Positions 1-46,575 of a stretch of DNA of 46,575 bases are shown piece after piece. The position numbers and the translations under genes were made by a program. The notes beneath the pieces are model-generated. The model worked only from the letters and a program-made list of their open reading frames with translations. It did not search any database and was not told where the DNA came from. Source of the DNA: Terriglobia bacterium (GTDB lineage: Bacteria; Acidobacteriota; Terriglobia; Terriglobales; Acidobacteriaceae); the NCBI GenBank assembly GCA_020072845.1, contig JAIQGF010000023.1, positions 1 through 46,575 on the forward strand. Direction: 5' to 3'. Numbering within the stretch: position 1 is the stretch's first letter; the number at the start of each line of letters is the position of its first letter.

Positions 1-36
1 TTCTGGCCTCAGGATCACCGTGACCCCAGCCCCGCA

Positions 37-111
37 GGGCCTGCCCTGAGCGAAGTCGAAGGGGGCGAACGCTAGTAGCCCAGAGCCTGCCCTGAGCGCA
101 GTCGAAGGGGC
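37..111. repeat. two copies of a short dispersed repeat
   Basis: Two near-identical copies of GCCTGCCCTGAGCG(A/C)AGTCGAAGGGG lie at about 39-65 and 85-110. A diverged relative (CCTGAGCGA...AGTCGAAGG with a small hairpin inserted) occurs at 15141-15189. No coding signal is seen. The repeat looks like a dispersed extragenic element; function unknown. Confidence 0.6.
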
Positions 112-145
112 GCCAGCCCTGGGAAGAATTCGATGACAGGCCCGA

Positions 146-323
146 GTCCCGTAGGTGTCTGTGTCATAGCTCGATTTCGCGCGTTGCAGTGGTCCAAAAG
201 CGAACCGAAACCAGCCGCGGTGCGGCGAAATTCGTTAGCCCAGCGCGGCAGCGCTGGGTAAAGTGGACCAAAAAGCGTGAGCGCCAGCGGCGCGGCACGG
301 CTATGACGCAGACACCGCAGGGA
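146..323. repeat. MITE-like element with inverted ends
   Basis: The left end (about 146-170, core GGTGTCTGTGTCATAGC) is the imperfect reverse complement of the right end (about 299-323, core GCTATGACGCAGACACC), giving about 20 matching positions out of 24. The roughly 130 bp inside contains smaller inverted pairs, such as CCAGCGCGGCAGCGCTGG near 240-257, and no convincing gene. The arrangement resembles a non-autonomous miniature element. No transposase or clear target duplication is visible. The rest of 1-498 holds only repeats. Confidence 0.45.
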
Positions 324-466
324 CGGCACGAAGAAGCTTCCGGCCTCGCAGGATGTCAACAGAGCCAATCCTCTCCAGTTTCCACCTGCACCAGCATGCT
401 CGTGAGTGTCGGCGAGCAGCAAGGGGTGACTTCCCCCTGGAAACTGGAAGGGAAGGCTGGAACCAG

Positions 467-501
467 AAAGCTGAAAGCTGATAGCTGAGAGCTGACAGCT
501 A
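467..501. repeat. period-7 array, unit GCTGANA
   Basis: GCTGA starts at 470, 477, 484 and 491 and GCT at 498, an exact 7-bp period with a variable sixth base. The last unit runs into the stop codon of dacB (complement of 499-501). The same unit recurs at 15026-15113 (inverted), 15403-15434 and 19184-19213. Confidence 0.85.
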
Positions 502-2091
502 CTTCGCTTCCTCGACCACCGCGTTCGCGATCTGGTCAATGGTCTGCAGCGCCACGCGGCTGCTCAGGTTGTGATTGTTGACCATGATGGAAAACGCAAT
601 CCGCCGGCCGCGCAGCGTGGTGGCGTAACCGGACAGAGCATTCACGTTCTTCAGCGAGCCGGTTTTGCCGTGGACGCGCCCCTGCGCCGGTGTCCCGCGG
701 AAGCGCTCCGTGAGCGAACCATCCACGCCCGCCACCGGCAGCGTATCGTCGAACTGCGCCGCCCACGGCTGGCGGCTGTCATAGAGCAGCAGCTTGACGA
801 TGGCGTGGGGCGTAACCAGGTTCTGCCGCGAAAGCCCCGAGCCATCGTAGAAGGCATACTCGTCGGAGCGAATGTCGGCTTGCGAGAGGAATCCGCGCAC
901 CACCTCCGACCCCGCTTCAATCGTGCCCGCCGCACCCTTCTCGCGGCCCAGCAGGCGGAGCATCAACTCGGCGTGCAGGTTCTGGCTGGCCTTGTTGATT
1001 ACCCGGATATCGGAGACCAGCGATTGCGACTGAAATTCGCCCAGCACCAGCCCGCCAATGGTTGGCCGCGTCGTCCGCGGAATATCGCCGCCGCCCGCGG
1101 AGGCCGTTGCCGTGACGCTGAACGTGGACAGGCTCGCCAGTTCCAGGTGCTTGGCGCGCGTCCGTCCGTACACCACAATTCCGCGCTGCTCCAGCATGCT
1201 GCGGAACAACTGGGCGGTGAAGTCGGCGGGGTCTTCGATGGCCAGCGACTCATGGAAGCCGGGATCGTCTACCGGGATGTTGCCCCAGAGCGTGAGCGTG
1301 TTGGAGCCCGGCTCGCGCCCGATGGTCACGCTGCGCGGCCCGGTGCCCGCCGGCGTGGTCATGATGCGGTTGTCGAAGTGGTAGTAGTCTGGAAAAGGCG
1401 TGACGTTCATGAACGCCTTGTCGCCGGAGTGGTCGCCCGGCATGACGCTCACCAGGATCAGATTGTCGTTGATGGTCAGCGCTGACACCGGCGCGCCCCA
1501 CTCGTAGCGCATGTCTTCCTGCGACCAGCCCTCGCCGTAGCGCTCGAAAGCAAAGTAGGAATCGTCGCCGACCACGTCGCCGTCAACAAACTTGACCCCG
1601 CGCTGCACCAGTTGATCGGCCAACTGCTCCAGCACGCGCGCCCGCGGCGAATTCCGCTCCGAGCGCAAGTTGTACGCCAGCGTGCCGCCGGTCAGGTTGG
1701 GATCTCCACGACCCACCACCACAACATCGCCGCTCAGCCGCCCGTACTTGTCCAGCGACCCGGTGGTCTCGATGGTGGTGCGGAACTTGTAGTCCGCCCC
1801 GATCAGCGCCAGCACCGCCGAGGTGGTGAACAGCTTGGTATTGGAAGCCGGCGTGAACAGCTTGTCGGCGTTCTGCGTGTAGAGCGTCTTACCGCTGGCG
1901 ACATCCACCACCTCGATGCCCCAGAAAGCGCGCGCCGCGTCCGGGTGCGAAAGGATCTTTTCGATGCGGTCGGCGAGCGCGGTTGACTCGCGCGCCGGTT
2001 TCTTGTCCTTGGGTTTTGGCGCTGCAACCGCGAATTGCACTAGCAGAAAAAGAATGCAAATGCGGGCGACGGCGTGGCGGGCTCGGAACAT
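499..2091 (-). CDS. dacB: D-alanyl-D-alanine carboxypeptidase/endopeptidase (PBP4, peptidase S13)
   Basis: A periplasmic penicillin-binding protein of the PBP4 class, which trims D-Ala from or cleaves peptide cross-links in peptidoglycan. The 530-residue product starts with a hydrophobic signal peptide (about residues 8-24, ending AVAA). The serine-hydrolase motifs are all present and correctly ordered: SNTK (S83-K86, catalytic serine and lysine), the YDGSGLSRQN block at 415-424 and HGKTGS with KTG at 476-478. The long insert between the first and second motif is typical of S13 enzymes. It stands alone, divergent from folP. The gap to folP (2092-2285) contains a period-7 array and no gene. 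Family assignment is firm; the physiological role is inferred. Confidence 0.95.
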   Translation of the reverse strand: MFRARHAVARICILFLLVQFAVAAPKPKDKKPARESTALADRIEKILSHPDAARAFWGIEVVDVASGKTLYTQNADKLFTPASNTKLFTTSAVLALIGADYKFRTTIETTGSLDKYGRLSGDVVVVGRGDPNLTGGTLAYNLRSERNSPRARVLEQLADQLVQRGVKFVDGDVVGDDSYFAFERYGEGWSQEDMRYEWGAPVSALTINDNLILVSVMPGDHSGDKAFMNVTPFPDYYHFDNRIMTTPAGTGPRSVTIGREPGSNTLTLWGNIPVDDPGFHESLAIEDPADFTAQLFRSMLEQRGIVVYGRTRAKHLELASLSTFSVTATASAGGGDIPRTTRPTIGGLVLGEFQSQSLVSDIRVINKASQNLHAELMLRLLGREKGAAGTIEAGSEVVRGFLSQADIRSDEYAFYDGSGLSRQNLVTPHAIVKLLLYDSRQPWAAQFDDTLPVAGVDGSLTERFRGTPAQGRVHGKTGSLKNVNALSGYATTLRGRRIAFSIMVNNHNLSSRVALQTIDQIANAVVEEAK

Positions 2092-2203
2092 GGAAGTAGC
2101 AAGTCGAGTGTAGCACTTTTGCGGAGGCGCTCAAGACCGAGAAACACCGGCGTTAAGCTTTAGGCTCTAGGGTGACAATCTGCGCCGGCCGTGCTGCGTA
2201 ACG

Positions 2204-2236
2204 CCTAAGACCTATCGCCTAAAACCTAAAACCTCC
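2204..2236. repeat. period-7 array, unit CCTAANA
   Basis: Units start at 2204, 2211, 2218 and 2225, with a partial unit at 2232. An opposing TTAGGCTCTAGG stretch lies at 2159-2171. The array sits in the divergent dacB-folP gap, about 50 bp before the folP start. Confidence 0.75.
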
Positions 2237-2285
2237 TTAAGCCTTGCGCCCCGTGGCCTTGACCCTGTTTAATCAGCGGCACACC

Positions 2286-3179
2286 ATGCGCCCGCGTTTC
2301 ACATGGAATCTCGGCTCTCGCGTCCTGCCGCTCGGCGGACGCACGCTCATCATGGGCGTGCTCAACGTCACGCCCGATTCTTTTTCCGACGGCGGGCGCT
2401 ACTTCGATACCATTGCCGCCGTCGAGCACGGTCTGCGCCTGCTCGACCACGGCGCCGACATCGTGGATGTGGGCGGCGAATCCACCCGCCCCGGCGCCAC
2501 CACCGCCGGCGCCAACCCGGAATTCGTCGCCGAAGAAGAAGAACTGCGCCGCGTGTTGCCCGTGGTGCGTGAGCTGAAGCGCCGCCGGCCCGGCGCGGTG
2601 GTTTCCATTGATACCTATAAGTCGGGAGTGGCGCGCGCGGTGGTGCAGGCGGGCGCCGAGATCGTGAACGATGTCAGCGGCTTTCTCTGGGACCCTGCGA
2701 TGCCAGCGACCTTGGCCGAACTGGGCTGCGGCGCGGTGCTCATGCACACCCGCGGCCGGCCCGACGAGTGGCGCACGCTGCCGGCGGTGGACGACATGGT
2801 CGCGCTGGTCTGCGACGAGCTGCGCCGATCGAGCGAACGCGCCCTGAGCGCCGGCGTCGCGCGGGACCGGCTGGTGCTCGACCCAGGCTTTGGCTTCGGC
2901 AAGCGCTTCGAAGAAAATTATCCGCTGCTCGCCCGCTTCCAGGAGTTTGCCGCGCTCGGGTTTCCGCTGCTGGCGGGCCCGTCGCGAAAATCGTTTATCG
3001 GCCGGGCGACCTCGCGCGCGGGAAGCACCACGCCGGCCGGCGAGCGCCTGGTCGGAAGCCTGGCCGCGGCGGTGATTTGCATCATGAAAGGCGCGCACAT
3101 CGTTCGCGTGCACGATGTGAAGGAAACGGTGGAGGCGGCGGCGATGGCCGATGCGGTATTGAATTACCAAGCCCGATAG
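2286..3179 (+). CDS. folP: dihydropteroate synthase
   Basis: Condenses 6-hydroxymethyl-dihydropterin pyrophosphate with p-aminobenzoate in folate synthesis (cytoplasm). All family blocks are visible: MGVLNVTPDSFSDGG, GGESTRPGA, SIDTYKSG, VNDVSG, LMHTRGRP, DPGFGFGK, LAGPSRKSFIG and a C-terminal VRVHDV. The ATG at 2286 gives 297 residues, the usual length; an in-frame TTG at 2244 would add 14 residues without family support. No other folate gene is adjacent. The stop codon begins a period-7 array. The identification is secure. Confidence 0.95.
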   Translation: MRPRFTWNLGSRVLPLGGRTLIMGVLNVTPDSFSDGGRYFDTIAAVEHGLRLLDHGADIVDVGGESTRPGATTAGANPEFVAEEEELRRVLPVVRELKRRRPGAVVSIDTYKSGVARAVVQAGAEIVNDVSGFLWDPAMPATLAELGCGAVLMHTRGRPDEWRTLPAVDDMVALVCDELRRSSERALSAGVARDRLVLDPGFGFGKRFEENYPLLARFQEFAALGFPLLAGPSRKSFIGRATSRAGSTTPAGERLVGSLAAAVICIMKGAHIVRVHDVKETVEAAAMADAVLNYQAR

Positions 3180-3264
3180 ACGGTAGTTGGTATTTGGTAG
3201 CTCGGGGCTGGTACTCAGGGTGGGGAGCATTTACTCGGCACATACGAGCTACCAGCTACGAGCC
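3177..3264. repeat. period-7 arrays in inverted arrangement after folP
   Basis: TAGNNGG-type units start at 3177 (the folP stop codon itself), 3184, 3191 and 3198. The opposing set ACGAGCT/ACCAGCT/ACGAGCC lies at 3244-3264 and is roughly the reverse complement, so the gap could fold on itself. No gene is in this gap. Confidence 0.7.
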
Positions 3265-3292
3265 ACCATCGGCCATTCTGTGTTGTTGCTGA

Positions 3293-3742
3293 TCAGAAGA
3301 GTTTCTTCGAATCCAGCAAAATCGTCACCGGCCCGTCATTCACCAGTTCGACTTCCATCATCTCCTGAAATTTTCCGGTCTCGCAGCGCAGCCCGGCGGC
3401 GCGAATTTTGCCGACGAAATATTCATAGAGGCGCGCGGCCTGCTCCGGCCGCGCGGCGGCATCGAACGACGGACGTTTGCCGCGGCGCACATCGCCATAC
3501 AACGTGAACTGGGAAACGGCGAGCACCGCGCCGCCGGCATCCGCGACGGCGCGATTCATCTTTCCATCAGCGTCCTCGAAGATGCGCAGTCCGGCAATCT
3601 TGTCCGCCAGGTAGTCGGCGTCGGCTTCGGTGTCGTCCTGCGCCACCGCGAGCAGCACCAGCAGGCCATGCCCGATTTCGCCGACAAGCTCGCCGCCGAC
3701 CTTCACCGACGCCCGGCTCACGCGCTGCACCACCGCTCGCAT
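3293..3742 (-). CDS. dtd: D-aminoacyl-tRNA deacylase
   Basis: Removes D-amino acids mischarged on tRNA, a translation quality-control hydrolase. At 149 residues it has the standard length. It shows the N-terminal [13 protein letters not shown] strand, the SQFTLYGD catalytic block and the C-terminal NDGPVT loop carrying the Gly-cisPro motif used for chiral proofreading. It is monocistronic and convergent with folP. The assignment is firm. Confidence 0.95.
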
Positions 3743-3770
3743 GGCTTCAACCTACCACGGAGATCGGCCA

Positions 3771-3920
3771 CCACGGAGACACGGAGGAAAATAGAATTGG
3801 TAATTTCGTAAATTTGTAATTTGGTAATTTAGGCGGAAGGTGCCGCGACCCCGTCTTTCAAATTACTAAATTACGAAATTACCCAATTACCAAATCCCCT
3901 CCGTGTCTCCGTGCCTCCGT
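3771..3920. repeat. large palindromic repeat with period-8 arrays
   Basis: The outer arms CCACGGAGACACGGAGG (3771-3787) and CCTCCGTGTCTCCGTG (3898-3913) are reverse complements. Inside, GTAATT-type octamers (3799-3830) oppose ATTAC octamers starting at 3862, 3870, 3878 and 3886. The whole could form a long cruciform or RNA hairpin in the divergent gap between dtd and the first amidohydrolase. No gene is present. Confidence 0.8.
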
Positions 3921-3998
3921 GGTGCACTCGCTCATTGACCTACTCGGAACCCGCAGCCTAGAATCGCCGCTTCGTCCATATCACCGTGGAGTCTGCCG

Positions 3999-5384
3999 AT
4001 GTTGCATCGTGTCCCGACTTTTCTGTTCGCGATCGTGCTGCTGGCCTCGGCCGCGCTGGCGCAATCATCGCCCGCACCAGCGCCGCCTCGCCCGGGGCCC
4101 CCGGCACGCGCCGCGCGTGCTGGGGTGGTCGATCTGGTGATCGAGAACGCCACCCTGCTGACCGCCACCCACGGCCGCATTCCGCACGGCAGCGTGGTGG
4201 TGCACGCCGGCAAGATCGCGGCGTTCGGCGCTAACGTCGCCGCTCCCGCCGGCGCCATGGTGATCGATGCCGGCGGGAAGTACGTCACGCCCGGGCTGAT
4301 TGATGCGCACTCGCACATGGCGCTCGATGACGATGTCAACGAGGCCACCAGCCCCATCGTCCCGCAGATGATGATGGTCGACGCTTTTCAGTACGCCAGC
4401 AAGGACATCTACCGCGCCCTTGCCGGTGGCGTCACCTCCGCCATGCTGCTGCACGGTTCGGCCGACATGATCGGCGGCCAGGCCGTCATCATGAAGACCA
4501 AGTACGGGCTCGAGCGCGACCAGTTGCTCTTCCCCAACGCTCCCCGTTCCATCAAGTTTGCCAGCGGCGAAAATCCCAAGCGTGTCTTCGGCCAGCGCCA
4601 GCAACTGCCCTCCACCCGCATGGGCAACTTCGCCGTGCAGCGCCAGGCCCTGGTTGACGCCCAGGATTACATGCGCCAGTGGGACGAATACGAGGCCAAA
4701 AAGCAGAAGGGCGACAAGGACGCGAAGCCGCCCAAGCGCGACCTCAAGCTCGACGCGCTGGTGGACGTGCTCAAGGGCAAGCTCTACGTCCAGATCCACT
4801 GCTATCGCGCCGACGAGTTCCTCACCGAGATGGCGATGGCGAAAGAGTTCGGCTACAAGCTGCGCGCCTTTCACCACGCGCTCGAGGCCTATAAAGTCGC
4901 CGACAAGATTGCGGCCAACAATGTCGGCGTCGCCACCTGGGCTGATTGGTGGGGCTTTAAGGAAGAAGCCTGGGACGCGACGCCATGGAACGCCGTCCTG
5001 CTGATGCGCAAGGGCGTGCGCGTCGCCATCAAGAGCGACTCCGAGGACCAGATCCGCCGCCTGAATGTGGAGGCCGCCAAGACCATGCGCTACGGCGGCG
5101 CCACCGAGGATGAAGCGATGAAGATGATCACGCTCAACCCGGCGTGGATCATTGGCGTCGACGACCGCGTCGGTTCGATCGACGTCGGCAAGGACGCCGA
5201 CCTCGTCATCTGGAACGGCTACCCGCTGTCCAGCTACGGCGTGCCCGAAAAAGTCTTCATTGACGGCGAGCTGTTTTTCGACCGAACGCTTGCCGGATAT
5301 GGGCTGACGCACTTCGCCGGCACGCCCGAGAGCCTGCCTTCCCCACCAAGTTCCGGCGCCGAGCCGGAAGCGGAGGTGCGCTAA
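3999..5384 (+). CDS. secreted amidohydrolase (imidazolonepropionase-like)
   Basis: A metal-dependent TIM-barrel hydrolase of the amidohydrolase superfamily, 461 residues, with a signal peptide (about residues 1-22, LLASAALA). The metal-site residues look intact: PGLIDAHSH supplies the HxH pair after strand 1, VQIHCYRADEF and LRAFHHALEAY supply later histidines, and AIKSDSED supplies the final aspartate. The small beta-sandwich is formed by the first about 80 residues and the C-terminal DADLVIWNGYPL region. The substrate cannot be told; relatives act on cyclic amides or peptide-like compounds. Its stop overlaps the next gene's ATG by one base, so the two are translationally coupled. Confidence 0.88.
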   Translation: MLHRVPTFLFAIVLLASAALAQSSPAPAPPRPGPPARAARAGVVDLVIENATLLTATHGRIPHGSVVVHAGKIAAFGANVAAPAGAMVIDAGGKYVTPGLIDAHSHMALDDDVNEATSPIVPQMMMVDAFQYASKDIYRALAGGVTSAMLLHGSADMIGGQAVIMKTKYGLERDQLLFPNAPRSIKFASGENPKRVFGQRQQLPSTRMGNFAVQRQALVDAQDYMRQWDEYEAKKQKGDKDAKPPKRDLKLDALVDVLKGKLYVQIHCYRADEFLTEMAMAKEFGYKLRAFHHALEAYKVADKIAANNVGVATWADWWGFKEEAWDATPWNAVLLMRKGVRVAIKSDSEDQIRRLNVEAAKTMRYGGATEDEAMKMITLNPAWIIGVDDRVGSIDVGKDADLVIWNGYPLSSYGVPEKVFIDGELFFDRTLAGYGLTHFAGTPESLPSPPSSGAEPEAEVR

Positions 5385-6700
5385 TGAAAAATCCTTGGCG
5401 TATCTTTGCGTCCTTTGCGGTTGTGCTTTTCTTCGCCGCCAGTGCTTTTGCCCAGCAACCCTCACGCGCGCAGGAAACGCGAGCCACGGCAATCAAGGGC
5501 GGGAAGCTGCTGACCATCACCCATGGAACGATTGAAAACGGGGTGATCGTCATTGAGAACGGGAAAATCACCGCGGTCGGTCCTTCGGCCTCGACGCCAA
5601 TTCCCGCCAACGCGCGCGTCGTTGACGCCACCGGGATGACTGTCTATCCCGGCCTGATCGATTCGGAATCGCATCTCGGCCTCACCGAAATTTCTGCCGT
5701 CCCCTCCACCAACGACCTGGTCGAGACCAGCGACGAGATCATGCCGCACATGCACGTCGCCGACGCCTTCCATGCCGAGAGCGAGCTGATCCCGACCGCG
5801 CGCGTCAATGGCATCACCAACGCCATCGTCGCGCCCGCCTCGCAGGACACCCTGCCCGGCCAGGACTCGTTCATCCAGCTCGCCGGGCCGTCCGCCGACG
5901 AGATGCTGGTGGTGCGCGACATCGCCATGCCGCTCAACTTCAGTGGCGCGCAGCGCCGCAAGATGGATTGGCAGACCGGACGCGGCACCTATCCGACCAC
6001 CCGCATGGGCATGGCCGCACAACTTCGCCAGGCATTTCTCGACGCGCTCGACTACCAGCAGAAGGTTGCCGATTCCGAGAAACGCAAGGGCGAAAAGGGC
6101 GTGCCACCGGTGAAGCGCGACCTGAAGCTGGAGGCGCTGCTTCCCTACCTGGATGGCAAGAAACCGGTGGTGCTGGCCGCCAGCGAGGCCAGCGATCTGG
6201 AAACCGCCGTCAAACTCGCCAACGAATTTCACCTGAAATTCATTCTCAACCACGTCACCCACTCGCGGCCGGTGCTGGACTACATCGCGCGGCTGAAGGC
6301 GCCCGTCATCGTGGGGCCAATCTACGACTTCCCCAAGGACAACGAGCGCTACGACGCGGTGTACAGCCTGCCCGGCGAGCTGGTGAAACGCGGCGTGAAG
6401 ATCGCATTCGCTTCCTATGACTCGCACCAGGTGCGCAACCTGCCCTACGCGGCGGGATACGCGGTCGCCTACGGGCTGCCCTACGACGAGGCGATGAAGG
6501 CGTTGACCATCAACGCCGCTGAAATCTGGGGGCTGGCCGACAAGCTGGGGTCGCTCGACGCCGGCAAGATCGCCAACGTGGTGGTGGCCAACGGCGACCC
6601 GCTGGATGTGAAGACCGACGTCAAGCACGTCTTCATCAATGGCCGGGAAATTCCCCTCTGGGACCGCCAGATGGAGCTGCGCGACCAGTATTCAAAATAG
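5384..6700 (+). CDS. second amidohydrolase, metal ligands degraded
   Basis: A paralogue of the preceding enzyme, 438 residues, with its own signal peptide (about residues 1-25, FFAASAFA) and the same overall layout. The strand-1 HxH pair reads SESH here (VYPGLIDSESHLGL), so the first metal histidine is replaced. The next metal histidine region reads VVLAASEASDL in place of VQIHCYRADEF. The later NHVTH and the final aspartate (ASYDSHQ) remain. It may bind one metal, act as a non-catalytic partner of the upstream enzyme, or use other ligands. It is coupled through a TAATG overlap. Fold assignment is confident; activity is uncertain. Confidence 0.85.
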   Translation: MKNPWRIFASFAVVLFFAASAFAQQPSRAQETRATAIKGGKLLTITHGTIENGVIVIENGKITAVGPSASTPIPANARVVDATGMTVYPGLIDSESHLGLTEISAVPSTNDLVETSDEIMPHMHVADAFHAESELIPTARVNGITNAIVAPASQDTLPGQDSFIQLAGPSADEMLVVRDIAMPLNFSGAQRRKMDWQTGRGTYPTTRMGMAAQLRQAFLDALDYQQKVADSEKRKGEKGVPPVKRDLKLEALLPYLDGKKPVVLAASEASDLETAVKLANEFHLKFILNHVTHSRPVLDYIARLKAPVIVGPIYDFPKDNERYDAVYSLPGELVKRGVKIAFASYDSHQVRNLPYAAGYAVAYGLPYDEAMKALTINAAEIWGLADKLGSLDAGKIANVVVANGDPLDVKTDVKHVFINGREIPLWDRQMELRDQYSK

Positions 6701-6711
6701 TTTCAGGTTCA

Positions 6712-6821
6712 GGTTGTCGGTTCTCGGTTGTCGGTTGTCAGTTTTCCTTCTGGGCGCGCGCAGCGATTCACCACAGCCGAGGACTGGTTACCGAAAACCG
6801 ACAACCGAAAACCGATAACTC
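6712..6821. repeat. inverted pair of period-7 arrays (GGTTNTC / ACCGANA)
   Basis: GGTTNTC units start at 6712, 6719, 6726 and 6733. The reverse-complement set ACCGANA starts at 6791, 6798, 6805 and 6812. The first array begins about 11 bp after the amidohydrolase stop. The intervening 6747-6790 and the stretch to 6925 show no gene. Confidence 0.85.
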
Positions 6822-6925
6822 CCGGTGCGCAACAAAGGTAACGCCCCGAGTACTTAACACTGCTTACGTCCACTCGCAATCCGCAGTAACATCGGATGCT
6901 GAGTTCCTAAACAACAGGGGATCCG

Positions 6926-7750
6926 ATGAAGCGGTGGATTGCCGCAGCTCTCTTTCTCTTTTTCGCGACCGTGGCCGTGGCTGCCGACCAGAAGCTGATC
7001 GCGCTCACCTTCGACGACGGCCCGCGCCCTTACATTCTTTACGGCTACGCGCAGCCGGGGCAGGCACCCACGCCGGGGCTGCTCGACCTGCTCGACCGCG
7101 AGCACGTGAAGGCTACGTTCTTCGTCATGGGGTGGCGGCTCACGCCCGGCAGCTATGGCGATCGCCGTGAATTCAAGACCGACAAGACCTGTCTCGACGC
7201 GGCGCGCGACCTGTTCCGCCGCGGGCACGAAATCGAGGACCACACCTTCAGCCATGTGCAGTTCAAGCTGTTCGAAAAACAGCACGGCGCAGGCAGCGCG
7301 GTCGGCGACGTGGATCGCGCCTCGGAGTTGATCAAGGGCGTCACCGGACATCGCGCCGAATTTGTGCGCCCGCCCGACTGGATTACCTGGGACGCGCTCA
7401 ACCGCCAACTGGAAAGCCGGGGCTATCGCGTGCTCACCATTTCGTCGGAAAATCCGCTGCCCATGCGCGACGTGAACAGCGCCGATTATCTCTGCGCCGG
7501 CGCGCACCCGGTGAAGTGCCCCAAGCCTTCCCTGAACGCCTTCGTGCTGCAGCAAATCGAGCAGCGCGAGAAAAAAGGCGTGACCACGCACATCCTCGCC
7601 TTCCACGAGCTGTCAACCACGGTGATCGCGCTGCAGACCCTGATACCGGAACTGAAGTCGCGTGGATATCGCTTGGTGACCATGCAGGAGTACGTGCGGC
7701 TGGTGGGAGCGCCGGTAAAGCGCGCCGGAATAAACAAGGGGAACGGTTAG
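6926..7750 (+). CDS. polysaccharide deacetylase (NodB/CE4 family), exported
   Basis: Likely removes N- or O-acetyl groups from an extracytoplasmic glycan. The 274-residue product has a signal peptide (about residues 1-20, ending AVAA) and CE4 motifs in order: TFDDGP with the catalytic and metal aspartates, HTFSH for the two metal histidines, FVRPPDW as the arginine-containing motif and a late AFHEL motif. A good ribosome site (AGGGGATCCG) precedes the ATG. It is monocistronic between unrelated genes. The exact glycan is unknown. Confidence 0.88.
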   Translation: MKRWIAAALFLFFATVAVAADQKLIALTFDDGPRPYILYGYAQPGQAPTPGLLDLLDREHVKATFFVMGWRLTPGSYGDRREFKTDKTCLDAARDLFRRGHEIEDHTFSHVQFKLFEKQHGAGSAVGDVDRASELIKGVTGHRAEFVRPPDWITWDALNRQLESRGYRVLTISSENPLPMRDVNSADYLCAGAHPVKCPKPSLNAFVLQQIEQREKKGVTTHILAFHELSTTVIALQTLIPELKSRGYRLVTMQEYVRLVGAPVKRAGINKGNG

Positions 7751-7780
7751 CGGCGGAACAATCTGGACCCGAGCGAGACG

Positions 7781-8272
7781 CTACCAGGTTAGCCCGCCGG
7801 AAGGCGGCGGCCAAGCACCAAGCATGCGTCTCAGGATCACAACCTGCCCGGCGTGGTAGCTGTTGTGCGATGCGATGGCATGCAGCATTTCGAGCCGCGT
7901 TTTTCTTCCCGGCTTCGCCAATAGATCGGGCTCGCCGATGCGGCGATTCAGTTCCTTAAGGCCGGCACGAAAACGTCGCACAGTCCGCTCCCAATCTTTC
8001 GCATTTGCCGGCCCCGCCTCGGTGGGCCAACCGGCGGAAGCATGTCGGGCAACAGCAGGGTTCTGGCCGTCAAGCCACTTCACTACCCAATCCTGCCAGT
8101 AACTCATGTGGCGCAACAACTGGAAAACCGAGTGTGCGGCCCTCTCCGGCCTGGCCGCAGCGAGTTTCCAGTCTAATCCCGCAAACGCGCTCGCTATCTC
8201 AACGTGCGCTCCCTTTCCCGATAGCGCGTTGCGTATGGTCCTAAGGAGGATCGTCCGGTCGGCAGTTTGCAC
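7781..8272 (-). CDS. DinB-like metal-binding protein
   Basis: A 163-residue four-helix-bundle protein of the DinB/YfiT type, a family that includes thiol transferases and many proteins of unknown role. The three expected metal histidines are visible: one in LLRHMSYW and two in AIASHNSYHAGQ. The start is a GTG (complement of 8270-8272). It lies 44 bp downstream of fabD on the same strand and could be co-transcribed with the lipid operon, though nothing ties the functions together. Confidence 0.8.
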   Translation of the reverse strand: MQTADRTILLRTIRNALSGKGAHVEIASAFAGLDWKLAAARPERAAHSVFQLLRHMSYWQDWVVKWLDGQNPAVARHASAGWPTEAGPANAKDWERTVRRFRAGLKELNRRIGEPDLLAKPGRKTRLEMLHAIASHNSYHAGQVVILRRMLGAWPPPSGGLTW

Positions 8273-8316
8273 GGGTCTTCCCTCCGCGGGGTGGCTCTGC
8301 CACAGATTGTGCGAGG

Positions 8317-9267
8317 CTATTTTACTTCCGCGCCCGCAAAGTGGTTTACTGCCTTCTGCAGCGACATTTCATCTTCGACGTTGAGACACGTCTTCGAACG
8401 GTCAATCTGGCGCATCAGGCCGCACAGGACCTTGCCCGGCCCGACCTCGATGAAAGTCGAAATACCGCGCCCAATGAGCACGCGCATGCACGGCTCCCAT
8501 CGGACCGCGCCGGTAACCTGGCGAATGAGCGCGTCGCGGGCTTGGTCCGGGTCGGAAACCACTTCGGCGTCTACGTTGGTGACCACCGGCACCCTCATGC
8601 GGTGAAACGCCAGCGCCTGCAGGTCGGGCGCGAGCCGGTCCTGCGCCGGCTGCATGAGCGCGGAATGAAAGGGCGCGCTGACTGGCAGCATGATCGCACG
8701 CTTGGCGCCGCGGTGTTTCGCCATTTCCGCCGCGCGTTCCACCGCCGCTCTGCTGCCGGAAATCACGATTTGGTCCGGCGAGTTAATGTTTGCCGGCTGG
8801 CAGACGCCGCCGTGCGCAGCCTCGTCGCAGACTTCTTGCAGTTGCTCGATGGCCATGCCCAGCACCGCCGCCATCGCGCCTTCGCCCACCGGCACCGCTT
8901 CCTGCATGTAGCGCCCGCGATGGTGCACGGTGCGCACCGCGTCCCGGAAGTGCAGCGTCCCGGCGGCAACCTGCGCCGAGTATTCGCCCAAACTGTGCCC
9001 GGCGGTGATGGCCGGCTTGATTCCCTTCTCCCGCAAAACGCGGAACGCCGCCACGGCCACCGTCAGGATCGCCGGCTGCGTGATCTCCGTCAGCCGCAGC
9101 TTGTCTTCCGGACCTTCCCAGCACACTTGGGAAAGCTTGAACCCGAGCGCGGTATCGGCTTCCTGGAAAGTCTCCTGCGCCACCGGATACATAAGCGCCA
9201 GCTCGCGGCCCATGCCCACGGTTTGCGAGCCCTGGCCGGGGAAGATGAAAGCGACGTTGTGGTTCAT
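8317..9267 (-). CDS. fabD: malonyl-CoA:ACP transacylase
   Basis: Loads malonate onto acyl carrier protein for fatty acid synthesis. Signatures include the opening VAFIFPGQGSQ, the nucleophile elbow GHSLGEYSA with the catalytic serine, and VSAPFHSALM with the active-site histidine. I place the start at MNHNV (9267) because family members begin just before FIFPGQGSQ; an upstream ATG at 9285 adds six residues and has a slightly better ribosome site. It is the last clear member of the yceD-rpmF-plsX-fabD operon. Confidence 0.94.
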   Translation of the reverse strand: MNHNVAFIFPGQGSQTVGMGRELALMYPVAQETFQEADTALGFKLSQVCWEGPEDKLRLTEITQPAILTVAVAAFRVLREKGIKPAITAGHSLGEYSAQVAAGTLHFRDAVRTVHHRGRYMQEAVPVGEGAMAAVLGMAIEQLQEVCDEAAHGGVCQPANINSPDQIVISGSRAAVERAAEMAKHRGAKRAIMLPVSAPFHSALMQPAQDRLAPDLQALAFHRMRVPVVTNVDAEVVSDPDQARDALIRQVTGAVRWEPCMRVLIGRGISTFIEVGPGKVLCGLMRQIDRSKTCLNVEDEMSLQKAVNHFAGAEVK

Positions 9268-9294
9268 GCGTACGTTCAACAGCATTTCCGTTCG

Positions 9295-9383
9295 TCAGTT
9301 TGTCCGATAGTCAGTACAGCACGACGAGTACGAGCTTGAGGTCCGCAGCTGACAAACTGACATACTGAAAAACTGACAAACTA
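9295..9383. repeat. inverted period-8 arrays bracketing the plsX-fabD gap
   Basis: TCAG/TCCG units at 9295, 9303 and 9311 face the reverse-complement set with CTGA starting at 9349, 9357, 9365 and 9373. The last unit runs into the plsX stop codon (complement of 9381-9383). An intra-operon hairpin between plsX and fabD is likely. Confidence 0.8.
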
Positions 9384-10406
9384 CTGCGAGCCGGCGCCGG
9401 AGACCCCCGCCTTCGCCAGCCCGCGCGCAATCGCCGCGTTGATATTCGCATTGGCAAACTCGGAGGCCACGCGAATTGCGTTCTTGATGGCGTGCGCGTT
9501 CGACGACCCATGGCTGACGATGCACACTCCCTTGATGCCCAGCAGCGGAGCGCCGCCGTATTCGGAGTAATCGAGGCGCTTCTTGAATTCTTCGAAGGCG
9601 CGGCGCGACAGCAGGAACCCAACCTGCCGCGTGATGGTGGCGCGCAGCGTTTCCTTCAGGATGTAGCCGACGGTTTCCACCAGTCCCTCGGAAACCTTCA
9701 GCGCGACGTTGCCGATGAAGCCATCGCAGACGATCACGTCCACTTTGCCGTTGTATAAATCGCGGCCCTCGACGTTGCCGACGAACTGCAGCGGCAGTTG
9801 TTTCAAGAGCTGGTGCGCGGCGCGCGTCAGCTCGTTGCCCTTGGACTCTTCCTCGCCAATCGAGAGCAGGCCTACGCGCGGATGCTCGGCGCCGAAGATG
9901 GCGCGCGAGTAAATCTCGCCCATCACCGCCCACTGCTCCAGGTTGTGCGGCTTGGAGTCGACGTTGGCCCCGACGTCGAGCATGATGCTCGCCGTCCCCT
10001 GCGCGGTGGGAAAAACCGCGGCCAGCGCGGGTCGGTCCACGCCGGGCAGCGCGCCCAGCACCATCTTCGCCGTGGCCATGGCCGCGCCGGTATTTCCGGC
10101 GGTAATGAACCCCGCCGCCTTGCCGTCGCGCACCAGGCGCAGCCCGACCCGCAGCGTGGAATCGCGCTTGGCCCGCACCGCCTGCGCCGCCTTCTCGTTC
10201 ATGCCGATCACTTCGCTGGCATGCACCACCTGCATCTGCTCCAACGGCGCGGAGGGGTGGTGACGCAGTTCGTCGCGGACCTCATCTTCCGGCCCGACCA
10301 GCAAAACGTGGATGTCGTGGTGACGCGCGGCCAGGATCGCGCCTTCGACTTCCGGTTTCGGGGCGCGATCCGAGCCCATAGCGTCGACGGCGATGACCGT
10401 GGTCAT
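9381..10406 (-). CDS. plsX: phosphate acyltransferase PlsX
   Basis: Converts acyl-ACP to acyl-phosphate, feeding phospholipid synthesis at the membrane. At 341 residues it is full length, beginning [19 protein letters not shown] and containing [31 protein letters not shown] and [14 protein letters not shown]. It lies between rpmF and fabD in the conserved operon order. The gap to rpmF (10407-10469) contains a CAGGCTT period-7 array at 10411-10438. Confidence 0.95.
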
Positions 10407-10410
10407 GAAT

Positions 10411-10440
10411 CAGGCTTCAGGCTTCAGGCGCCAGGCTTCA
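10411..10440. repeat. period-7 array, unit CAGGCTT
   Basis: Units start at 10411, 10418, 10425 and 10432, about 5 bp upstream of the plsX start codon and inside the operon's rpmF-plsX gap. Confidence 0.8.
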
Positions 10441-10469
10441 ACAACGATGGAGCGCCGGGCCCGTACGGC

Positions 10470-10655
10470 CTATTCCTTTTCCTTGATGGCCAGAACTTCG
10501 CGGCCCTTATAGTAGCCGCACTTCGAACAGGCCCGATGAGGCAATTTCTTCTCGTGACAGTTGGGGCACTCGGAAAGCGAGAGCGCCGTCAGGAAGTCGT
10601 GTGCGCGCCGTGTCGAGGTCCGCGCCTTGGAGTGTCTGCGTTTAGGATTTGCCAT
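10470..10655 (-). CDS. rpmF: 50S ribosomal protein L32
   Basis: A 61-residue basic ribosomal protein starting MANPKRRHSKARTSTRRAH. The zinc-ribbon cysteines are intact: CPNC followed by CSKC, a C+ form of L32. Length and position upstream of plsX match the standard arrangement. The identification is firm. Confidence 0.96.
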   Translation of the reverse strand: MANPKRRHSKARTSTRRAHDFLTALSLSECPNCHEKKLPHRACSKCGYYKGREVLAIKEKE

Positions 10656-10707
10656 AGTGTTTCCGTTTGAATCTCATGTTTTCGTCCAGGGCTTCGGCGC
10701 GTCGGAA

Positions 10708-10745
10708 AATTTGAAATTTTGAAATTTCAAATTTCAAATTTTTCA
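10708..10745. repeat. A/T-rich period-8 array ending at the yceD stop
   Basis: GAAATTTT/GAAATTTC/AAATTTCA-type octamers run from about 10708 to 10742, partly palindromic. They end at the yceD stop codon (complement of 10743-10745). The composition is strikingly A/T-rich against the GC-rich surroundings. Confidence 0.75.
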
Positions 10746-11294
10746 GTGCTCCAGCTTTTCTTGCAGATCCTTCAGCGCTTGCCAGCGCGGATCGGCGACC
10801 GGCGGCGGGCAGTGGCAATCGCTTTCGTTGAGGTTGCGTCCGCAGCTCGGGCACAGGCCCTTGCATTCCTCGCGGCAAACCACTTTCATCGGCACCTCCA
10901 GCAGGATCTGCTCCCGCAGGATGTCCGCCAACTCGACGCCGTCGCCCACGTAATAGCCGATTTCCGCCTCGGCCTGCGTTACCGAGATCTCTTCCCGCCC
11001 CGCATCCACGCCCCGCGGGCGGTATAGCAACTCGAATTCTCGCGCCACCTCGCGGGTCACCGGCTCCAGGCAGCGGGCGCACGCCGTTTCCACCGCGGTC
11101 GCCAGCTTGCCCTGGACGCGAATGTCCAGGATGGCGCCCTGGTTGCCGTGACGTTCTTCGATCAGTGTTGCCCGGCCACTGGTGAGCAGTGGCGCCGACT
11201 GGCGCATGTCTGGACCGAGATCGATCGTTTCCGGGGGATATTCCTCCCGAAAATTGATCTCCTTCTGGACCAGAACTTGCAGGCTGATGAACAT
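10743..11294 (-). CDS. YceD/DUF177 family protein
   Basis: A 183-residue member of the DUF177 family, linked in many bacteria to rpmF and thought to act in large-subunit rRNA or ribosome maturation. The C-terminus contains the family's cysteine-rich stretch (CKGLCPSCGRNLNESDCHC), likely a zinc site. It opens the yceD-rpmF-plsX-fabD operon. The start codon is ATG at 11294. The family call is confident; its biochemical role is inferred from relatives. Confidence 0.88.
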   Translation of the reverse strand: MFISLQVLVQKEINFREEYPPETIDLGPDMRQSAPLLTSGRATLIEERHGNQGAILDIRVQGKLATAVETACARCLEPVTREVAREFELLYRPRGVDAGREEISVTQAEAEIGYYVGDGVELADILREQILLEVPMKVVCREECKGLCPSCGRNLNESDCHCPPPVADPRWQALKDLQEKLEH

Positions 11295-11410
11295 CTCGGT
11301 ACTGCCCTAAGCGCAACCCCATCAGGCCCTTACCCGGGGGCAGCACAGACGGCAGAATTCTCCCTGGGGCAAAACTAAAGAATAAAGGGCAGAGCGAGAG
11401 GTGTCAATGC

Positions 11411-11484
11411 AAGTCCCGAAACCCGAGGCGCGAGCAAGACCGGAAGCTCCCTGCTCGCGACTCGGGTCTCGCAACTTGGGACTA
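11411..11484. repeat. inverted period-7 arrays after the pilin gene
   Basis: CTCGCGA/CTCGGGT/CTCGCAA/CTTGGGA units start at 11454, 11461, 11468 and 11475; the array ends exactly at the pilin stop codon (complement of 11482-11484). An opposing set (GTCCC, GAAACCC, GAGGCGC, GAGCAAG) lies at 11411-11438. Confidence 0.8.
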
Positions 11485-11964
11485 TTCTAGCGGCTGGGTG
11501 CAATTCACGCCGCCAGCCGGGTCTTGGGTGATGCGCGCGATCTGGTCCAGGCAAAAGCCACGCCGCCCGGTTTGGCCCTGAAGTAAAGGCGTAGCCGCCG
11601 CTGTAAACGCGCTGACCGGTGTTCCTGTGGGGTTCCCGATCGAGAACTGGTATCCCGCTTTGGGGCACGGCTGCGCCGCACACCCCAGCACCCAATCAAT
11701 GATGCCGGCATGGTTGGAGTCAATCGGCTGGCCCGGTGGAGGGTAGCCCAGCCTGGTAAGCTCGTCGGCATAGCCGACGGTAGGGTAGGTGATCTGGTAG
11801 GTCGTCTGCGCGCTGGCAATGGCGTGCAGCGACGAAACCGCCGACGCCTCGTTCGCCGACATCTTGGAGCGCAGCAGGTTGGGAATGGCCATCGCCGCCA
11901 GGGCCAGGATAATGGCCACCACAATCAGCAGCTCGATAAGCGAGAACCCCCGTTGGCGGCGCAT
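11482..11964 (-). CDS. type IV pilin-like prepilin
   Basis: A 160-residue class A prepilin-like protein. The start at 11964 is supported by AGAGGAGAAAT just upstream. It has a short basic leader (MRRQRG), then FSLIELLIVVAIILALAAMAIP, the cleavage site, N-methylated Phe and Glu5 typical of type IV pilins. The globular part has a C-terminal cysteine pair (GFCLDQ...GVNCTQ) that may form the D-region disulfide, plus another pair in LGCAAQPCPK. No assembly genes are nearby, so it is an orphan pilin or pseudopilin. 11989-12190 holds no gene. Confidence 0.88.
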   Translation of the reverse strand: MRRQRGFSLIELLIVVAIILALAAMAIPNLLRSKMSANEASAVSSLHAIASAQTTYQITYPTVGYADELTRLGYPPPGQPIDSNHAGIIDWVLGCAAQPCPKAGYQFSIGNPTGTPVSAFTAAATPLLQGQTGRRGFCLDQIARITQDPAGGVNCTQPLE

Positions 11965-12157
11965 ATTTCTCCTCTGTGGGCCTGCCAACGATATGTAAAT
12001 AGGCTGCGGATTTCAAGGGCGAATGCGGGCAGCCAAGAACTAAGAAGTCAGAACCGAAAATTGCGAAACGGTCGCACGGTCGCTCCCTCTATCGGTCTCT
12101 CCGTCGTTCCATGACCGGCTGACTGATAGACTGCCACCCCCGTTCAGTCTGATTCAG

Positions 12158-12193
12158 TTCTGACTTCTACTTCATCCTTCTGACTTTTCCTTA
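12158..12193. repeat. approximate period-7 array after the YtxH-like gene
   Basis: TTCTGAC, TTCTACT, TCATCCT, TTCTGAC and TTTTCCT follow one another with a period of about 7 bp (one slip). The array ends at the stop codon of the YtxH-like gene (complement of 12191-12193). Confidence 0.6.
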
Positions 12194-12412
12194 CGCTCCT
12201 GTCTCCGTGCCCGTGGGAGGCGTGGCTTCGCTGCGGATGCCGCTCACCGTGCGCTGCACGCGGTCGCGGCCCTGTTTGTAGGTCTCGCGCGCCGAGCTGG
12301 CCAGGTCCTGCGCCCGCTCTTGCAGCGAGTTCCGTGTTTTTTCCCCGCTCGTGGGCGCAAACAGAACGCCCAAGCCGATCCCCAGCCCCAAGCCAAACAG
12401 AAACGCTTTCAT
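12191..12412 (-). CDS. YtxH-like small membrane-associated protein
   Basis: A 73-residue protein with one N-terminal hydrophobic segment (MKAFLFGLGLGIGLGVLFAP) followed by SGEKTRNSLQERAQDLASS, the layout of YtxH (general stress) proteins. The start at 12412 is fixed by the GAGAAGGAGAAC ribosome site; the longer open frame to 12562 lacks support. Its role is unknown, and relatives are stress-associated. Confidence 0.7.
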   Translation of the reverse strand: MKAFLFGLGLGIGLGVLFAPTSGEKTRNSLQERAQDLASSARETYKQGRDRVQRTVSGIRSEATPPTGTETGA

Positions 12413-12613
12413 GATTGTTCTCCTTCTCAATTCTGCGGTCCGCCGGTTGAACCCTGCCCCGGGCCTGCGCCCCGGCCTTCGCCCAACACACCTCTTCCCA
12501 CTGCTACACAGATGCGAAACTGCTGAGAAAGTTTGCTGCTGCAATTGTGGTGCAACTCGCAAATCGATTCAGAATAAAGACTCGTGCCTAACGCACTGAT
12601 AGACTAGGCGGCC

Positions 12614-13759
12614 ATGAACTCAGGCTTTGCTACCGCTGAAGGCACCGCACGCTATGCACAACGTTTTCCACAGGCGGGTGGCGCCGGCCACTTCCGCCGT
12701 CCCGAGTGGGTGAAAGACGTCGGCGAGCTTACTCTCTCCTCCATTGGCATCGGCACCTATCTGGGCGAGGCCGACGATGACGCCGACCGCGCCTACACCG
12801 CCGCCGTTTCCGAAGCCCTGCGCTCCGGAATCAATGTCGTGGACACCGCCATCAACTACCGCCACCAGCGCTCGGAACGCAACATCGGCGCCGCGCTGGC
12901 GGAGGTGATCGGCGCCGGGCAACTGCGCCGCGACGAGGTGCTGGTTTGCAGCAAGGCCGGATACCTGGCCTTCGATCGCGACATGCCCTCCGATCCGCGC
13001 GCCTACTTCATGCAGGAATACATCGAGCCCGGCATCCTTGATCCGGCCGAGATCGCCGGCGGCATGCACTGCATGGCGCCCCGTTTCCTTGCCGACCAGC
13101 TCGAGCGTTCGCGCCGCAACCTTGGCCTGGAAACCATTGATGTCTTCTACGTTCACAATCCCGAGGCACAGCTCGCCGAGATCCCGCCGTCCCAATTCGT
13201 CACGCGCCTCACCGCCGCCTTTGCCGAGCTGGAAAACGCCGTCCAGGCGGGCAAGATCCGCTGCTACGGCGTAGCTAGCTGGAACGCGTTTCGCGTGAAT
13301 CCCAACGACCGCGGTTATATGCCCCTGGAAGCAGTCCTGCATTGCGCGTTTAACGCGGGTGGAGAAGAACATCACTTCCGCTTCATCCAGTTGCCGTTCA
13401 ATCTCGCCATGACCGAAGCGTGGTCGGCCAACAACCACCAGCTCGACGAGTCCGAGGAAGGGGTGTCGGCGCTGGAGTTTGCCCATCGCCTGGGCATTGC
13501 CGCCGTGGGCAGCGGCGCGCTGGCGCAAGGCAACCTCGCAGGCGAACTGCCGGACTTCGTCGCCAAGCGCCTGGGAATGAAATCCTCGGCGGAGAATGCC
13601 ATCCAGTTTGCGCGATCCAGCCCGGGATTGGTTACTGCCCTGGTCGGCATGGGCAGGCCCGAGCACGTCAAGGCAGACCTCGCCGTCATCTCCCAACCGC
13701 GGGCCGATCTGGAGCAATGGCGGTCGCTGTTCCCGCAGCCTCGTCCCAACTCCACCTGA
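12614..13759 (+). CDS. aldo/keto reductase
   Basis: A 381-residue NAD(P)H-dependent oxidoreductase of the AKR fold, longer than the usual 320-340. The tetrad is present: Asp and Tyr in VVDTAINYRHQRSE, Lys in VCSKAGYL and His in YVHNPEAQ. Inserts after the lysine (around residues 120-150) account for the extra length. The C-terminal LVTALVGMGRPEHVKADL matches the cofactor-binding end. Its substrate is unknown. A strong intrinsic terminator follows 9 bp after the stop codon. Confidence 0.85.
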   Translation: MNSGFATAEGTARYAQRFPQAGGAGHFRRPEWVKDVGELTLSSIGIGTYLGEADDDADRAYTAAVSEALRSGINVVDTAINYRHQRSERNIGAALAEVIGAGQLRRDEVLVCSKAGYLAFDRDMPSDPRAYFMQEYIEPGILDPAEIAGGMHCMAPRFLADQLERSRRNLGLETIDVFYVHNPEAQLAEIPPSQFVTRLTAAFAELENAVQAGKIRCYGVASWNAFRVNPNDRGYMPLEAVLHCAFNAGGEEHHFRFIQLPFNLAMTEAWSANNHQLDESEEGVSALEFAHRLGIAAVGSGALAQGNLAGELPDFVAKRLGMKSSAENAIQFARSSPGLVTALVGMGRPEHVKADLAVISQPRADLEQWRSLFPQPRPNST

Positions 13760-13767
13760 TGCGGTGC

Positions 13768-13805
13768 CCCACATCTGCCAGCCTTTGGCAGATGTGGGTC
13801 TTTTC
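13768..13805 (+). terminator. rho-independent terminator
   Basis: A perfect 13-bp stem (CCCACATCTGCCA with TGGCAGATGTGGG) closes a 5-nt loop and is followed by TCTTTT. It lies just after the aldo/keto reductase and ahead of alr. Confidence 0.85.
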
Positions 13806-13846
13806 CGCCAATCGTTCCCGGTGTCCTCGTTTACAATCACTCTTCG

Positions 13847-13878
13847 GCAATTGCAAATTACCAATTACAAATTGCCAA
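13847..13878. repeat. period-8 A/T-rich array before alr
   Basis: CAATTGCA/AATTACCA/ATTACAAA/TTGCCAAT octamers end about 5 bp before the alr start codon at 13883. The A/T-rich composition stands out against the GC-rich flanks. Confidence 0.65.
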
Positions 13879-13882
13879 TGTC

Positions 13883-15025
13883 ATGAGACCCACTTGGGCG
13901 GAGATTTCCCTCAGCGCGCTGCGCCATAATTTCCGCCTGATCCACCAGCACGTCGGCCCCGAAGTCACCGTCTGCGCCGTCATCAAGGCCGACGCCTACG
14001 GCCACGGCGCACCCGAGTGCGCGCGCGCCTTGCAGGAGGCCGGCGCCACCTGGTACGGCGTGACCTCGACCGAAGAGGGCATCAAGATCCGCGAAGCCGG
14101 CGTCACCGGGCGGGTGCTGTTGATGACCGGCTTCTGGCGCGGCGAGCAGGAAGACGTGGTCCGCCACCATCTGACGCCGACCGTCTGGGAGTGGTGGCAG
14201 ATCGGCGCGCTGGAAGCCGCGCTCGGCAAAATCAACGCTCCGCCGCGCTCCTTTCCCGTGCACATCAAAGTCGACACCGGCATGGCGCGCCTCGGCGTGC
14301 CCGACTACTTCATGAACCTCTTCCTGAAGCGCATCCGAGCCGCCGAACCCATCGAACTCGAAGGCGTGTTCAGCCACCTCGCATCGGCCGAGGTGCTCGA
14401 TGCCGAAGACGCCAAGCACCAGGCGCAGCGCTTCGCCGAATTCGAGCAGTTCATTGTCCAGCACGGTTTCTCGCCCCGCTTCCGCCACATCGCCAACAGC
14501 GCCGCCGTCGGCGGTCGCCCGTCGCTATGGCGCAACATGGTGCGGCCGGGAATGTTGCTCTACGGCTACGGCCTGCCGCTGATGCGCACCGAGGACGATC
14601 CCGAAATTCCGCACCCCTTGGCCGTCGAGCGCGTGCTTTCCTGGAAAACCAAGATCATCTCCATGAAGGACGTGGGCGCCGGCCAGACCGTCGGCTACAA
14701 GGCTGCCTACGTCACCAATCGCCCCACCAAGCTCGCGGTGCTGCCGGTCGGCTATGCCGATGGACTGTCGCGTCATCTCTCCTCGCGCGGCCGCGTGATC
14801 GTGCGCGGAACCTACGCCCCGATGGTGGGAATCATTTCCATGGACATTACGGTCGTGGACGTCACCGATGTGAACGGCGCCGCGCTCGGCGATGAGGTCA
14901 CCATCCTCGGCGCCGACGGCGACTGCATGATTGACGCTTGGGAGCACGCCCGCCTGGAAGCCACCATCCCCTACGAAGTCCTCTGCCGCGTCGGCGGCCG
15001 CGTCCGCCGCATGTACAAGGAATAG
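13883..15025 (+). CDS. alr: alanine racemase
   Basis: PLP enzyme interconverting L- and D-alanine for peptidoglycan. Its 380 residues start MRPTWAEISLSALRHN. The PLP lysine lies in VIKADAYGHG (K35), the second catalytic tyrosine region is VGYKAAYVT, and the C-terminal domain shows VLPVGYADGL and PMVGIISMDITVVDVT. A short ORF start at 13883 is the only sensible one. The stop codon is fused to the start of a period-7 array. Confidence 0.96.
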   Translation: MRPTWAEISLSALRHNFRLIHQHVGPEVTVCAVIKADAYGHGAPECARALQEAGATWYGVTSTEEGIKIREAGVTGRVLLMTGFWRGEQEDVVRHHLTPTVWEWWQIGALEAALGKINAPPRSFPVHIKVDTGMARLGVPDYFMNLFLKRIRAAEPIELEGVFSHLASAEVLDAEDAKHQAQRFAEFEQFIVQHGFSPRFRHIANSAAVGGRPSLWRNMVRPGMLLYGYGLPLMRTEDDPEIPHPLAVERVLSWKTKIISMKDVGAGQTVGYKAAYVTNRPTKLAVLPVGYADGLSRHLSSRGRVIVRGTYAPMVGIISMDITVVDVTDVNGAALGDEVTILGADGDCMIDAWEHARLEATIPYEVLCRVGGRVRRMYKE

Positions 15026-15113
15026 CTGTCAGCAATCAGCTATCAGCTCTCAGCTCTCAGCTCTCAGCTCTTGGCTCTCAGCATTCGGCCGTCGGCCGTC
15101 AGCCGTCAGCTCT
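15026..15113. repeat. long period-7 array directly after alr (inverted GCTGANA)
   Basis: From the alr stop codon onward, TCAGCTN/CTCAGCT-type heptads repeat about twelve times. Read on the minus strand the unit is the same GCTGANA seen at 467-501. It faces the plus-oriented copy at 15403-15434, so the 15026-15453 gap is bracketed by complementary arrays. Confidence 0.85.
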
Positions 15114-15138
15114 GAGCTAGACGCATACTTCAACGGTT

Positions 15139-15380
15139 GTCATCCTGAGCGAGGAGTCGCCCGATTTTGGCGACGCCGAGTCGAAGGCCCCCTACCCTGC
15201 CGCATCACCCGAAATGCCCGCTCGCTCTTCAACGCGCACATCTCGATGTACCTAGAAAGCCCCCAAGAAATCGTAGGTCCCGGCGCCCTCGCGTGTCAGC
15301 GCCGTAGGCGCGAATGAAAATAGCCCGGCACTTCAGTGCCGGGAACGTCACCTCGCGAAATCCAAGTCCCGTAGGGACGG
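15139..15380. repeat. cluster of dispersed repeats and mini-hairpins
   Basis: This gene-free stretch contains a diverged CCTGAGCGA...AGTCGAAGG repeat with an inserted hairpin (15141-15189), GCGCC-GTA-GGCGC (about 15299-15311), a perfect 8-bp stem CCCGGCAC/GTGCCGGG (15324-15343) and GTCCC-GTA-GGGAC (15366-15378). The two GTA-loop hairpins resemble the short palindromes of REP-type elements. No coding signal is seen. Confidence 0.6.
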
Positions 15381-15402
15381 CTGAGTCGCCAGCGGCTACA
15401 AG

Positions 15403-15434
15403 CTGACAGCTGATAGCTGATAGCTGACAGCTTT
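15403..15434. repeat. period-7 array, unit GCTGAYA
   Basis: GCTGACA, GCTGATA, GCTGATA and GCTGACA follow in exact register and end about 20 bp before the alpha/beta hydrolase start. It is the complement-oriented partner of the array after alr. Confidence 0.85.
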
Positions 15435-15453
15435 GTTATTCTTCCCACACGCC

Positions 15454-16548
15454 ATGCGCCAGCGCTATCAAAATTGGATGCACACCTGGGAGACCCGCCT
15501 CACCACCCGCGACACCAACCGCGTGGTGCGTCCCTTCGACTGGGGCGTGGAATGGACCCGCGGCTGGCCGGGCGTGAACGGCGCCCATCCCGATCCCAAC
15601 GCGCTCGAATATTTCTTCCACCAACTCAACCGCCACATCGTCGCCCACAGCGACGACTTTTTCTCCTACCGCACTCCCACCGACTTCCGCATCGAGAAGC
15701 ATCCCGTCAAGCTGCACGCTTCCGGCGGCAACAACGGTGACGACGAAGAGCGTGGCACGGGCGAGTTTCTGCGTTTCACCTCGGCCGTCGAAACACCCTA
15801 TGCCGAGAACAACACCGTCAACGCGCGCTGGTTCCCGGCTCGCGGGCGCCGCGCCGTGATCGTGCTGCCGCAGTGGAACGCCGACGCGCTCAGCCACAAC
15901 GCGCTCTGCCGCATGATGAACTTCTGCGGCATCGCCGGACTTCGGCTCAGCATGCCCTATCACGACGTGCGCCGCCCCGCCGAACTGGAGCGCGCCGACT
16001 ATGCCGTCTCCGCCAACATTGGACGCACCATCGCCGCCGCGCGCCAGGCCATCCTGGACATCCGCTGCTGCCTCGACTGGCTGGAGTCGCAGGGCTACCG
16101 CGAGTTCGGCATTCTCGGAACCAGCCTGGGCTCCTGCTATGCCTTCATCGCCAGCGCCCATGACCCGCGCCTGCGCGTGAACGCCTTCAATCACGCCTCC
16201 ACGTATTTTGCCGACGTGGTGTGGACCGGCCAATCCACCCGCCACGTCCGCGCCGGCGTCGAGCGCGAGATCACCCTGGAGAGCCTGCGCGATTGCTGGC
16301 GGGCCATCAGCCCGATGTCGTACTTCGACCAGTTCAGCCGCTTTCCCAAGAAGTCGCTGGTGGTTTACGCTACCTACGACCTGACGTTTCTGCCCGAGTT
16401 CTCGCGGCAGATCGTCGCCGAGTTCCGCCGCCGCCGGCTTGACCATCGCATCGCCGTGCTGCCCTGCGGCCACTACACCACCGGCGAGACACCGTACAAA
16501 TTTCTCGACGCCTGGCACCTGGTGCGCTTCATCAACGGCGCCCTCTAG
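15454..16548 (+). CDS. alpha/beta hydrolase-fold protein (ABHD18-like)
   Basis: A 364-residue serine-hydrolase-like protein with no signal peptide. The nucleophile elbow reads GILGTSLGSCYA (GxSxG), a likely acid is in YATYDLTFLPE and the histidine in LPCGHYTTGETPYK. The large N-terminal part (about residues 1-150) resembles the ABHD18-type family and is not a classical lid. ATG 15454 is preferred over an upstream TTG at 15433 that lies inside the repeat array. Substrate unknown; monocistronic. Confidence 0.78.
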   Translation: MRQRYQNWMHTWETRLTTRDTNRVVRPFDWGVEWTRGWPGVNGAHPDPNALEYFFHQLNRHIVAHSDDFFSYRTPTDFRIEKHPVKLHASGGNNGDDEERGTGEFLRFTSAVETPYAENNTVNARWFPARGRRAVIVLPQWNADALSHNALCRMMNFCGIAGLRLSMPYHDVRRPAELERADYAVSANIGRTIAAARQAILDIRCCLDWLESQGYREFGILGTSLGSCYAFIASAHDPRLRVNAFNHASTYFADVVWTGQSTRHVRAGVEREITLESLRDCWRAISPMSYFDQFSRFPKKSLVVYATYDLTFLPEFSRQIVAEFRRRRLDHRIAVLPCGHYTTGETPYKFLDAWHLVRFINGAL

Positions 16549-16606
16549 GCTTTATCTCTCGAGGATTGTCATTCCGAACGCAGCGAGGAATCTGCTTTTG
16601 CCGTCG

Positions 16607-16628
16607 ACCATCGACCGTCGACTCTTTC
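16607..16628. repeat. period-7 array, unit CGTCGAC
   Basis: CGTCGAC, CATCGAC and CGTCGAC repeat in register, close to the 3' ends of two convergent genes. A short dispersed GTCATTCCGAACGCAGCGAG stretch precedes it at about 16568-16587. Confidence 0.65.
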
Positions 16629-16663
16629 CTGGTTTCTATCCTCAGACGGCCCGCAAAACGCCG

Positions 16664-17455
16664 TCACTTGTTCTTCCACACCGGCTTGCGCTTCTCCACC
16701 ACCGCGCGCAGGCCTTCGGCGACGTCCTCCAGCGCATAGAGCTGGTTGAGGTAAATGTCCTGCGAATTCTTCATCGCCTCGGCCAGGGGCAGGCCGATGG
16801 AGCTGCCGATCACGCGCTTGGTCATTTCCAGCACCGGCCCGCTGAACTCACCAATGCGCGCCAGCACCTCGTTCACCGTTCTGGAAAGTTCCACCTCGGC
16901 AACCACCTTATTCACGAAGCCCAGCGCCAGTGCGTCTTCGGCGGTCAGAGGATTGCCGGTGAGGATCAGCTCGTAGGTCTTCTTCGGCCCGATCAGGGCG
17001 GGCAGCATGATGGCCGCGAAGGGCGGGAAGACGCCCATCTTCACCTCGGGCTGCGCGAAACGGGCGTTGGTGGTGGCGATGACCATGTCGCCGAACGCGA
17101 CCAGCTCCGAACCGGCGCCGATAGCGGGGCCATTCACCACCACGATGAGCGGCTTGGAAATTTCCCCGATCGCCTGGAAGACGCGGTTGAAGGCATCGAG
17201 GGTCTGGAAAACCCGCTCCGGGCGCGAGTCTTCGACGGAGATCCCGGCGGAGAAGGTCTTCTGCGACGAATCCAGCACGATGCACTTCACGTCGGGGCGG
17301 CTGTTCAGGCTTTCGATCGCAACCGCCAGTTCCGTCATCATCGGCACGGTGAGCACGTTGTAGGGCGGGTAGTTCAGCGTGATGCGCGCGGCGAAGGTGC
17401 TGTGGTCGAACTTGATGAACTTGAATTCCTGCGCGGCACTCGGCGCGGTAGCCAT
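16664..17455 (-). CDS. enoyl-CoA hydratase/isomerase (crotonase), dienoyl-CoA hydratase-like
   Basis: A 263-residue crotonase-fold enzyme. Both catalytic glutamates are present, in GAGSELVAFGD and FAQPEVKMG, and the oxyanion-hole region reads TFSAGISVED. The GVFPPFAAIMLPALIG stretch and NVLTVPMM opening resemble cyclohexadiene-carboxyl-CoA hydratases of anaerobic aromatic degradation more than beta-oxidation hydratases, but no other such genes are nearby, so this is only a suggestion. A strong ribosome site (GGGAGGCAATT) precedes the ATG. It is monocistronic. Confidence 0.85.
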   Translation of the reverse strand: MATAPSAAQEFKFIKFDHSTFAARITLNYPPYNVLTVPMMTELAVAIESLNSRPDVKCIVLDSSQKTFSAGISVEDSRPERVFQTLDAFNRVFQAIGEISKPLIVVVNGPAIGAGSELVAFGDMVIATTNARFAQPEVKMGVFPPFAAIMLPALIGPKKTYELILTGNPLTAEDALALGFVNKVVAEVELSRTVNEVLARIGEFSGPVLEMTKRVIGSSIGLPLAEAMKNSQDIYLNQLYALEDVAEGLRAVVEKRKPVWKNK

Positions 17456-17552
17456 AATTGCCTCCCAAGGTCCCTAAGCCGCGCATTATGTGCCGAAATC
17501 CGGAAGCGGACAAGTGCGGTTGAGTGCCGCATAATGTCCGGCGGCAAGCACT

Positions 17553-17612
17553 GAAGTCGCGAGTCCCGAGCGGCGCAAAGTCAATGCTCGGGACTCGGGA
17601 CTCGGGACTAGA
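17553..17612. repeat. inverted period-7 arrays before rpiB
   Basis: AGTCGCG/AGTCCCG heptads (from about 17554) oppose CTCGGGA units starting at 17587, 17594 and 17601. The second array ends about 10 bp before the rpiB start codon. Confidence 0.8.
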
Positions 17613-17621
17613 ATACTGATT

Positions 17622-18080
17622 ATGAAAATCGCACTCGGCGCCGATCACGCGGGCTTTCCGCTCAAGGAAAAGATCCGGCAGTGGCTCACCGAACAAGGCC
17701 TCCAGGTGGACGACAAGGGCACGCTGTCTCTCGATTCGGTGGACTACCCGGACTACGCGCGCAAGGTCGGCGAAGCGGTCGCGGCCAAGAAGGCGGACCG
17801 CGGCGTGCTGGTGTGTGGCAGCGGGATCGGAATGTCCATCGCGGCCAACAAGGTGCCGGGAGTCAGGGCGGCCAACGCGCATACCGTATATGAGGCGCAG
17901 ATGAGCCGCGAGCATAACGACGCCAACGTGCTCACGCTGGGCGCGCGCGTGCTCACCGACGACGAGGCGCACAGCATTCTCGATATGTGGTTGCGCACCA
18001 AGTTCGCCGGCGGCCGGCATCAGCGGCGGGTGGAGAAGATTGCGCAGATCGAGAAAGAGGAAAGAGTACCGAGTACCTAG
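17622..18080 (+). CDS. rpiB: ribose-5-phosphate isomerase B
   Basis: Interconverts ribose-5-phosphate and ribulose-5-phosphate. Its 152 residues contain MKIALGADHAGFPLKE, the catalytic cysteine in LVCGSGIGMSIAANK, and NDANVLTLGARVL. The C-terminus FAGGRHQRRVEKI is characteristic. Proximity to glyA is a common bacterial arrangement. The stop codon lies inside an AGTACCG period-7 array. The identification is firm. Confidence 0.95.
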   Translation: MKIALGADHAGFPLKEKIRQWLTEQGLQVDDKGTLSLDSVDYPDYARKVGEAVAAKKADRGVLVCGSGIGMSIAANKVPGVRAANAHTVYEAQMSREHNDANVLTLGARVLTDDEAHSILDMWLRTKFAGGRHQRRVEKIAQIEKEERVPST

Positions 18081-18092
18081 TACCGAGTTGCG
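18065..18092. repeat. period-7 array spanning the rpiB stop codon
   Basis: AGTACCG (18065), AGTACCT (18072), AGTACCG (18079) and AGTTGCG (18086) are in exact register. The rpiB stop TAG (18078-18080) is part of the array, so the last few codons are array sequence. Confidence 0.85.
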
Positions 18093-18103
18093 GAGAGTGC
18101 AGG

Positions 18104-18607
18104 TTGCGTTTCGTGCGCACAGCCGCGTGGTTGATCGTGCTGATCGCCGTTGCAGCCGCCGGGCAGACGCCGCGGGATCGCAAGGCCATTGCCCACACCA
18201 AAGCGCTCCTGGTCTCACAGATCGACCCGAAGCTGCCGGCCATTCCGTTTGAGCGCTGGTTGATCAAACAGGCCGGCGAAGGCGCCGAGATCAGTTGGGA
18301 AGTGAACGATTGCGGCGAGCAGACGGGCACACCCGAGGATCGTGACAGCGATTTCCCGCTGTGCGTGGAAGCCGAGGCGCACCTGCGCGACAAGCGCGTG
18401 ATTGTCGTCTGCATTGCCGTGGGCACTTACCAGCGCGGCATAGCCGGCAAGCCCGTGACCTGGTGGATCACCGTCGGACACGATCCCTACTCCGACCCGC
18501 CGCTGAAGACGTTGAGCGACGTACCGCTGCGCCTGATCCAAACCCACGGTGTGCCTCCACCCCCTCCCATCCGCGACCTGCCCATCGCTAAGCCGCCCGG
18601 CAAGTGA
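18104..18607 (+). CDS. small exported protein of unknown function
   Basis: A 167-residue protein that I do not recognise. A TTG start at 18104 follows a GGAGAG ribosome site and gives a signal peptide (MRFVRTAAWLIVLIAVAAAG) with cleavage before QTP. The mature part has two cysteines (ND-C-GEQ, PL-C-VEAE), a WWITVGHDPYSDPPLK stretch and a proline-rich tail PPPPPIRDLPIAKPPGK. The framing by rpiB, the GNAT gene (7 bp downstream) and glyA suggests co-transcription but not function. Longer open frames starting near 17987 overlap rpiB and are unlikely. Confidence 0.7.
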   Translation: MRFVRTAAWLIVLIAVAAAGQTPRDRKAIAHTKALLVSQIDPKLPAIPFERWLIKQAGEGAEISWEVNDCGEQTGTPEDRDSDFPLCVEAEAHLRDKRVIVVCIAVGTYQRGIAGKPVTWWITVGHDPYSDPPLKTLSDVPLRLIQTHGVPPPPPIRDLPIAKPPGK

Positions 18608-18613
18608 GGTGTT

Positions 18614-19087
18614 ATGGGGACGTCACAAGTGACACCGCAATTCCACGAGTATCGTAACGGCGAGTACGTGATCAGCACCGATCCTCGCCGCCTGGACTTC
18701 AACGCCATTCACAAATTCCTCGCGAACTGGCCGGGGTGGGAGACGGATGGCATTCCGCGCGCGACGCTGGAGCGCGCCCTCGCAAATTCCCTGTGTTTCG
18801 GCGTGTACGAGGGCGAGCGGCAGATCGGCTTTGCGCGCGTCGTCACCGATTACGCGACGTTCGCATTCATTCTCGACGACTACATCGAGGAGAGCCACCG
18901 CGGCCGCGGCCTGGGCAAATGGCTGATGCAGACCATCCAGCAGCATCCCGATTTACACGGACTCCGGCGCTGGATGCTGTACACCCACGACCAGCGTATC
19001 TATGCCAAGGTCGGCTTCAAAGCGCTCGCCGACCCGGCGACCTACATGGAGATCTTCGATCCGGGAATGTATAAGCGCGGTGTGTGA
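18614..19087 (+). CDS. GNAT family N-acetyltransferase
   Basis: A 157-residue acetyl-CoA-dependent acetyltransferase. Motif A is visible as DDYIEESHRGRGLGKWLMQTI, with the R-G-R-G-L-G pyrophosphate-binding loop. The C-terminal YAKVGFKAL is the usual GNAT beta-bulge end. A TGAGGTG ribosome site precedes the ATG. The substrate is unknown; small soluble GNATs often act on amino groups of metabolites. Confidence 0.85.
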   Translation: MGTSQVTPQFHEYRNGEYVISTDPRRLDFNAIHKFLANWPGWETDGIPRATLERALANSLCFGVYEGERQIGFARVVTDYATFAFILDDYIEESHRGRGLGKWLMQTIQQHPDLHGLRRWMLYTHDQRIYAKVGFKALADPATYMEIFDPGMYKRGV

Positions 19088-19183
19088 GTACCGGTTAGGC
19101 TTTGTTCTTCCCGGCAACTGTGTTTTCATTGGATACCACCGCAGGCGGGAGTATCCTTTACCGTCTTCCGATTCGCCGTCGCG

Positions 19184-19213
19184 GCTGAGAGCTGACGGCT
19201 GATAGCTGAGAGC
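19184..19213. repeat. period-7 array, unit GCTGANR, before glyA
   Basis: GCTGAGA, GCTGACG, GCTGATA and GCTGAGA in register, ending a few bases before the glyA start. It is the same unit as at 467-501 and 15026-15434. Confidence 0.85.
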
Positions 19214-19218
19214 TTCCT

Positions 19219-20529
19219 ATGAACAACCGCATGTCGCGCCCTCTTTATGAAGTTGATCCCGACGTCGCCACCGCCGTCTACAACGAGGAGCGCCGCCAGC
19301 ACGAAGGCCTGGAGTTGATCGCCAGCGAGAACTTCGTCAGCGAGGCCGTGCTCGAAGCCATGGGTTCGGTGTTCACCAACAAGTACGCCGAAGGCTATCC
19401 CGGCAAGCGCTACTACGGCGGGTGCGAGTTCACCGACGTGGTGGAAACCCTGGCCCGCGAGCGCGCCAAGCAGTTGTTCGGCGCCGAGCATGCCAACGTG
19501 CAACCGCACTCCGGCTCGTCGGCAAACATGGAGGCCTACTCCGCGGTCATTCAGCCGGGAGACGTGGTCTTCGGGCTGAACCTGGCGCACGGCGGCCACC
19601 TCACGCACGGGCATCACCTGAATTTCTCCGGCAAGACCTACAAGATCGTGCCCTACGGCGTGACCAAGGAAACGGAAACCATTGACTACGACGACCTGGA
19701 GAAGATGGCGGAGCGCGAGCGGCCGAAGCTGATTATCGGCGGCGGCTCGGCGTACCCGCGGATCATTGATTTCGTCCGCATGCGCCAGATCGCCGACAAA
19801 GTCGGGGCGCTTTACCTGGTGGACATGGCGCACTTCGCCGGTCTGGTGGCGGGCGGCGTGCACCCGTCGCCAGTGCCGCACGCGCAAATCGTCACTTCCA
19901 CCACCCACAAGACGCTGCGCGGGCCGCGCGCAGGCATGATCCTGTGCCAAAAGATGGCGCAGGTGGGCGACAAGCAGGTGGACCTGGCCGCCGCCATTGA
20001 TAAGACCGTCTTCCCCGGCGACCAGGGCGGTCCGCTGGTGCACATGGTGGCCGCCAAGGCGGTCTGCTTCCACGAAGCCATGCAGCCGGAGTTCAAGGAC
20101 TACGCGCGGCAGATCGTGGTCAACGCCAAGGTATTGGCGGAAACGCTGGCCGGCGAAGGAATCCGCATCATCTCCGGCGGCACCGACACCCACCTGATGC
20201 TGGTGGATGTCTTCAGCAAGGGCATGCTGGGCAGCGAGGCGGAAAAAGCGCTGGGCGAAGCCGGCATCACGGTGAACAAGAACGCCATCCCGTTCGACAC
20301 CAACCCGCCGATGAAGCCGAGCGGCATCCGCATCGGCACGCCGGCGCTGACCACGCGCGGCATGAAGGAAAACGAGATGCGCCAGATCGGACGCTGGATC
20401 GCGCAGGCGCTCAACAGCCGCACCGACGCGCAGGTGCTGGGCAAGATCAAGCGCGAGGTGCTGGCGATGTGCGAGACGTTCCCGCTGTATCCCGAGCGGC
20501 GGGCGCGGGCCATGGCGGGAACACACTAG
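19219..20529 (+). CDS. glyA: serine hydroxymethyltransferase
   Basis: PLP enzyme interconverting serine and glycine with tetrahydrofolate, the main entry of one-carbon units. Its 436 residues show [39 protein letters not shown] and the PLP lysine in [14 protein letters not shown]. The C-terminal [13 protein letters not shown] is complete. It is followed 41 bp later by a glycosyltransferase. Identification is firm. Confidence 0.97.
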
Positions 20530-20548
20530 TTTCGAGTTTCAGTTTCAG
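20528..20548. repeat. short period-7 array at the glyA stop
   Basis: AGTTTCG, AGTTTCA and GTTTCAG start within the glyA stop codon and continue for about 20 bp. Confidence 0.55.
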
Positions 20549-20570
20549 CACTCCGCGCTACACTATCCGC

Positions 20571-21740
20571 GTGCGCGTGGGAATTGATATTCGGCCGATT
20601 CACGACTTCGGCGTCGGCACCTACATCCGCAATGTGGTGCGGGCGCTGGGGCGCCTCGACCAGGCCAGCGATTACTTCCTGATCGGCGGGCGCGACCGGG
20701 TGCGCGAAATCGGCAAGCTCCCGCCGAACTTCCGCATCGTCCCGTTTTCGGTAGACGAACATTCGCCGCGCAGTTATCTCGCATTCGCCCAGGTGTTGCG
20801 CCATTACCAGTGCCACCTGGTGCACATCCCGCACCTGTTCTGGACGCCACTGTACCTGCCCTGCCCGTACGTGATCACCGTACACGACCTGCTGGATTTC
20901 ATGTACCGGACGCACAACGGCTCGGGAATTCGCCGGGCGGCAAATCGCTACCTGACGCATCGCGTGCTTAGCCGCGCCGCGCGCATCCTGGCCGTCTCGC
21001 AATTCACCAAGATGGATATCCAGCGGCTGTTCAATATCCCCGAGAGCCAGATCGAGGTGGTGTACAACGCGATTGACGAGCGCTTTCGGGTGGGCCACGC
21101 CACCGACGCCGACCGCGAGCTGATCGCCGAACGCTACCAGTGCAATTACCCGTTCATCCTGTACGCGGGCCGGATCAGCCCGCACAAGAACGTGGTGCGA
21201 ATCATCGAGGCGTTTTCCGCGCTCAAGGCGGAGCTGGAGAAGGAAGGAAAATTCCCTGACCTGAAGCTGATCATCATCGGCGACGAGGTTTCCCGCCATC
21301 CCGACCTGCGGCGCACGGTGATCAAGAGCGGCGTGCAGAATGACGTGCGCTTCCTCGGGTTCGTGCCCATCGAGGTGCTGCGGATTTTCTACGATGTGGC
21401 CAAGGTGTTCGTGTTTCCATCCCTCTACGAAGGGTTCGGGCTGCCGCCGCTGGAGGCGATGGCGCACGGCACGCCGGTGGTGACCTCCAATACTTCGTCG
21501 CTGCCCGAGGTGGTGGGCAACGCGGCCGTGCTGGTGAACCCGGAAAATGTCTTCGAAATCATGCATTCGCTGCACAAGGTCCTGGTGGACCAGCCGCTGC
21601 GGGAGAAGCTGAAGCAGAGAGGCTACGAGCAGGTCGAGCGCTTCTCGTGGGAAACTTCGGTGCAGCGCATCCTGAACGTGTACCGCGAGGTGGCGGGCGA
21701 GCCGGCGGCAACACCGGTGGAAACCGTAAGCAAGCTTTAG
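20571..21740 (+). CDS. glycosyltransferase family 4
   Basis: A 389-residue GT-B retaining glycosyltransferase of the GT4 type, probably transferring a sugar from a nucleotide donor during envelope polysaccharide assembly. The N-terminal domain begins [20 protein letters not shown] (glycine-rich acceptor loop). The C-terminal donor site is [19 protein letters not shown], with the EX7E motif, followed by [16 protein letters not shown]. The GTG at 20571 is the likely start; upstream frame sequence overlaps glyA. Donor and acceptor are unknown. Confidence 0.88.
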
Positions 21741-21801
21741 GCTCCAGGCTGCGAAGGCGCCTCCACATTTACCGGAAAACAATAAAACAACCAATTGAGC
21801 A

Positions 21802-21834
21802 ACCGCCCACGTCTAATCACTTGATGTGGGCGGT
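21802..21834. other. 9-bp hairpin in the GT4-radical SAM gap
   Basis: ACCGCCCAC (21802-21810) pairs with GTGGGCGGT (21826-21834). No T-tract follows on the plus strand; the minus-strand reading is followed by T-rich sequence. It may end transcription of the GT4 gene or be an extragenic palindrome. The rest of 21741-21937 shows no gene. Confidence 0.45.
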
Positions 21835-21937
21835 GGTGTGCGTGCTGGTCTGCTTGCGCACTGTTTCGCCGAATCATCCTCGGCTACAATCTTCAGTACC
21901 CTAACCGGTCTCCCGCGAAGCCAGGAGAAATGCAAGC

Positions 21938-23044
21938 ATGAAAAAGAAAAGCAGCCTGCGGGCCATACACCTCTTGAAAGGCTGGGGGGGAATCCTGGCC
22001 GGCCGCTCGCCCCTGATGTCCATCGAGATCACGCGCGAGTGCCCCCTGAGCTGCCCCGGCTGTTATGCCTACGGCGATGACCACCTCGGCGGCGAGAAGA
22101 GCCTGCGCGACCTCAGCGACTTCAAGGGCGACGAACTGGTGGAACGGGTGGTGGACCTGATCCGCCGCTACCGGCCGCTGCACGTCTCGCTGGTGGGCGG
22201 AGAGCCCATGATGCGCCACCGCGAACTGGAAACCATGATCCCGCGCATCACCGCGCTGGGGACTTTCGCCATGCTGGTGACCAGCGCCGTCATCCCTATC
22301 CCAAAGCACTGGATGAAGTTCAAGGATTTTCGCGTCACGATCTCCATCGACGGTCTTCCCGAGCATCACGACGTCCGCCGCAAGCCCGCCACCTACGAAC
22401 GCATCCTGCGCAACATCGAGGGCTGTGAAGTCAACGTGCACTGGACCCTGACGCGCCCCATGCTGGAGCGCGACGGTTACCTGGAAGAGTACATACGCTT
22501 CTGGAGCGAGCGCCCGGAGGTGAACTTCATCTGGGTGAGCACGTATTCGCCGCAGCGGGACGAGGACTCGGCAGAGATGCTCAGGCCGGAACATTACGAG
22601 CGGCTCATCCGCGAGACTCCAGACCTGCGGCGCCGCTATCCGAAGTTCCTTTTCAACCAGGAGATTGCGCGCACCCTGCTGGCGCCTCCGCGCGACCCGG
22701 ATGACTGCATCTTTTCCAAGATGTCGGTGAACTACACCGCCGACATGCGCACGCGCGTGGAGCCGTGCATCTTTGGCGGCGATCCGGACTGCAGCCGGTG
22801 CGGATGCGCCATCAGTTCGGCGCTCCACTGGATCGGCCACCGCAAGCTAGCCGGCCCGCTCACGGTCGGCCACCTGGTGCGTGGGTCGGTCCGTGTGGGC
22901 AAGTTTGCCGCAAACTTCCGCCCCGGCGTTCGCGAGGCGCTCCGCTGGGAGCGCGACCTGGCCACAGCCGCTTTGCGCCAGGACAACCTGATCCAGATCA
23001 CTCCACCGGATCACGAGCAAGAGAATGCGGCCGCGGGTGACTAG
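21938..23044 (+). CDS. radical SAM protein with C-terminal cysteine cluster
   Basis: A 368-residue S-adenosylmethionine radical enzyme. The 4Fe-4S motif CPLSCPGC (C35, C39, C42) is followed by a SAM-binding VGGEPMM. The C-terminal region has CIFGGDPDCSRCGC, a SPASM-like second cysteine cluster suggesting an auxiliary Fe-S centre. An AGGAGA ribosome site precedes the ATG. I cannot assign a substrate. The downstream Crp-type regulator starts about 240 bp later behind its own regulatory region. Confidence 0.85.
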   Translation: MKKKSSLRAIHLLKGWGGILAGRSPLMSIEITRECPLSCPGCYAYGDDHLGGEKSLRDLSDFKGDELVERVVDLIRRYRPLHVSLVGGEPMMRHRELETMIPRITALGTFAMLVTSAVIPIPKHWMKFKDFRVTISIDGLPEHHDVRRKPATYERILRNIEGCEVNVHWTLTRPMLERDGYLEEYIRFWSERPEVNFIWVSTYSPQRDEDSAEMLRPEHYERLIRETPDLRRRYPKFLFNQEIARTLLAPPRDPDDCIFSKMSVNYTADMRTRVEPCIFGGDPDCSRCGCAISSALHWIGHRKLAGPLTVGHLVRGSVRVGKFAANFRPGVREALRWERDLATAALRQDNLIQITPPDHEQENAAAGD

Positions 23045-23087
23045 GTGATGCGCCCGGGATTACCCCGCCGACGAGCGCACTGCTCCG

Positions 23088-23103
23088 TGTGACGTACATC
23101 ACT
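23088..23103. promoter_or_regulatory. CRP/Fnr-type operator upstream of the Crp gene
   Basis: The palindrome TGTGACGTACATCACT has the TGTGA-N6-TCACT form of a CRP-family site and lies about 180 bp upstream of the regulator start. The regulator's recognition helix contains the R-E-x-x-x-R set that in CRP reads TGTGA, so autoregulation or control of the neighbours is likely. Confidence 0.6.
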
Positions 23104-23284
23104 AATTTCTGTAACATTTGCCTCGTTTTTTCCGGCCGTTCGGAGTAGTCTTGGCCACCCGAACCCCGGCACGATCCGACGTTCGATCTTGCCCTGCGTC
23201 AGACCTGTGCCGGAACCATCGCTGATATGGGGTTGAGCCAGCATGACTTCGAGGTTGTGCGGCGCAGCCCTATGGAGGGTGTCT

Positions 23285-24115
23285 ATGGCTACTTCGCGCG
23301 ACCATGCAGCCAGCCGGCGTGCACGCCAGGCTGAGCCCACGACAGCCACGGTATTCGGCGTCTTGACTCAAAGCATTGCCAACGAGCTGGAAGCGATCAG
23401 TTTTCCCATCCATTACCCGGATGCCGCCAAGCTGTTTACCGAAGGGGAGCCGGCGCGTGGCATCTTCATTCTCCAGAGCGGCCGGGTCAAGCTCTACTTC
23501 ACCTCGGTTGACGGCAGGACCCTGATCTTACGAATGGCCAAGGCGGGCGACGTGCTCGGTCTTCCCGGAACACTTTCCGGAAGACAGTACGAATTGACGG
23601 CCGAGACCATGGGCCCTTGCCAACTGGCTTTCATCAAGCGGGATCCCTTCTTGCGTTTAATGAACAATTGCCGGGAGATCAGCATGGGAGTTGCCCGGCA
23701 GCTCACCTCCAGTTACATCAGCGCCTGTCACGAGATCCGTTGTCTGGGCCTGTCGCAATCTTCCGGTGAAAAATTGGCCCTGTTGCTGTTGGATTGGCCG
23801 ATGAGCGCCGGTGACACGGCCTCGCGGATCAAGTTTGCCTTCCGGCACGAAGAGGTGGCGCAGATGATCGGGATTTCGCGCGAAACCGTCAGCCGCCTTT
23901 TCGTCGAGTTCAAGAAAAGAAAGCTCGCGGAGTTGGATGGGTCCACGCTCTACATCCGCGACCGGCAACTCCTGCAATTGATTGCCGACGGCAAGACTCT
24001 GATCTCGCCCTTCATGGGCCGTCGTTCCGACGCCGCAGAAAAATCCCACCCTTCGCCGGAGCCAAGGGTGGGCGACGGTGATTCAGGCAGCCATTTCTAT
24101 CCCGATGGCGTGTAA
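23285..24115 (+). CDS. Crp/Fnr family transcriptional regulator
   Basis: A 276-residue regulator. An N-terminal cyclic-nucleotide-type beta-roll (about residues 40-120, with EGEPARGIFILQSGRVKLY and GDVLGLPG) is followed by the dimer helix and a winged HTH (about 185-225; FRHEEVAQMIGISRETVSRL). R199, E200 and R204 match CRP's DNA-contact residues. The CRP cAMP contacts (Glu72 and the Arg-Ser pair) are not conserved and no N-terminal Fnr cysteines are seen, so its signal is unlikely to be cAMP or a 4Fe-4S cluster. Start fixed by GGAGGGTGTCTATG. A C-terminal tail of about 45 residues contains a 9-bp hairpin at DNA level (about 24050-24077). Confidence 0.9.
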   Translation: MATSRDHAASRRARQAEPTTATVFGVLTQSIANELEAISFPIHYPDAAKLFTEGEPARGIFILQSGRVKLYFTSVDGRTLILRMAKAGDVLGLPGTLSGRQYELTAETMGPCQLAFIKRDPFLRLMNNCREISMGVARQLTSSYISACHEIRCLGLSQSSGEKLALLLLDWPMSAGDTASRIKFAFRHEEVAQMIGISRETVSRLFVEFKKRKLAELDGSTLYIRDRQLLQLIADGKTLISPFMGRRSDAAEKSHPSPEPRVGDGDSGSHFYPDGV

Positions 24116-24151
24116 ACGTTTAGCGCGAAACGACGGCGCGCCGATCGCAGT

Positions 24152-24457
24152 TCATTGTGCGCTTCGGATGGGAGTCGCGGCGTCCTCTCCAACCACCGTG
24201 GTCCACTCCCGGACCCTCCATCGCTTCACCACGCCGCTGGTCACATAAGGATCAGCCCGGGCAAACTTCTCCGCGACCTCGGGCGAGTCGCCCTTGAACA
24301 GCAGCACGGCGCCGTCCACCGGATTGGCCAGCGCGCCTCCCAGGACAAGTTCACCGCGCTCGCTTGCCTTCCATGCCTTGTCGAGGTGCGCATCGCGAAA
24401 TTCCGCGCGCCTGGAAACGTAGTCCTCACCCACCTCGTAAAACAACAAGTAGTGCAT
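24152..24457 (-). CDS. YciI family protein
   Basis: A 101-residue single-domain protein with the ferredoxin-like YciI fold: MHYLLFYEVGEDYVSRRAEF at the start, RDAHLDKA, and FARADPYVTSGVV, where the His and Asp of the family's putative active site lie. No function can be inferred; YciI domains occur in dehalogenation, aromatic catabolism and stress contexts. Confidence 0.82.
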   Translation of the reverse strand: MHYLLFYEVGEDYVSRRAEFRDAHLDKAWKASERGELVLGGALANPVDGAVLLFKGDSPEVAEKFARADPYVTSGVVKRWRVREWTTVVGEDAATPIRSAQ

Positions 24458-24553
24458 TGCAGTGCCTCGATCCTTTTACGTCTGCGGTTTGGCAACTCCG
24501 ATTGTCATTCTCCGTCAGATGATTCTCTGGGTGCGTCCAAAGGCTAAATGAAA

Positions 24554-24584
24554 GCCCTCCACCTCGTGTCGCGAAGTGGAGGGC
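24554..24584 (-). terminator. hairpin with T-rich tail (minus strand)
   Basis: GCCCTCCAC (24554-24562) pairs with GTGGAGGGC (24576-24584). On the minus strand the stem is followed by TTTCATTT, a plausible intrinsic terminator for transcription leaving the island toward yciI. Confidence 0.55.
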
Positions 24585-24600
24585 ACAGTGGCAGCCGGAC

Positions 24601-24859
24601 CTGTAAGTTGAATTATATAACGCCAATCTGGCCCAAGTTATTGTCGGACCGGAAGATAGTGTCCAAACACCGCGATTTCAGCGGCTTGTGGAGATTCTGC
24701 TCAGTCTCGCCATTGCCCTCCAGTCCGCCTGGAACCTTACAAACCGGACACTAAATGGACACCAAAGTCCCTCACCAAAAACTCCAAGCAACAGTATTTC
24801 CCAGTACCAATCCGGCGAAACTTCCTCCAATCCGACTTCGGAGGCGTGATGACGCACGA
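24601..24859. other. gene-poor junction, possible mobile-element remnant
   Basis: No gene is convincing. TAGTGTCC (24657-24664) and GGACACTA (24746-24753) are inverted copies, and GGACACTAA recurs in direct orientation at 28944-28952. A plus-strand frame through 24690-24850 reads PPVRLEPYKPDTKWTPKSL and resembles, to my eye, the decayed tail of a tyrosine recombinase; this is weak. Composition is visibly less GC-rich than upstream. Confidence 0.35.
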
Positions 24860-25156
24860 TCAGCGCGTTTGGGCGATAACTGCTACGTCGAGCTTCGAAT
24901 AAAGATTCACGCCGCTGGTCCCATACTTGCCGCGGAATTTCTCGACCGCGGACTTCACCTGCGTGGCGTCAGTGACAGCAAAAACCTTAAGTTGACTCTG
25001 TGCACCCCCAGCATCAATCCGAATTGAGGGGTTCTTGAGCACGTTCTTGTACCACTGTGTGTCCGATCCCTTCACCGGCAAGAGGTACAGCTTCCCGTCA
25101 TCCCACACGAACCAGATTGGCAGTGAGATGGTGCGTCCTGACTTTCTGCCGGTCAC
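24860..25156 (-). CDS. nitroreductase-like / DUF2255-like small protein
   Basis: A 98-residue split-barrel-like protein: TGRKSGRTISLPIWFVWDDG, KLYLLPVKGSDTQWYKN and KFRGKYG are the recognisable pieces of deazaflavin-dependent nitroreductase-type and DUF2255 proteins. The start is uncertain. GTG at 25156 is the first standard codon, but homologous-looking residues (RYRGDREITITV) continue upstream in frame back to the previous gene's stop, after an AGAGGAG stretch. The gene may be N-terminally eroded or use a rare start. It is last in the island operon. Confidence 0.65.
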   Translation of the reverse strand: MTGRKSGRTISLPIWFVWDDGKLYLLPVKGSDTQWYKNVLKNPSIRIDAGGAQSQLKVFAVTDATQVKSAVEKFRGKYGTSGVNLYSKLDVAVIAQTR

Positions 25157-25216
25157 GGTAATCGTGATTTCGCGATCTCCTCTGTACCTAACTCTTAGCT
25201 TGATAGCCCCCGGCTT

Positions 25217-25537
25217 TCATGCCTTCGAGAACACCTCTTTTGCGACCATGATGGCGCTCATTGCATTGGGCCAGCCTGAATAAAACGCCAGGTGCGTAAT
25301 GACCTCAAGCAATTCTTCCTTCTTGACTCCATTCTGCACGGCATAACTCAGGTGAAACCGCAACTGATCCGGACGATTCATCGCAATCAGCGCCGCCACG
25401 GTTGCGAGACTACGGTCGCGCTTGGAGAGCTCCAGGCGCTCCCATACTTCTCCGAAAAGCACACGATCGGTCAGATCGACCAGCTTGGGCGCGAAGTCAC
25501 CAATCATCTTCTGGGCTGGGGACGGCTCTTTACTCAT
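25217..25537 (-). CDS. carboxymuconolactone decarboxylase family protein
   Basis: A 106-residue all-helical CMD-fold protein. It contains RDRSLATVAALIAMNR, HLSYAVQNGVKKEELLEVITHLAFYSGWP and the terminal AIMVAKEVF, the standard gamma-CMD layout. It lacks the CxxC of AhpD-type peroxidases, so a peroxidase role is unlikely. The start at 25537 has a strong AAGGAG ribosome site; an upstream ATG at 25555 is less likely. It lies downstream of the aldo/keto reductase in the island operon. Confidence 0.85.
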   Translation of the reverse strand: MSKEPSPAQKMIGDFAPKLVDLTDRVLFGEVWERLELSKRDRSLATVAALIAMNRPDQLRFHLSYAVQNGVKKEELLEVITHLAFYSGWPNAMSAIMVAKEVFSKA

Positions 25538-25638
25538 GCTTATTACTCCTTCCAAATACGATCACTCGGACATCCTGTGTCACGGGACGGTGATGACCAC
25601 CCGACCGCTTTACCTCGCCTTTCGTTATCCGTTGTTGC

Positions 25639-26643
<1,005 letters not shown>

Positions 26644-26665
26644 TTACAAATCGAATTGGTCCCGG

Positions 26666-27673
26666 TTACGATGCCGCCCTTGCACGCTGTTGTTCGCGCC
26701 ATCGAGCGGGTGGAACTCCCTCCCAAGTGCGGAAAGCGCGAACGAAGGAGTTTCCGTCCTCATATCCGAGAAGGTAGGCGGCTTCATTCAATTCGAGGAC
26801 CGAGTTATTAAGATAGTGGCGAGCAAGCTGGTGACGGGCTTCTTCGAGAACGCGCTGGAAGCTGGATCCATCGTCTTGCAAGCGTCGCTGCAAGGTACGG
26901 GAACTGATATGTAGCGCATCGGCGATGTCCTCGATGGTGGGGCGGCGGCCAGTGAGTCTCTGTTGTATCGCTATACGGACGCGTTCGATAAAGTTCTCGT
27001 CCCCGTTTTCCTCCTTCAGCTCTTCATCAAACTGCGGTGCAAGTAATCCCAGGAGCTCGGCGTTACGCGTGACGAACGGGCGATTGGCGTCCGTGGCGCG
27101 AAAAATGATAGCGTTGCGCGGAGCCGCGCAGACGACAGGGCAGCCGAAGTGACGCTCGATAGTCTTCACGTGGGCACGAGGTTGTACGAACTCCACGCGA
27201 AGCGGCGAAATACGCGTCCCCGTGCCGAGGCGAGCGGTCGAGAGCACCCAGGCGAAGCAGCATTCGATCAGCACCGGAGGCTCCACCTCATGCGCGAGAA
27301 GCCAACGGAACTGGATGCTCCACTCTCCGCCGTTCACTTCCTGCAGAATCTCTTCAGGGCAGGTGAGCTGCTTATAGCGAGCCATTTGGTCCATGGCTGA
27401 GCCGAAGTTCTCTGACGAGAGAGCGGCGAGACCGATTGGGTGAAATCGCTCGACCTTCGTTTCTGTGCCGAGCAGGAGCCCGATGGAAAGGTCTGTGCTG
27501 ACCTCGCCCACGGCACACCAAAGCGCAAAGAGTTCTTCCGTGTTGAGAAGCACACGGGGTTGATTGATAAATGTCTGGGGGAGCCCGGCTCTGCGCAGGA
27601 CCGTACGGGCACGGACCCCAAGTTCTTCCAATCGTTGAAAAGTACTGCCCGAGAAGCGAAAGTGCTTATTCAT
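26666..27673 (-). CDS. AraC family transcriptional regulator
   Basis: A 335-residue regulator with an N-terminal arabinose-binding-like sensing domain (about residues 20-205) and a C-terminal double HTH (about 230-330; IEDIADALHISSRTLQRRL and NEAAYLLGYEDGNSFVRAF). It starts 4 bp after the dehydrogenase stop codon, so it is co-transcribed and probably autoregulated. Direct repeats upstream of the dehydrogenase match AraC-type operator geometry. The ligand is unknown. Confidence 0.9.
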   Translation of the reverse strand: MNKHFRFSGSTFQRLEELGVRARTVLRRAGLPQTFINQPRVLLNTEELFALWCAVGEVSTDLSIGLLLGTETKVERFHPIGLAALSSENFGSAMDQMARYKQLTCPEEILQEVNGGEWSIQFRWLLAHEVEPPVLIECCFAWVLSTARLGTGTRISPLRVEFVQPRAHVKTIERHFGCPVVCAAPRNAIIFRATDANRPFVTRNAELLGLLAPQFDEELKEENGDENFIERVRIAIQQRLTGRRPTIEDIADALHISSRTLQRRLQDDGSSFQRVLEEARHQLARHYLNNSVLELNEAAYLLGYEDGNSFVRAFRTWEGVPPARWREQQRARAAS

Positions 27674-27677
27674 CGGT

Positions 27678-28736
27678 TTACTCGGATTTGAGAGAAGCCA
27701 TATCGATGGAAAAGCGGTACTTCACATCGGACTTGAGCAGTCTCTCGTAGGCTTCGTTAACCCTCTGGATCGGGATGACTTCGACATCGGCGGTGATGTT
27801 GTGCTTCCCGCAGAAATCGAGCATCTCCTGAGTTTCGGCGATGCCGCCGATGTTTGAGCCTGAAAAACTGCGACGGCGCATAATCAGGCCGAAGGCAGAA
27901 ACACAGAGGGGCTTCGCCGGGGCGCCGACAATAGTAAGGTTGCCGTCGCGGCGGAGCAGGTTGATATAGGCGTTGATGTCATGGTCCGCGGAAACGGCGT
28001 CGAGGATGAAATCGAAGCTTTCGGTGTGCCTTTGCATCTCGTCGGCATTGCGGGAGACGACGACTGCGTCGGCGCCGAGACGAAGTGCGTCTTCCTTTTT
28101 GTTCGGTGAAGTCGTGAAGACAACGACCTGGGTTCCGAGCGCATGCGCAAACTTTACGGCCATGTGGCCCAATCCGCCTAGCCCAACCACGCCAACTTTC
28201 TTGCCCTTGGTGACACCCCAGCGGCGCATGGGCGAGTAGGTTGTGATTCCAGCGCAGAGCAGAGGAGCGGCTCCGGCGAGGTTCAGATTCGATGGGACAC
28301 GCAGGACGAACCTCTGGTCCACGACAATGCTCTCGGAGTAACCGCCATAGGTCACGCCTCCGAGGTGCTTGTCCGGCATATTAAAGGTGAGCGTGAGATT
28401 CGGGCAGAACTGCTCAAGGTTAGCCCGACACTCTGGACACGTGCCGTCCGAGTCCACCAGGCAGCCAACCGCGGCGAGATCGCCGGGCTTAAATTTGGTA
28501 ACGGCGGAGCCGACCTTGGTCACGCGGCCGACAATCTCATGGCCCGGAACAATCGGGTACACAGTGGGCATGAATTCGCTCCACTCATTACGCACCGAGT
28601 GAAGATCAGAGTGGCAAATACCGCAGAACAGGATTTCGATCTGTACGTCGTGTTCGGTTGGTTCGCGCCTCGGGATCGTGGTAAAGGCAAGCGGCGAAGT
28701 CGTGCTGGCAGCGGAGTAAGCTTTGGCGTTCTGCAT
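27678..28736 (-). CDS. zinc-dependent alcohol dehydrogenase (YahK/cinnamyl type)
   Basis: A 352-residue medium-chain dehydrogenase that probably reduces aldehydes with NADPH. It has the catalytic zinc cysteine in FCGICHSDLH (C38), GHE at 65-67 and the Rossmann loop GLGGLGHMAVKFA. The structural zinc lobe is altered: the usual four cysteines are D97, C100, C103 and C111, with Asp replacing the first. It is the first gene of the island operon. No ribosome site is evident before the ATG, so translation may be near-leaderless. Confidence 0.9.
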   Translation of the reverse strand: MQNAKAYSAASTTSPLAFTTIPRREPTEHDVQIEILFCGICHSDLHSVRNEWSEFMPTVYPIVPGHEIVGRVTKVGSAVTKFKPGDLAAVGCLVDSDGTCPECRANLEQFCPNLTLTFNMPDKHLGGVTYGGYSESIVVDQRFVLRVPSNLNLAGAAPLLCAGITTYSPMRRWGVTKGKKVGVVGLGGLGHMAVKFAHALGTQVVVFTTSPNKKEDALRLGADAVVVSRNADEMQRHTESFDFILDAVSADHDINAYINLLRRDGNLTIVGAPAKPLCVSAFGLIMRRRSFSGSNIGGIAETQEMLDFCGKHNITADVEVIPIQRVNEAYERLLKSDVKYRFSIDMASLKSE

Positions 28737-28770
28737 GTATTTAATTTAGATGTTCGCCGAGTGTTACGAT

Positions 28771-28806
28771 ATGCAAAACATGCCATTATGCATGCAAAAT
28801 GCGCCA
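28771..28806. promoter_or_regulatory. candidate AraC-type operator (21-bp-spaced direct repeats)
   Basis: ATGCAAAA-NNN-GCCA occurs at 28771-28785 and again at 28792-28806, exactly 21 bp apart. The promoter-proximal copy lies about 35 bp upstream of the dehydrogenase ATG (complement of 28736). Two-turn direct repeats are the classical AraC-family geometry, and the operon encodes an AraC regulator. Confidence 0.55.
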
Positions 28807-28986
28807 GCAATCTGCGCGAATGCTCACGCATCCGTGTATTACTGGCGGATTACGCTAGGGCTTTATCGGAGGCGCGTACCCGTGACGTCGCGCCAACTAC
28901 TCAGCTACGCCCTGCCGGACCGAGAATTCTATTCTCGTAACATGGACACTAAGGCGATGGAGTGGAAATAACTTGCTTGAAATCAG

Positions 28987-29388
28987 TAAGTTGGCAGCCG
29001 AACTTTGTAAGCCGAATTCTGTCCGCCCTTGCGGGTGGGACGGTCATTCCTCTGCGCCGGACATCGCTGCCCGGCTGTAGCGACCTACCCGGAACTCATC
29101 CGCGCCGAGCCGGCACGTGCCGGGATTGCTCCCGGACTGGTCCCCTATTTGGTCTTGCTCCGTGTGGGGTTTGCCCTGCCCCGTTTATTACTAAACGGGC
29201 GGTGCGCTCTTACCGCACCTTTTCACCCTTACCGATTGCTCGGCGGTATGTTTTCTGTGGCACTTTCCGTCGACTGGTCTTGAAACCAGCCTCCCGGACG
29301 TTATCCGGCACACTGCTCTGCGGAGTTCGGACTTTCCTCTGCCGCCGGTGAAGGCGACAGCGACCGTCCGGTCCGGCTGCCAACTTCC
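28987..29388 (-). ncRNA. rnpB: RNase P RNA (bacterial type A)
   Basis: The catalytic RNA that matures tRNA 5' ends. On the minus strand the transcript begins GAAGTTGGCAGCCGGACC and ends ...CAGAATTCGGCTTACAAAG plus GGCTGCCAACTTAC; the two ends pair as helix P1 (GTTGGCAGCC with GGCTGCCAAC). The universal GAGGAAAGTCCG (P4/J3-4 region), GGTAAGGGTGAAAAGGTGCGGTAAGA core and GAATTCGGCTTAC 3' P4 strand are all present. Length about 400 nt. Ends are approximate to a few bases. Confidence 0.96.
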
Positions 29389-29390
29389 TC

Positions 29391-29396
29391 ATTATA
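29391..29396 (-). promoter_or_regulatory. rnpB promoter -10 element
   Basis: A perfect TATAAT on the minus strand lies about 3-8 bp upstream of the RNase P RNA 5' end. The -35 region is poorly conserved. Confidence 0.7.
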
Positions 29397-29481
29397 TTCG
29401 ATCCGCAGCCGCCAAGCCCGATTCATTCCAGCCGCCTGCCTCCCACATCTATTCATCTAGTATCCTGATACCTGCTCCCGC

Positions 29482-30711
<1,230 letters not shown>

Positions 30712-31974
30712 ATGATTCAGAGTCGCGATTACGGCGTGATCGTGCGCATGGCTTGGGAGACGATCCGCAAAAACAAGCTGCGCTCGGGACTGACCATCCT
30801 GGGCGTGGTGATTGGCGTCGCCGTGGTCATCGCCATTTCTTCCGTGGTGCGCGGCCTCAACGACAACGTCACCGGGGCCATCCAGTCCATGGGCTCCAAC
30901 ATCATCGTTGCCTACCACCAGGAGCCCTTCATCTTCGGCCGCATTCCCGACGAGATGCGCAAGCGCAAGGAACTGACCCGCGAGGACGCGCTGGCCATGC
31001 GCGACCTGCCGCACGTGCAGAACGTCACCGCCGGCGTGCGCTTCTTCATGCGCCAGTTCGGCACCGGCACCTACGTCGTGAAGTACAACGGTCAGAAGGC
31101 GAAGAACGTGATTCTCGAGGGCGACATGGCCAGCGCCCGCATCGTGTACGACCTGCCGATCTCGCAAGGGCGCTGGTTCGATGAATTCGACGACCAGCAC
31201 CGCACCCCGGTCATTAACCTGGGCGCGGAAACCGCCCAGACACTGTTCCCCGAAGGCAATCCGGTCGGCAAGGAGATCAACATCGAGGGACAGTTGTTTC
31301 GTGTCATCGGCGTCATGGACCCGGTGAAGAGCGCGTTTGCCGGCGGCAAGAACCCCGACGACAACATCGTGCGTTTTCCGCTAAGCACCTTCCGCAAGCT
31401 GCATCCCGAGATCAAGGACCACTGGATCAGCGTGAAGGCCACCTCGCATGAGGACATGCCGAAGGCGATTGACGAGATGCGGCAACTCTTGCGGCGGCGC
31501 CGTCACGTCCCGCCCAACGCGCCCGACAATTTCGCCATCCTGACGCAGGATTCCCTGTCCGATGTCTGGAACCAGGTGACCGGCGCGGTGTTCGTTTTCA
31601 TGTTTGCGGTGTCGAGCGTGGGGCTGATCGTGGGCGGGGTCGGAGTGATGAACATCATGCTGGTCTCGGTCACCGAGCGCACCCGTGAGATCGGGGTGCG
31701 CAAGGCGATGGGCGCGCGCAAACGCGACATCCTGCTGCAATTCACTCTCGAGGCGGTGACCTTGACGGCCCTGGGCGGCCTGCTCGGCGTGCTGCTGGGG
31801 GCGGCGCTCACTTACCTGGTGCGCGTGATCTGGTCGTCCCTGCCGGCCCGGATGTCGGTGTTCTGGACCATGACCGGTTTCTGGATTGCTTGCGCCACCG
31901 GGTTGGTGTTCGGCATCTATCCGGCATGGAAGGCGTCGAATCTTGATCCCATTGAGGCGCTCCGATACGAGTAG
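30712..31974 (+). CDS. MacB-like ABC transporter permease (second of pair)
   Basis: A 420-residue paralogue of the preceding permease with the same architecture: one N-terminal TM, periplasmic core, three C-terminal TMs and [28 protein letters not shown]. The two are clearly homologous but diverged in the periplasmic part, so they probably form a heterodimer. It needs an ATPase encoded elsewhere. Confidence 0.9.
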
Positions 31975-32096
31975 AATGCGCCCATTGGTGGGAATTCACT
32001 GACAGGGGCCGCGAGCCATCTGCTACTCTGTCCTGTCGTTGTGCGACGCCATTGCGTTCGCAAAGAGGGGAGTGAGCGCCGGGCGCGCGAGCTTGG

Positions 32097-33275
32097 ATGT
32101 TGCAGAACCTGGTCCACTTTGTCGAAGTGATCGCGCTGCTGGCCGCCGCCGCCGGCTGCGGGTACTACCTGCTTTGTCTGTGGAGCGCGCGCCGCTTCCT
32201 GCGTGACAGCCGCCGTTCCCCCGCGCCTCACTGGACTCCGCCCATCTCGATCCTGAAGCCGCTGCGCGGCACCGATCCCGATCTGTACGGCAGCTTCCGC
32301 AGCCATTGCCTGCAGGATTATCCCCAGTACGAACTGATTTTCGGCGTCAGCGATCCCGATGATCCGGCCGCGCAACTGGTCGAGCGGCTGCAAGCCGAGT
32401 TCCCGCAGCATGACATTCGGCTGATGGTCTGCCCCAAGGTGCTGGGGACGAATTTGAAGGTCAGCAACCTGGTGCAAATGTTGCCGCAGGCGCGCCATGA
32501 ATACCTGATCGTCAACGACAGCGACATTCGTGTCGATCCCGACTACCTGCGCCGGGTGGTGCAGGAATTCGCCGACCCTCACGTCGGCATGGTGACCTGC
32601 CTGTATCGCGGCATCGCCGGCAAGACGCTGGGATCGAAGCTGGAGAGCATCGGGATCAGCACCGATTTCAGCGCGGGCGTTCTGGCCGCGCGCCAGATCG
32701 AAGGCATCCGCTTCGCGCTCGGCTCCACGCTGGCGTTCCCTCGCAAGGTGCTGCATGCGATCGGCGGTTTCGGGCCGCTGGTGGATTACCTGGCCGACGA
32801 TTTTGAGCTGGGCGCGCGCGTCGCGAAGGCCGGATTTGAGGTTCGCCTCTCCGATGTCGTGGTCGACCATCATCTGCCGGATTACGGCGTGCGCGGCTTT
32901 CTCCAGCATCAACTGCGCTGGGCGCGCAGTACGCGCGACTCGCGCCGCTGGGGTTACACCGGAATTGGCCTGACCTTCGGCCTGCCGTGGGCTTTGCTGG
33001 CGCTGCTGCTGTCCGGCGGCGCCGCCTGGGCCTGGGGCGTGCTCGCCGTGGCCGCCGCGCTGCGCCTCACCATGGCGATGGTCGTCGGCAGAAAAATCCT
33101 GCATGACGATGACGTTCCCCGCTTGCTGGCGCTGCTGCCGCTGCGCGACGTCGTCGCCTTGGCAGTCTGGATCGCCAGCTTTGCCGGCCACACCGTGGCT
33201 TGGCGCGGCGACGAATTCATTCTGGAAAAGGGAAAACTTCGCCCCATACGGCAGTGGCCCGTGGTGAGCGGATAG
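32097..33275 (+). CDS. hpnI: HpnI-like membrane glycosyltransferase (ceramide glucosyltransferase type)
   Basis: A 392-residue GT21-type processive-looking transferase with one N-terminal TM helix and two to three C-terminal TM helices. The catalytic sequence is PPISILKPLRG, then VNDSDIRVD (DxD-like), DYLADDFELG and HQLRWARSTR, closing with the RW motif. In hopanoid-making bacteria HpnI adds N-acetylglucosamine to bacteriohopanetetrol; resemblance to that subgroup is good, but no other hopanoid gene is nearby, so a ceramide- or other lipid acceptor is possible. Confidence 0.78.
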   Translation: MLQNLVHFVEVIALLAAAAGCGYYLLCLWSARRFLRDSRRSPAPHWTPPISILKPLRGTDPDLYGSFRSHCLQDYPQYELIFGVSDPDDPAAQLVERLQAEFPQHDIRLMVCPKVLGTNLKVSNLVQMLPQARHEYLIVNDSDIRVDPDYLRRVVQEFADPHVGMVTCLYRGIAGKTLGSKLESIGISTDFSAGVLAARQIEGIRFALGSTLAFPRKVLHAIGGFGPLVDYLADDFELGARVAKAGFEVRLSDVVVDHHLPDYGVRGFLQHQLRWARSTRDSRRWGYTGIGLTFGLPWALLALLLSGGAAWAWGVLAVAAALRLTMAMVVGRKILHDDDVPRLLALLPLRDVVALAVWIASFAGHTVAWRGDEFILEKGKLRPIRQWPVVSG

Positions 33276-33349
33276 GGGCCAGTCCGCCAAAGAACGATGT
33301 CGCGGAATCCAATTGACTCGCCATCGCATCTTCCTGTAATGAATCTGGT

Positions 33350-33439
33350 AACGGCGAAGGAGTTCGCCGCATAACCGCTGTCCCACCTCATGCCGGGACA
33401 GATGATGACTCCTGACGGGAATCCTTGTCGCGGAGTCAT
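33350..33439 (+). ncRNA. fluoride riboswitch (crcB motif) candidate
   Basis: GGCGAAGGAGTTCGCC (33353-33368) forms P1, its loop GGAGT complementary to ACTCC (33408-33412): the crcB pseudoknot. P2 is CTGTCCC/GGGACAG (33378-33384/33395-33401), followed by the conserved ATGATGACTCC. Downstream GGAGTCAT (33432-33439) can pair with ATGACTCC (33405-33412), a hairpin mutually exclusive with the pseudoknot. No T-tract follows, so control may be of translation or Rho access. It precedes an antiporter and a UspA gene, both known crcB-motif associates. Confidence 0.85.
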
Positions 33440-33480
33440 GTGCCCGGCAACGATCCTGCAATCCAGCTTTGGAGCGAGTC

Positions 33481-34686
33481 ATGGAGAGCGTGTGGCTTTT
33501 AGCAGCGGTTTGGGTCGGCTTGGCGGTAGTTTCCACTCTGCTGGGCAATTGGCTCAAAATTTCTGTTGCCCTGACTGAAATCGTCGTCGGCACGATGGCC
33601 CAACTCGTGATCGTGTCGTTGGTGGTGAAGTCGGGGTTGGCGGGCAGCACTGGATGGATCAGCTTTCTCGCTGGCACGGGCGCAATCGTTCTTACCTTTC
33701 TGGCCGGGGCGGAACTCGATCCGGCCATTTTCCGCGCCAAGTGGAAAGAGGCGTCGGCCGTGGGCTTGGTCGGCTTTTTCGGACCGTTCCTCGGCTGTAC
33801 GGCCATCGCGCACTACCTCTTGCACTGGAGTGCCCGCTCCAGTTGGCTGGCGGGCGTGGCGCTTTCCACGACGTCGGTCGCGGTTGTCTACGCGGTCATG
33901 TTGGAGCTGGGCTTCAACAAGACTAATTTCGGCAAAGCGATTCTCGCAGCCTGCTTCGTCAATGACCTCGGGACCGTGATTGCTCTCGGACTGATTTTTT
34001 CGCCGTTCACGATTCGTACGCTGATCTTTGTGGTCGTCAGCGTGGCCGTGTTCGCCGTCCTGCCGATGGTCACTCCCAAATTTTTCCGCCGCTATGGCGG
34101 GCGCGTATCCGAGATTGAAGCCAAGTATTTATTGTTGGTGCTCTTCGCCATGGGCGCTTTAGCGTCGTGGGCAGGGAGCGAGGCTGTGCTTCCGGCCTAC
34201 ATCATCGGAATGATCCTGGCCGGAACGGTCGGCAAGGATCACGCGCTCATCCGCAGGCTGCGGACGCTGACCTTCGGGCTGCTGACGCCGTTCTACTTCA
34301 TCCGGGCTGGTTCGTTTGTGTCCGTACCTGCTCTGATCGCAGCCCCGTTGATTTTCGTGGCCTTGTTCTTCGCCAAGATGCTGTCAAAGATCACCGGTTT
34401 GCTGCCTACCGTGAAGGCATTTAAGTATCAGCGCGAGGAAGGTCTGTATTACACGCTGATGATGTCCACCGGTCTGACGTTTGGTACGATTTCTTCGCTC
34501 TTCGGCCTGAATCACGGCATCATCGACCAGGGGCAGTATTCGTTTCTTGTTGCCACGGTCATCGGCAGCGCCGTCGTTCCGACGATGATCGCCAATGCGT
34601 TCTTCATGCCGCGGCATCTGTTGCCGCGCAAGCACGAGGAACAGGTGGGGTCCGTTCCTCAGGTGTCGGCCTCTACGGCGGACTAG
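33481..34686 (+). CDS. cation/proton antiporter (CPA2-type Na+/H+ exchanger family)
   Basis: A 401-residue membrane transporter with about eleven to twelve hydrophobic helices. FVNDLGTVIALGL carries the Asn-Asp transport motif of monovalent cation antiporters, and PAYIIGMILAGTVG follows. ATG 33481 is preferred over TTG 33469. The fluoride-riboswitch-like leader suggests it protects against fluoride or the acidification and ion shift that accompany fluoride stress. Transport of fluoride itself is not shown by the sequence. A UspA gene follows 13 bp later. Confidence 0.88.
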   Translation: MESVWLLAAVWVGLAVVSTLLGNWLKISVALTEIVVGTMAQLVIVSLVVKSGLAGSTGWISFLAGTGAIVLTFLAGAELDPAIFRAKWKEASAVGLVGFFGPFLGCTAIAHYLLHWSARSSWLAGVALSTTSVAVVYAVMLELGFNKTNFGKAILAACFVNDLGTVIALGLIFSPFTIRTLIFVVVSVAVFAVLPMVTPKFFRRYGGRVSEIEAKYLLLVLFAMGALASWAGSEAVLPAYIIGMILAGTVGKDHALIRRLRTLTFGLLTPFYFIRAGSFVSVPALIAAPLIFVALFFAKMLSKITGLLPTVKAFKYQREEGLYYTLMMSTGLTFGTISSLFGLNHGIIDQGQYSFLVATVIGSAVVPTMIANAFFMPRHLLPRKHEEQVGSVPQVSASTAD

Positions 34687-34699
34687 ATTGGGGAGGCAA

Positions 34700-35140
34700 A
34701 TGACTGGACGAAGGCAGAATCCGCACTTCCGCAAGATCATGGTTGGATACGACGGGTCCGCGCAGGCGGACAAGGCCGTGGATGTCGCGCTTTCGCTGGC
34801 CGAGTCGCTCGATTGCACCGTCCTGATCTTTGCTGTCGCTCGCCCTCCCGAACCTGCCACGTCAGTCGAGATGGAAGCGGTGCTCGATGACGCGCGAGAA
34901 CACTACGAGGAAGGTTTTAAGAAGATTCTCGAAAAGGCCAAGGGCCACGATTTGGAAATTACCACGGACATTGCTGTGGGCCACCCGGCAGAACAGATCG
35001 TGCATCGGGCGGAACAAGACGAAGTGGACCTGATCATCCTGGGGCGACGAGGAATGTCGCGGTTCGAGAAATGGCTGCTGGGTTCGGTATCGGAGCGCGT
35101 ACTCCGGTACGCGCACTGCCCGGTGATGGTCGTCCGCTGA
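34700..35140 (+). CDS. universal stress protein (UspA family)
   Basis: A 146-residue nucleotide-binding stress protein. It starts after a strong GGGAGG site. The fold opens KIMVGYDGSAQADKAVD and closes with the ATP-binding motif GRRGMSRFEKWLLGSVSE (G-2x-G-9x-G-S) and HCPVMVVR. It is 13 bp downstream of the antiporter and therefore likely in the same transcript behind the riboswitch-like leader. Its molecular role is unknown. Confidence 0.92.
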   Translation: MTGRRQNPHFRKIMVGYDGSAQADKAVDVALSLAESLDCTVLIFAVARPPEPATSVEMEAVLDDAREHYEEGFKKILEKAKGHDLEITTDIAVGHPAEQIVHRAEQDEVDLIILGRRGMSRFEKWLLGSVSERVLRYAHCPVMVVR

Positions 35141-35200
35141 CCCGTGGGCCGGTTCGGATCGGAATCGCGGCTCCCCAGCTTTGTGCTGGGCCGCGCGCCA

Positions 35201-37549
35201 CTACTTCGCCTCCGCCAGCGGCAGCGATTCTGCTTCGCCAGACGCGGGCACGGCCTGGTCCAGCACTTCACGAACCTTGCCGGCCAGTGCCGTTAAGGTG
35301 AACGGCTTCGGGAGAAATCCCGACGTGGCCTCAACCCCGTGATGCCCGACCGTGGACTCGGTGTAGCCGGAAATGTAGATCACCTTGGTGCCCGGCCGCA
35401 GCTCGCGCACGCGCATGCCCAGCTCTGCCCCGCTCATGCCCGGCATGATCACGTCGGTAATCAGCAGGTGGATCTTCCCCGCGAAGTGTTCCAGCACGTG
35501 CAGCGCGTCGGCGCCGTCTTTCCCCTGCAGGACGGTGTAGCCGCGCGAGGCTAGATATTCGCAGGTGGATTCGCGCACCGCTTCCTCGTCTTCCACCATC
35601 AGGATGGTCTCCGACCCCCGCGGCGGGGGCGCGGTCGGCCGCTCGTCCTGGTTCTGGTCCGCCACCGCTTCGGCGCGCGGCAGGTACACCTTGAACACCG
35701 TCCCACGATCCACTTCGCTGTACACCCATATGAACCCGCCGCTCTGTTTCACGATGCCGTACACCGTCGGCAGTCCCAGCCCGGTTCCCTTGTCCTGCTC
35801 CTTGGTGGTAAAGAACGGCTCGAAAATGTGCGGCAGAATGTCAGCAGGAATTCCGCAACCTGTGTCGCTGACCGTCAGCATGACATGCTCGCCCGGTGAG
35901 ACTCCCACGTGCTTGCGCGCGTAGTCGTCGTCCAGGTGCGCGTTCGACGTCTCCAGCACCAGTTGTCCGCCACGCGGCATGGCATCGCGCGCGTTGACCG
36001 CCAGGTTCATGATGACCTGCCCGATTTGCACCGGATCGGCCTTCACCTTCCACAACGAGGCGCCGGGCCGGATTTCCACCTGGATGTCCTCCCCAATCAG
36101 TCGCGGCAGCATCCGCCCGATATCGGCCAGCACGCTGTTCAGGTCCATGATGCGGGGCGCTAACACCTGCTTGCGGCTGAACGCCAGCAGTTGCTGCGTC
36201 AACCCGGCCGCCCGCCGCGCCGCTTTCTGGATCTCCTCTGCCTGGCGCTGCGCCTTGGCGTTGCCCCCGATCGAGTCCGACAGCAGCTCGGCATAGCTGC
36301 TGATCACCATCAGCAGGTTGTTGAAATCGTGCGCCACGCCTCCCGCCAACTGCCCCACCGCGTCCATCTTTTGCGAGTGCAGCAGTTGCTGCTCCAGCCC
36401 GCGCCGTTCGGTAATGTCGCGATCGTTGGAGATGAAGTTGCGGATCTGGCCGCGCTCGTCGACGATGGGCGTAACCGTTTTCTCCGCCCAGTACAGCTCC
36501 CCGTTTTTCTTCCGGTTCACCAGTTCGCCCCGGAAGACCTTGCCCGACAGCAGGGTGGCCCACATGCGTCCATAGAACGCCCGGTCCTGGCGCCCCGATT
36601 TCAGGATGCGCGGCGTTCTCCCCACTGTCTCTTCCCGCGTGTACCCGGTCAGCGTTTCGAACGACGGGTTCACGTACTCAATCACTCCGTTCCGATCTGT
36701 CATCACCACGATGTCGGCCGACTGCTCCACCGCGCTCCATAGCTTGCGGAATTCGGCTTCCGCCTGTCGCCGCTCGGTGATGTCGCGCTCGTTGACCACA
36801 ATGGCTCCGACGGCCGGATCATTGAGCCGGTTCGTGGCCGTGCTTTCCAGCACCCGCCACGTGCCTTCTTTGTGACGCCGGCGGTATTCGACCCGCAGCG
36901 GTATCCCCGGGGATTTCAACAGGGCGGAAAACACCCGCCGAACCGACTCCACATCCTCTGGGTGGATGTGGTCGAAAGCGCATGTCTCCACCATTTCTTC
37001 CGGCGCGAAGCCCATCATCCGCTGCACGGAGTGGCTCACGTAAACGATCGTGCCCAGCGCATCCAGCAGTGCGATTGCGTCCGAGCTGTTCTCCACCAGG
37101 GCACGAAACCGCTGCTCGCTGGCATAGAGCGCTCGCCGCGCCACCCGCACCGCCTCGTGTTCCTTGCTCAGCGTCAGCGCATAGCGCACCGCCGCTGCCA
37201 GCGACTGCGCATTGAGCTTCGATTTCAGCAGGTAGTCGGTCGCGCCCGCCTTCATCGCCTGCACCGCGACCTCTTCGTCTCCCTGCCCGGTCAGAAAAAT
37301 CACCGGCGCCGCCGCGTCGCGGTTCTTCAGCTCCCGCAAGACCTCCAGCCCATCCTTGTCCCCCAGACGATAATCGACGATGCACAGGTCAGGAGGGTGA
37401 TCGTTCGCCATCCGCATCGCCGCATCGGCCGTCGACGCCCGCTCCACATCCGCTTCGCCGGAACTCTTCTTCAACAGTTGGCGGATATGCAGGAAATCGT
37501 CCTCGTCGTCCTCCACCACCAGGAACTGCAGCGTCTCCGTGCTCATCAT
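35201..37549 (-). CDS. hybrid histidine kinase with receiver domains at both ends
   Basis: A 782-residue cytoplasmic kinase: N-terminal receiver (about 8-128, phospho-Asp D59, K109), PAS-PAC (about 142-262), PAS-PAC (about 265-385), HisKA dimer with LAGGVAHDFN (H407), HATPase (about 500-625; NAVNARD-type N-box, DTGCGIP, GTGLGL) and C-terminal receiver (about 648-765, D699, K748). No TM segment. It starts 6 bp after the Rcp1-like receiver stop. The double receiver suggests it takes phosphate from the upstream kinase and relays or integrates it. Confidence 0.93.
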   Translation of the reverse strand: MMSTETLQFLVVEDDEDDFLHIRQLLKKSSGEADVERASTADAAMRMANDHPPDLCIVDYRLGDKDGLEVLRELKNRDAAAPVIFLTGQGDEEVAVQAMKAGATDYLLKSKLNAQSLAAAVRYALTLSKEHEAVRVARRALYASEQRFRALVENSSDAIALLDALGTIVYVSHSVQRMMGFAPEEMVETCAFDHIHPEDVESVRRVFSALLKSPGIPLRVEYRRRHKEGTWRVLESTATNRLNDPAVGAIVVNERDITERRQAEAEFRKLWSAVEQSADIVVMTDRNGVIEYVNPSFETLTGYTREETVGRTPRILKSGRQDRAFYGRMWATLLSGKVFRGELVNRKKNGELYWAEKTVTPIVDERGQIRNFISNDRDITERRGLEQQLLHSQKMDAVGQLAGGVAHDFNNLLMVISSYAELLSDSIGGNAKAQRQAEEIQKAARRAAGLTQQLLAFSRKQVLAPRIMDLNSVLADIGRMLPRLIGEDIQVEIRPGASLWKVKADPVQIGQVIMNLAVNARDAMPRGGQLVLETSNAHLDDDYARKHVGVSPGEHVMLTVSDTGCGIPADILPHIFEPFFTTKEQDKGTGLGLPTVYGIVKQSGGFIWVYSEVDRGTVFKVYLPRAEAVADQNQDERPTAPPPRGSETILMVEDEEAVRESTCEYLASRGYTVLQGKDGADALHVLEHFAGKIHLLITDVIMPGMSGAELGMRVRELRPGTKVIYISGYTESTVGHHGVEATSGFLPKPFTLTALAGKVREVLDQAVPASGEAESLPLAEAK

Positions 37550-37555
37550 GGTCCC

Positions 37556-38008
37556 CTACGTCGGCAACTCCACCACCTCAAACCAGTACCGCCCCACCGC
37601 CTTCATCGCATCCACCATCCCCTGGAACGTCACCGGCTTGGTGATGAACGAATTCACTCCCAGATCATAGGAGCGCACCACGTCCTCTTCCGCCCGCGAC
37701 GTGGTCAGCACCACCACCGGGATGTGGCGCAGCTTCGGGTCCGACTTGATCTCCCGCAGCGCCTCCCGCCCGTCCATGCGTGGCATGTTCAGGTCCAGCA
37801 GGATCAGCGACGGCTCGGGCGCTTTCTCGGGGTTCGAAAAATCGTCTTGATGGCGCAGGTAGTGCATCAGATCTACGCCGTCCTTCACCCGTTTGATTTC
37901 GTTCAGCAACCGGTTCCCTTTCAGCGCCTGCGCCGTCAGGAAGTAATCGTCGTCATCATCTTCGACGAGCAGGATTCGGACTAGCTCGCCGCCTTTTCCG
38001 TTAACCAT
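37556..38008 (-). CDS. single-domain response regulator (Rcp1-like)
   Basis: A 150-residue receiver-only protein. Acidic pocket LLVEDDDDDYFL, phospho-Asp in LILLDLNMPRMDG (D72), and the conserved Lys in SFITKPVTF. Length and sequence style match Rcp1-type partners of phytochrome-like kinases. Its start overlaps the upstream kinase's 3' end by 28 bp, so it is translationally coupled. It has no output domain and probably acts as a phosphate shuttle to the hybrid kinase. Confidence 0.93.
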   Translation of the reverse strand: MVNGKGGELVRILLVEDDDDDYFLTAQALKGNRLLNEIKRVKDGVDLMHYLRHQDDFSNPEKAPEPSLILLDLNMPRMDGREALREIKSDPKLRHIPVVVLTTSRAEEDVVRSYDLGVNSFITKPVTFQGMVDAMKAVGRYWFEVVELPT

Positions 38009-41000
38009 GGCTCTTTCCTCTCTTGTAATTCGACCTGCACCTGCGGCGCGGCGGGCAGCGTCACCACGAACGTGCTGCCCTCGCCCGGCGCGCTGTGCGC
38101 GGTGATCGTGCCTTCATGCCGCGCCACCACCTTGCGGCAGATCGCCAGCCCCATGCCGCTGCCTTCGTACTCAGTCCGCCCATGCAGCCGCTGGAACGGG
38201 CGGAAGATCCGGTCGAGATATTTCTCCTCGAACCCAATCCCGTTGTCGCGCACGCTGATCTCGCTCCAACCGCGCCCGGTGGTCCGGCCTTCGATCACCA
38301 CGTGGGGCCTGGTACCGGGCCGCTGGAACTTGAGTGCGTTGCCCACCAGGTTCTGCACCAGTTGTCGCACCTGCATCGGGTCGGCCATCACTTGCGGCAT
38401 GGCCGCGACCTCGATCCGGGCATGCGATTTCGCGATCCGCTCTTCCATGTCCGCCACCACCCCGAAGACCACGGCCAACATGTCCACCAGTTGGAAGGGC
38501 AGGGCCCGCGTCGCCACCCGCGAGTACTCCAGCAGCGCATCGATCAGCCCCGACATGCGCTGCGCCGCGTTCTGCATCCGCGCCAGGAAATCCCGCCCCA
38601 GATCGTCCAGCTTGTCTCCGCTGTGCTCTTTCAGGTGCTCGCCGAACGCCAGCACCTTGCGTAACGGCTCCTGCAGATCGTGCGACGCGATGGAAGCGAA
38701 GTCCTGCAGCTCGGCGTTGCTGCGCTCCAGTTCCTCCATGTTGCGTTGTGCTTCCGACTCTGCCCGTTTTTGTTTCGTGACGTCCCGCGCCGCCGCGAAT
38801 ACGCCTTTTATCTCCCCCGCTTCGCTGCGGAACAGGGTGGCGTTGTACAGGACGTCGATAACCTGGCCCGAAATGTGCCGGATGGCGAGCGCGTAGTCCT
38901 GCACCATGCCCTTCGCGAACACTTGCTGGTAGCCATCGCGCGCCTTCCTGGGTTCCGTGAAGTAGTCGCAAAAATCGCTGCCGATCAGCCGATCGCGCGC
39001 CACCTCGGTGATCGTTTCCGTCGCCCGGTTCACGTCCGTGATCTTCCCCTCGCGGCTGATGGTCACCAGGGGATCCAGACTGGCCTCGAGCAACGACCGC
39101 GCATAGTACTGCTGTTCCTGCAGCCGGCGCTCCGCCAGCTTCCTCTCCGTGATGTCGCGCGCCGCCGCGAATACGCCCTCCACTTCACCGTCCTGATTAC
39201 GGAACACGGTGGCGTGGTAGAGCACGTCGGTGAGCCGGCCCGAACTGTGTCGGATGGCTAGCGGGTAGTCCCGAACAAACCCTTCCGCGAACACCTGCTG
39301 GTACCCGGCGCGGGCTTGCTCCGGCTCGGAGAAGTAATCGCAAAAATCGCTGCCGACCAGTTCCTCGCGGCTCACGCCGGTGACCGATACCGTCGCCCGG
39401 TTGACGTCCGTGACTTTCCCCTCGCGGCTGATGGTCACCAGCGGATCCAGGCTGGCCTCAATTAGCGACCGGGTATAGAACTGCTGCTGCGCCAAGCGGC
39501 GTGCCGTGTGCTTGCGATCCGTAATATCGCGCGCAATGCTGGATGCGCCGGTGATCCGCCCGCCGGGATCGTGGATGGGCGATACCGTAACCGACACATC
39601 ACATCGTGTTCCGTCTTTCCGCAGCCGTACCGTCTCGTAGTGCTCAACCGTCTCACCCCCTCGAATGCGTTCCAGGATCCGCTCGACTTCGTCGCCCTGC
39701 TCGGGCGCGGCAAGTCGCGCCACCGGCTGGCCCACCATCTCCTCGGCCGTATAGCCGTAGATCTTCTCCGCCCCGCGATTCCAACTGAGAATCCTTCCTT
39801 CCATATCCTTGCTGTAGATCGCGTCCTCGGAGGACTCTACGATTGCCGCCAGGTAGCGCATCCGGTGCTCGGCCTGCTCGCGTTCGGCGCGCATGCGCAG
39901 CATGCGGATGCCGTACCCCAGGTCCTGCGCCAGCTCGGCCAGCAGCTTCAGTTCTTCGCCCTGGAAAGCTCCTTTTTGCGTGGAATAAATGGTCAGCCCT
40001 GCCGGCAGGCTCTCGCCGATATCGACCGGCAGGCACACGGAGGAGTGAAAGCTCTTGCTCAGCGCCCGCTCCCGCCACGGACCAAAGCGCGGATCGGTGG
40101 AGGCGTCGTCGAGAGTCACGGTCTTCCCGGTTCGTATCGCCGTTCCCGTCGGTCCTCGCCCGCGCTCCTCGTCGGCCCAGGTCACCAGCCCGGGCGTGAG
40201 ATAGTCCTTCGCGACGCCCTCAGCCGCCACCGCCCGCACCGTCTTGGCTTCGTCCTGCTGCGGATGCCCCACCCACGCCAGCGCGTATCCGCACTGCTCC
40301 ACCAGGATGCGGCACACTCCCTCCAGCAGGGACTGCTCGTCCGGCGCGTGGAGCAATAGCTGGTTGCAGTCGCTGAGCGCGCGCAAGGCCCGGTTCATTC
40401 GCTGCAGTTCCCTTTCGGCTTGCCGGCGCTGCTCGATCTCGGCCGCGAGTTGGAGGTTGCTCGCCGCCGTCGCGCGCGCCTGCCGCCGCGCCATCTGCGC
40501 CAGCGCGATGGCGCCAGCCGCCAGCAGCGAGATCACCAGTCCCAGCGCCAGCGTCACCTCCGGGGACGAGCTGTAGATCTTGACTGGATACCTGCGCTCC
40601 GCGTCGAGCGCCTGCCACAGCAGGGCGGAGGCGCTTGCCAAGCCGGTAAGGACCACATAAGCCAGCCAGCCGGGCGCCGCTCCCGCCTTCGTGGCCGCCC
40701 AGGCCAGCGCCCCATTGCCTATCCCCAGGATCACCAGCGATACCGCGGTCAGCAGCGCCATCGGCGTGGAGGCGATCCAGGTGTAGGCGGTCGCCAGGGA
40801 GATGGCGTATCCCAGCAGGGCGGCCAGCCCCAGCACCGCGACCGCCGATCCCAACAAGCCGATGAGCGGCGCGCGCAGAGCAAAGCGCCATCGGCCATTG
40901 GCCAATGCCAACGCTGCGCCAGCCGCGATGAAACAAAGGGCGGTGTTCGGCGCCATGCCTCCCGGGTGGGAAAAGCCGGGCAGGTACGCCCGGCAGAGCA

Positions 41001-41385
41001 ACTGGTCAATGCCGAAATCCACGTTGGCCAGGTACTGCAGTTCGACCGCGGCGGCGATCGCTGCCACCACAATGCCGATCCACAGCCCCATCCGCGGCCA
41101 CCGTGCCAGCACGGCCAGGACCGAAATACCGCTCAGGAAGAACAACAGGGCGGTGTTGTGCACCATCGGCATGGAGCCGGCTGGGTAGGTCAGCCAAGGA
41201 ACCAGGTGAAGATGCCAGGCCAGCATGTCCAGTACGCCGACGACACAGCAGAACAGCGCGGCGGAGGCGGCCATCCATTCGGCCCGTGACCAGCGGCGAA
41301 GCAATCTGAAGAACGACATCGCGTCCGCCTCGGCGCTGCCGCTACCAGGCTGGACATCGGCGTTACCGTCAGGAGCGGCGCTCAT
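37981..41385 (-). CDS. membrane multi-PAS sensor histidine kinase
   Basis: A 1134-residue kinase. The N-terminal membrane domain (about residues 36-300) has some eight hydrophobic helices with three P-M-x-x-x-TA-like repeats (73-80, 144-150, 208-214). A GAF-type domain (about 335-495) and three PAS domains (about 505-625, 632-752, 757-875) follow; the last two are tandem duplicates. HisKA carries SIASHDLQEPLRK (H902) and HATPase shows NALKF, DNGIGF and GSGMGLAIC. The C-terminus resembles phytochrome-type kinases that work with Rcp1-like receivers, as encoded next. Confidence 0.92.
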   Translation of the reverse strand: MSAAPDGNADVQPGSGSAEADAMSFFRLLRRWSRAEWMAASAALFCCVVGVLDMLAWHLHLVPWLTYPAGSMPMVHNTALLFFLSGISVLAVLARWPRMGLWIGIVVAAIAAAVELQYLANVDFGIDQLLCRAYLPGFSHPGGMAPNTALCFIAAGAALALANGRWRFALRAPLIGLLGSAVAVLGLAALLGYAISLATAYTWIASTPMALLTAVSLVILGIGNGALAWAATKAGAAPGWLAYVVLTGLASASALLWQALDAERRYPVKIYSSSPEVTLALGLVISLLAAGAIALAQMARRQARATAASNLQLAAEIEQRRQAERELQRMNRALRALSDCNQLLLHAPDEQSLLEGVCRILVEQCGYALAWVGHPQQDEAKTVRAVAAEGVAKDYLTPGLVTWADEERGRGPTGTAIRTGKTVTLDDASTDPRFGPWRERALSKSFHSSVCLPVDIGESLPAGLTIYSTQKGAFQGEELKLLAELAQDLGYGIRMLRMRAEREQAEHRMRYLAAIVESSEDAIYSKDMEGRILSWNRGAEKIYGYTAEEMVGQPVARLAAPEQGDEVERILERIRGGETVEHYETVRLRKDGTRCDVSVTVSPIHDPGGRITGASSIARDITDRKHTARRLAQQQFYTRSLIEASLDPLVTISREGKVTDVNRATVSVTGVSREELVGSDFCDYFSEPEQARAGYQQVFAEGFVRDYPLAIRHSSGRLTDVLYHATVFRNQDGEVEGVFAAARDITERKLAERRLQEQQYYARSLLEASLDPLVTISREGKITDVNRATETITEVARDRLIGSDFCDYFTEPRKARDGYQQVFAKGMVQDYALAIRHISGQVIDVLYNATLFRSEAGEIKGVFAAARDVTKQKRAESEAQRNMEELERSNAELQDFASIASHDLQEPLRKVLAFGEHLKEHSGDKLDDLGRDFLARMQNAAQRMSGLIDALLEYSRVATRALPFQLVDMLAVVFGVVADMEERIAKSHARIEVAAMPQVMADPMQVRQLVQNLVGNALKFQRPGTRPHVVIEGRTTGRGWSEISVRDNGIGFEEKYLDRIFRPFQRLHGRTEYEGSGMGLAICRKVVARHEGTITAHSAPGEGSTFVVTLPAAPQVQVELQERKEPWLTEKAAS

Positions 41386-41601
41386 GGATTCACTCGGCGT
41401 GGCGAAGTTAGTACCGACTCACGCTAGCACGCGGTGGCGCGGGCAGCGCAGAAGAGCGCCTGCGCCGTACCACGCCAAATCCCGGAAAGACCCGCGGTTT
41501 CACATCGGAACGCCGAAGCATCGCCACGATTGTTGTGCACATCCGCCTTGTGCCGCCGCAGTTCTTCTTTTGTATTGGTCGTCGGAAGGGGGCTACAGCG
41601 A

Positions 41602-41632
41602 CAATAAAATGCCGCCCCACTCGGGACGGCAT
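41602..41632 (-). terminator. rho-independent terminator of nifJ
   Basis: On the minus strand ATGCCGTCCC and GGGGCGGCAT form a 10-bp stem (one G-T pair) with a GAGT loop, followed by TTTATT. It is about 30 bp beyond the nifJ stop codon. Confidence 0.75.
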
Positions 41633-41635
41633 TCC

Positions 41636-41665
41636 TAATCGCTATTCGCTAATTGCTAATCGCTA
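41636..41665. repeat. period-7 array ending at the nifJ stop, unit TAATCGC
   Basis: TAATCGC (41636), TATTCGC (41643), TAATTGC (41650) and TAATCGC (41657) in exact register. The last unit runs into the nifJ stop codon (complement of 41663-41665). Confidence 0.85.
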
Positions 41666-44600
41666 CTTCAGTCCGGCCAACTCCTGCAGTCTCCGCCAAT
41701 TCTCCAAGCGGTCCTGCTGCGCCGCCTTGATGGCCTCGTCGGGATTGCCGTCGGCGTCGAAGTGCCGCGAGAATCGGCCCTCCGTCTTGGCGAAGCTGAT
41801 GAAGTCCACGGTCTGGTTGTTCCGCGGATCCACGTACCAGTCTTCTTTCACCGCCGGGTTGCCCGCCAGGCTCAGCCGCTCGCGGAACTTCTCGCCCTTG
41901 CGCGGATCGTAAACCAGCAGCGGAAACGCCCTCGACTCCACCGCCAGCTTTTCCTGCAGCATCGAACGGTCGTCGGCCACTCCGTGCTCCGGTTGGCAGG
42001 TGGTATAGGCAATCACCACCGCCGGCCCGGGATACTCGTTGGCCGCCATGATCGTCTTGTAGAAGTGGCTGGGATTGCCGGCGATGGTCTGCGCCACGAA
42101 GGCGTTGGGGTGCATCATCATGATCTGCGCCATTTCCTTGCGATGCTCCGTTTTTCCCCCGGGGTTCGCTTTGCCCACCGCCGCCATCTTGGCATCCTGC
42201 CCGGTAAAGGTGGACGTCGAAGCCTGCCCGCCGGTGTTGGAGTACACCTGCGTGTCCAGCACCAGCACCTTGATGTCCATGCCCGAGGCCAGCATCCGGC
42301 TCAGCGACTGGAACCCGATGTCGTACATGGCGCCGTCGCCGCCCAGGCACCACAGTTTGTACTCGTCGTGGCCTTCCTGGTGCCAGCGCAAACGGATACC
42401 CATCGCGTCCGCCGGCGCGTTCTCGAACAGCGAGTTCGTCCACGGCACCGTGTACGGGTTGAACGGATAGGTCGAACCGTACACGCTGTTGCACCCGGTC
42501 GCGCCTACGATGCCGATCTTGTCCGCCCCATAGACGAACCCGGTGGCCGCCAACATTAGCCGTATGGCCGTCGCTTCGCCGCAGCCCATGCACGATCCGG
42601 CGCCGCCCACGAACAGTTGCGAGCGGTGTGCCAGCATCATGTCGCCCAGCGCCTTCTCGTTCAGCAGCCGGGCCGGCGTTTCCGGCAGGTGATGATAGAG
42701 GTCCATCATCAAATCCATCCGGCTGACGTTTCCATTCTTCGGCTTCATCGCCAGCGCCTTGTGGCTGCCGCAGGCCACCACGCACTCGCCGCAGCCCTTG
42801 CACTTGTCGGGGTCCACGAAGATGCTGAACAGCCCGCCCTGCTCGCCTTTCTTTTCCGGAATCGCCCAGTACTTCTGCGTCTTGACGAACTCCGCCTGCA
42901 ACTCCGCCCGCATGGCCGCGATCTCGACCTTCGCCAACTGCTCCTGCAGTGCCTCCGGCTCCACCACCTTGCCCAGGATGGCGGTGTCCGGGCAGGCGCT
43001 TACGCACTCCATGCAGCCCACGCAATTTGCCGCTACCAGTTCGGGGATGTCGGGCGCCAGGGTGCGGAAGCTGCGCCGCATGGCGCTGGCCGCCGGCATG
43101 AAGCTGCGACCCAGGTATTCGTCGGCGGCCAGGTCGCTTTCCTTGCCGCGGGCGTAGTTGCCGATCACGTGCTCGCAAAAGTCCGCCTCCACCACCTCCG
43201 GTTGCGCCGTCGGGATGTCCGCGACCTGGAACTTGTACGATTTCTCCGCTGCCAGTTCCACGTCCTCGGCCGGCGGCGTAATCAGCGCCACTTCCTCATA
43301 TCCGCGCCGCGCCGCGTTGATGTTGTCGTCCACCACCGACCCGCCGCGCTTGCCGAAGTACTTGGTCAAAGTCGTACGCAGCAAGCCGAACAGTTTCTCC
43401 GCGTCCAGTCCGGCCTTCGCCGCAAACGGCGTCAGCTTCAGGAACGCGCCCAGCAGCACGATGCCCTGCATGCGGATCTGCAGGTCCGCCCGCGTGGCGC
43501 ACTCGCGCGCGATCTTCTGCGCGTCCAGCGCGTACAGCTTCAGCTTGCGCTCGCGGATCGTCTGGCGCGCCTTCAGCGGCAGGCTACGCCACACCTGGTC
43601 TTCGTTGTGCGGCAGGGTTGATTGCAGGTAGATCGCGCCCTCCGGCCTCAGTCCCGCCAGCGGGTCGCCGCTCCGGAACGCGTTCTGGTCCTGGATGGCG
43701 ACAAAGTCCACCAGGTTCAGCTCCGCGTGCATCCGGATCACCTCCGGCGCCAGCGTCAAGTAGTAATTTGTCGGCAGGCCCTTCTTTTCCGAGCCGTACT
43801 TGGGGAACGCCTGCGCGTACAGGTTGAACAGATCGCTCGCCACCGCCGCGATCACCTTATTAGTAGTCACCGACCCAAACCCGCCCACCGAGTGCCCGCG
43901 TAGCGAGAACGCCCCTTCGGGCCGCACGTCCGGATCGACGGTGATTTCCAGCGCGTCCGGGTGCCTCACGCCCAGCACGAATGAGCGTTTGCCGCCGCCG
44001 TTCACCATGTTGTATGCCGCCGCCACGAAGTGTCCCGGACGCAGGTCGCGCCCGCCCAAGCCCGCCACGCCCGAATAAATTTCCGGGATGTGCCGGATGC
44101 GGTCGCCGCTGGTGCCCATGTGCGCATCCGCCAGCGCCGCCTTCACCTCCACCGACAGCGGGTTCGACTCCATCAGCGGGACGTCGCAGCGCTCGATCAC
44201 CGCCGCCGCCTTCACGTGTTGCAGGGCCAGCGCCAGCTCCCACGAGGGGAACGGCCGGAAGCTCACCACCGTGATCGCGCCGATGTTCATGCCCTGGCTG
44301 CGCAGGTAATCCACGGTCGCTTCCGCCGTGTCCATCATCGAGCCCATGCCGATGAGGGCGTACTCCGCGCCTTCCATCCGGTATCGCTTCAGGAAATCGT
44401 AGCGCCGCCCGGTCAGCTTGCCGTAATCCTCGAAGGCGTTCGACAGCGCCGGCGACACCCGGTCGTAGAAGTAGCGCTGCGCCACCTTGCCCTTCATGTA
44501 GCTGTCCTGGTTCTGCACGCAGCCGGTGAGCACCGGCTTGGCCGGGTCGAACAGCTTGCGCAGCCGCAGCTTGGGATCGCCGATGAAGTCCTTCATCAGC

Positions 44601-45220
44601 TCTTCTTCCGGCAGCCGGATCGTTTCCAGCGTGTGCGTCGTCAGGAACCCGTCCTGGATGTTCATGAACGGCGTTTCGCTGTCCTCGGCGGCGCGCCGCG
44701 CGATGATCGCCAGGTCGGCGGCTTCCTGCGCGTTGCGGTTGAACAGCATGCCCCAGCCCACGTCGGCCACGCCCATCACGTCGTCATGCCCGGCGTGCAC
44801 GTTCAGCGAATGCGAGGTCAGCGCCCGCGCTCCAATGTGAAACACCACCGGCAGCCGCTTGCCGCTGATCACGTACAGCACTTCCTTCATCAGGATCAGC
44901 CCCTGCCCGGAGGTGAAGTTGGTCACCCGTCCGCCGGCCAGCGCGAACCCTTCGCACGCCGACGCCGAGCTGTGCTCCGATTCCGGCTCCAGGAACACCA
45001 CCGGCTCGCCCCACAGGTTCTTCGTCCCGTTGGCGAACTCCACCGCGAAGCCATCGCCCATCGGCGTCGAGGGCGTAATCGGATACGCGCACGCGCCCTG
45101 CGAGATGTGGCTCTCCACCCACACCACCGCGCCCGATCCGTCGGTCGTCGTGACCACGCCCGGATAGCGGACGCCCTTGGTCGCCTCGGCCGGTTTTTTG
45201 ATTTCGATCGCTGTTGCCAT
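41663..45220 (-). CDS. nifJ: pyruvate:ferredoxin (flavodoxin) oxidoreductase
   Basis: A 1185-residue single-chain enzyme interconverting pyruvate plus CoA with acetyl-CoA and CO2 using low-potential electrons, a full-length fusion of the gamma-alpha-delta-beta type. Order: AYPITPSTPMGDG (TPP domain I), alpha and gamma domains, two 4Fe-4S motifs CVGCMECVSACP (about 733-744) and CKGCGECVVACG (about 807-818), then SCMGCGEATA and the TPP motif GDGAMYDIGF through VYSNTGGQ. The second cluster's last Cys is followed by Gly instead of Pro. Start fixed by GAGAGGACGAA. It implies anaerobic or microaerobic capacity. Confidence 0.96.
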   Translation of the reverse strand: MATAIEIKKPAEATKGVRYPGVVTTTDGSGAVVWVESHISQGACAYPITPSTPMGDGFAVEFANGTKNLWGEPVVFLEPESEHSSASACEGFALAGGRVTNFTSGQGLILMKEVLYVISGKRLPVVFHIGARALTSHSLNVHAGHDDVMGVADVGWGMLFNRNAQEAADLAIIARRAAEDSETPFMNIQDGFLTTHTLETIRLPEEELMKDFIGDPKLRLRKLFDPAKPVLTGCVQNQDSYMKGKVAQRYFYDRVSPALSNAFEDYGKLTGRRYDFLKRYRMEGAEYALIGMGSMMDTAEATVDYLRSQGMNIGAITVVSFRPFPSWELALALQHVKAAAVIERCDVPLMESNPLSVEVKAALADAHMGTSGDRIRHIPEIYSGVAGLGGRDLRPGHFVAAAYNMVNGGGKRSFVLGVRHPDALEITVDPDVRPEGAFSLRGHSVGGFGSVTTNKVIAAVASDLFNLYAQAFPKYGSEKKGLPTNYYLTLAPEVIRMHAELNLVDFVAIQDQNAFRSGDPLAGLRPEGAIYLQSTLPHNEDQVWRSLPLKARQTIRERKLKLYALDAQKIARECATRADLQIRMQGIVLLGAFLKLTPFAAKAGLDAEKLFGLLRTTLTKYFGKRGGSVVDDNINAARRGYEEVALITPPAEDVELAAEKSYKFQVADIPTAQPEVVEADFCEHVIGNYARGKESDLAADEYLGRSFMPAASAMRRSFRTLAPDIPELVAANCVGCMECVSACPDTAILGKVVEPEALQEQLAKVEIAAMRAELQAEFVKTQKYWAIPEKKGEQGGLFSIFVDPDKCKGCGECVVACGSHKALAMKPKNGNVSRMDLMMDLYHHLPETPARLLNEKALGDMMLAHRSQLFVGGAGSCMGCGEATAIRLMLAATGFVYGADKIGIVGATGCNSVYGSTYPFNPYTVPWTNSLFENAPADAMGIRLRWHQEGHDEYKLWCLGGDGAMYDIGFQSLSRMLASGMDIKVLVLDTQVYSNTGGQASTSTFTGQDAKMAAVGKANPGGKTEHRKEMAQIMMMHPNAFVAQTIAGNPSHFYKTIMAANEYPGPAVVIAYTTCQPEHGVADDRSMLQEKLAVESRAFPLLVYDPRKGEKFRERLSLAGNPAVKEDWYVDPRNNQTVDFISFAKTEGRFSRHFDADGNPDEAIKAAQQDRLENWRRLQELAGLK

Positions 45221-45319
45221 TTCGTCCTCTCTTCTCGCGCGCACACGAGGGCACGCTGTCGCCTGGAAAGGGTGCTTATGAATTCGTATGAGTAGTGCCG
45301 GGCCGGTCTCCTGCCATCT

Positions 45320-45600
45320 TTGGATTCTGCCTGGATGCCCTCCGCCGGAGCATTGCCGTCACCTCGCAGAAGTGAAGGCGACGGACCATCCGTCATGGGC
45401 GCCTGCGGGGTCCCCAACAAGCGCCGCTTTTGCGCTTGATGGGGTGCCCAAGCGTCCCCTTCACCCCTGGCCTGAAGCGAGGCTTCAGTCCCATTATTCA
45501 TGGTCGTCCTACCCCTACGGAGGGGCAGTGATAGGGGTCACCATCAGGGGTGATAGAACTCACTTCCGCGCGCCCCCGCCGGGTCTACTCTGGGCATGTA
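45320..45600. repeat. nifJ upstream region with hairpins and AGGGGY repeats
   Basis: No gene is convincing between 45245 and 45686. The region includes CAAGCG/CGCTTG (about 45418-45438) within GGGGTCCCC-like palindromic sequence, CCCCTACGGAGGGG (about 45511-45525), and AGGGGY at 45521, 45533 and 45546. The 45340-45500 part looks like a dispersed extragenic repeat; the AGGGGY set is a possible regulatory array for nifJ. Confidence 0.45.
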
Positions 45601-45686
45601 ATCGTGGTTGTGTGGCGCACGTGCCCTCGCGTGTGCCCTGCGGTTGAGCTTCGATAGGACTGGCGGCTTTTGCCGCTGAGGTACCT

Positions 45687-46553
45687 GTGCTCGCATCTGG
45701 CAACTCGGGTCTCGCAACTCTCCCCGCCATCGATGTTCTTTTTCACCCTAGCGCACGCCCCGCCGCCGGCCCCTGCCCGCTGCTTCCGCCCACCGACGCC
45801 GCCATGGACGCCGCCGGAATCGCCCGCGTGCTGGTTTCGCAATGCAAGCGGTGGTCCTGCGAGCGCCAGTGGATGTGCGTGGACACTCGCCTGGATGATG
45901 TCCTGCGCTACACCGCGTCCTCGCCGCGCTTCATCGGCCTTGCCGGCTACAATCCTTTCGACATCGCCGAAAGCTTCCGCGAAATCGAGTTCGCCGTCAC
46001 CACCCATGCGTTCCGCGGCGCCTACCTGCATGCCGACAGCTTCCGCCTGCCGCTCACCGACGCACGCCTGTACCCGCTGTTCGCCAAGGCCGCCGAACTT
46101 GGCGTACCCGTACTGCTTCAATCTTCCCCGGTTCCCAGCGGCGATCTCGACCGCGTGACCGCCGATTTTCCGGATCTTTCCCTCGTCCTGGCGCAGGCCC
46201 GCCCGCAGTTGGCGGACCTCACCGCCATCGCCGCCGCCTGCGAAAACGTCTACTTCGCCCTCGACCCCGGCGCCCTGGTCCACCTCATCCACCAATGGAC
46301 CGCGCTCGCCGTCGCCCACGACGAATCCAGTTCAAGATTTCTGTCGGAAGTTTTTCAACAGCGATGTATGTGGGGCAGCGCCTCGCTGGATTGGTGTGAC
46401 GCCCTGCGCTCCGTCAATTCCTTGCCCTTGCTGCCCGAAACCCGCGCCTGTTTCCTCCGCCGCAATGCCGAGCGCGTCTTCGCACTCGATCAGCCCGCCG
46501 CGTCGCGCACCCCGCGTTCCGCCCTCACCGAAGTCCTCGCCGCCGAACGCTGA
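45687..46553 (+). CDS. amidohydrolase-fold (TIM barrel) protein, metal site incomplete
   Basis: A 288-residue protein of the amidohydrolase_2 type: IDVLFHP strand 1, GLAGYNPFDIAESF, GAYLHADSF, LGVPVLLQSS, FPDLSLVLAQARP and WGSASLDW near the end. The usual HxH after strand 1 is reduced to a single His (DVLFHP), and the usual GSD acid region reads GSA. It may be a non-metal or one-metal enzyme such as a decarboxylase-like or lactonase-like member. The start is GTG 45687, because strand 1 needs it, and the first ten codons overlap a period-7 array (45690-45717). Confidence 0.72.
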   Translation: MLASGNSGLATLPAIDVLFHPSARPAAGPCPLLPPTDAAMDAAGIARVLVSQCKRWSCERQWMCVDTRLDDVLRYTASSPRFIGLAGYNPFDIAESFREIEFAVTTHAFRGAYLHADSFRLPLTDARLYPLFAKAAELGVPVLLQSSPVPSGDLDRVTADFPDLSLVLAQARPQLADLTAIAAACENVYFALDPGALVHLIHQWTALAVAHDESSSRFLSEVFQQRCMWGSASLDWCDALRSVNSLPLLPETRACFLRRNAERVFALDQPAASRTPRSALTEVLAAER

Positions 46554-46575
46554 CTCCTGACTACTGACTACTGAC
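46549..46575. repeat. period-7 array at the last gene's stop codon
   Basis: CTGACTC, CTGACTA and CTGACTA units begin inside the TGA stop codon (46551-46553) and run to the window edge, where the array is cut. Confidence 0.7.

Follow-up and report, generated by a model that had tools for sequence, protein, structure and literature searches.

Inverted pairs of intergenic heptad and octad arrays in an acidobacterial genome

Arrays in the gaps of the window

The window is a stretch of 46,575 nucleotides from an acidobacterial genome (G000), the host of which is described as a soil bacterium. Its genes include those for peptidase S13, plsX, yceD, alanine racemase, rpiB and glyA, and short tandem arrays of 7- or 8-base units lie in many of the gaps (Table 1). 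A custom detector gave 16 merged arrays in the gaps of the window. Tandem Repeats Finder, used beside it, listed short extras at 2202, 3182, 3243, 16604 and 18064, so the estimate of about fifteen array-bearing gaps in a sequence-only reading of this DNA stands. The nine places that it had named (467, 3862, 6791, 10411, 15403, 17587, 18065, 19184 and 41636) were all found, offset by at most 3 bases.

Table 1. Arrays and arms of the window, with their positions and neighbours.
Feature	Position	Strand	Remarks
Heptads AGCTGAN x5, right-arm type	466-500	+	Overlaps stop codon of peptidase S13 gene (499-2091, minus)
Weak heptad pair GGTAGTT ... TACCAGC	3182-3268	.	Inside gap 3180-3292
Outer left arm CACGGAGACACGGAG	3772-3786	+	Inverted partner 3899-3921
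Inner left arm, octads AATTTNGT	3797-3830	+	Retained in G001, G002; absent in G003
Inner right arm, octads NAAATTAC	3860-3895	+	Inverted partner 3797-3830
Outer right arm, octads CTCCGTGN	3899-3921	+	Unit of G. metallireducens class 2 (PMC2700814) and of G180
Left arm, heptads CGGTTNT	6712-6746	+	
Right arm, heptads ACCGANA	6790-6819	+	Predicted fold with 6712-6746: -52.6 kcal/mol, z -3.85
Left arm, partner of CTGACANA octads	9290-9315	+	
Right arm, octads CTGACANA	9349-9382	+	Flush with 3' end of plsX (9381-10406, minus)
Heptads CAGGCTT	10410-10436	+	Directly upstream of plsX; without clear partner
Self-complementary A/T-rich array AAATTTG/AAATTTC	10707-10741	+	3' end of yceD (10743-11294, minus)
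Heptads CAATTAC	13849-13879	+	Precedes alanine racemase gene
Left arm, about 12 heptads TCAGCNN	15029-15118	+	Longest array of the window; begins at alanine racemase stop codon
Right arm, heptads AGCTGAN	15401-15432	+	Ends at next predicted start codon
Left arm AGTCGCGAGTCCCGAG	17555-17570	+	Partner of CTCGGGA heptads
Right arm, heptads CTCGGGA	17587-17609	+	Precedes rpiB
Heptads AGTACCG	18064-18088	+	Spans 3' end of rpiB
Heptads AGCTGAN	19184-19214	+	4 nt ahead of glyA (SHMT) start
Heptads CTAATCG	41635-41665	+	3' end of gene 41663-45244 (minus)
Heptads CTGACTA	46550-46575	+	Window end

A copy of Acido-Lenti-1 (15298-15343, minus strand) sits between the TCAGCNN and AGCTGAN arms. A partner of the array at 466-500 was looked for within the window and none was found; this array has a counterpart at the same gene end in the congeners G001 and G002, and is absent from G003. 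G001 and G002 also carry a shorter form of the CAGGCTT array, and G001 has AATTTGGT octads at the place of gap 3180-3292. The RNase P RNA of the window holds no such array.

Periodicity of gaps and coding DNA

The sample for statistics consisted of the window and 20 stretches of 20 kb, picked by position with their content unseen beforehand. It totals 446,575 b of G000, of which 82,654 b are gap DNA according to a home-made gene caller. In the gaps, autocorrelation identity reached 0.279 (lag 7) and 0.271 (lag 14), compared with a baseline of 0.254-0.260 for most lags divisible by neither 3 nor 7. The gap value at lag 21 (0.268) proves little, since 21 is also a multiple of 3. Coding DNA gave 0.254 at lags 7 and 14, the codon period being its sole signal. 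The lag-7/8 peak restricted to gaps that the sequence-only reading had proposed as a check was thus obtained for lag 7, while lag 8 was weak (0.261); the octads are visible in the array count instead.

Period-7 arrays numbered 88 in gaps and 16 in coding DNA, and period-8 arrays 24 and 1. The corresponding counts were 10 and 4 for period 6, and 1 and 6 for period 9. Markov-1 shuffles of the gaps (n = 10) gave 0.0 arrays per shuffle at each of these periods, so enrichment over shuffled controls is present for both 7 and 8. The period-7/8 intergenic arrays of G000 are confirmed as real, with a common period, differing units and a strong bias to gaps over genes, as first described. Their density is about 1 per 4 kb. 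A 50-kb stretch of E. coli contained no period-7 gap array and a single, weak, A/T period-8 one.

Inverted pairing, polarity and folding

The main feature had been overlooked at first: roughly every second array is one arm of an inverted pair, and in G000 the pairs show a polarity. An inverted partner within 500 bp scored above the 95th percentile of the control for 57 of 111 gap arrays (32 of them above the 99th), and a direct partner for 4 of 111 (3 above the 99th); 54 had no partner above threshold. Among 37 inverted pairs, with loops of 3-282 nt, the left arm was G/T-rich in 32 and the right arm A/C-rich in 32. The polarity was weak for right-hand arrays ahead of a start codon (13 to 9).

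Inverted partners were also found in G172 (5 of 19 arrays; direct, 3), G180 (6 of 12; direct, 0) and G009 (1 of 7; direct, 0). The polarity is present in G000 and its relatives. In these three genomes, which lie outside that group, the expected direction was seen in 10 of 17 arrays of G172, 5 of 12 of G180 and 4 of 5 of G009, so the polarity may not be general. No gap arrays occurred in 100 kb of G162, yet AGCTGAN arrays occur elsewhere in that genome.

Agreement between the arms of the 37 pairs was 0.847 when aligned from the outer ends, 0.834 from the inner ends, and 0.841 as the mean over in-phase registers. Such a near-equal fit of all in-phase registers is predicted by out-of-register copying and not by one-time mirror copying, and a single snap-back copy with exact mirroring of the arms was ruled out. 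The arms of one pair differ from each other at variable positions. A 14-nt rhythm of mismatches, hinted at by three folds, was not upheld in the 37 pairs, in which a spacing of 7 was commoner than 14.

RNA folding of four paired elements gave z values of -3.85 to -9.60. The lone arm 15024-15118 also folds better than its own shuffles (z -3.70), and predicted folding does not by itself demonstrate that a hairpin forms in vivo. In the flanks beyond the arms, inverted words were longer than in shuffled flanks (4.67 vs 3.91, sd 0.23), so some arms extend beyond their called ends.

Recurrence of units

The units had been described as gap-specific; instead, they recur genome-wide above chance. Between stretches, 212 of 3527 pairs of period-7 units agreed with at most one mismatch, against a mean of 78 and a highest value of 93 with letters shuffled. 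For period-8 units the figure was 33 of 230, against a mean of 1.9 and a highest value of 6. Within the phylum, 10 of 119 genomes contained AGCTGAN arrays. Over 138 AGCTGAN units, position 7 was free (A 23, T 46, G 41, C 28) and the other six positions were 88-100% conserved, a conservation inflated by the core that the unit seeds required.

Arrays of CTCCGTGN also occur in a Geobacteraceae genome, G180. The pattern of this type, corresponding to published class 2, the one published class compared, matched in 4 of 22 genomes. G180 had 17 matches, including three neighbouring pairs in minus/plus order. Such recurrence of units, above chance and across phyla, is not expected of free drift in place.

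Comparison with congeners

Orthologous gaps of congeners were compared by gap-wise anchoring in the window and in L031, L044 and L046, those of L044 being judged mostly from statistics and not from individual alignments. Identity was at least 0.85 in 21 of 82 array comparisons, vs 31 of 261 control segments, and below 0.40 in 27 of 82, which indicates that elements come and go. Retention at 0.65 identity was about equal (39 of 82 arrays, 88 of 174 control segments), so arrays differ from controls just in being more extreme; the score yields false positives, as for the arm at L031 9442, "kept" in G001 (0.71) despite different units. Between congeners the arrays are bimodal: they are either missing or more strongly conserved than coding DNA. 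In retained arrays, invariant columns were 0.87 identical and variable columns 0.73, where the retention cut-off itself is 0.65; the yardsticks are 0.58-0.64 for four-fold sites and 0.82-0.84 for coding DNA.

Presence or absence differed between congeners at the window positions 3742-3998, at L046 11755-11972, at L031 9438-9509 and in a riboswitch. Arms were retained around unalignable loops at 3742-3998 of the window, L031 8334-8442 and L046 13103-13252. The units of both arms differ between species at L031 9438-9509, which has CAGTCTT in G000, AGTTGGT-type units in G001 and none in G003. That related species have different units at certain shared sites suggests that the hairpin outlasts its own sequence. 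The earlier idea that units evolve in place, for which a comparison of close strains had been proposed, is supported in part.

Indels of unit size made up 4 of 108 at retained arrays, in noisy alignments, and multiples of 7 made up 62 of 795 control indels; with no excess, ongoing unit slippage is not seen. Arm pairing was stronger within than across species in 20 of 22 array gaps, but equally so in 19 of 19 control gaps, the split point having been set within each species.

A heptad insert in a cobalamin riboswitch

A cobalamin riboswitch was found at L033 808-1042 (78 bits), with a heptad palindrome inserted between positions 151 and 152 of the model. In the predicted fold, the heptad arms form a peripheral stem within an otherwise intact RNA, with a folding z of -6.31 for the insert region. 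The aligned core is alike in congeners, and the units of the peripheral loop are GAGTTNT heptads in G000, AGTTTCT heptads in G001 and GTTTCA hexads in G002. The predicted energies of the arms with their own partner were -53.8, -46.8 and -39.4 kcal/mol, and -19.6 to -36.3 with the partners of other species.

A text pattern served to extract the inserts and matched 13 genomes out of 14 (all but G008); G011 was left out because its match begins too early. The insert is absent in G003, G006 and G010; in G004, G007 and G012-G014, loops of 57-130 nt showed no heptads by eye. The riboswitch is the sole case pinned by homology. Its loop may reflect replacement of the unit in place, or independent insertions.

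Interpretation

We tentatively favour the view that these elements are foldback hairpins with tandem-array arms, and that they evolve in place, the two arms changing in concert. Each element would be a palindrome, both arms of which repeat one 7- or 8-base unit in tandem. The elements are located between genes, often flush with a start or stop codon, and at least one sits within a structured RNA, in a peripheral loop. Because any unit would pair with any unit of the opposite arm, the two arms would make one long hairpin in any register. Slippage inside an arm, together with template switching between arms (out-of-register quasi-palindrome correction), would spread a variant unit; once it had spread through both arms, the hairpin would persist while the unit, and sometimes the period, shifts by gap and species. 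Selection, where it acts, would target the stem itself and not one sequence, the candidate roles of the stem being to insulate adjacent transcripts or to lengthen a peripheral RNA helix. We infer template switching as the homogenising step and the stem as the selected trait. Against this model stand the recurrence of units genome-wide and across phyla, the lack of an excess of unit-size indels, the 54 of 111 arrays without a partner above threshold, and the polarity, which has no place in it; the 7-8 period, the recurring units and the G/T-rich left arm are left unexplained.

The arrays might instead be binding sites of a nucleoid or global regulator, or of a few such sequence-specific proteins, laid out as inverted pairs at variable distance, an account that we consider possible and rather doubtful. 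The period would be the packing distance of protein dimers, and the free position of the unit an uncontacted base. The conserved six positions of AGCTGAN (with their seed inflation), the better-kept invariant columns, the excess of comparisons at 0.85 identity and the recurrence of unit and pairing in the Geobacteraceae genome agree with this. So does a placement indifferent to gap type, arrays being held by 14 of 64 divergent, 14 of 53 convergent and 48 of 164 tandem gaps (281 gaps, p 0.53). However, to serve the many unit families and the differing orthologous units, either numerous proteins or very relaxed recognition would be required. An array within a riboswitch loop would be an odd operator, and elements come and go, as the comparisons below 0.40 identity indicate.

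It is unlikely that the elements are miniature mobile foldback elements moved whole by a transposase, for example of the Y1 type, as REPs are moved by RAYTs. Presence or absence at three gaps and the riboswitch, the recurrent units and nine Y1_Tnp matches in the G000 genome would suit mobility, but no clear crowding of arrays was seen by eye, without statistics, at eight of the nine Y1_Tnp places. The variable positions at which the arms of one pair differ speak against it as well. Direct-repeat flanks were not found in 24 pairs (longest shared word, mean 3.58 vs 3.75 shuffled), and loops of at least 12 nt share no sequence but one 13-base match. The target-site duplications and shared internal sequence of a DNA transposon or MITE were thus not seen in these pairs.

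Local slippage, which the sequence-only reading had listed among possible causes, is insufficient when taken alone. A 7-nt slippage favoured by the polymerase is a proposal credited to Mrazek 2007 in PMC4679880. Period-7 and -8 arrays in unrelated genomes, with long near-perfect ones in G172 and G180, would fit plain replication slippage. This process gives no inverted pairs, recurrent units or polarity, and unit-size indels are not in excess; we regard it as improbable.

RNA-level control, by bidirectional terminators or translation regulators beside stop and start codons, is very improbable. Such a role next to codons is proposed for TAACTGA in Beggiatoaceae (PMC4679880), and of 106 arrays, 64 are no more than 12 nt from the edge of a gene (random placement gives 37.9; highest of 500 runs, 52). 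Against it, divergent, convergent and tandem gaps do not differ significantly, and no T-run was seen by eye behind the few window palindromes read. An intrinsic terminator was rejected on gap type, with no preference for convergent over divergent gaps.

Least probable of all is telomere-like repeat addition in bacteria. Each element would then record a double-strand break, healed by an enzyme that extends both 3' ends with a G/T-rich 7-8 nt unit, one position of which is copied loosely, before the ends are joined head to head. It would predict one unit per pair, independent arm variants, a G/T-rich strand directed inward, differences in presence among relatives and survival mostly between genes, all matching G000. 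Speaking against it are the single reverse transcriptase match in the G000 genome, interrupted by a contig end, the recurrence of units and their persistence at orthologous places, and the weak polarity of two further genomes.

Relation to known systems

Cyanobacterial STRRs are dispersed short tandem arrays, some of them in structured RNA genes, and their heptads were reportedly described by Vioque in 1997 (cited in PMC2858038) also within RNase P RNA. The arrays of G000 are likewise dispersed and short, with at least one in a structured RNA; the RNase P RNA of the window differs in having none. Ribbon-helix-helix proteins bind unspaced 7- or 8-bp sites as dimers (omega heptads, MetJ 8-bp boxes), and the period of these operators agrees with that of the arrays. 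Heptad repeats are also reported in Xanthomonas. REP and REPIN palindromes are dispersed extragenic inverted repeats with one conserved hairpin. The G000 elements resemble them in dispersal and inversion, and in the Y1 transposase matches of the genome, but were not identified with them, the arms here being tandem arrays of many units and not one conserved palindrome. The title of PMC3733652 gives the REP tag as GTAG/CGTC.

Marine Beggiatoaceae carry a single unit, TAACTGA, in 169 direct sets besides one indirect repeat, and most of these lie ahead of start codons (PMC4679880). The heptads beside gene starts are a likeness, and TAACTGA has the form AACTGA+N, as do some right-arm units of G000. 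In contrast, G000 has many units and many inverted pairs.

The G. metallireducens report describes "predicted global regulator binding sites" of classes 1-3, made of tandem octa- and heptanucleotides: two classes of paired octad-type sites and a class of five heptads, besides a four-heptad element; the class 1 sites have insertion elements at a constant spacing from them (PMC2700814). Binding by IHF/HU-type global regulators is a proposal there. These sites share with ours 3-5 tandem 7-8 nt units in multiple copies and several unit classes, and classes 1 and 2 are paired on opposite strands at variable distance, as are our inverted pairs. Class 2, TCTCCGTS[Y], equals the CTCCGTG octads of the window. 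Compared with G. metallireducens, G000 differs in its array density and in having more units.

The cyanobacterial heptanucleotide repeats named earlier as a parallel had been said to have one unit; among known parallels, G. metallireducens has several, and the trnL intron P6b of Nostoc has two heptad classes (PMC2700814, PMC4476775). In Nostoc and Calothrix, P6b stems consist of degenerate heptads, with repeated class swaps at the same site (PMC4476775). The riboswitch likewise has a heptad stem in a structured RNA, with the unit differing at the same site among relatives, and Nostoc class II NNTGAGT, rotated, fits the G000 unit TGAGTTN, possibly by chance. P6b differs in its host, a trnL group I intron; the single case here concerns a cobalamin riboswitch from a different phylum, with two heptad units and one hexad. 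The insert works like P6b and is not P6b.

Heptads have thus been known piecemeal, in cyanobacteria, Beggiatoaceae, Geobacter and Xanthomonas, with differing guesses at their role. Such hairpins may also sit in functional RNAs, where covariance models take them as inserts. G000 combines in a single genome about one array per 4 kb, many polar inverted pairs, and a riboswitch that keeps its hairpin under changing units. With these together in one genome, the question of slippage, protein sites or structure is now testable.

Period-7 and period-8 arrays in gaps

The genome carrying the window comprises 4.23 Mb in 27 contigs, the window being bases 1-46575 of contig C23. The nearest relative of the window's PlsX, from a 'Terriglobia bacterium' MAG, is 92% identical; this kinship, together with the presence of Acido-Lenti-1 RNAs, marks the genome as acidobacterial. 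Three records titled Bacillota, Acidimicrobiia and Actinomycetota (L100, L107 and L117) encode a PlsX sharing 57-63% identity with the acidobacterial query, above every Geobacter-type match; by this similarity, their labels look wrong or their bins mixed.

Arrays were sought in the window and in 20 further 20-kb stretches whose positions were fixed beforehand (446,575 bases in total). Genes were called with a simple codon-usage caller, so gap boundaries are approximate. Every array named in the sequence-only reading was present in the window, and the proposed gap periodicity was borne out: gap identity was 0.279 at lag 7 and 0.271 at lag 14 (82,654 gap bases), while coding DNA of the same sample showed a period of three only. 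Gaps contained 0, 0, 10, 88, 24, 1 and 3 arrays at periods 4 to 10, respectively, and ten first-order Markov shuffles of the gaps gave 0.0 over the same periods. Coding DNA, more than four times as long, contained 16 period-7 arrays and one period-8 array. Period-7/8 gap arrays thus exceed chance expectation. Merging left 111 gap arrays, about one per 4 kb.

Units had been described as gap-specific. They do vary from gap to gap, but the same units recur across stretches: unit pairs with at most one mismatch numbered 212/3527 for period 7 (78 with each unit's letters shuffled) and 33/230 for octads (1.9 shuffled). Among 138 units of the AGCTGAN family the core is almost fixed, and the seventh base takes all four letters. 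The AGCTGANAGCTGANAGCTGA pattern has 54 (overlapping) matches in the window genome and is patchy across the phylum (10/119 genomes); its reversed control matched 30 times in the genome G172, as AGTCGAN heptads, and once each in G009 and G148.

The sample also contained 17 Acido-Lenti-1 RNA (RF01687) matches, 2 in the window and 15 in the 20 stretches, which in this genome looks like a dispersed palindrome family, not a single sRNA gene.

Coordinates of arrays and other features
Feature	Stretch	Positions	Strand	Remark
Nested inverted pair	window	3797-3830 with 3860-3895		inside 3772-3786 with 3899-3921
Inverted pair	window	6712-6746 with 6790-6819		
Inverted pair	window	15029-15118 with 15401-15432		
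Cobalamin riboswitch	L033	808-1042	-	78 bits; array at 853-927
Facing octad arms	L214 (G172)	12958-13040 and 13111-13187		near-perfect
ACTCCTG heptad run	L221 (G180)	6474-6595		perfect, 9 copies
ACTCCTG heptad run	L222 (G180)	15962-16101		perfect, 15 copies
Acido-Lenti-1 RNA	window	213-258; 15298-15343	-	
Acido-Lenti-1 RNA	L031, L033-L035, L037, L046-L048			
Acido-Lenti-1 RNA	L047	2570-2876		three copies within ~300 bases
Fluoride riboswitch (RF01734)	window	33344-33421		
Imperfect tandem duplication	window	38776-39486		372 bases, 79% match; 1134-aa PAS/GAF histidine kinase gene
Direct-repeat series	L196	1241-1374		step 19 bases (GGCACGACTGA ...), plus inverted copy; locus chosen for its Y1 transposase

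Inverted pairing and polarity

An inverted partner lay within 500 bp of 57/111 gap arrays and a direct partner near 4/111, the threshold being the 95th percentile of partners taken from other loci. Arms of one pair have a common unit and separate variants (agreement 0.847 in the outer register, mean 0.841 over in-phase registers). Of 37 pairs (24 of them from the window genome), 32 had a G/T-rich left arm and 32 an A/C-rich right arm (p = 7e-6 for 32/37). Sorted by nearer gap side, arrays were 41 G/T, 8 A/C and 4 neutral on the left, and 35 A/C, 12 G/T and 6 neutral on the right; the corresponding sorting in array-free gaps was 48.5% and 50.9%. The rule is valid at stops on both sides and at left-hand starts, and weak at right-hand starts (13 to 9). 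A gene edge was no more than 12 nt away for 64/106 arrays, versus 37.9 for random placement (500 runs, highest 52). Gap type (divergent, convergent or tandem) had no measurable effect on array presence (p = 0.53).

Retention and change of arms among relatives

Orthologous gaps were located for 47 gaps in at least one of three congeners (G001-G003; coding identity 0.82-0.84, four-fold sites 0.58-0.64). Array comparisons were bimodal: identity was at least 0.85 in 21/82, versus 31/261 control segments, and below 0.40 in 32.9%, versus 21.8% of controls. At 3742-3998 of the window, G001 and G002 retain the two inner arms plus the outer right arm around loops that cannot be aligned, and G003 has none of these arms. 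Arms are retained around a free loop in three species at L031 8334-8442 and in four at L046 13103-13252, where the left arm falls under the retention line in G003. Elsewhere the unit itself varies by species (CGGTTNT versus CAGTTT hexads in the window 6700 gap; CAGTCTT versus AGTTGGT-type in the L031 9438 gap).

The clearest case of a hairpin apparently outliving its unit is a cobalamin riboswitch, of which each of the 14 genomes searched has one. The L033 array falls between positions 151 and 152 of the riboswitch model as an insert. When the orthologous riboswitches are aligned on their conserved core, the unit in this loop is GAGTTNT in the window genome and AGTTTCT in G001, both heptads, and the hexad GTTTCA in G002, with strong hairpins predicted over 100-113 nt (-52.4, -45.2 and -37.1 kcal/mol, respectively). 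G003, G006 and G010 lack an insert in this loop; that of G009 holds a GCTGANT array with one arm only. The outer letters GAGTT ... AACTG, common to the three filled loops, suggest descent from one ancestral hairpin; independent insertions are also possible.

Arrays in other genomes

The same detector found gap arrays in G009, G172 and G180, the last a Geobacteraceae genome. Three stretches of G035 yielded a single array and 50 kb of E. coli one weak A/T array, while five stretches of G162 and three of G020 had none. In G172 (L213-L217), octad arms of TTTGAGGA / TCCTCAAA extend over ~80 bases and are near-perfect; these elements look young. CTCCGTGN octads occur in 4/22 tested genomes of named records and 17 times in G180, where three neighbouring pairs lie in minus/plus order, like those of the window. 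The ACTCCTG runs of G180 adjoin an array of another unit, as if one unit had recently expanded. Polarity was in the expected direction in 10/17 cases in G172, 5/12 in G180 and 4/5 in G009, and is therefore shown only for the window genome and its relatives.

Mechanism and known parallels

We favour the reading that the arrays are foldback hairpins with tandem arms that change in place. Slippage would alter the unit within one arm and template switching would pass the change to the other, so that the stem, not the sequence, would persist. Close behind comes the reading as operator arrays, because the cores of retained arrays are conserved and certain units are found across phyla; it leaves the exact period in the window genome unexplained, as do foldback hairpins. 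Among the readings, end addition (telomere-like repeat addition at healed breaks, the G/T-rich strand pointing inward) alone could explain the polarity, and is unproved.

A literature search covering few subscription papers found no account of such repeats in Acidobacteria and no heptad hairpins in cobalamin riboswitches. Citing Mrazek 2007, PMC4679880 states that in most genomes heptads are more frequent than any other long simple repeat, with polymerase slippage at 7 nt as the proposed cause; it also places TAACTGA heptads near starts. According to PMC4476775, each trnL P6b stem of Nostoc consists of either of two heptads, and the stems have repeatedly switched from one heptad to the other. 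In the genome of G. metallireducens, PMC2700814 describes classes of sites, termed predicted global regulator sites, with 3-5 octa- or heptanucleotides in tandem; two classes are opposite-strand pairs at variable distance, and class 2 shares the unit CTCCGTG with the window.
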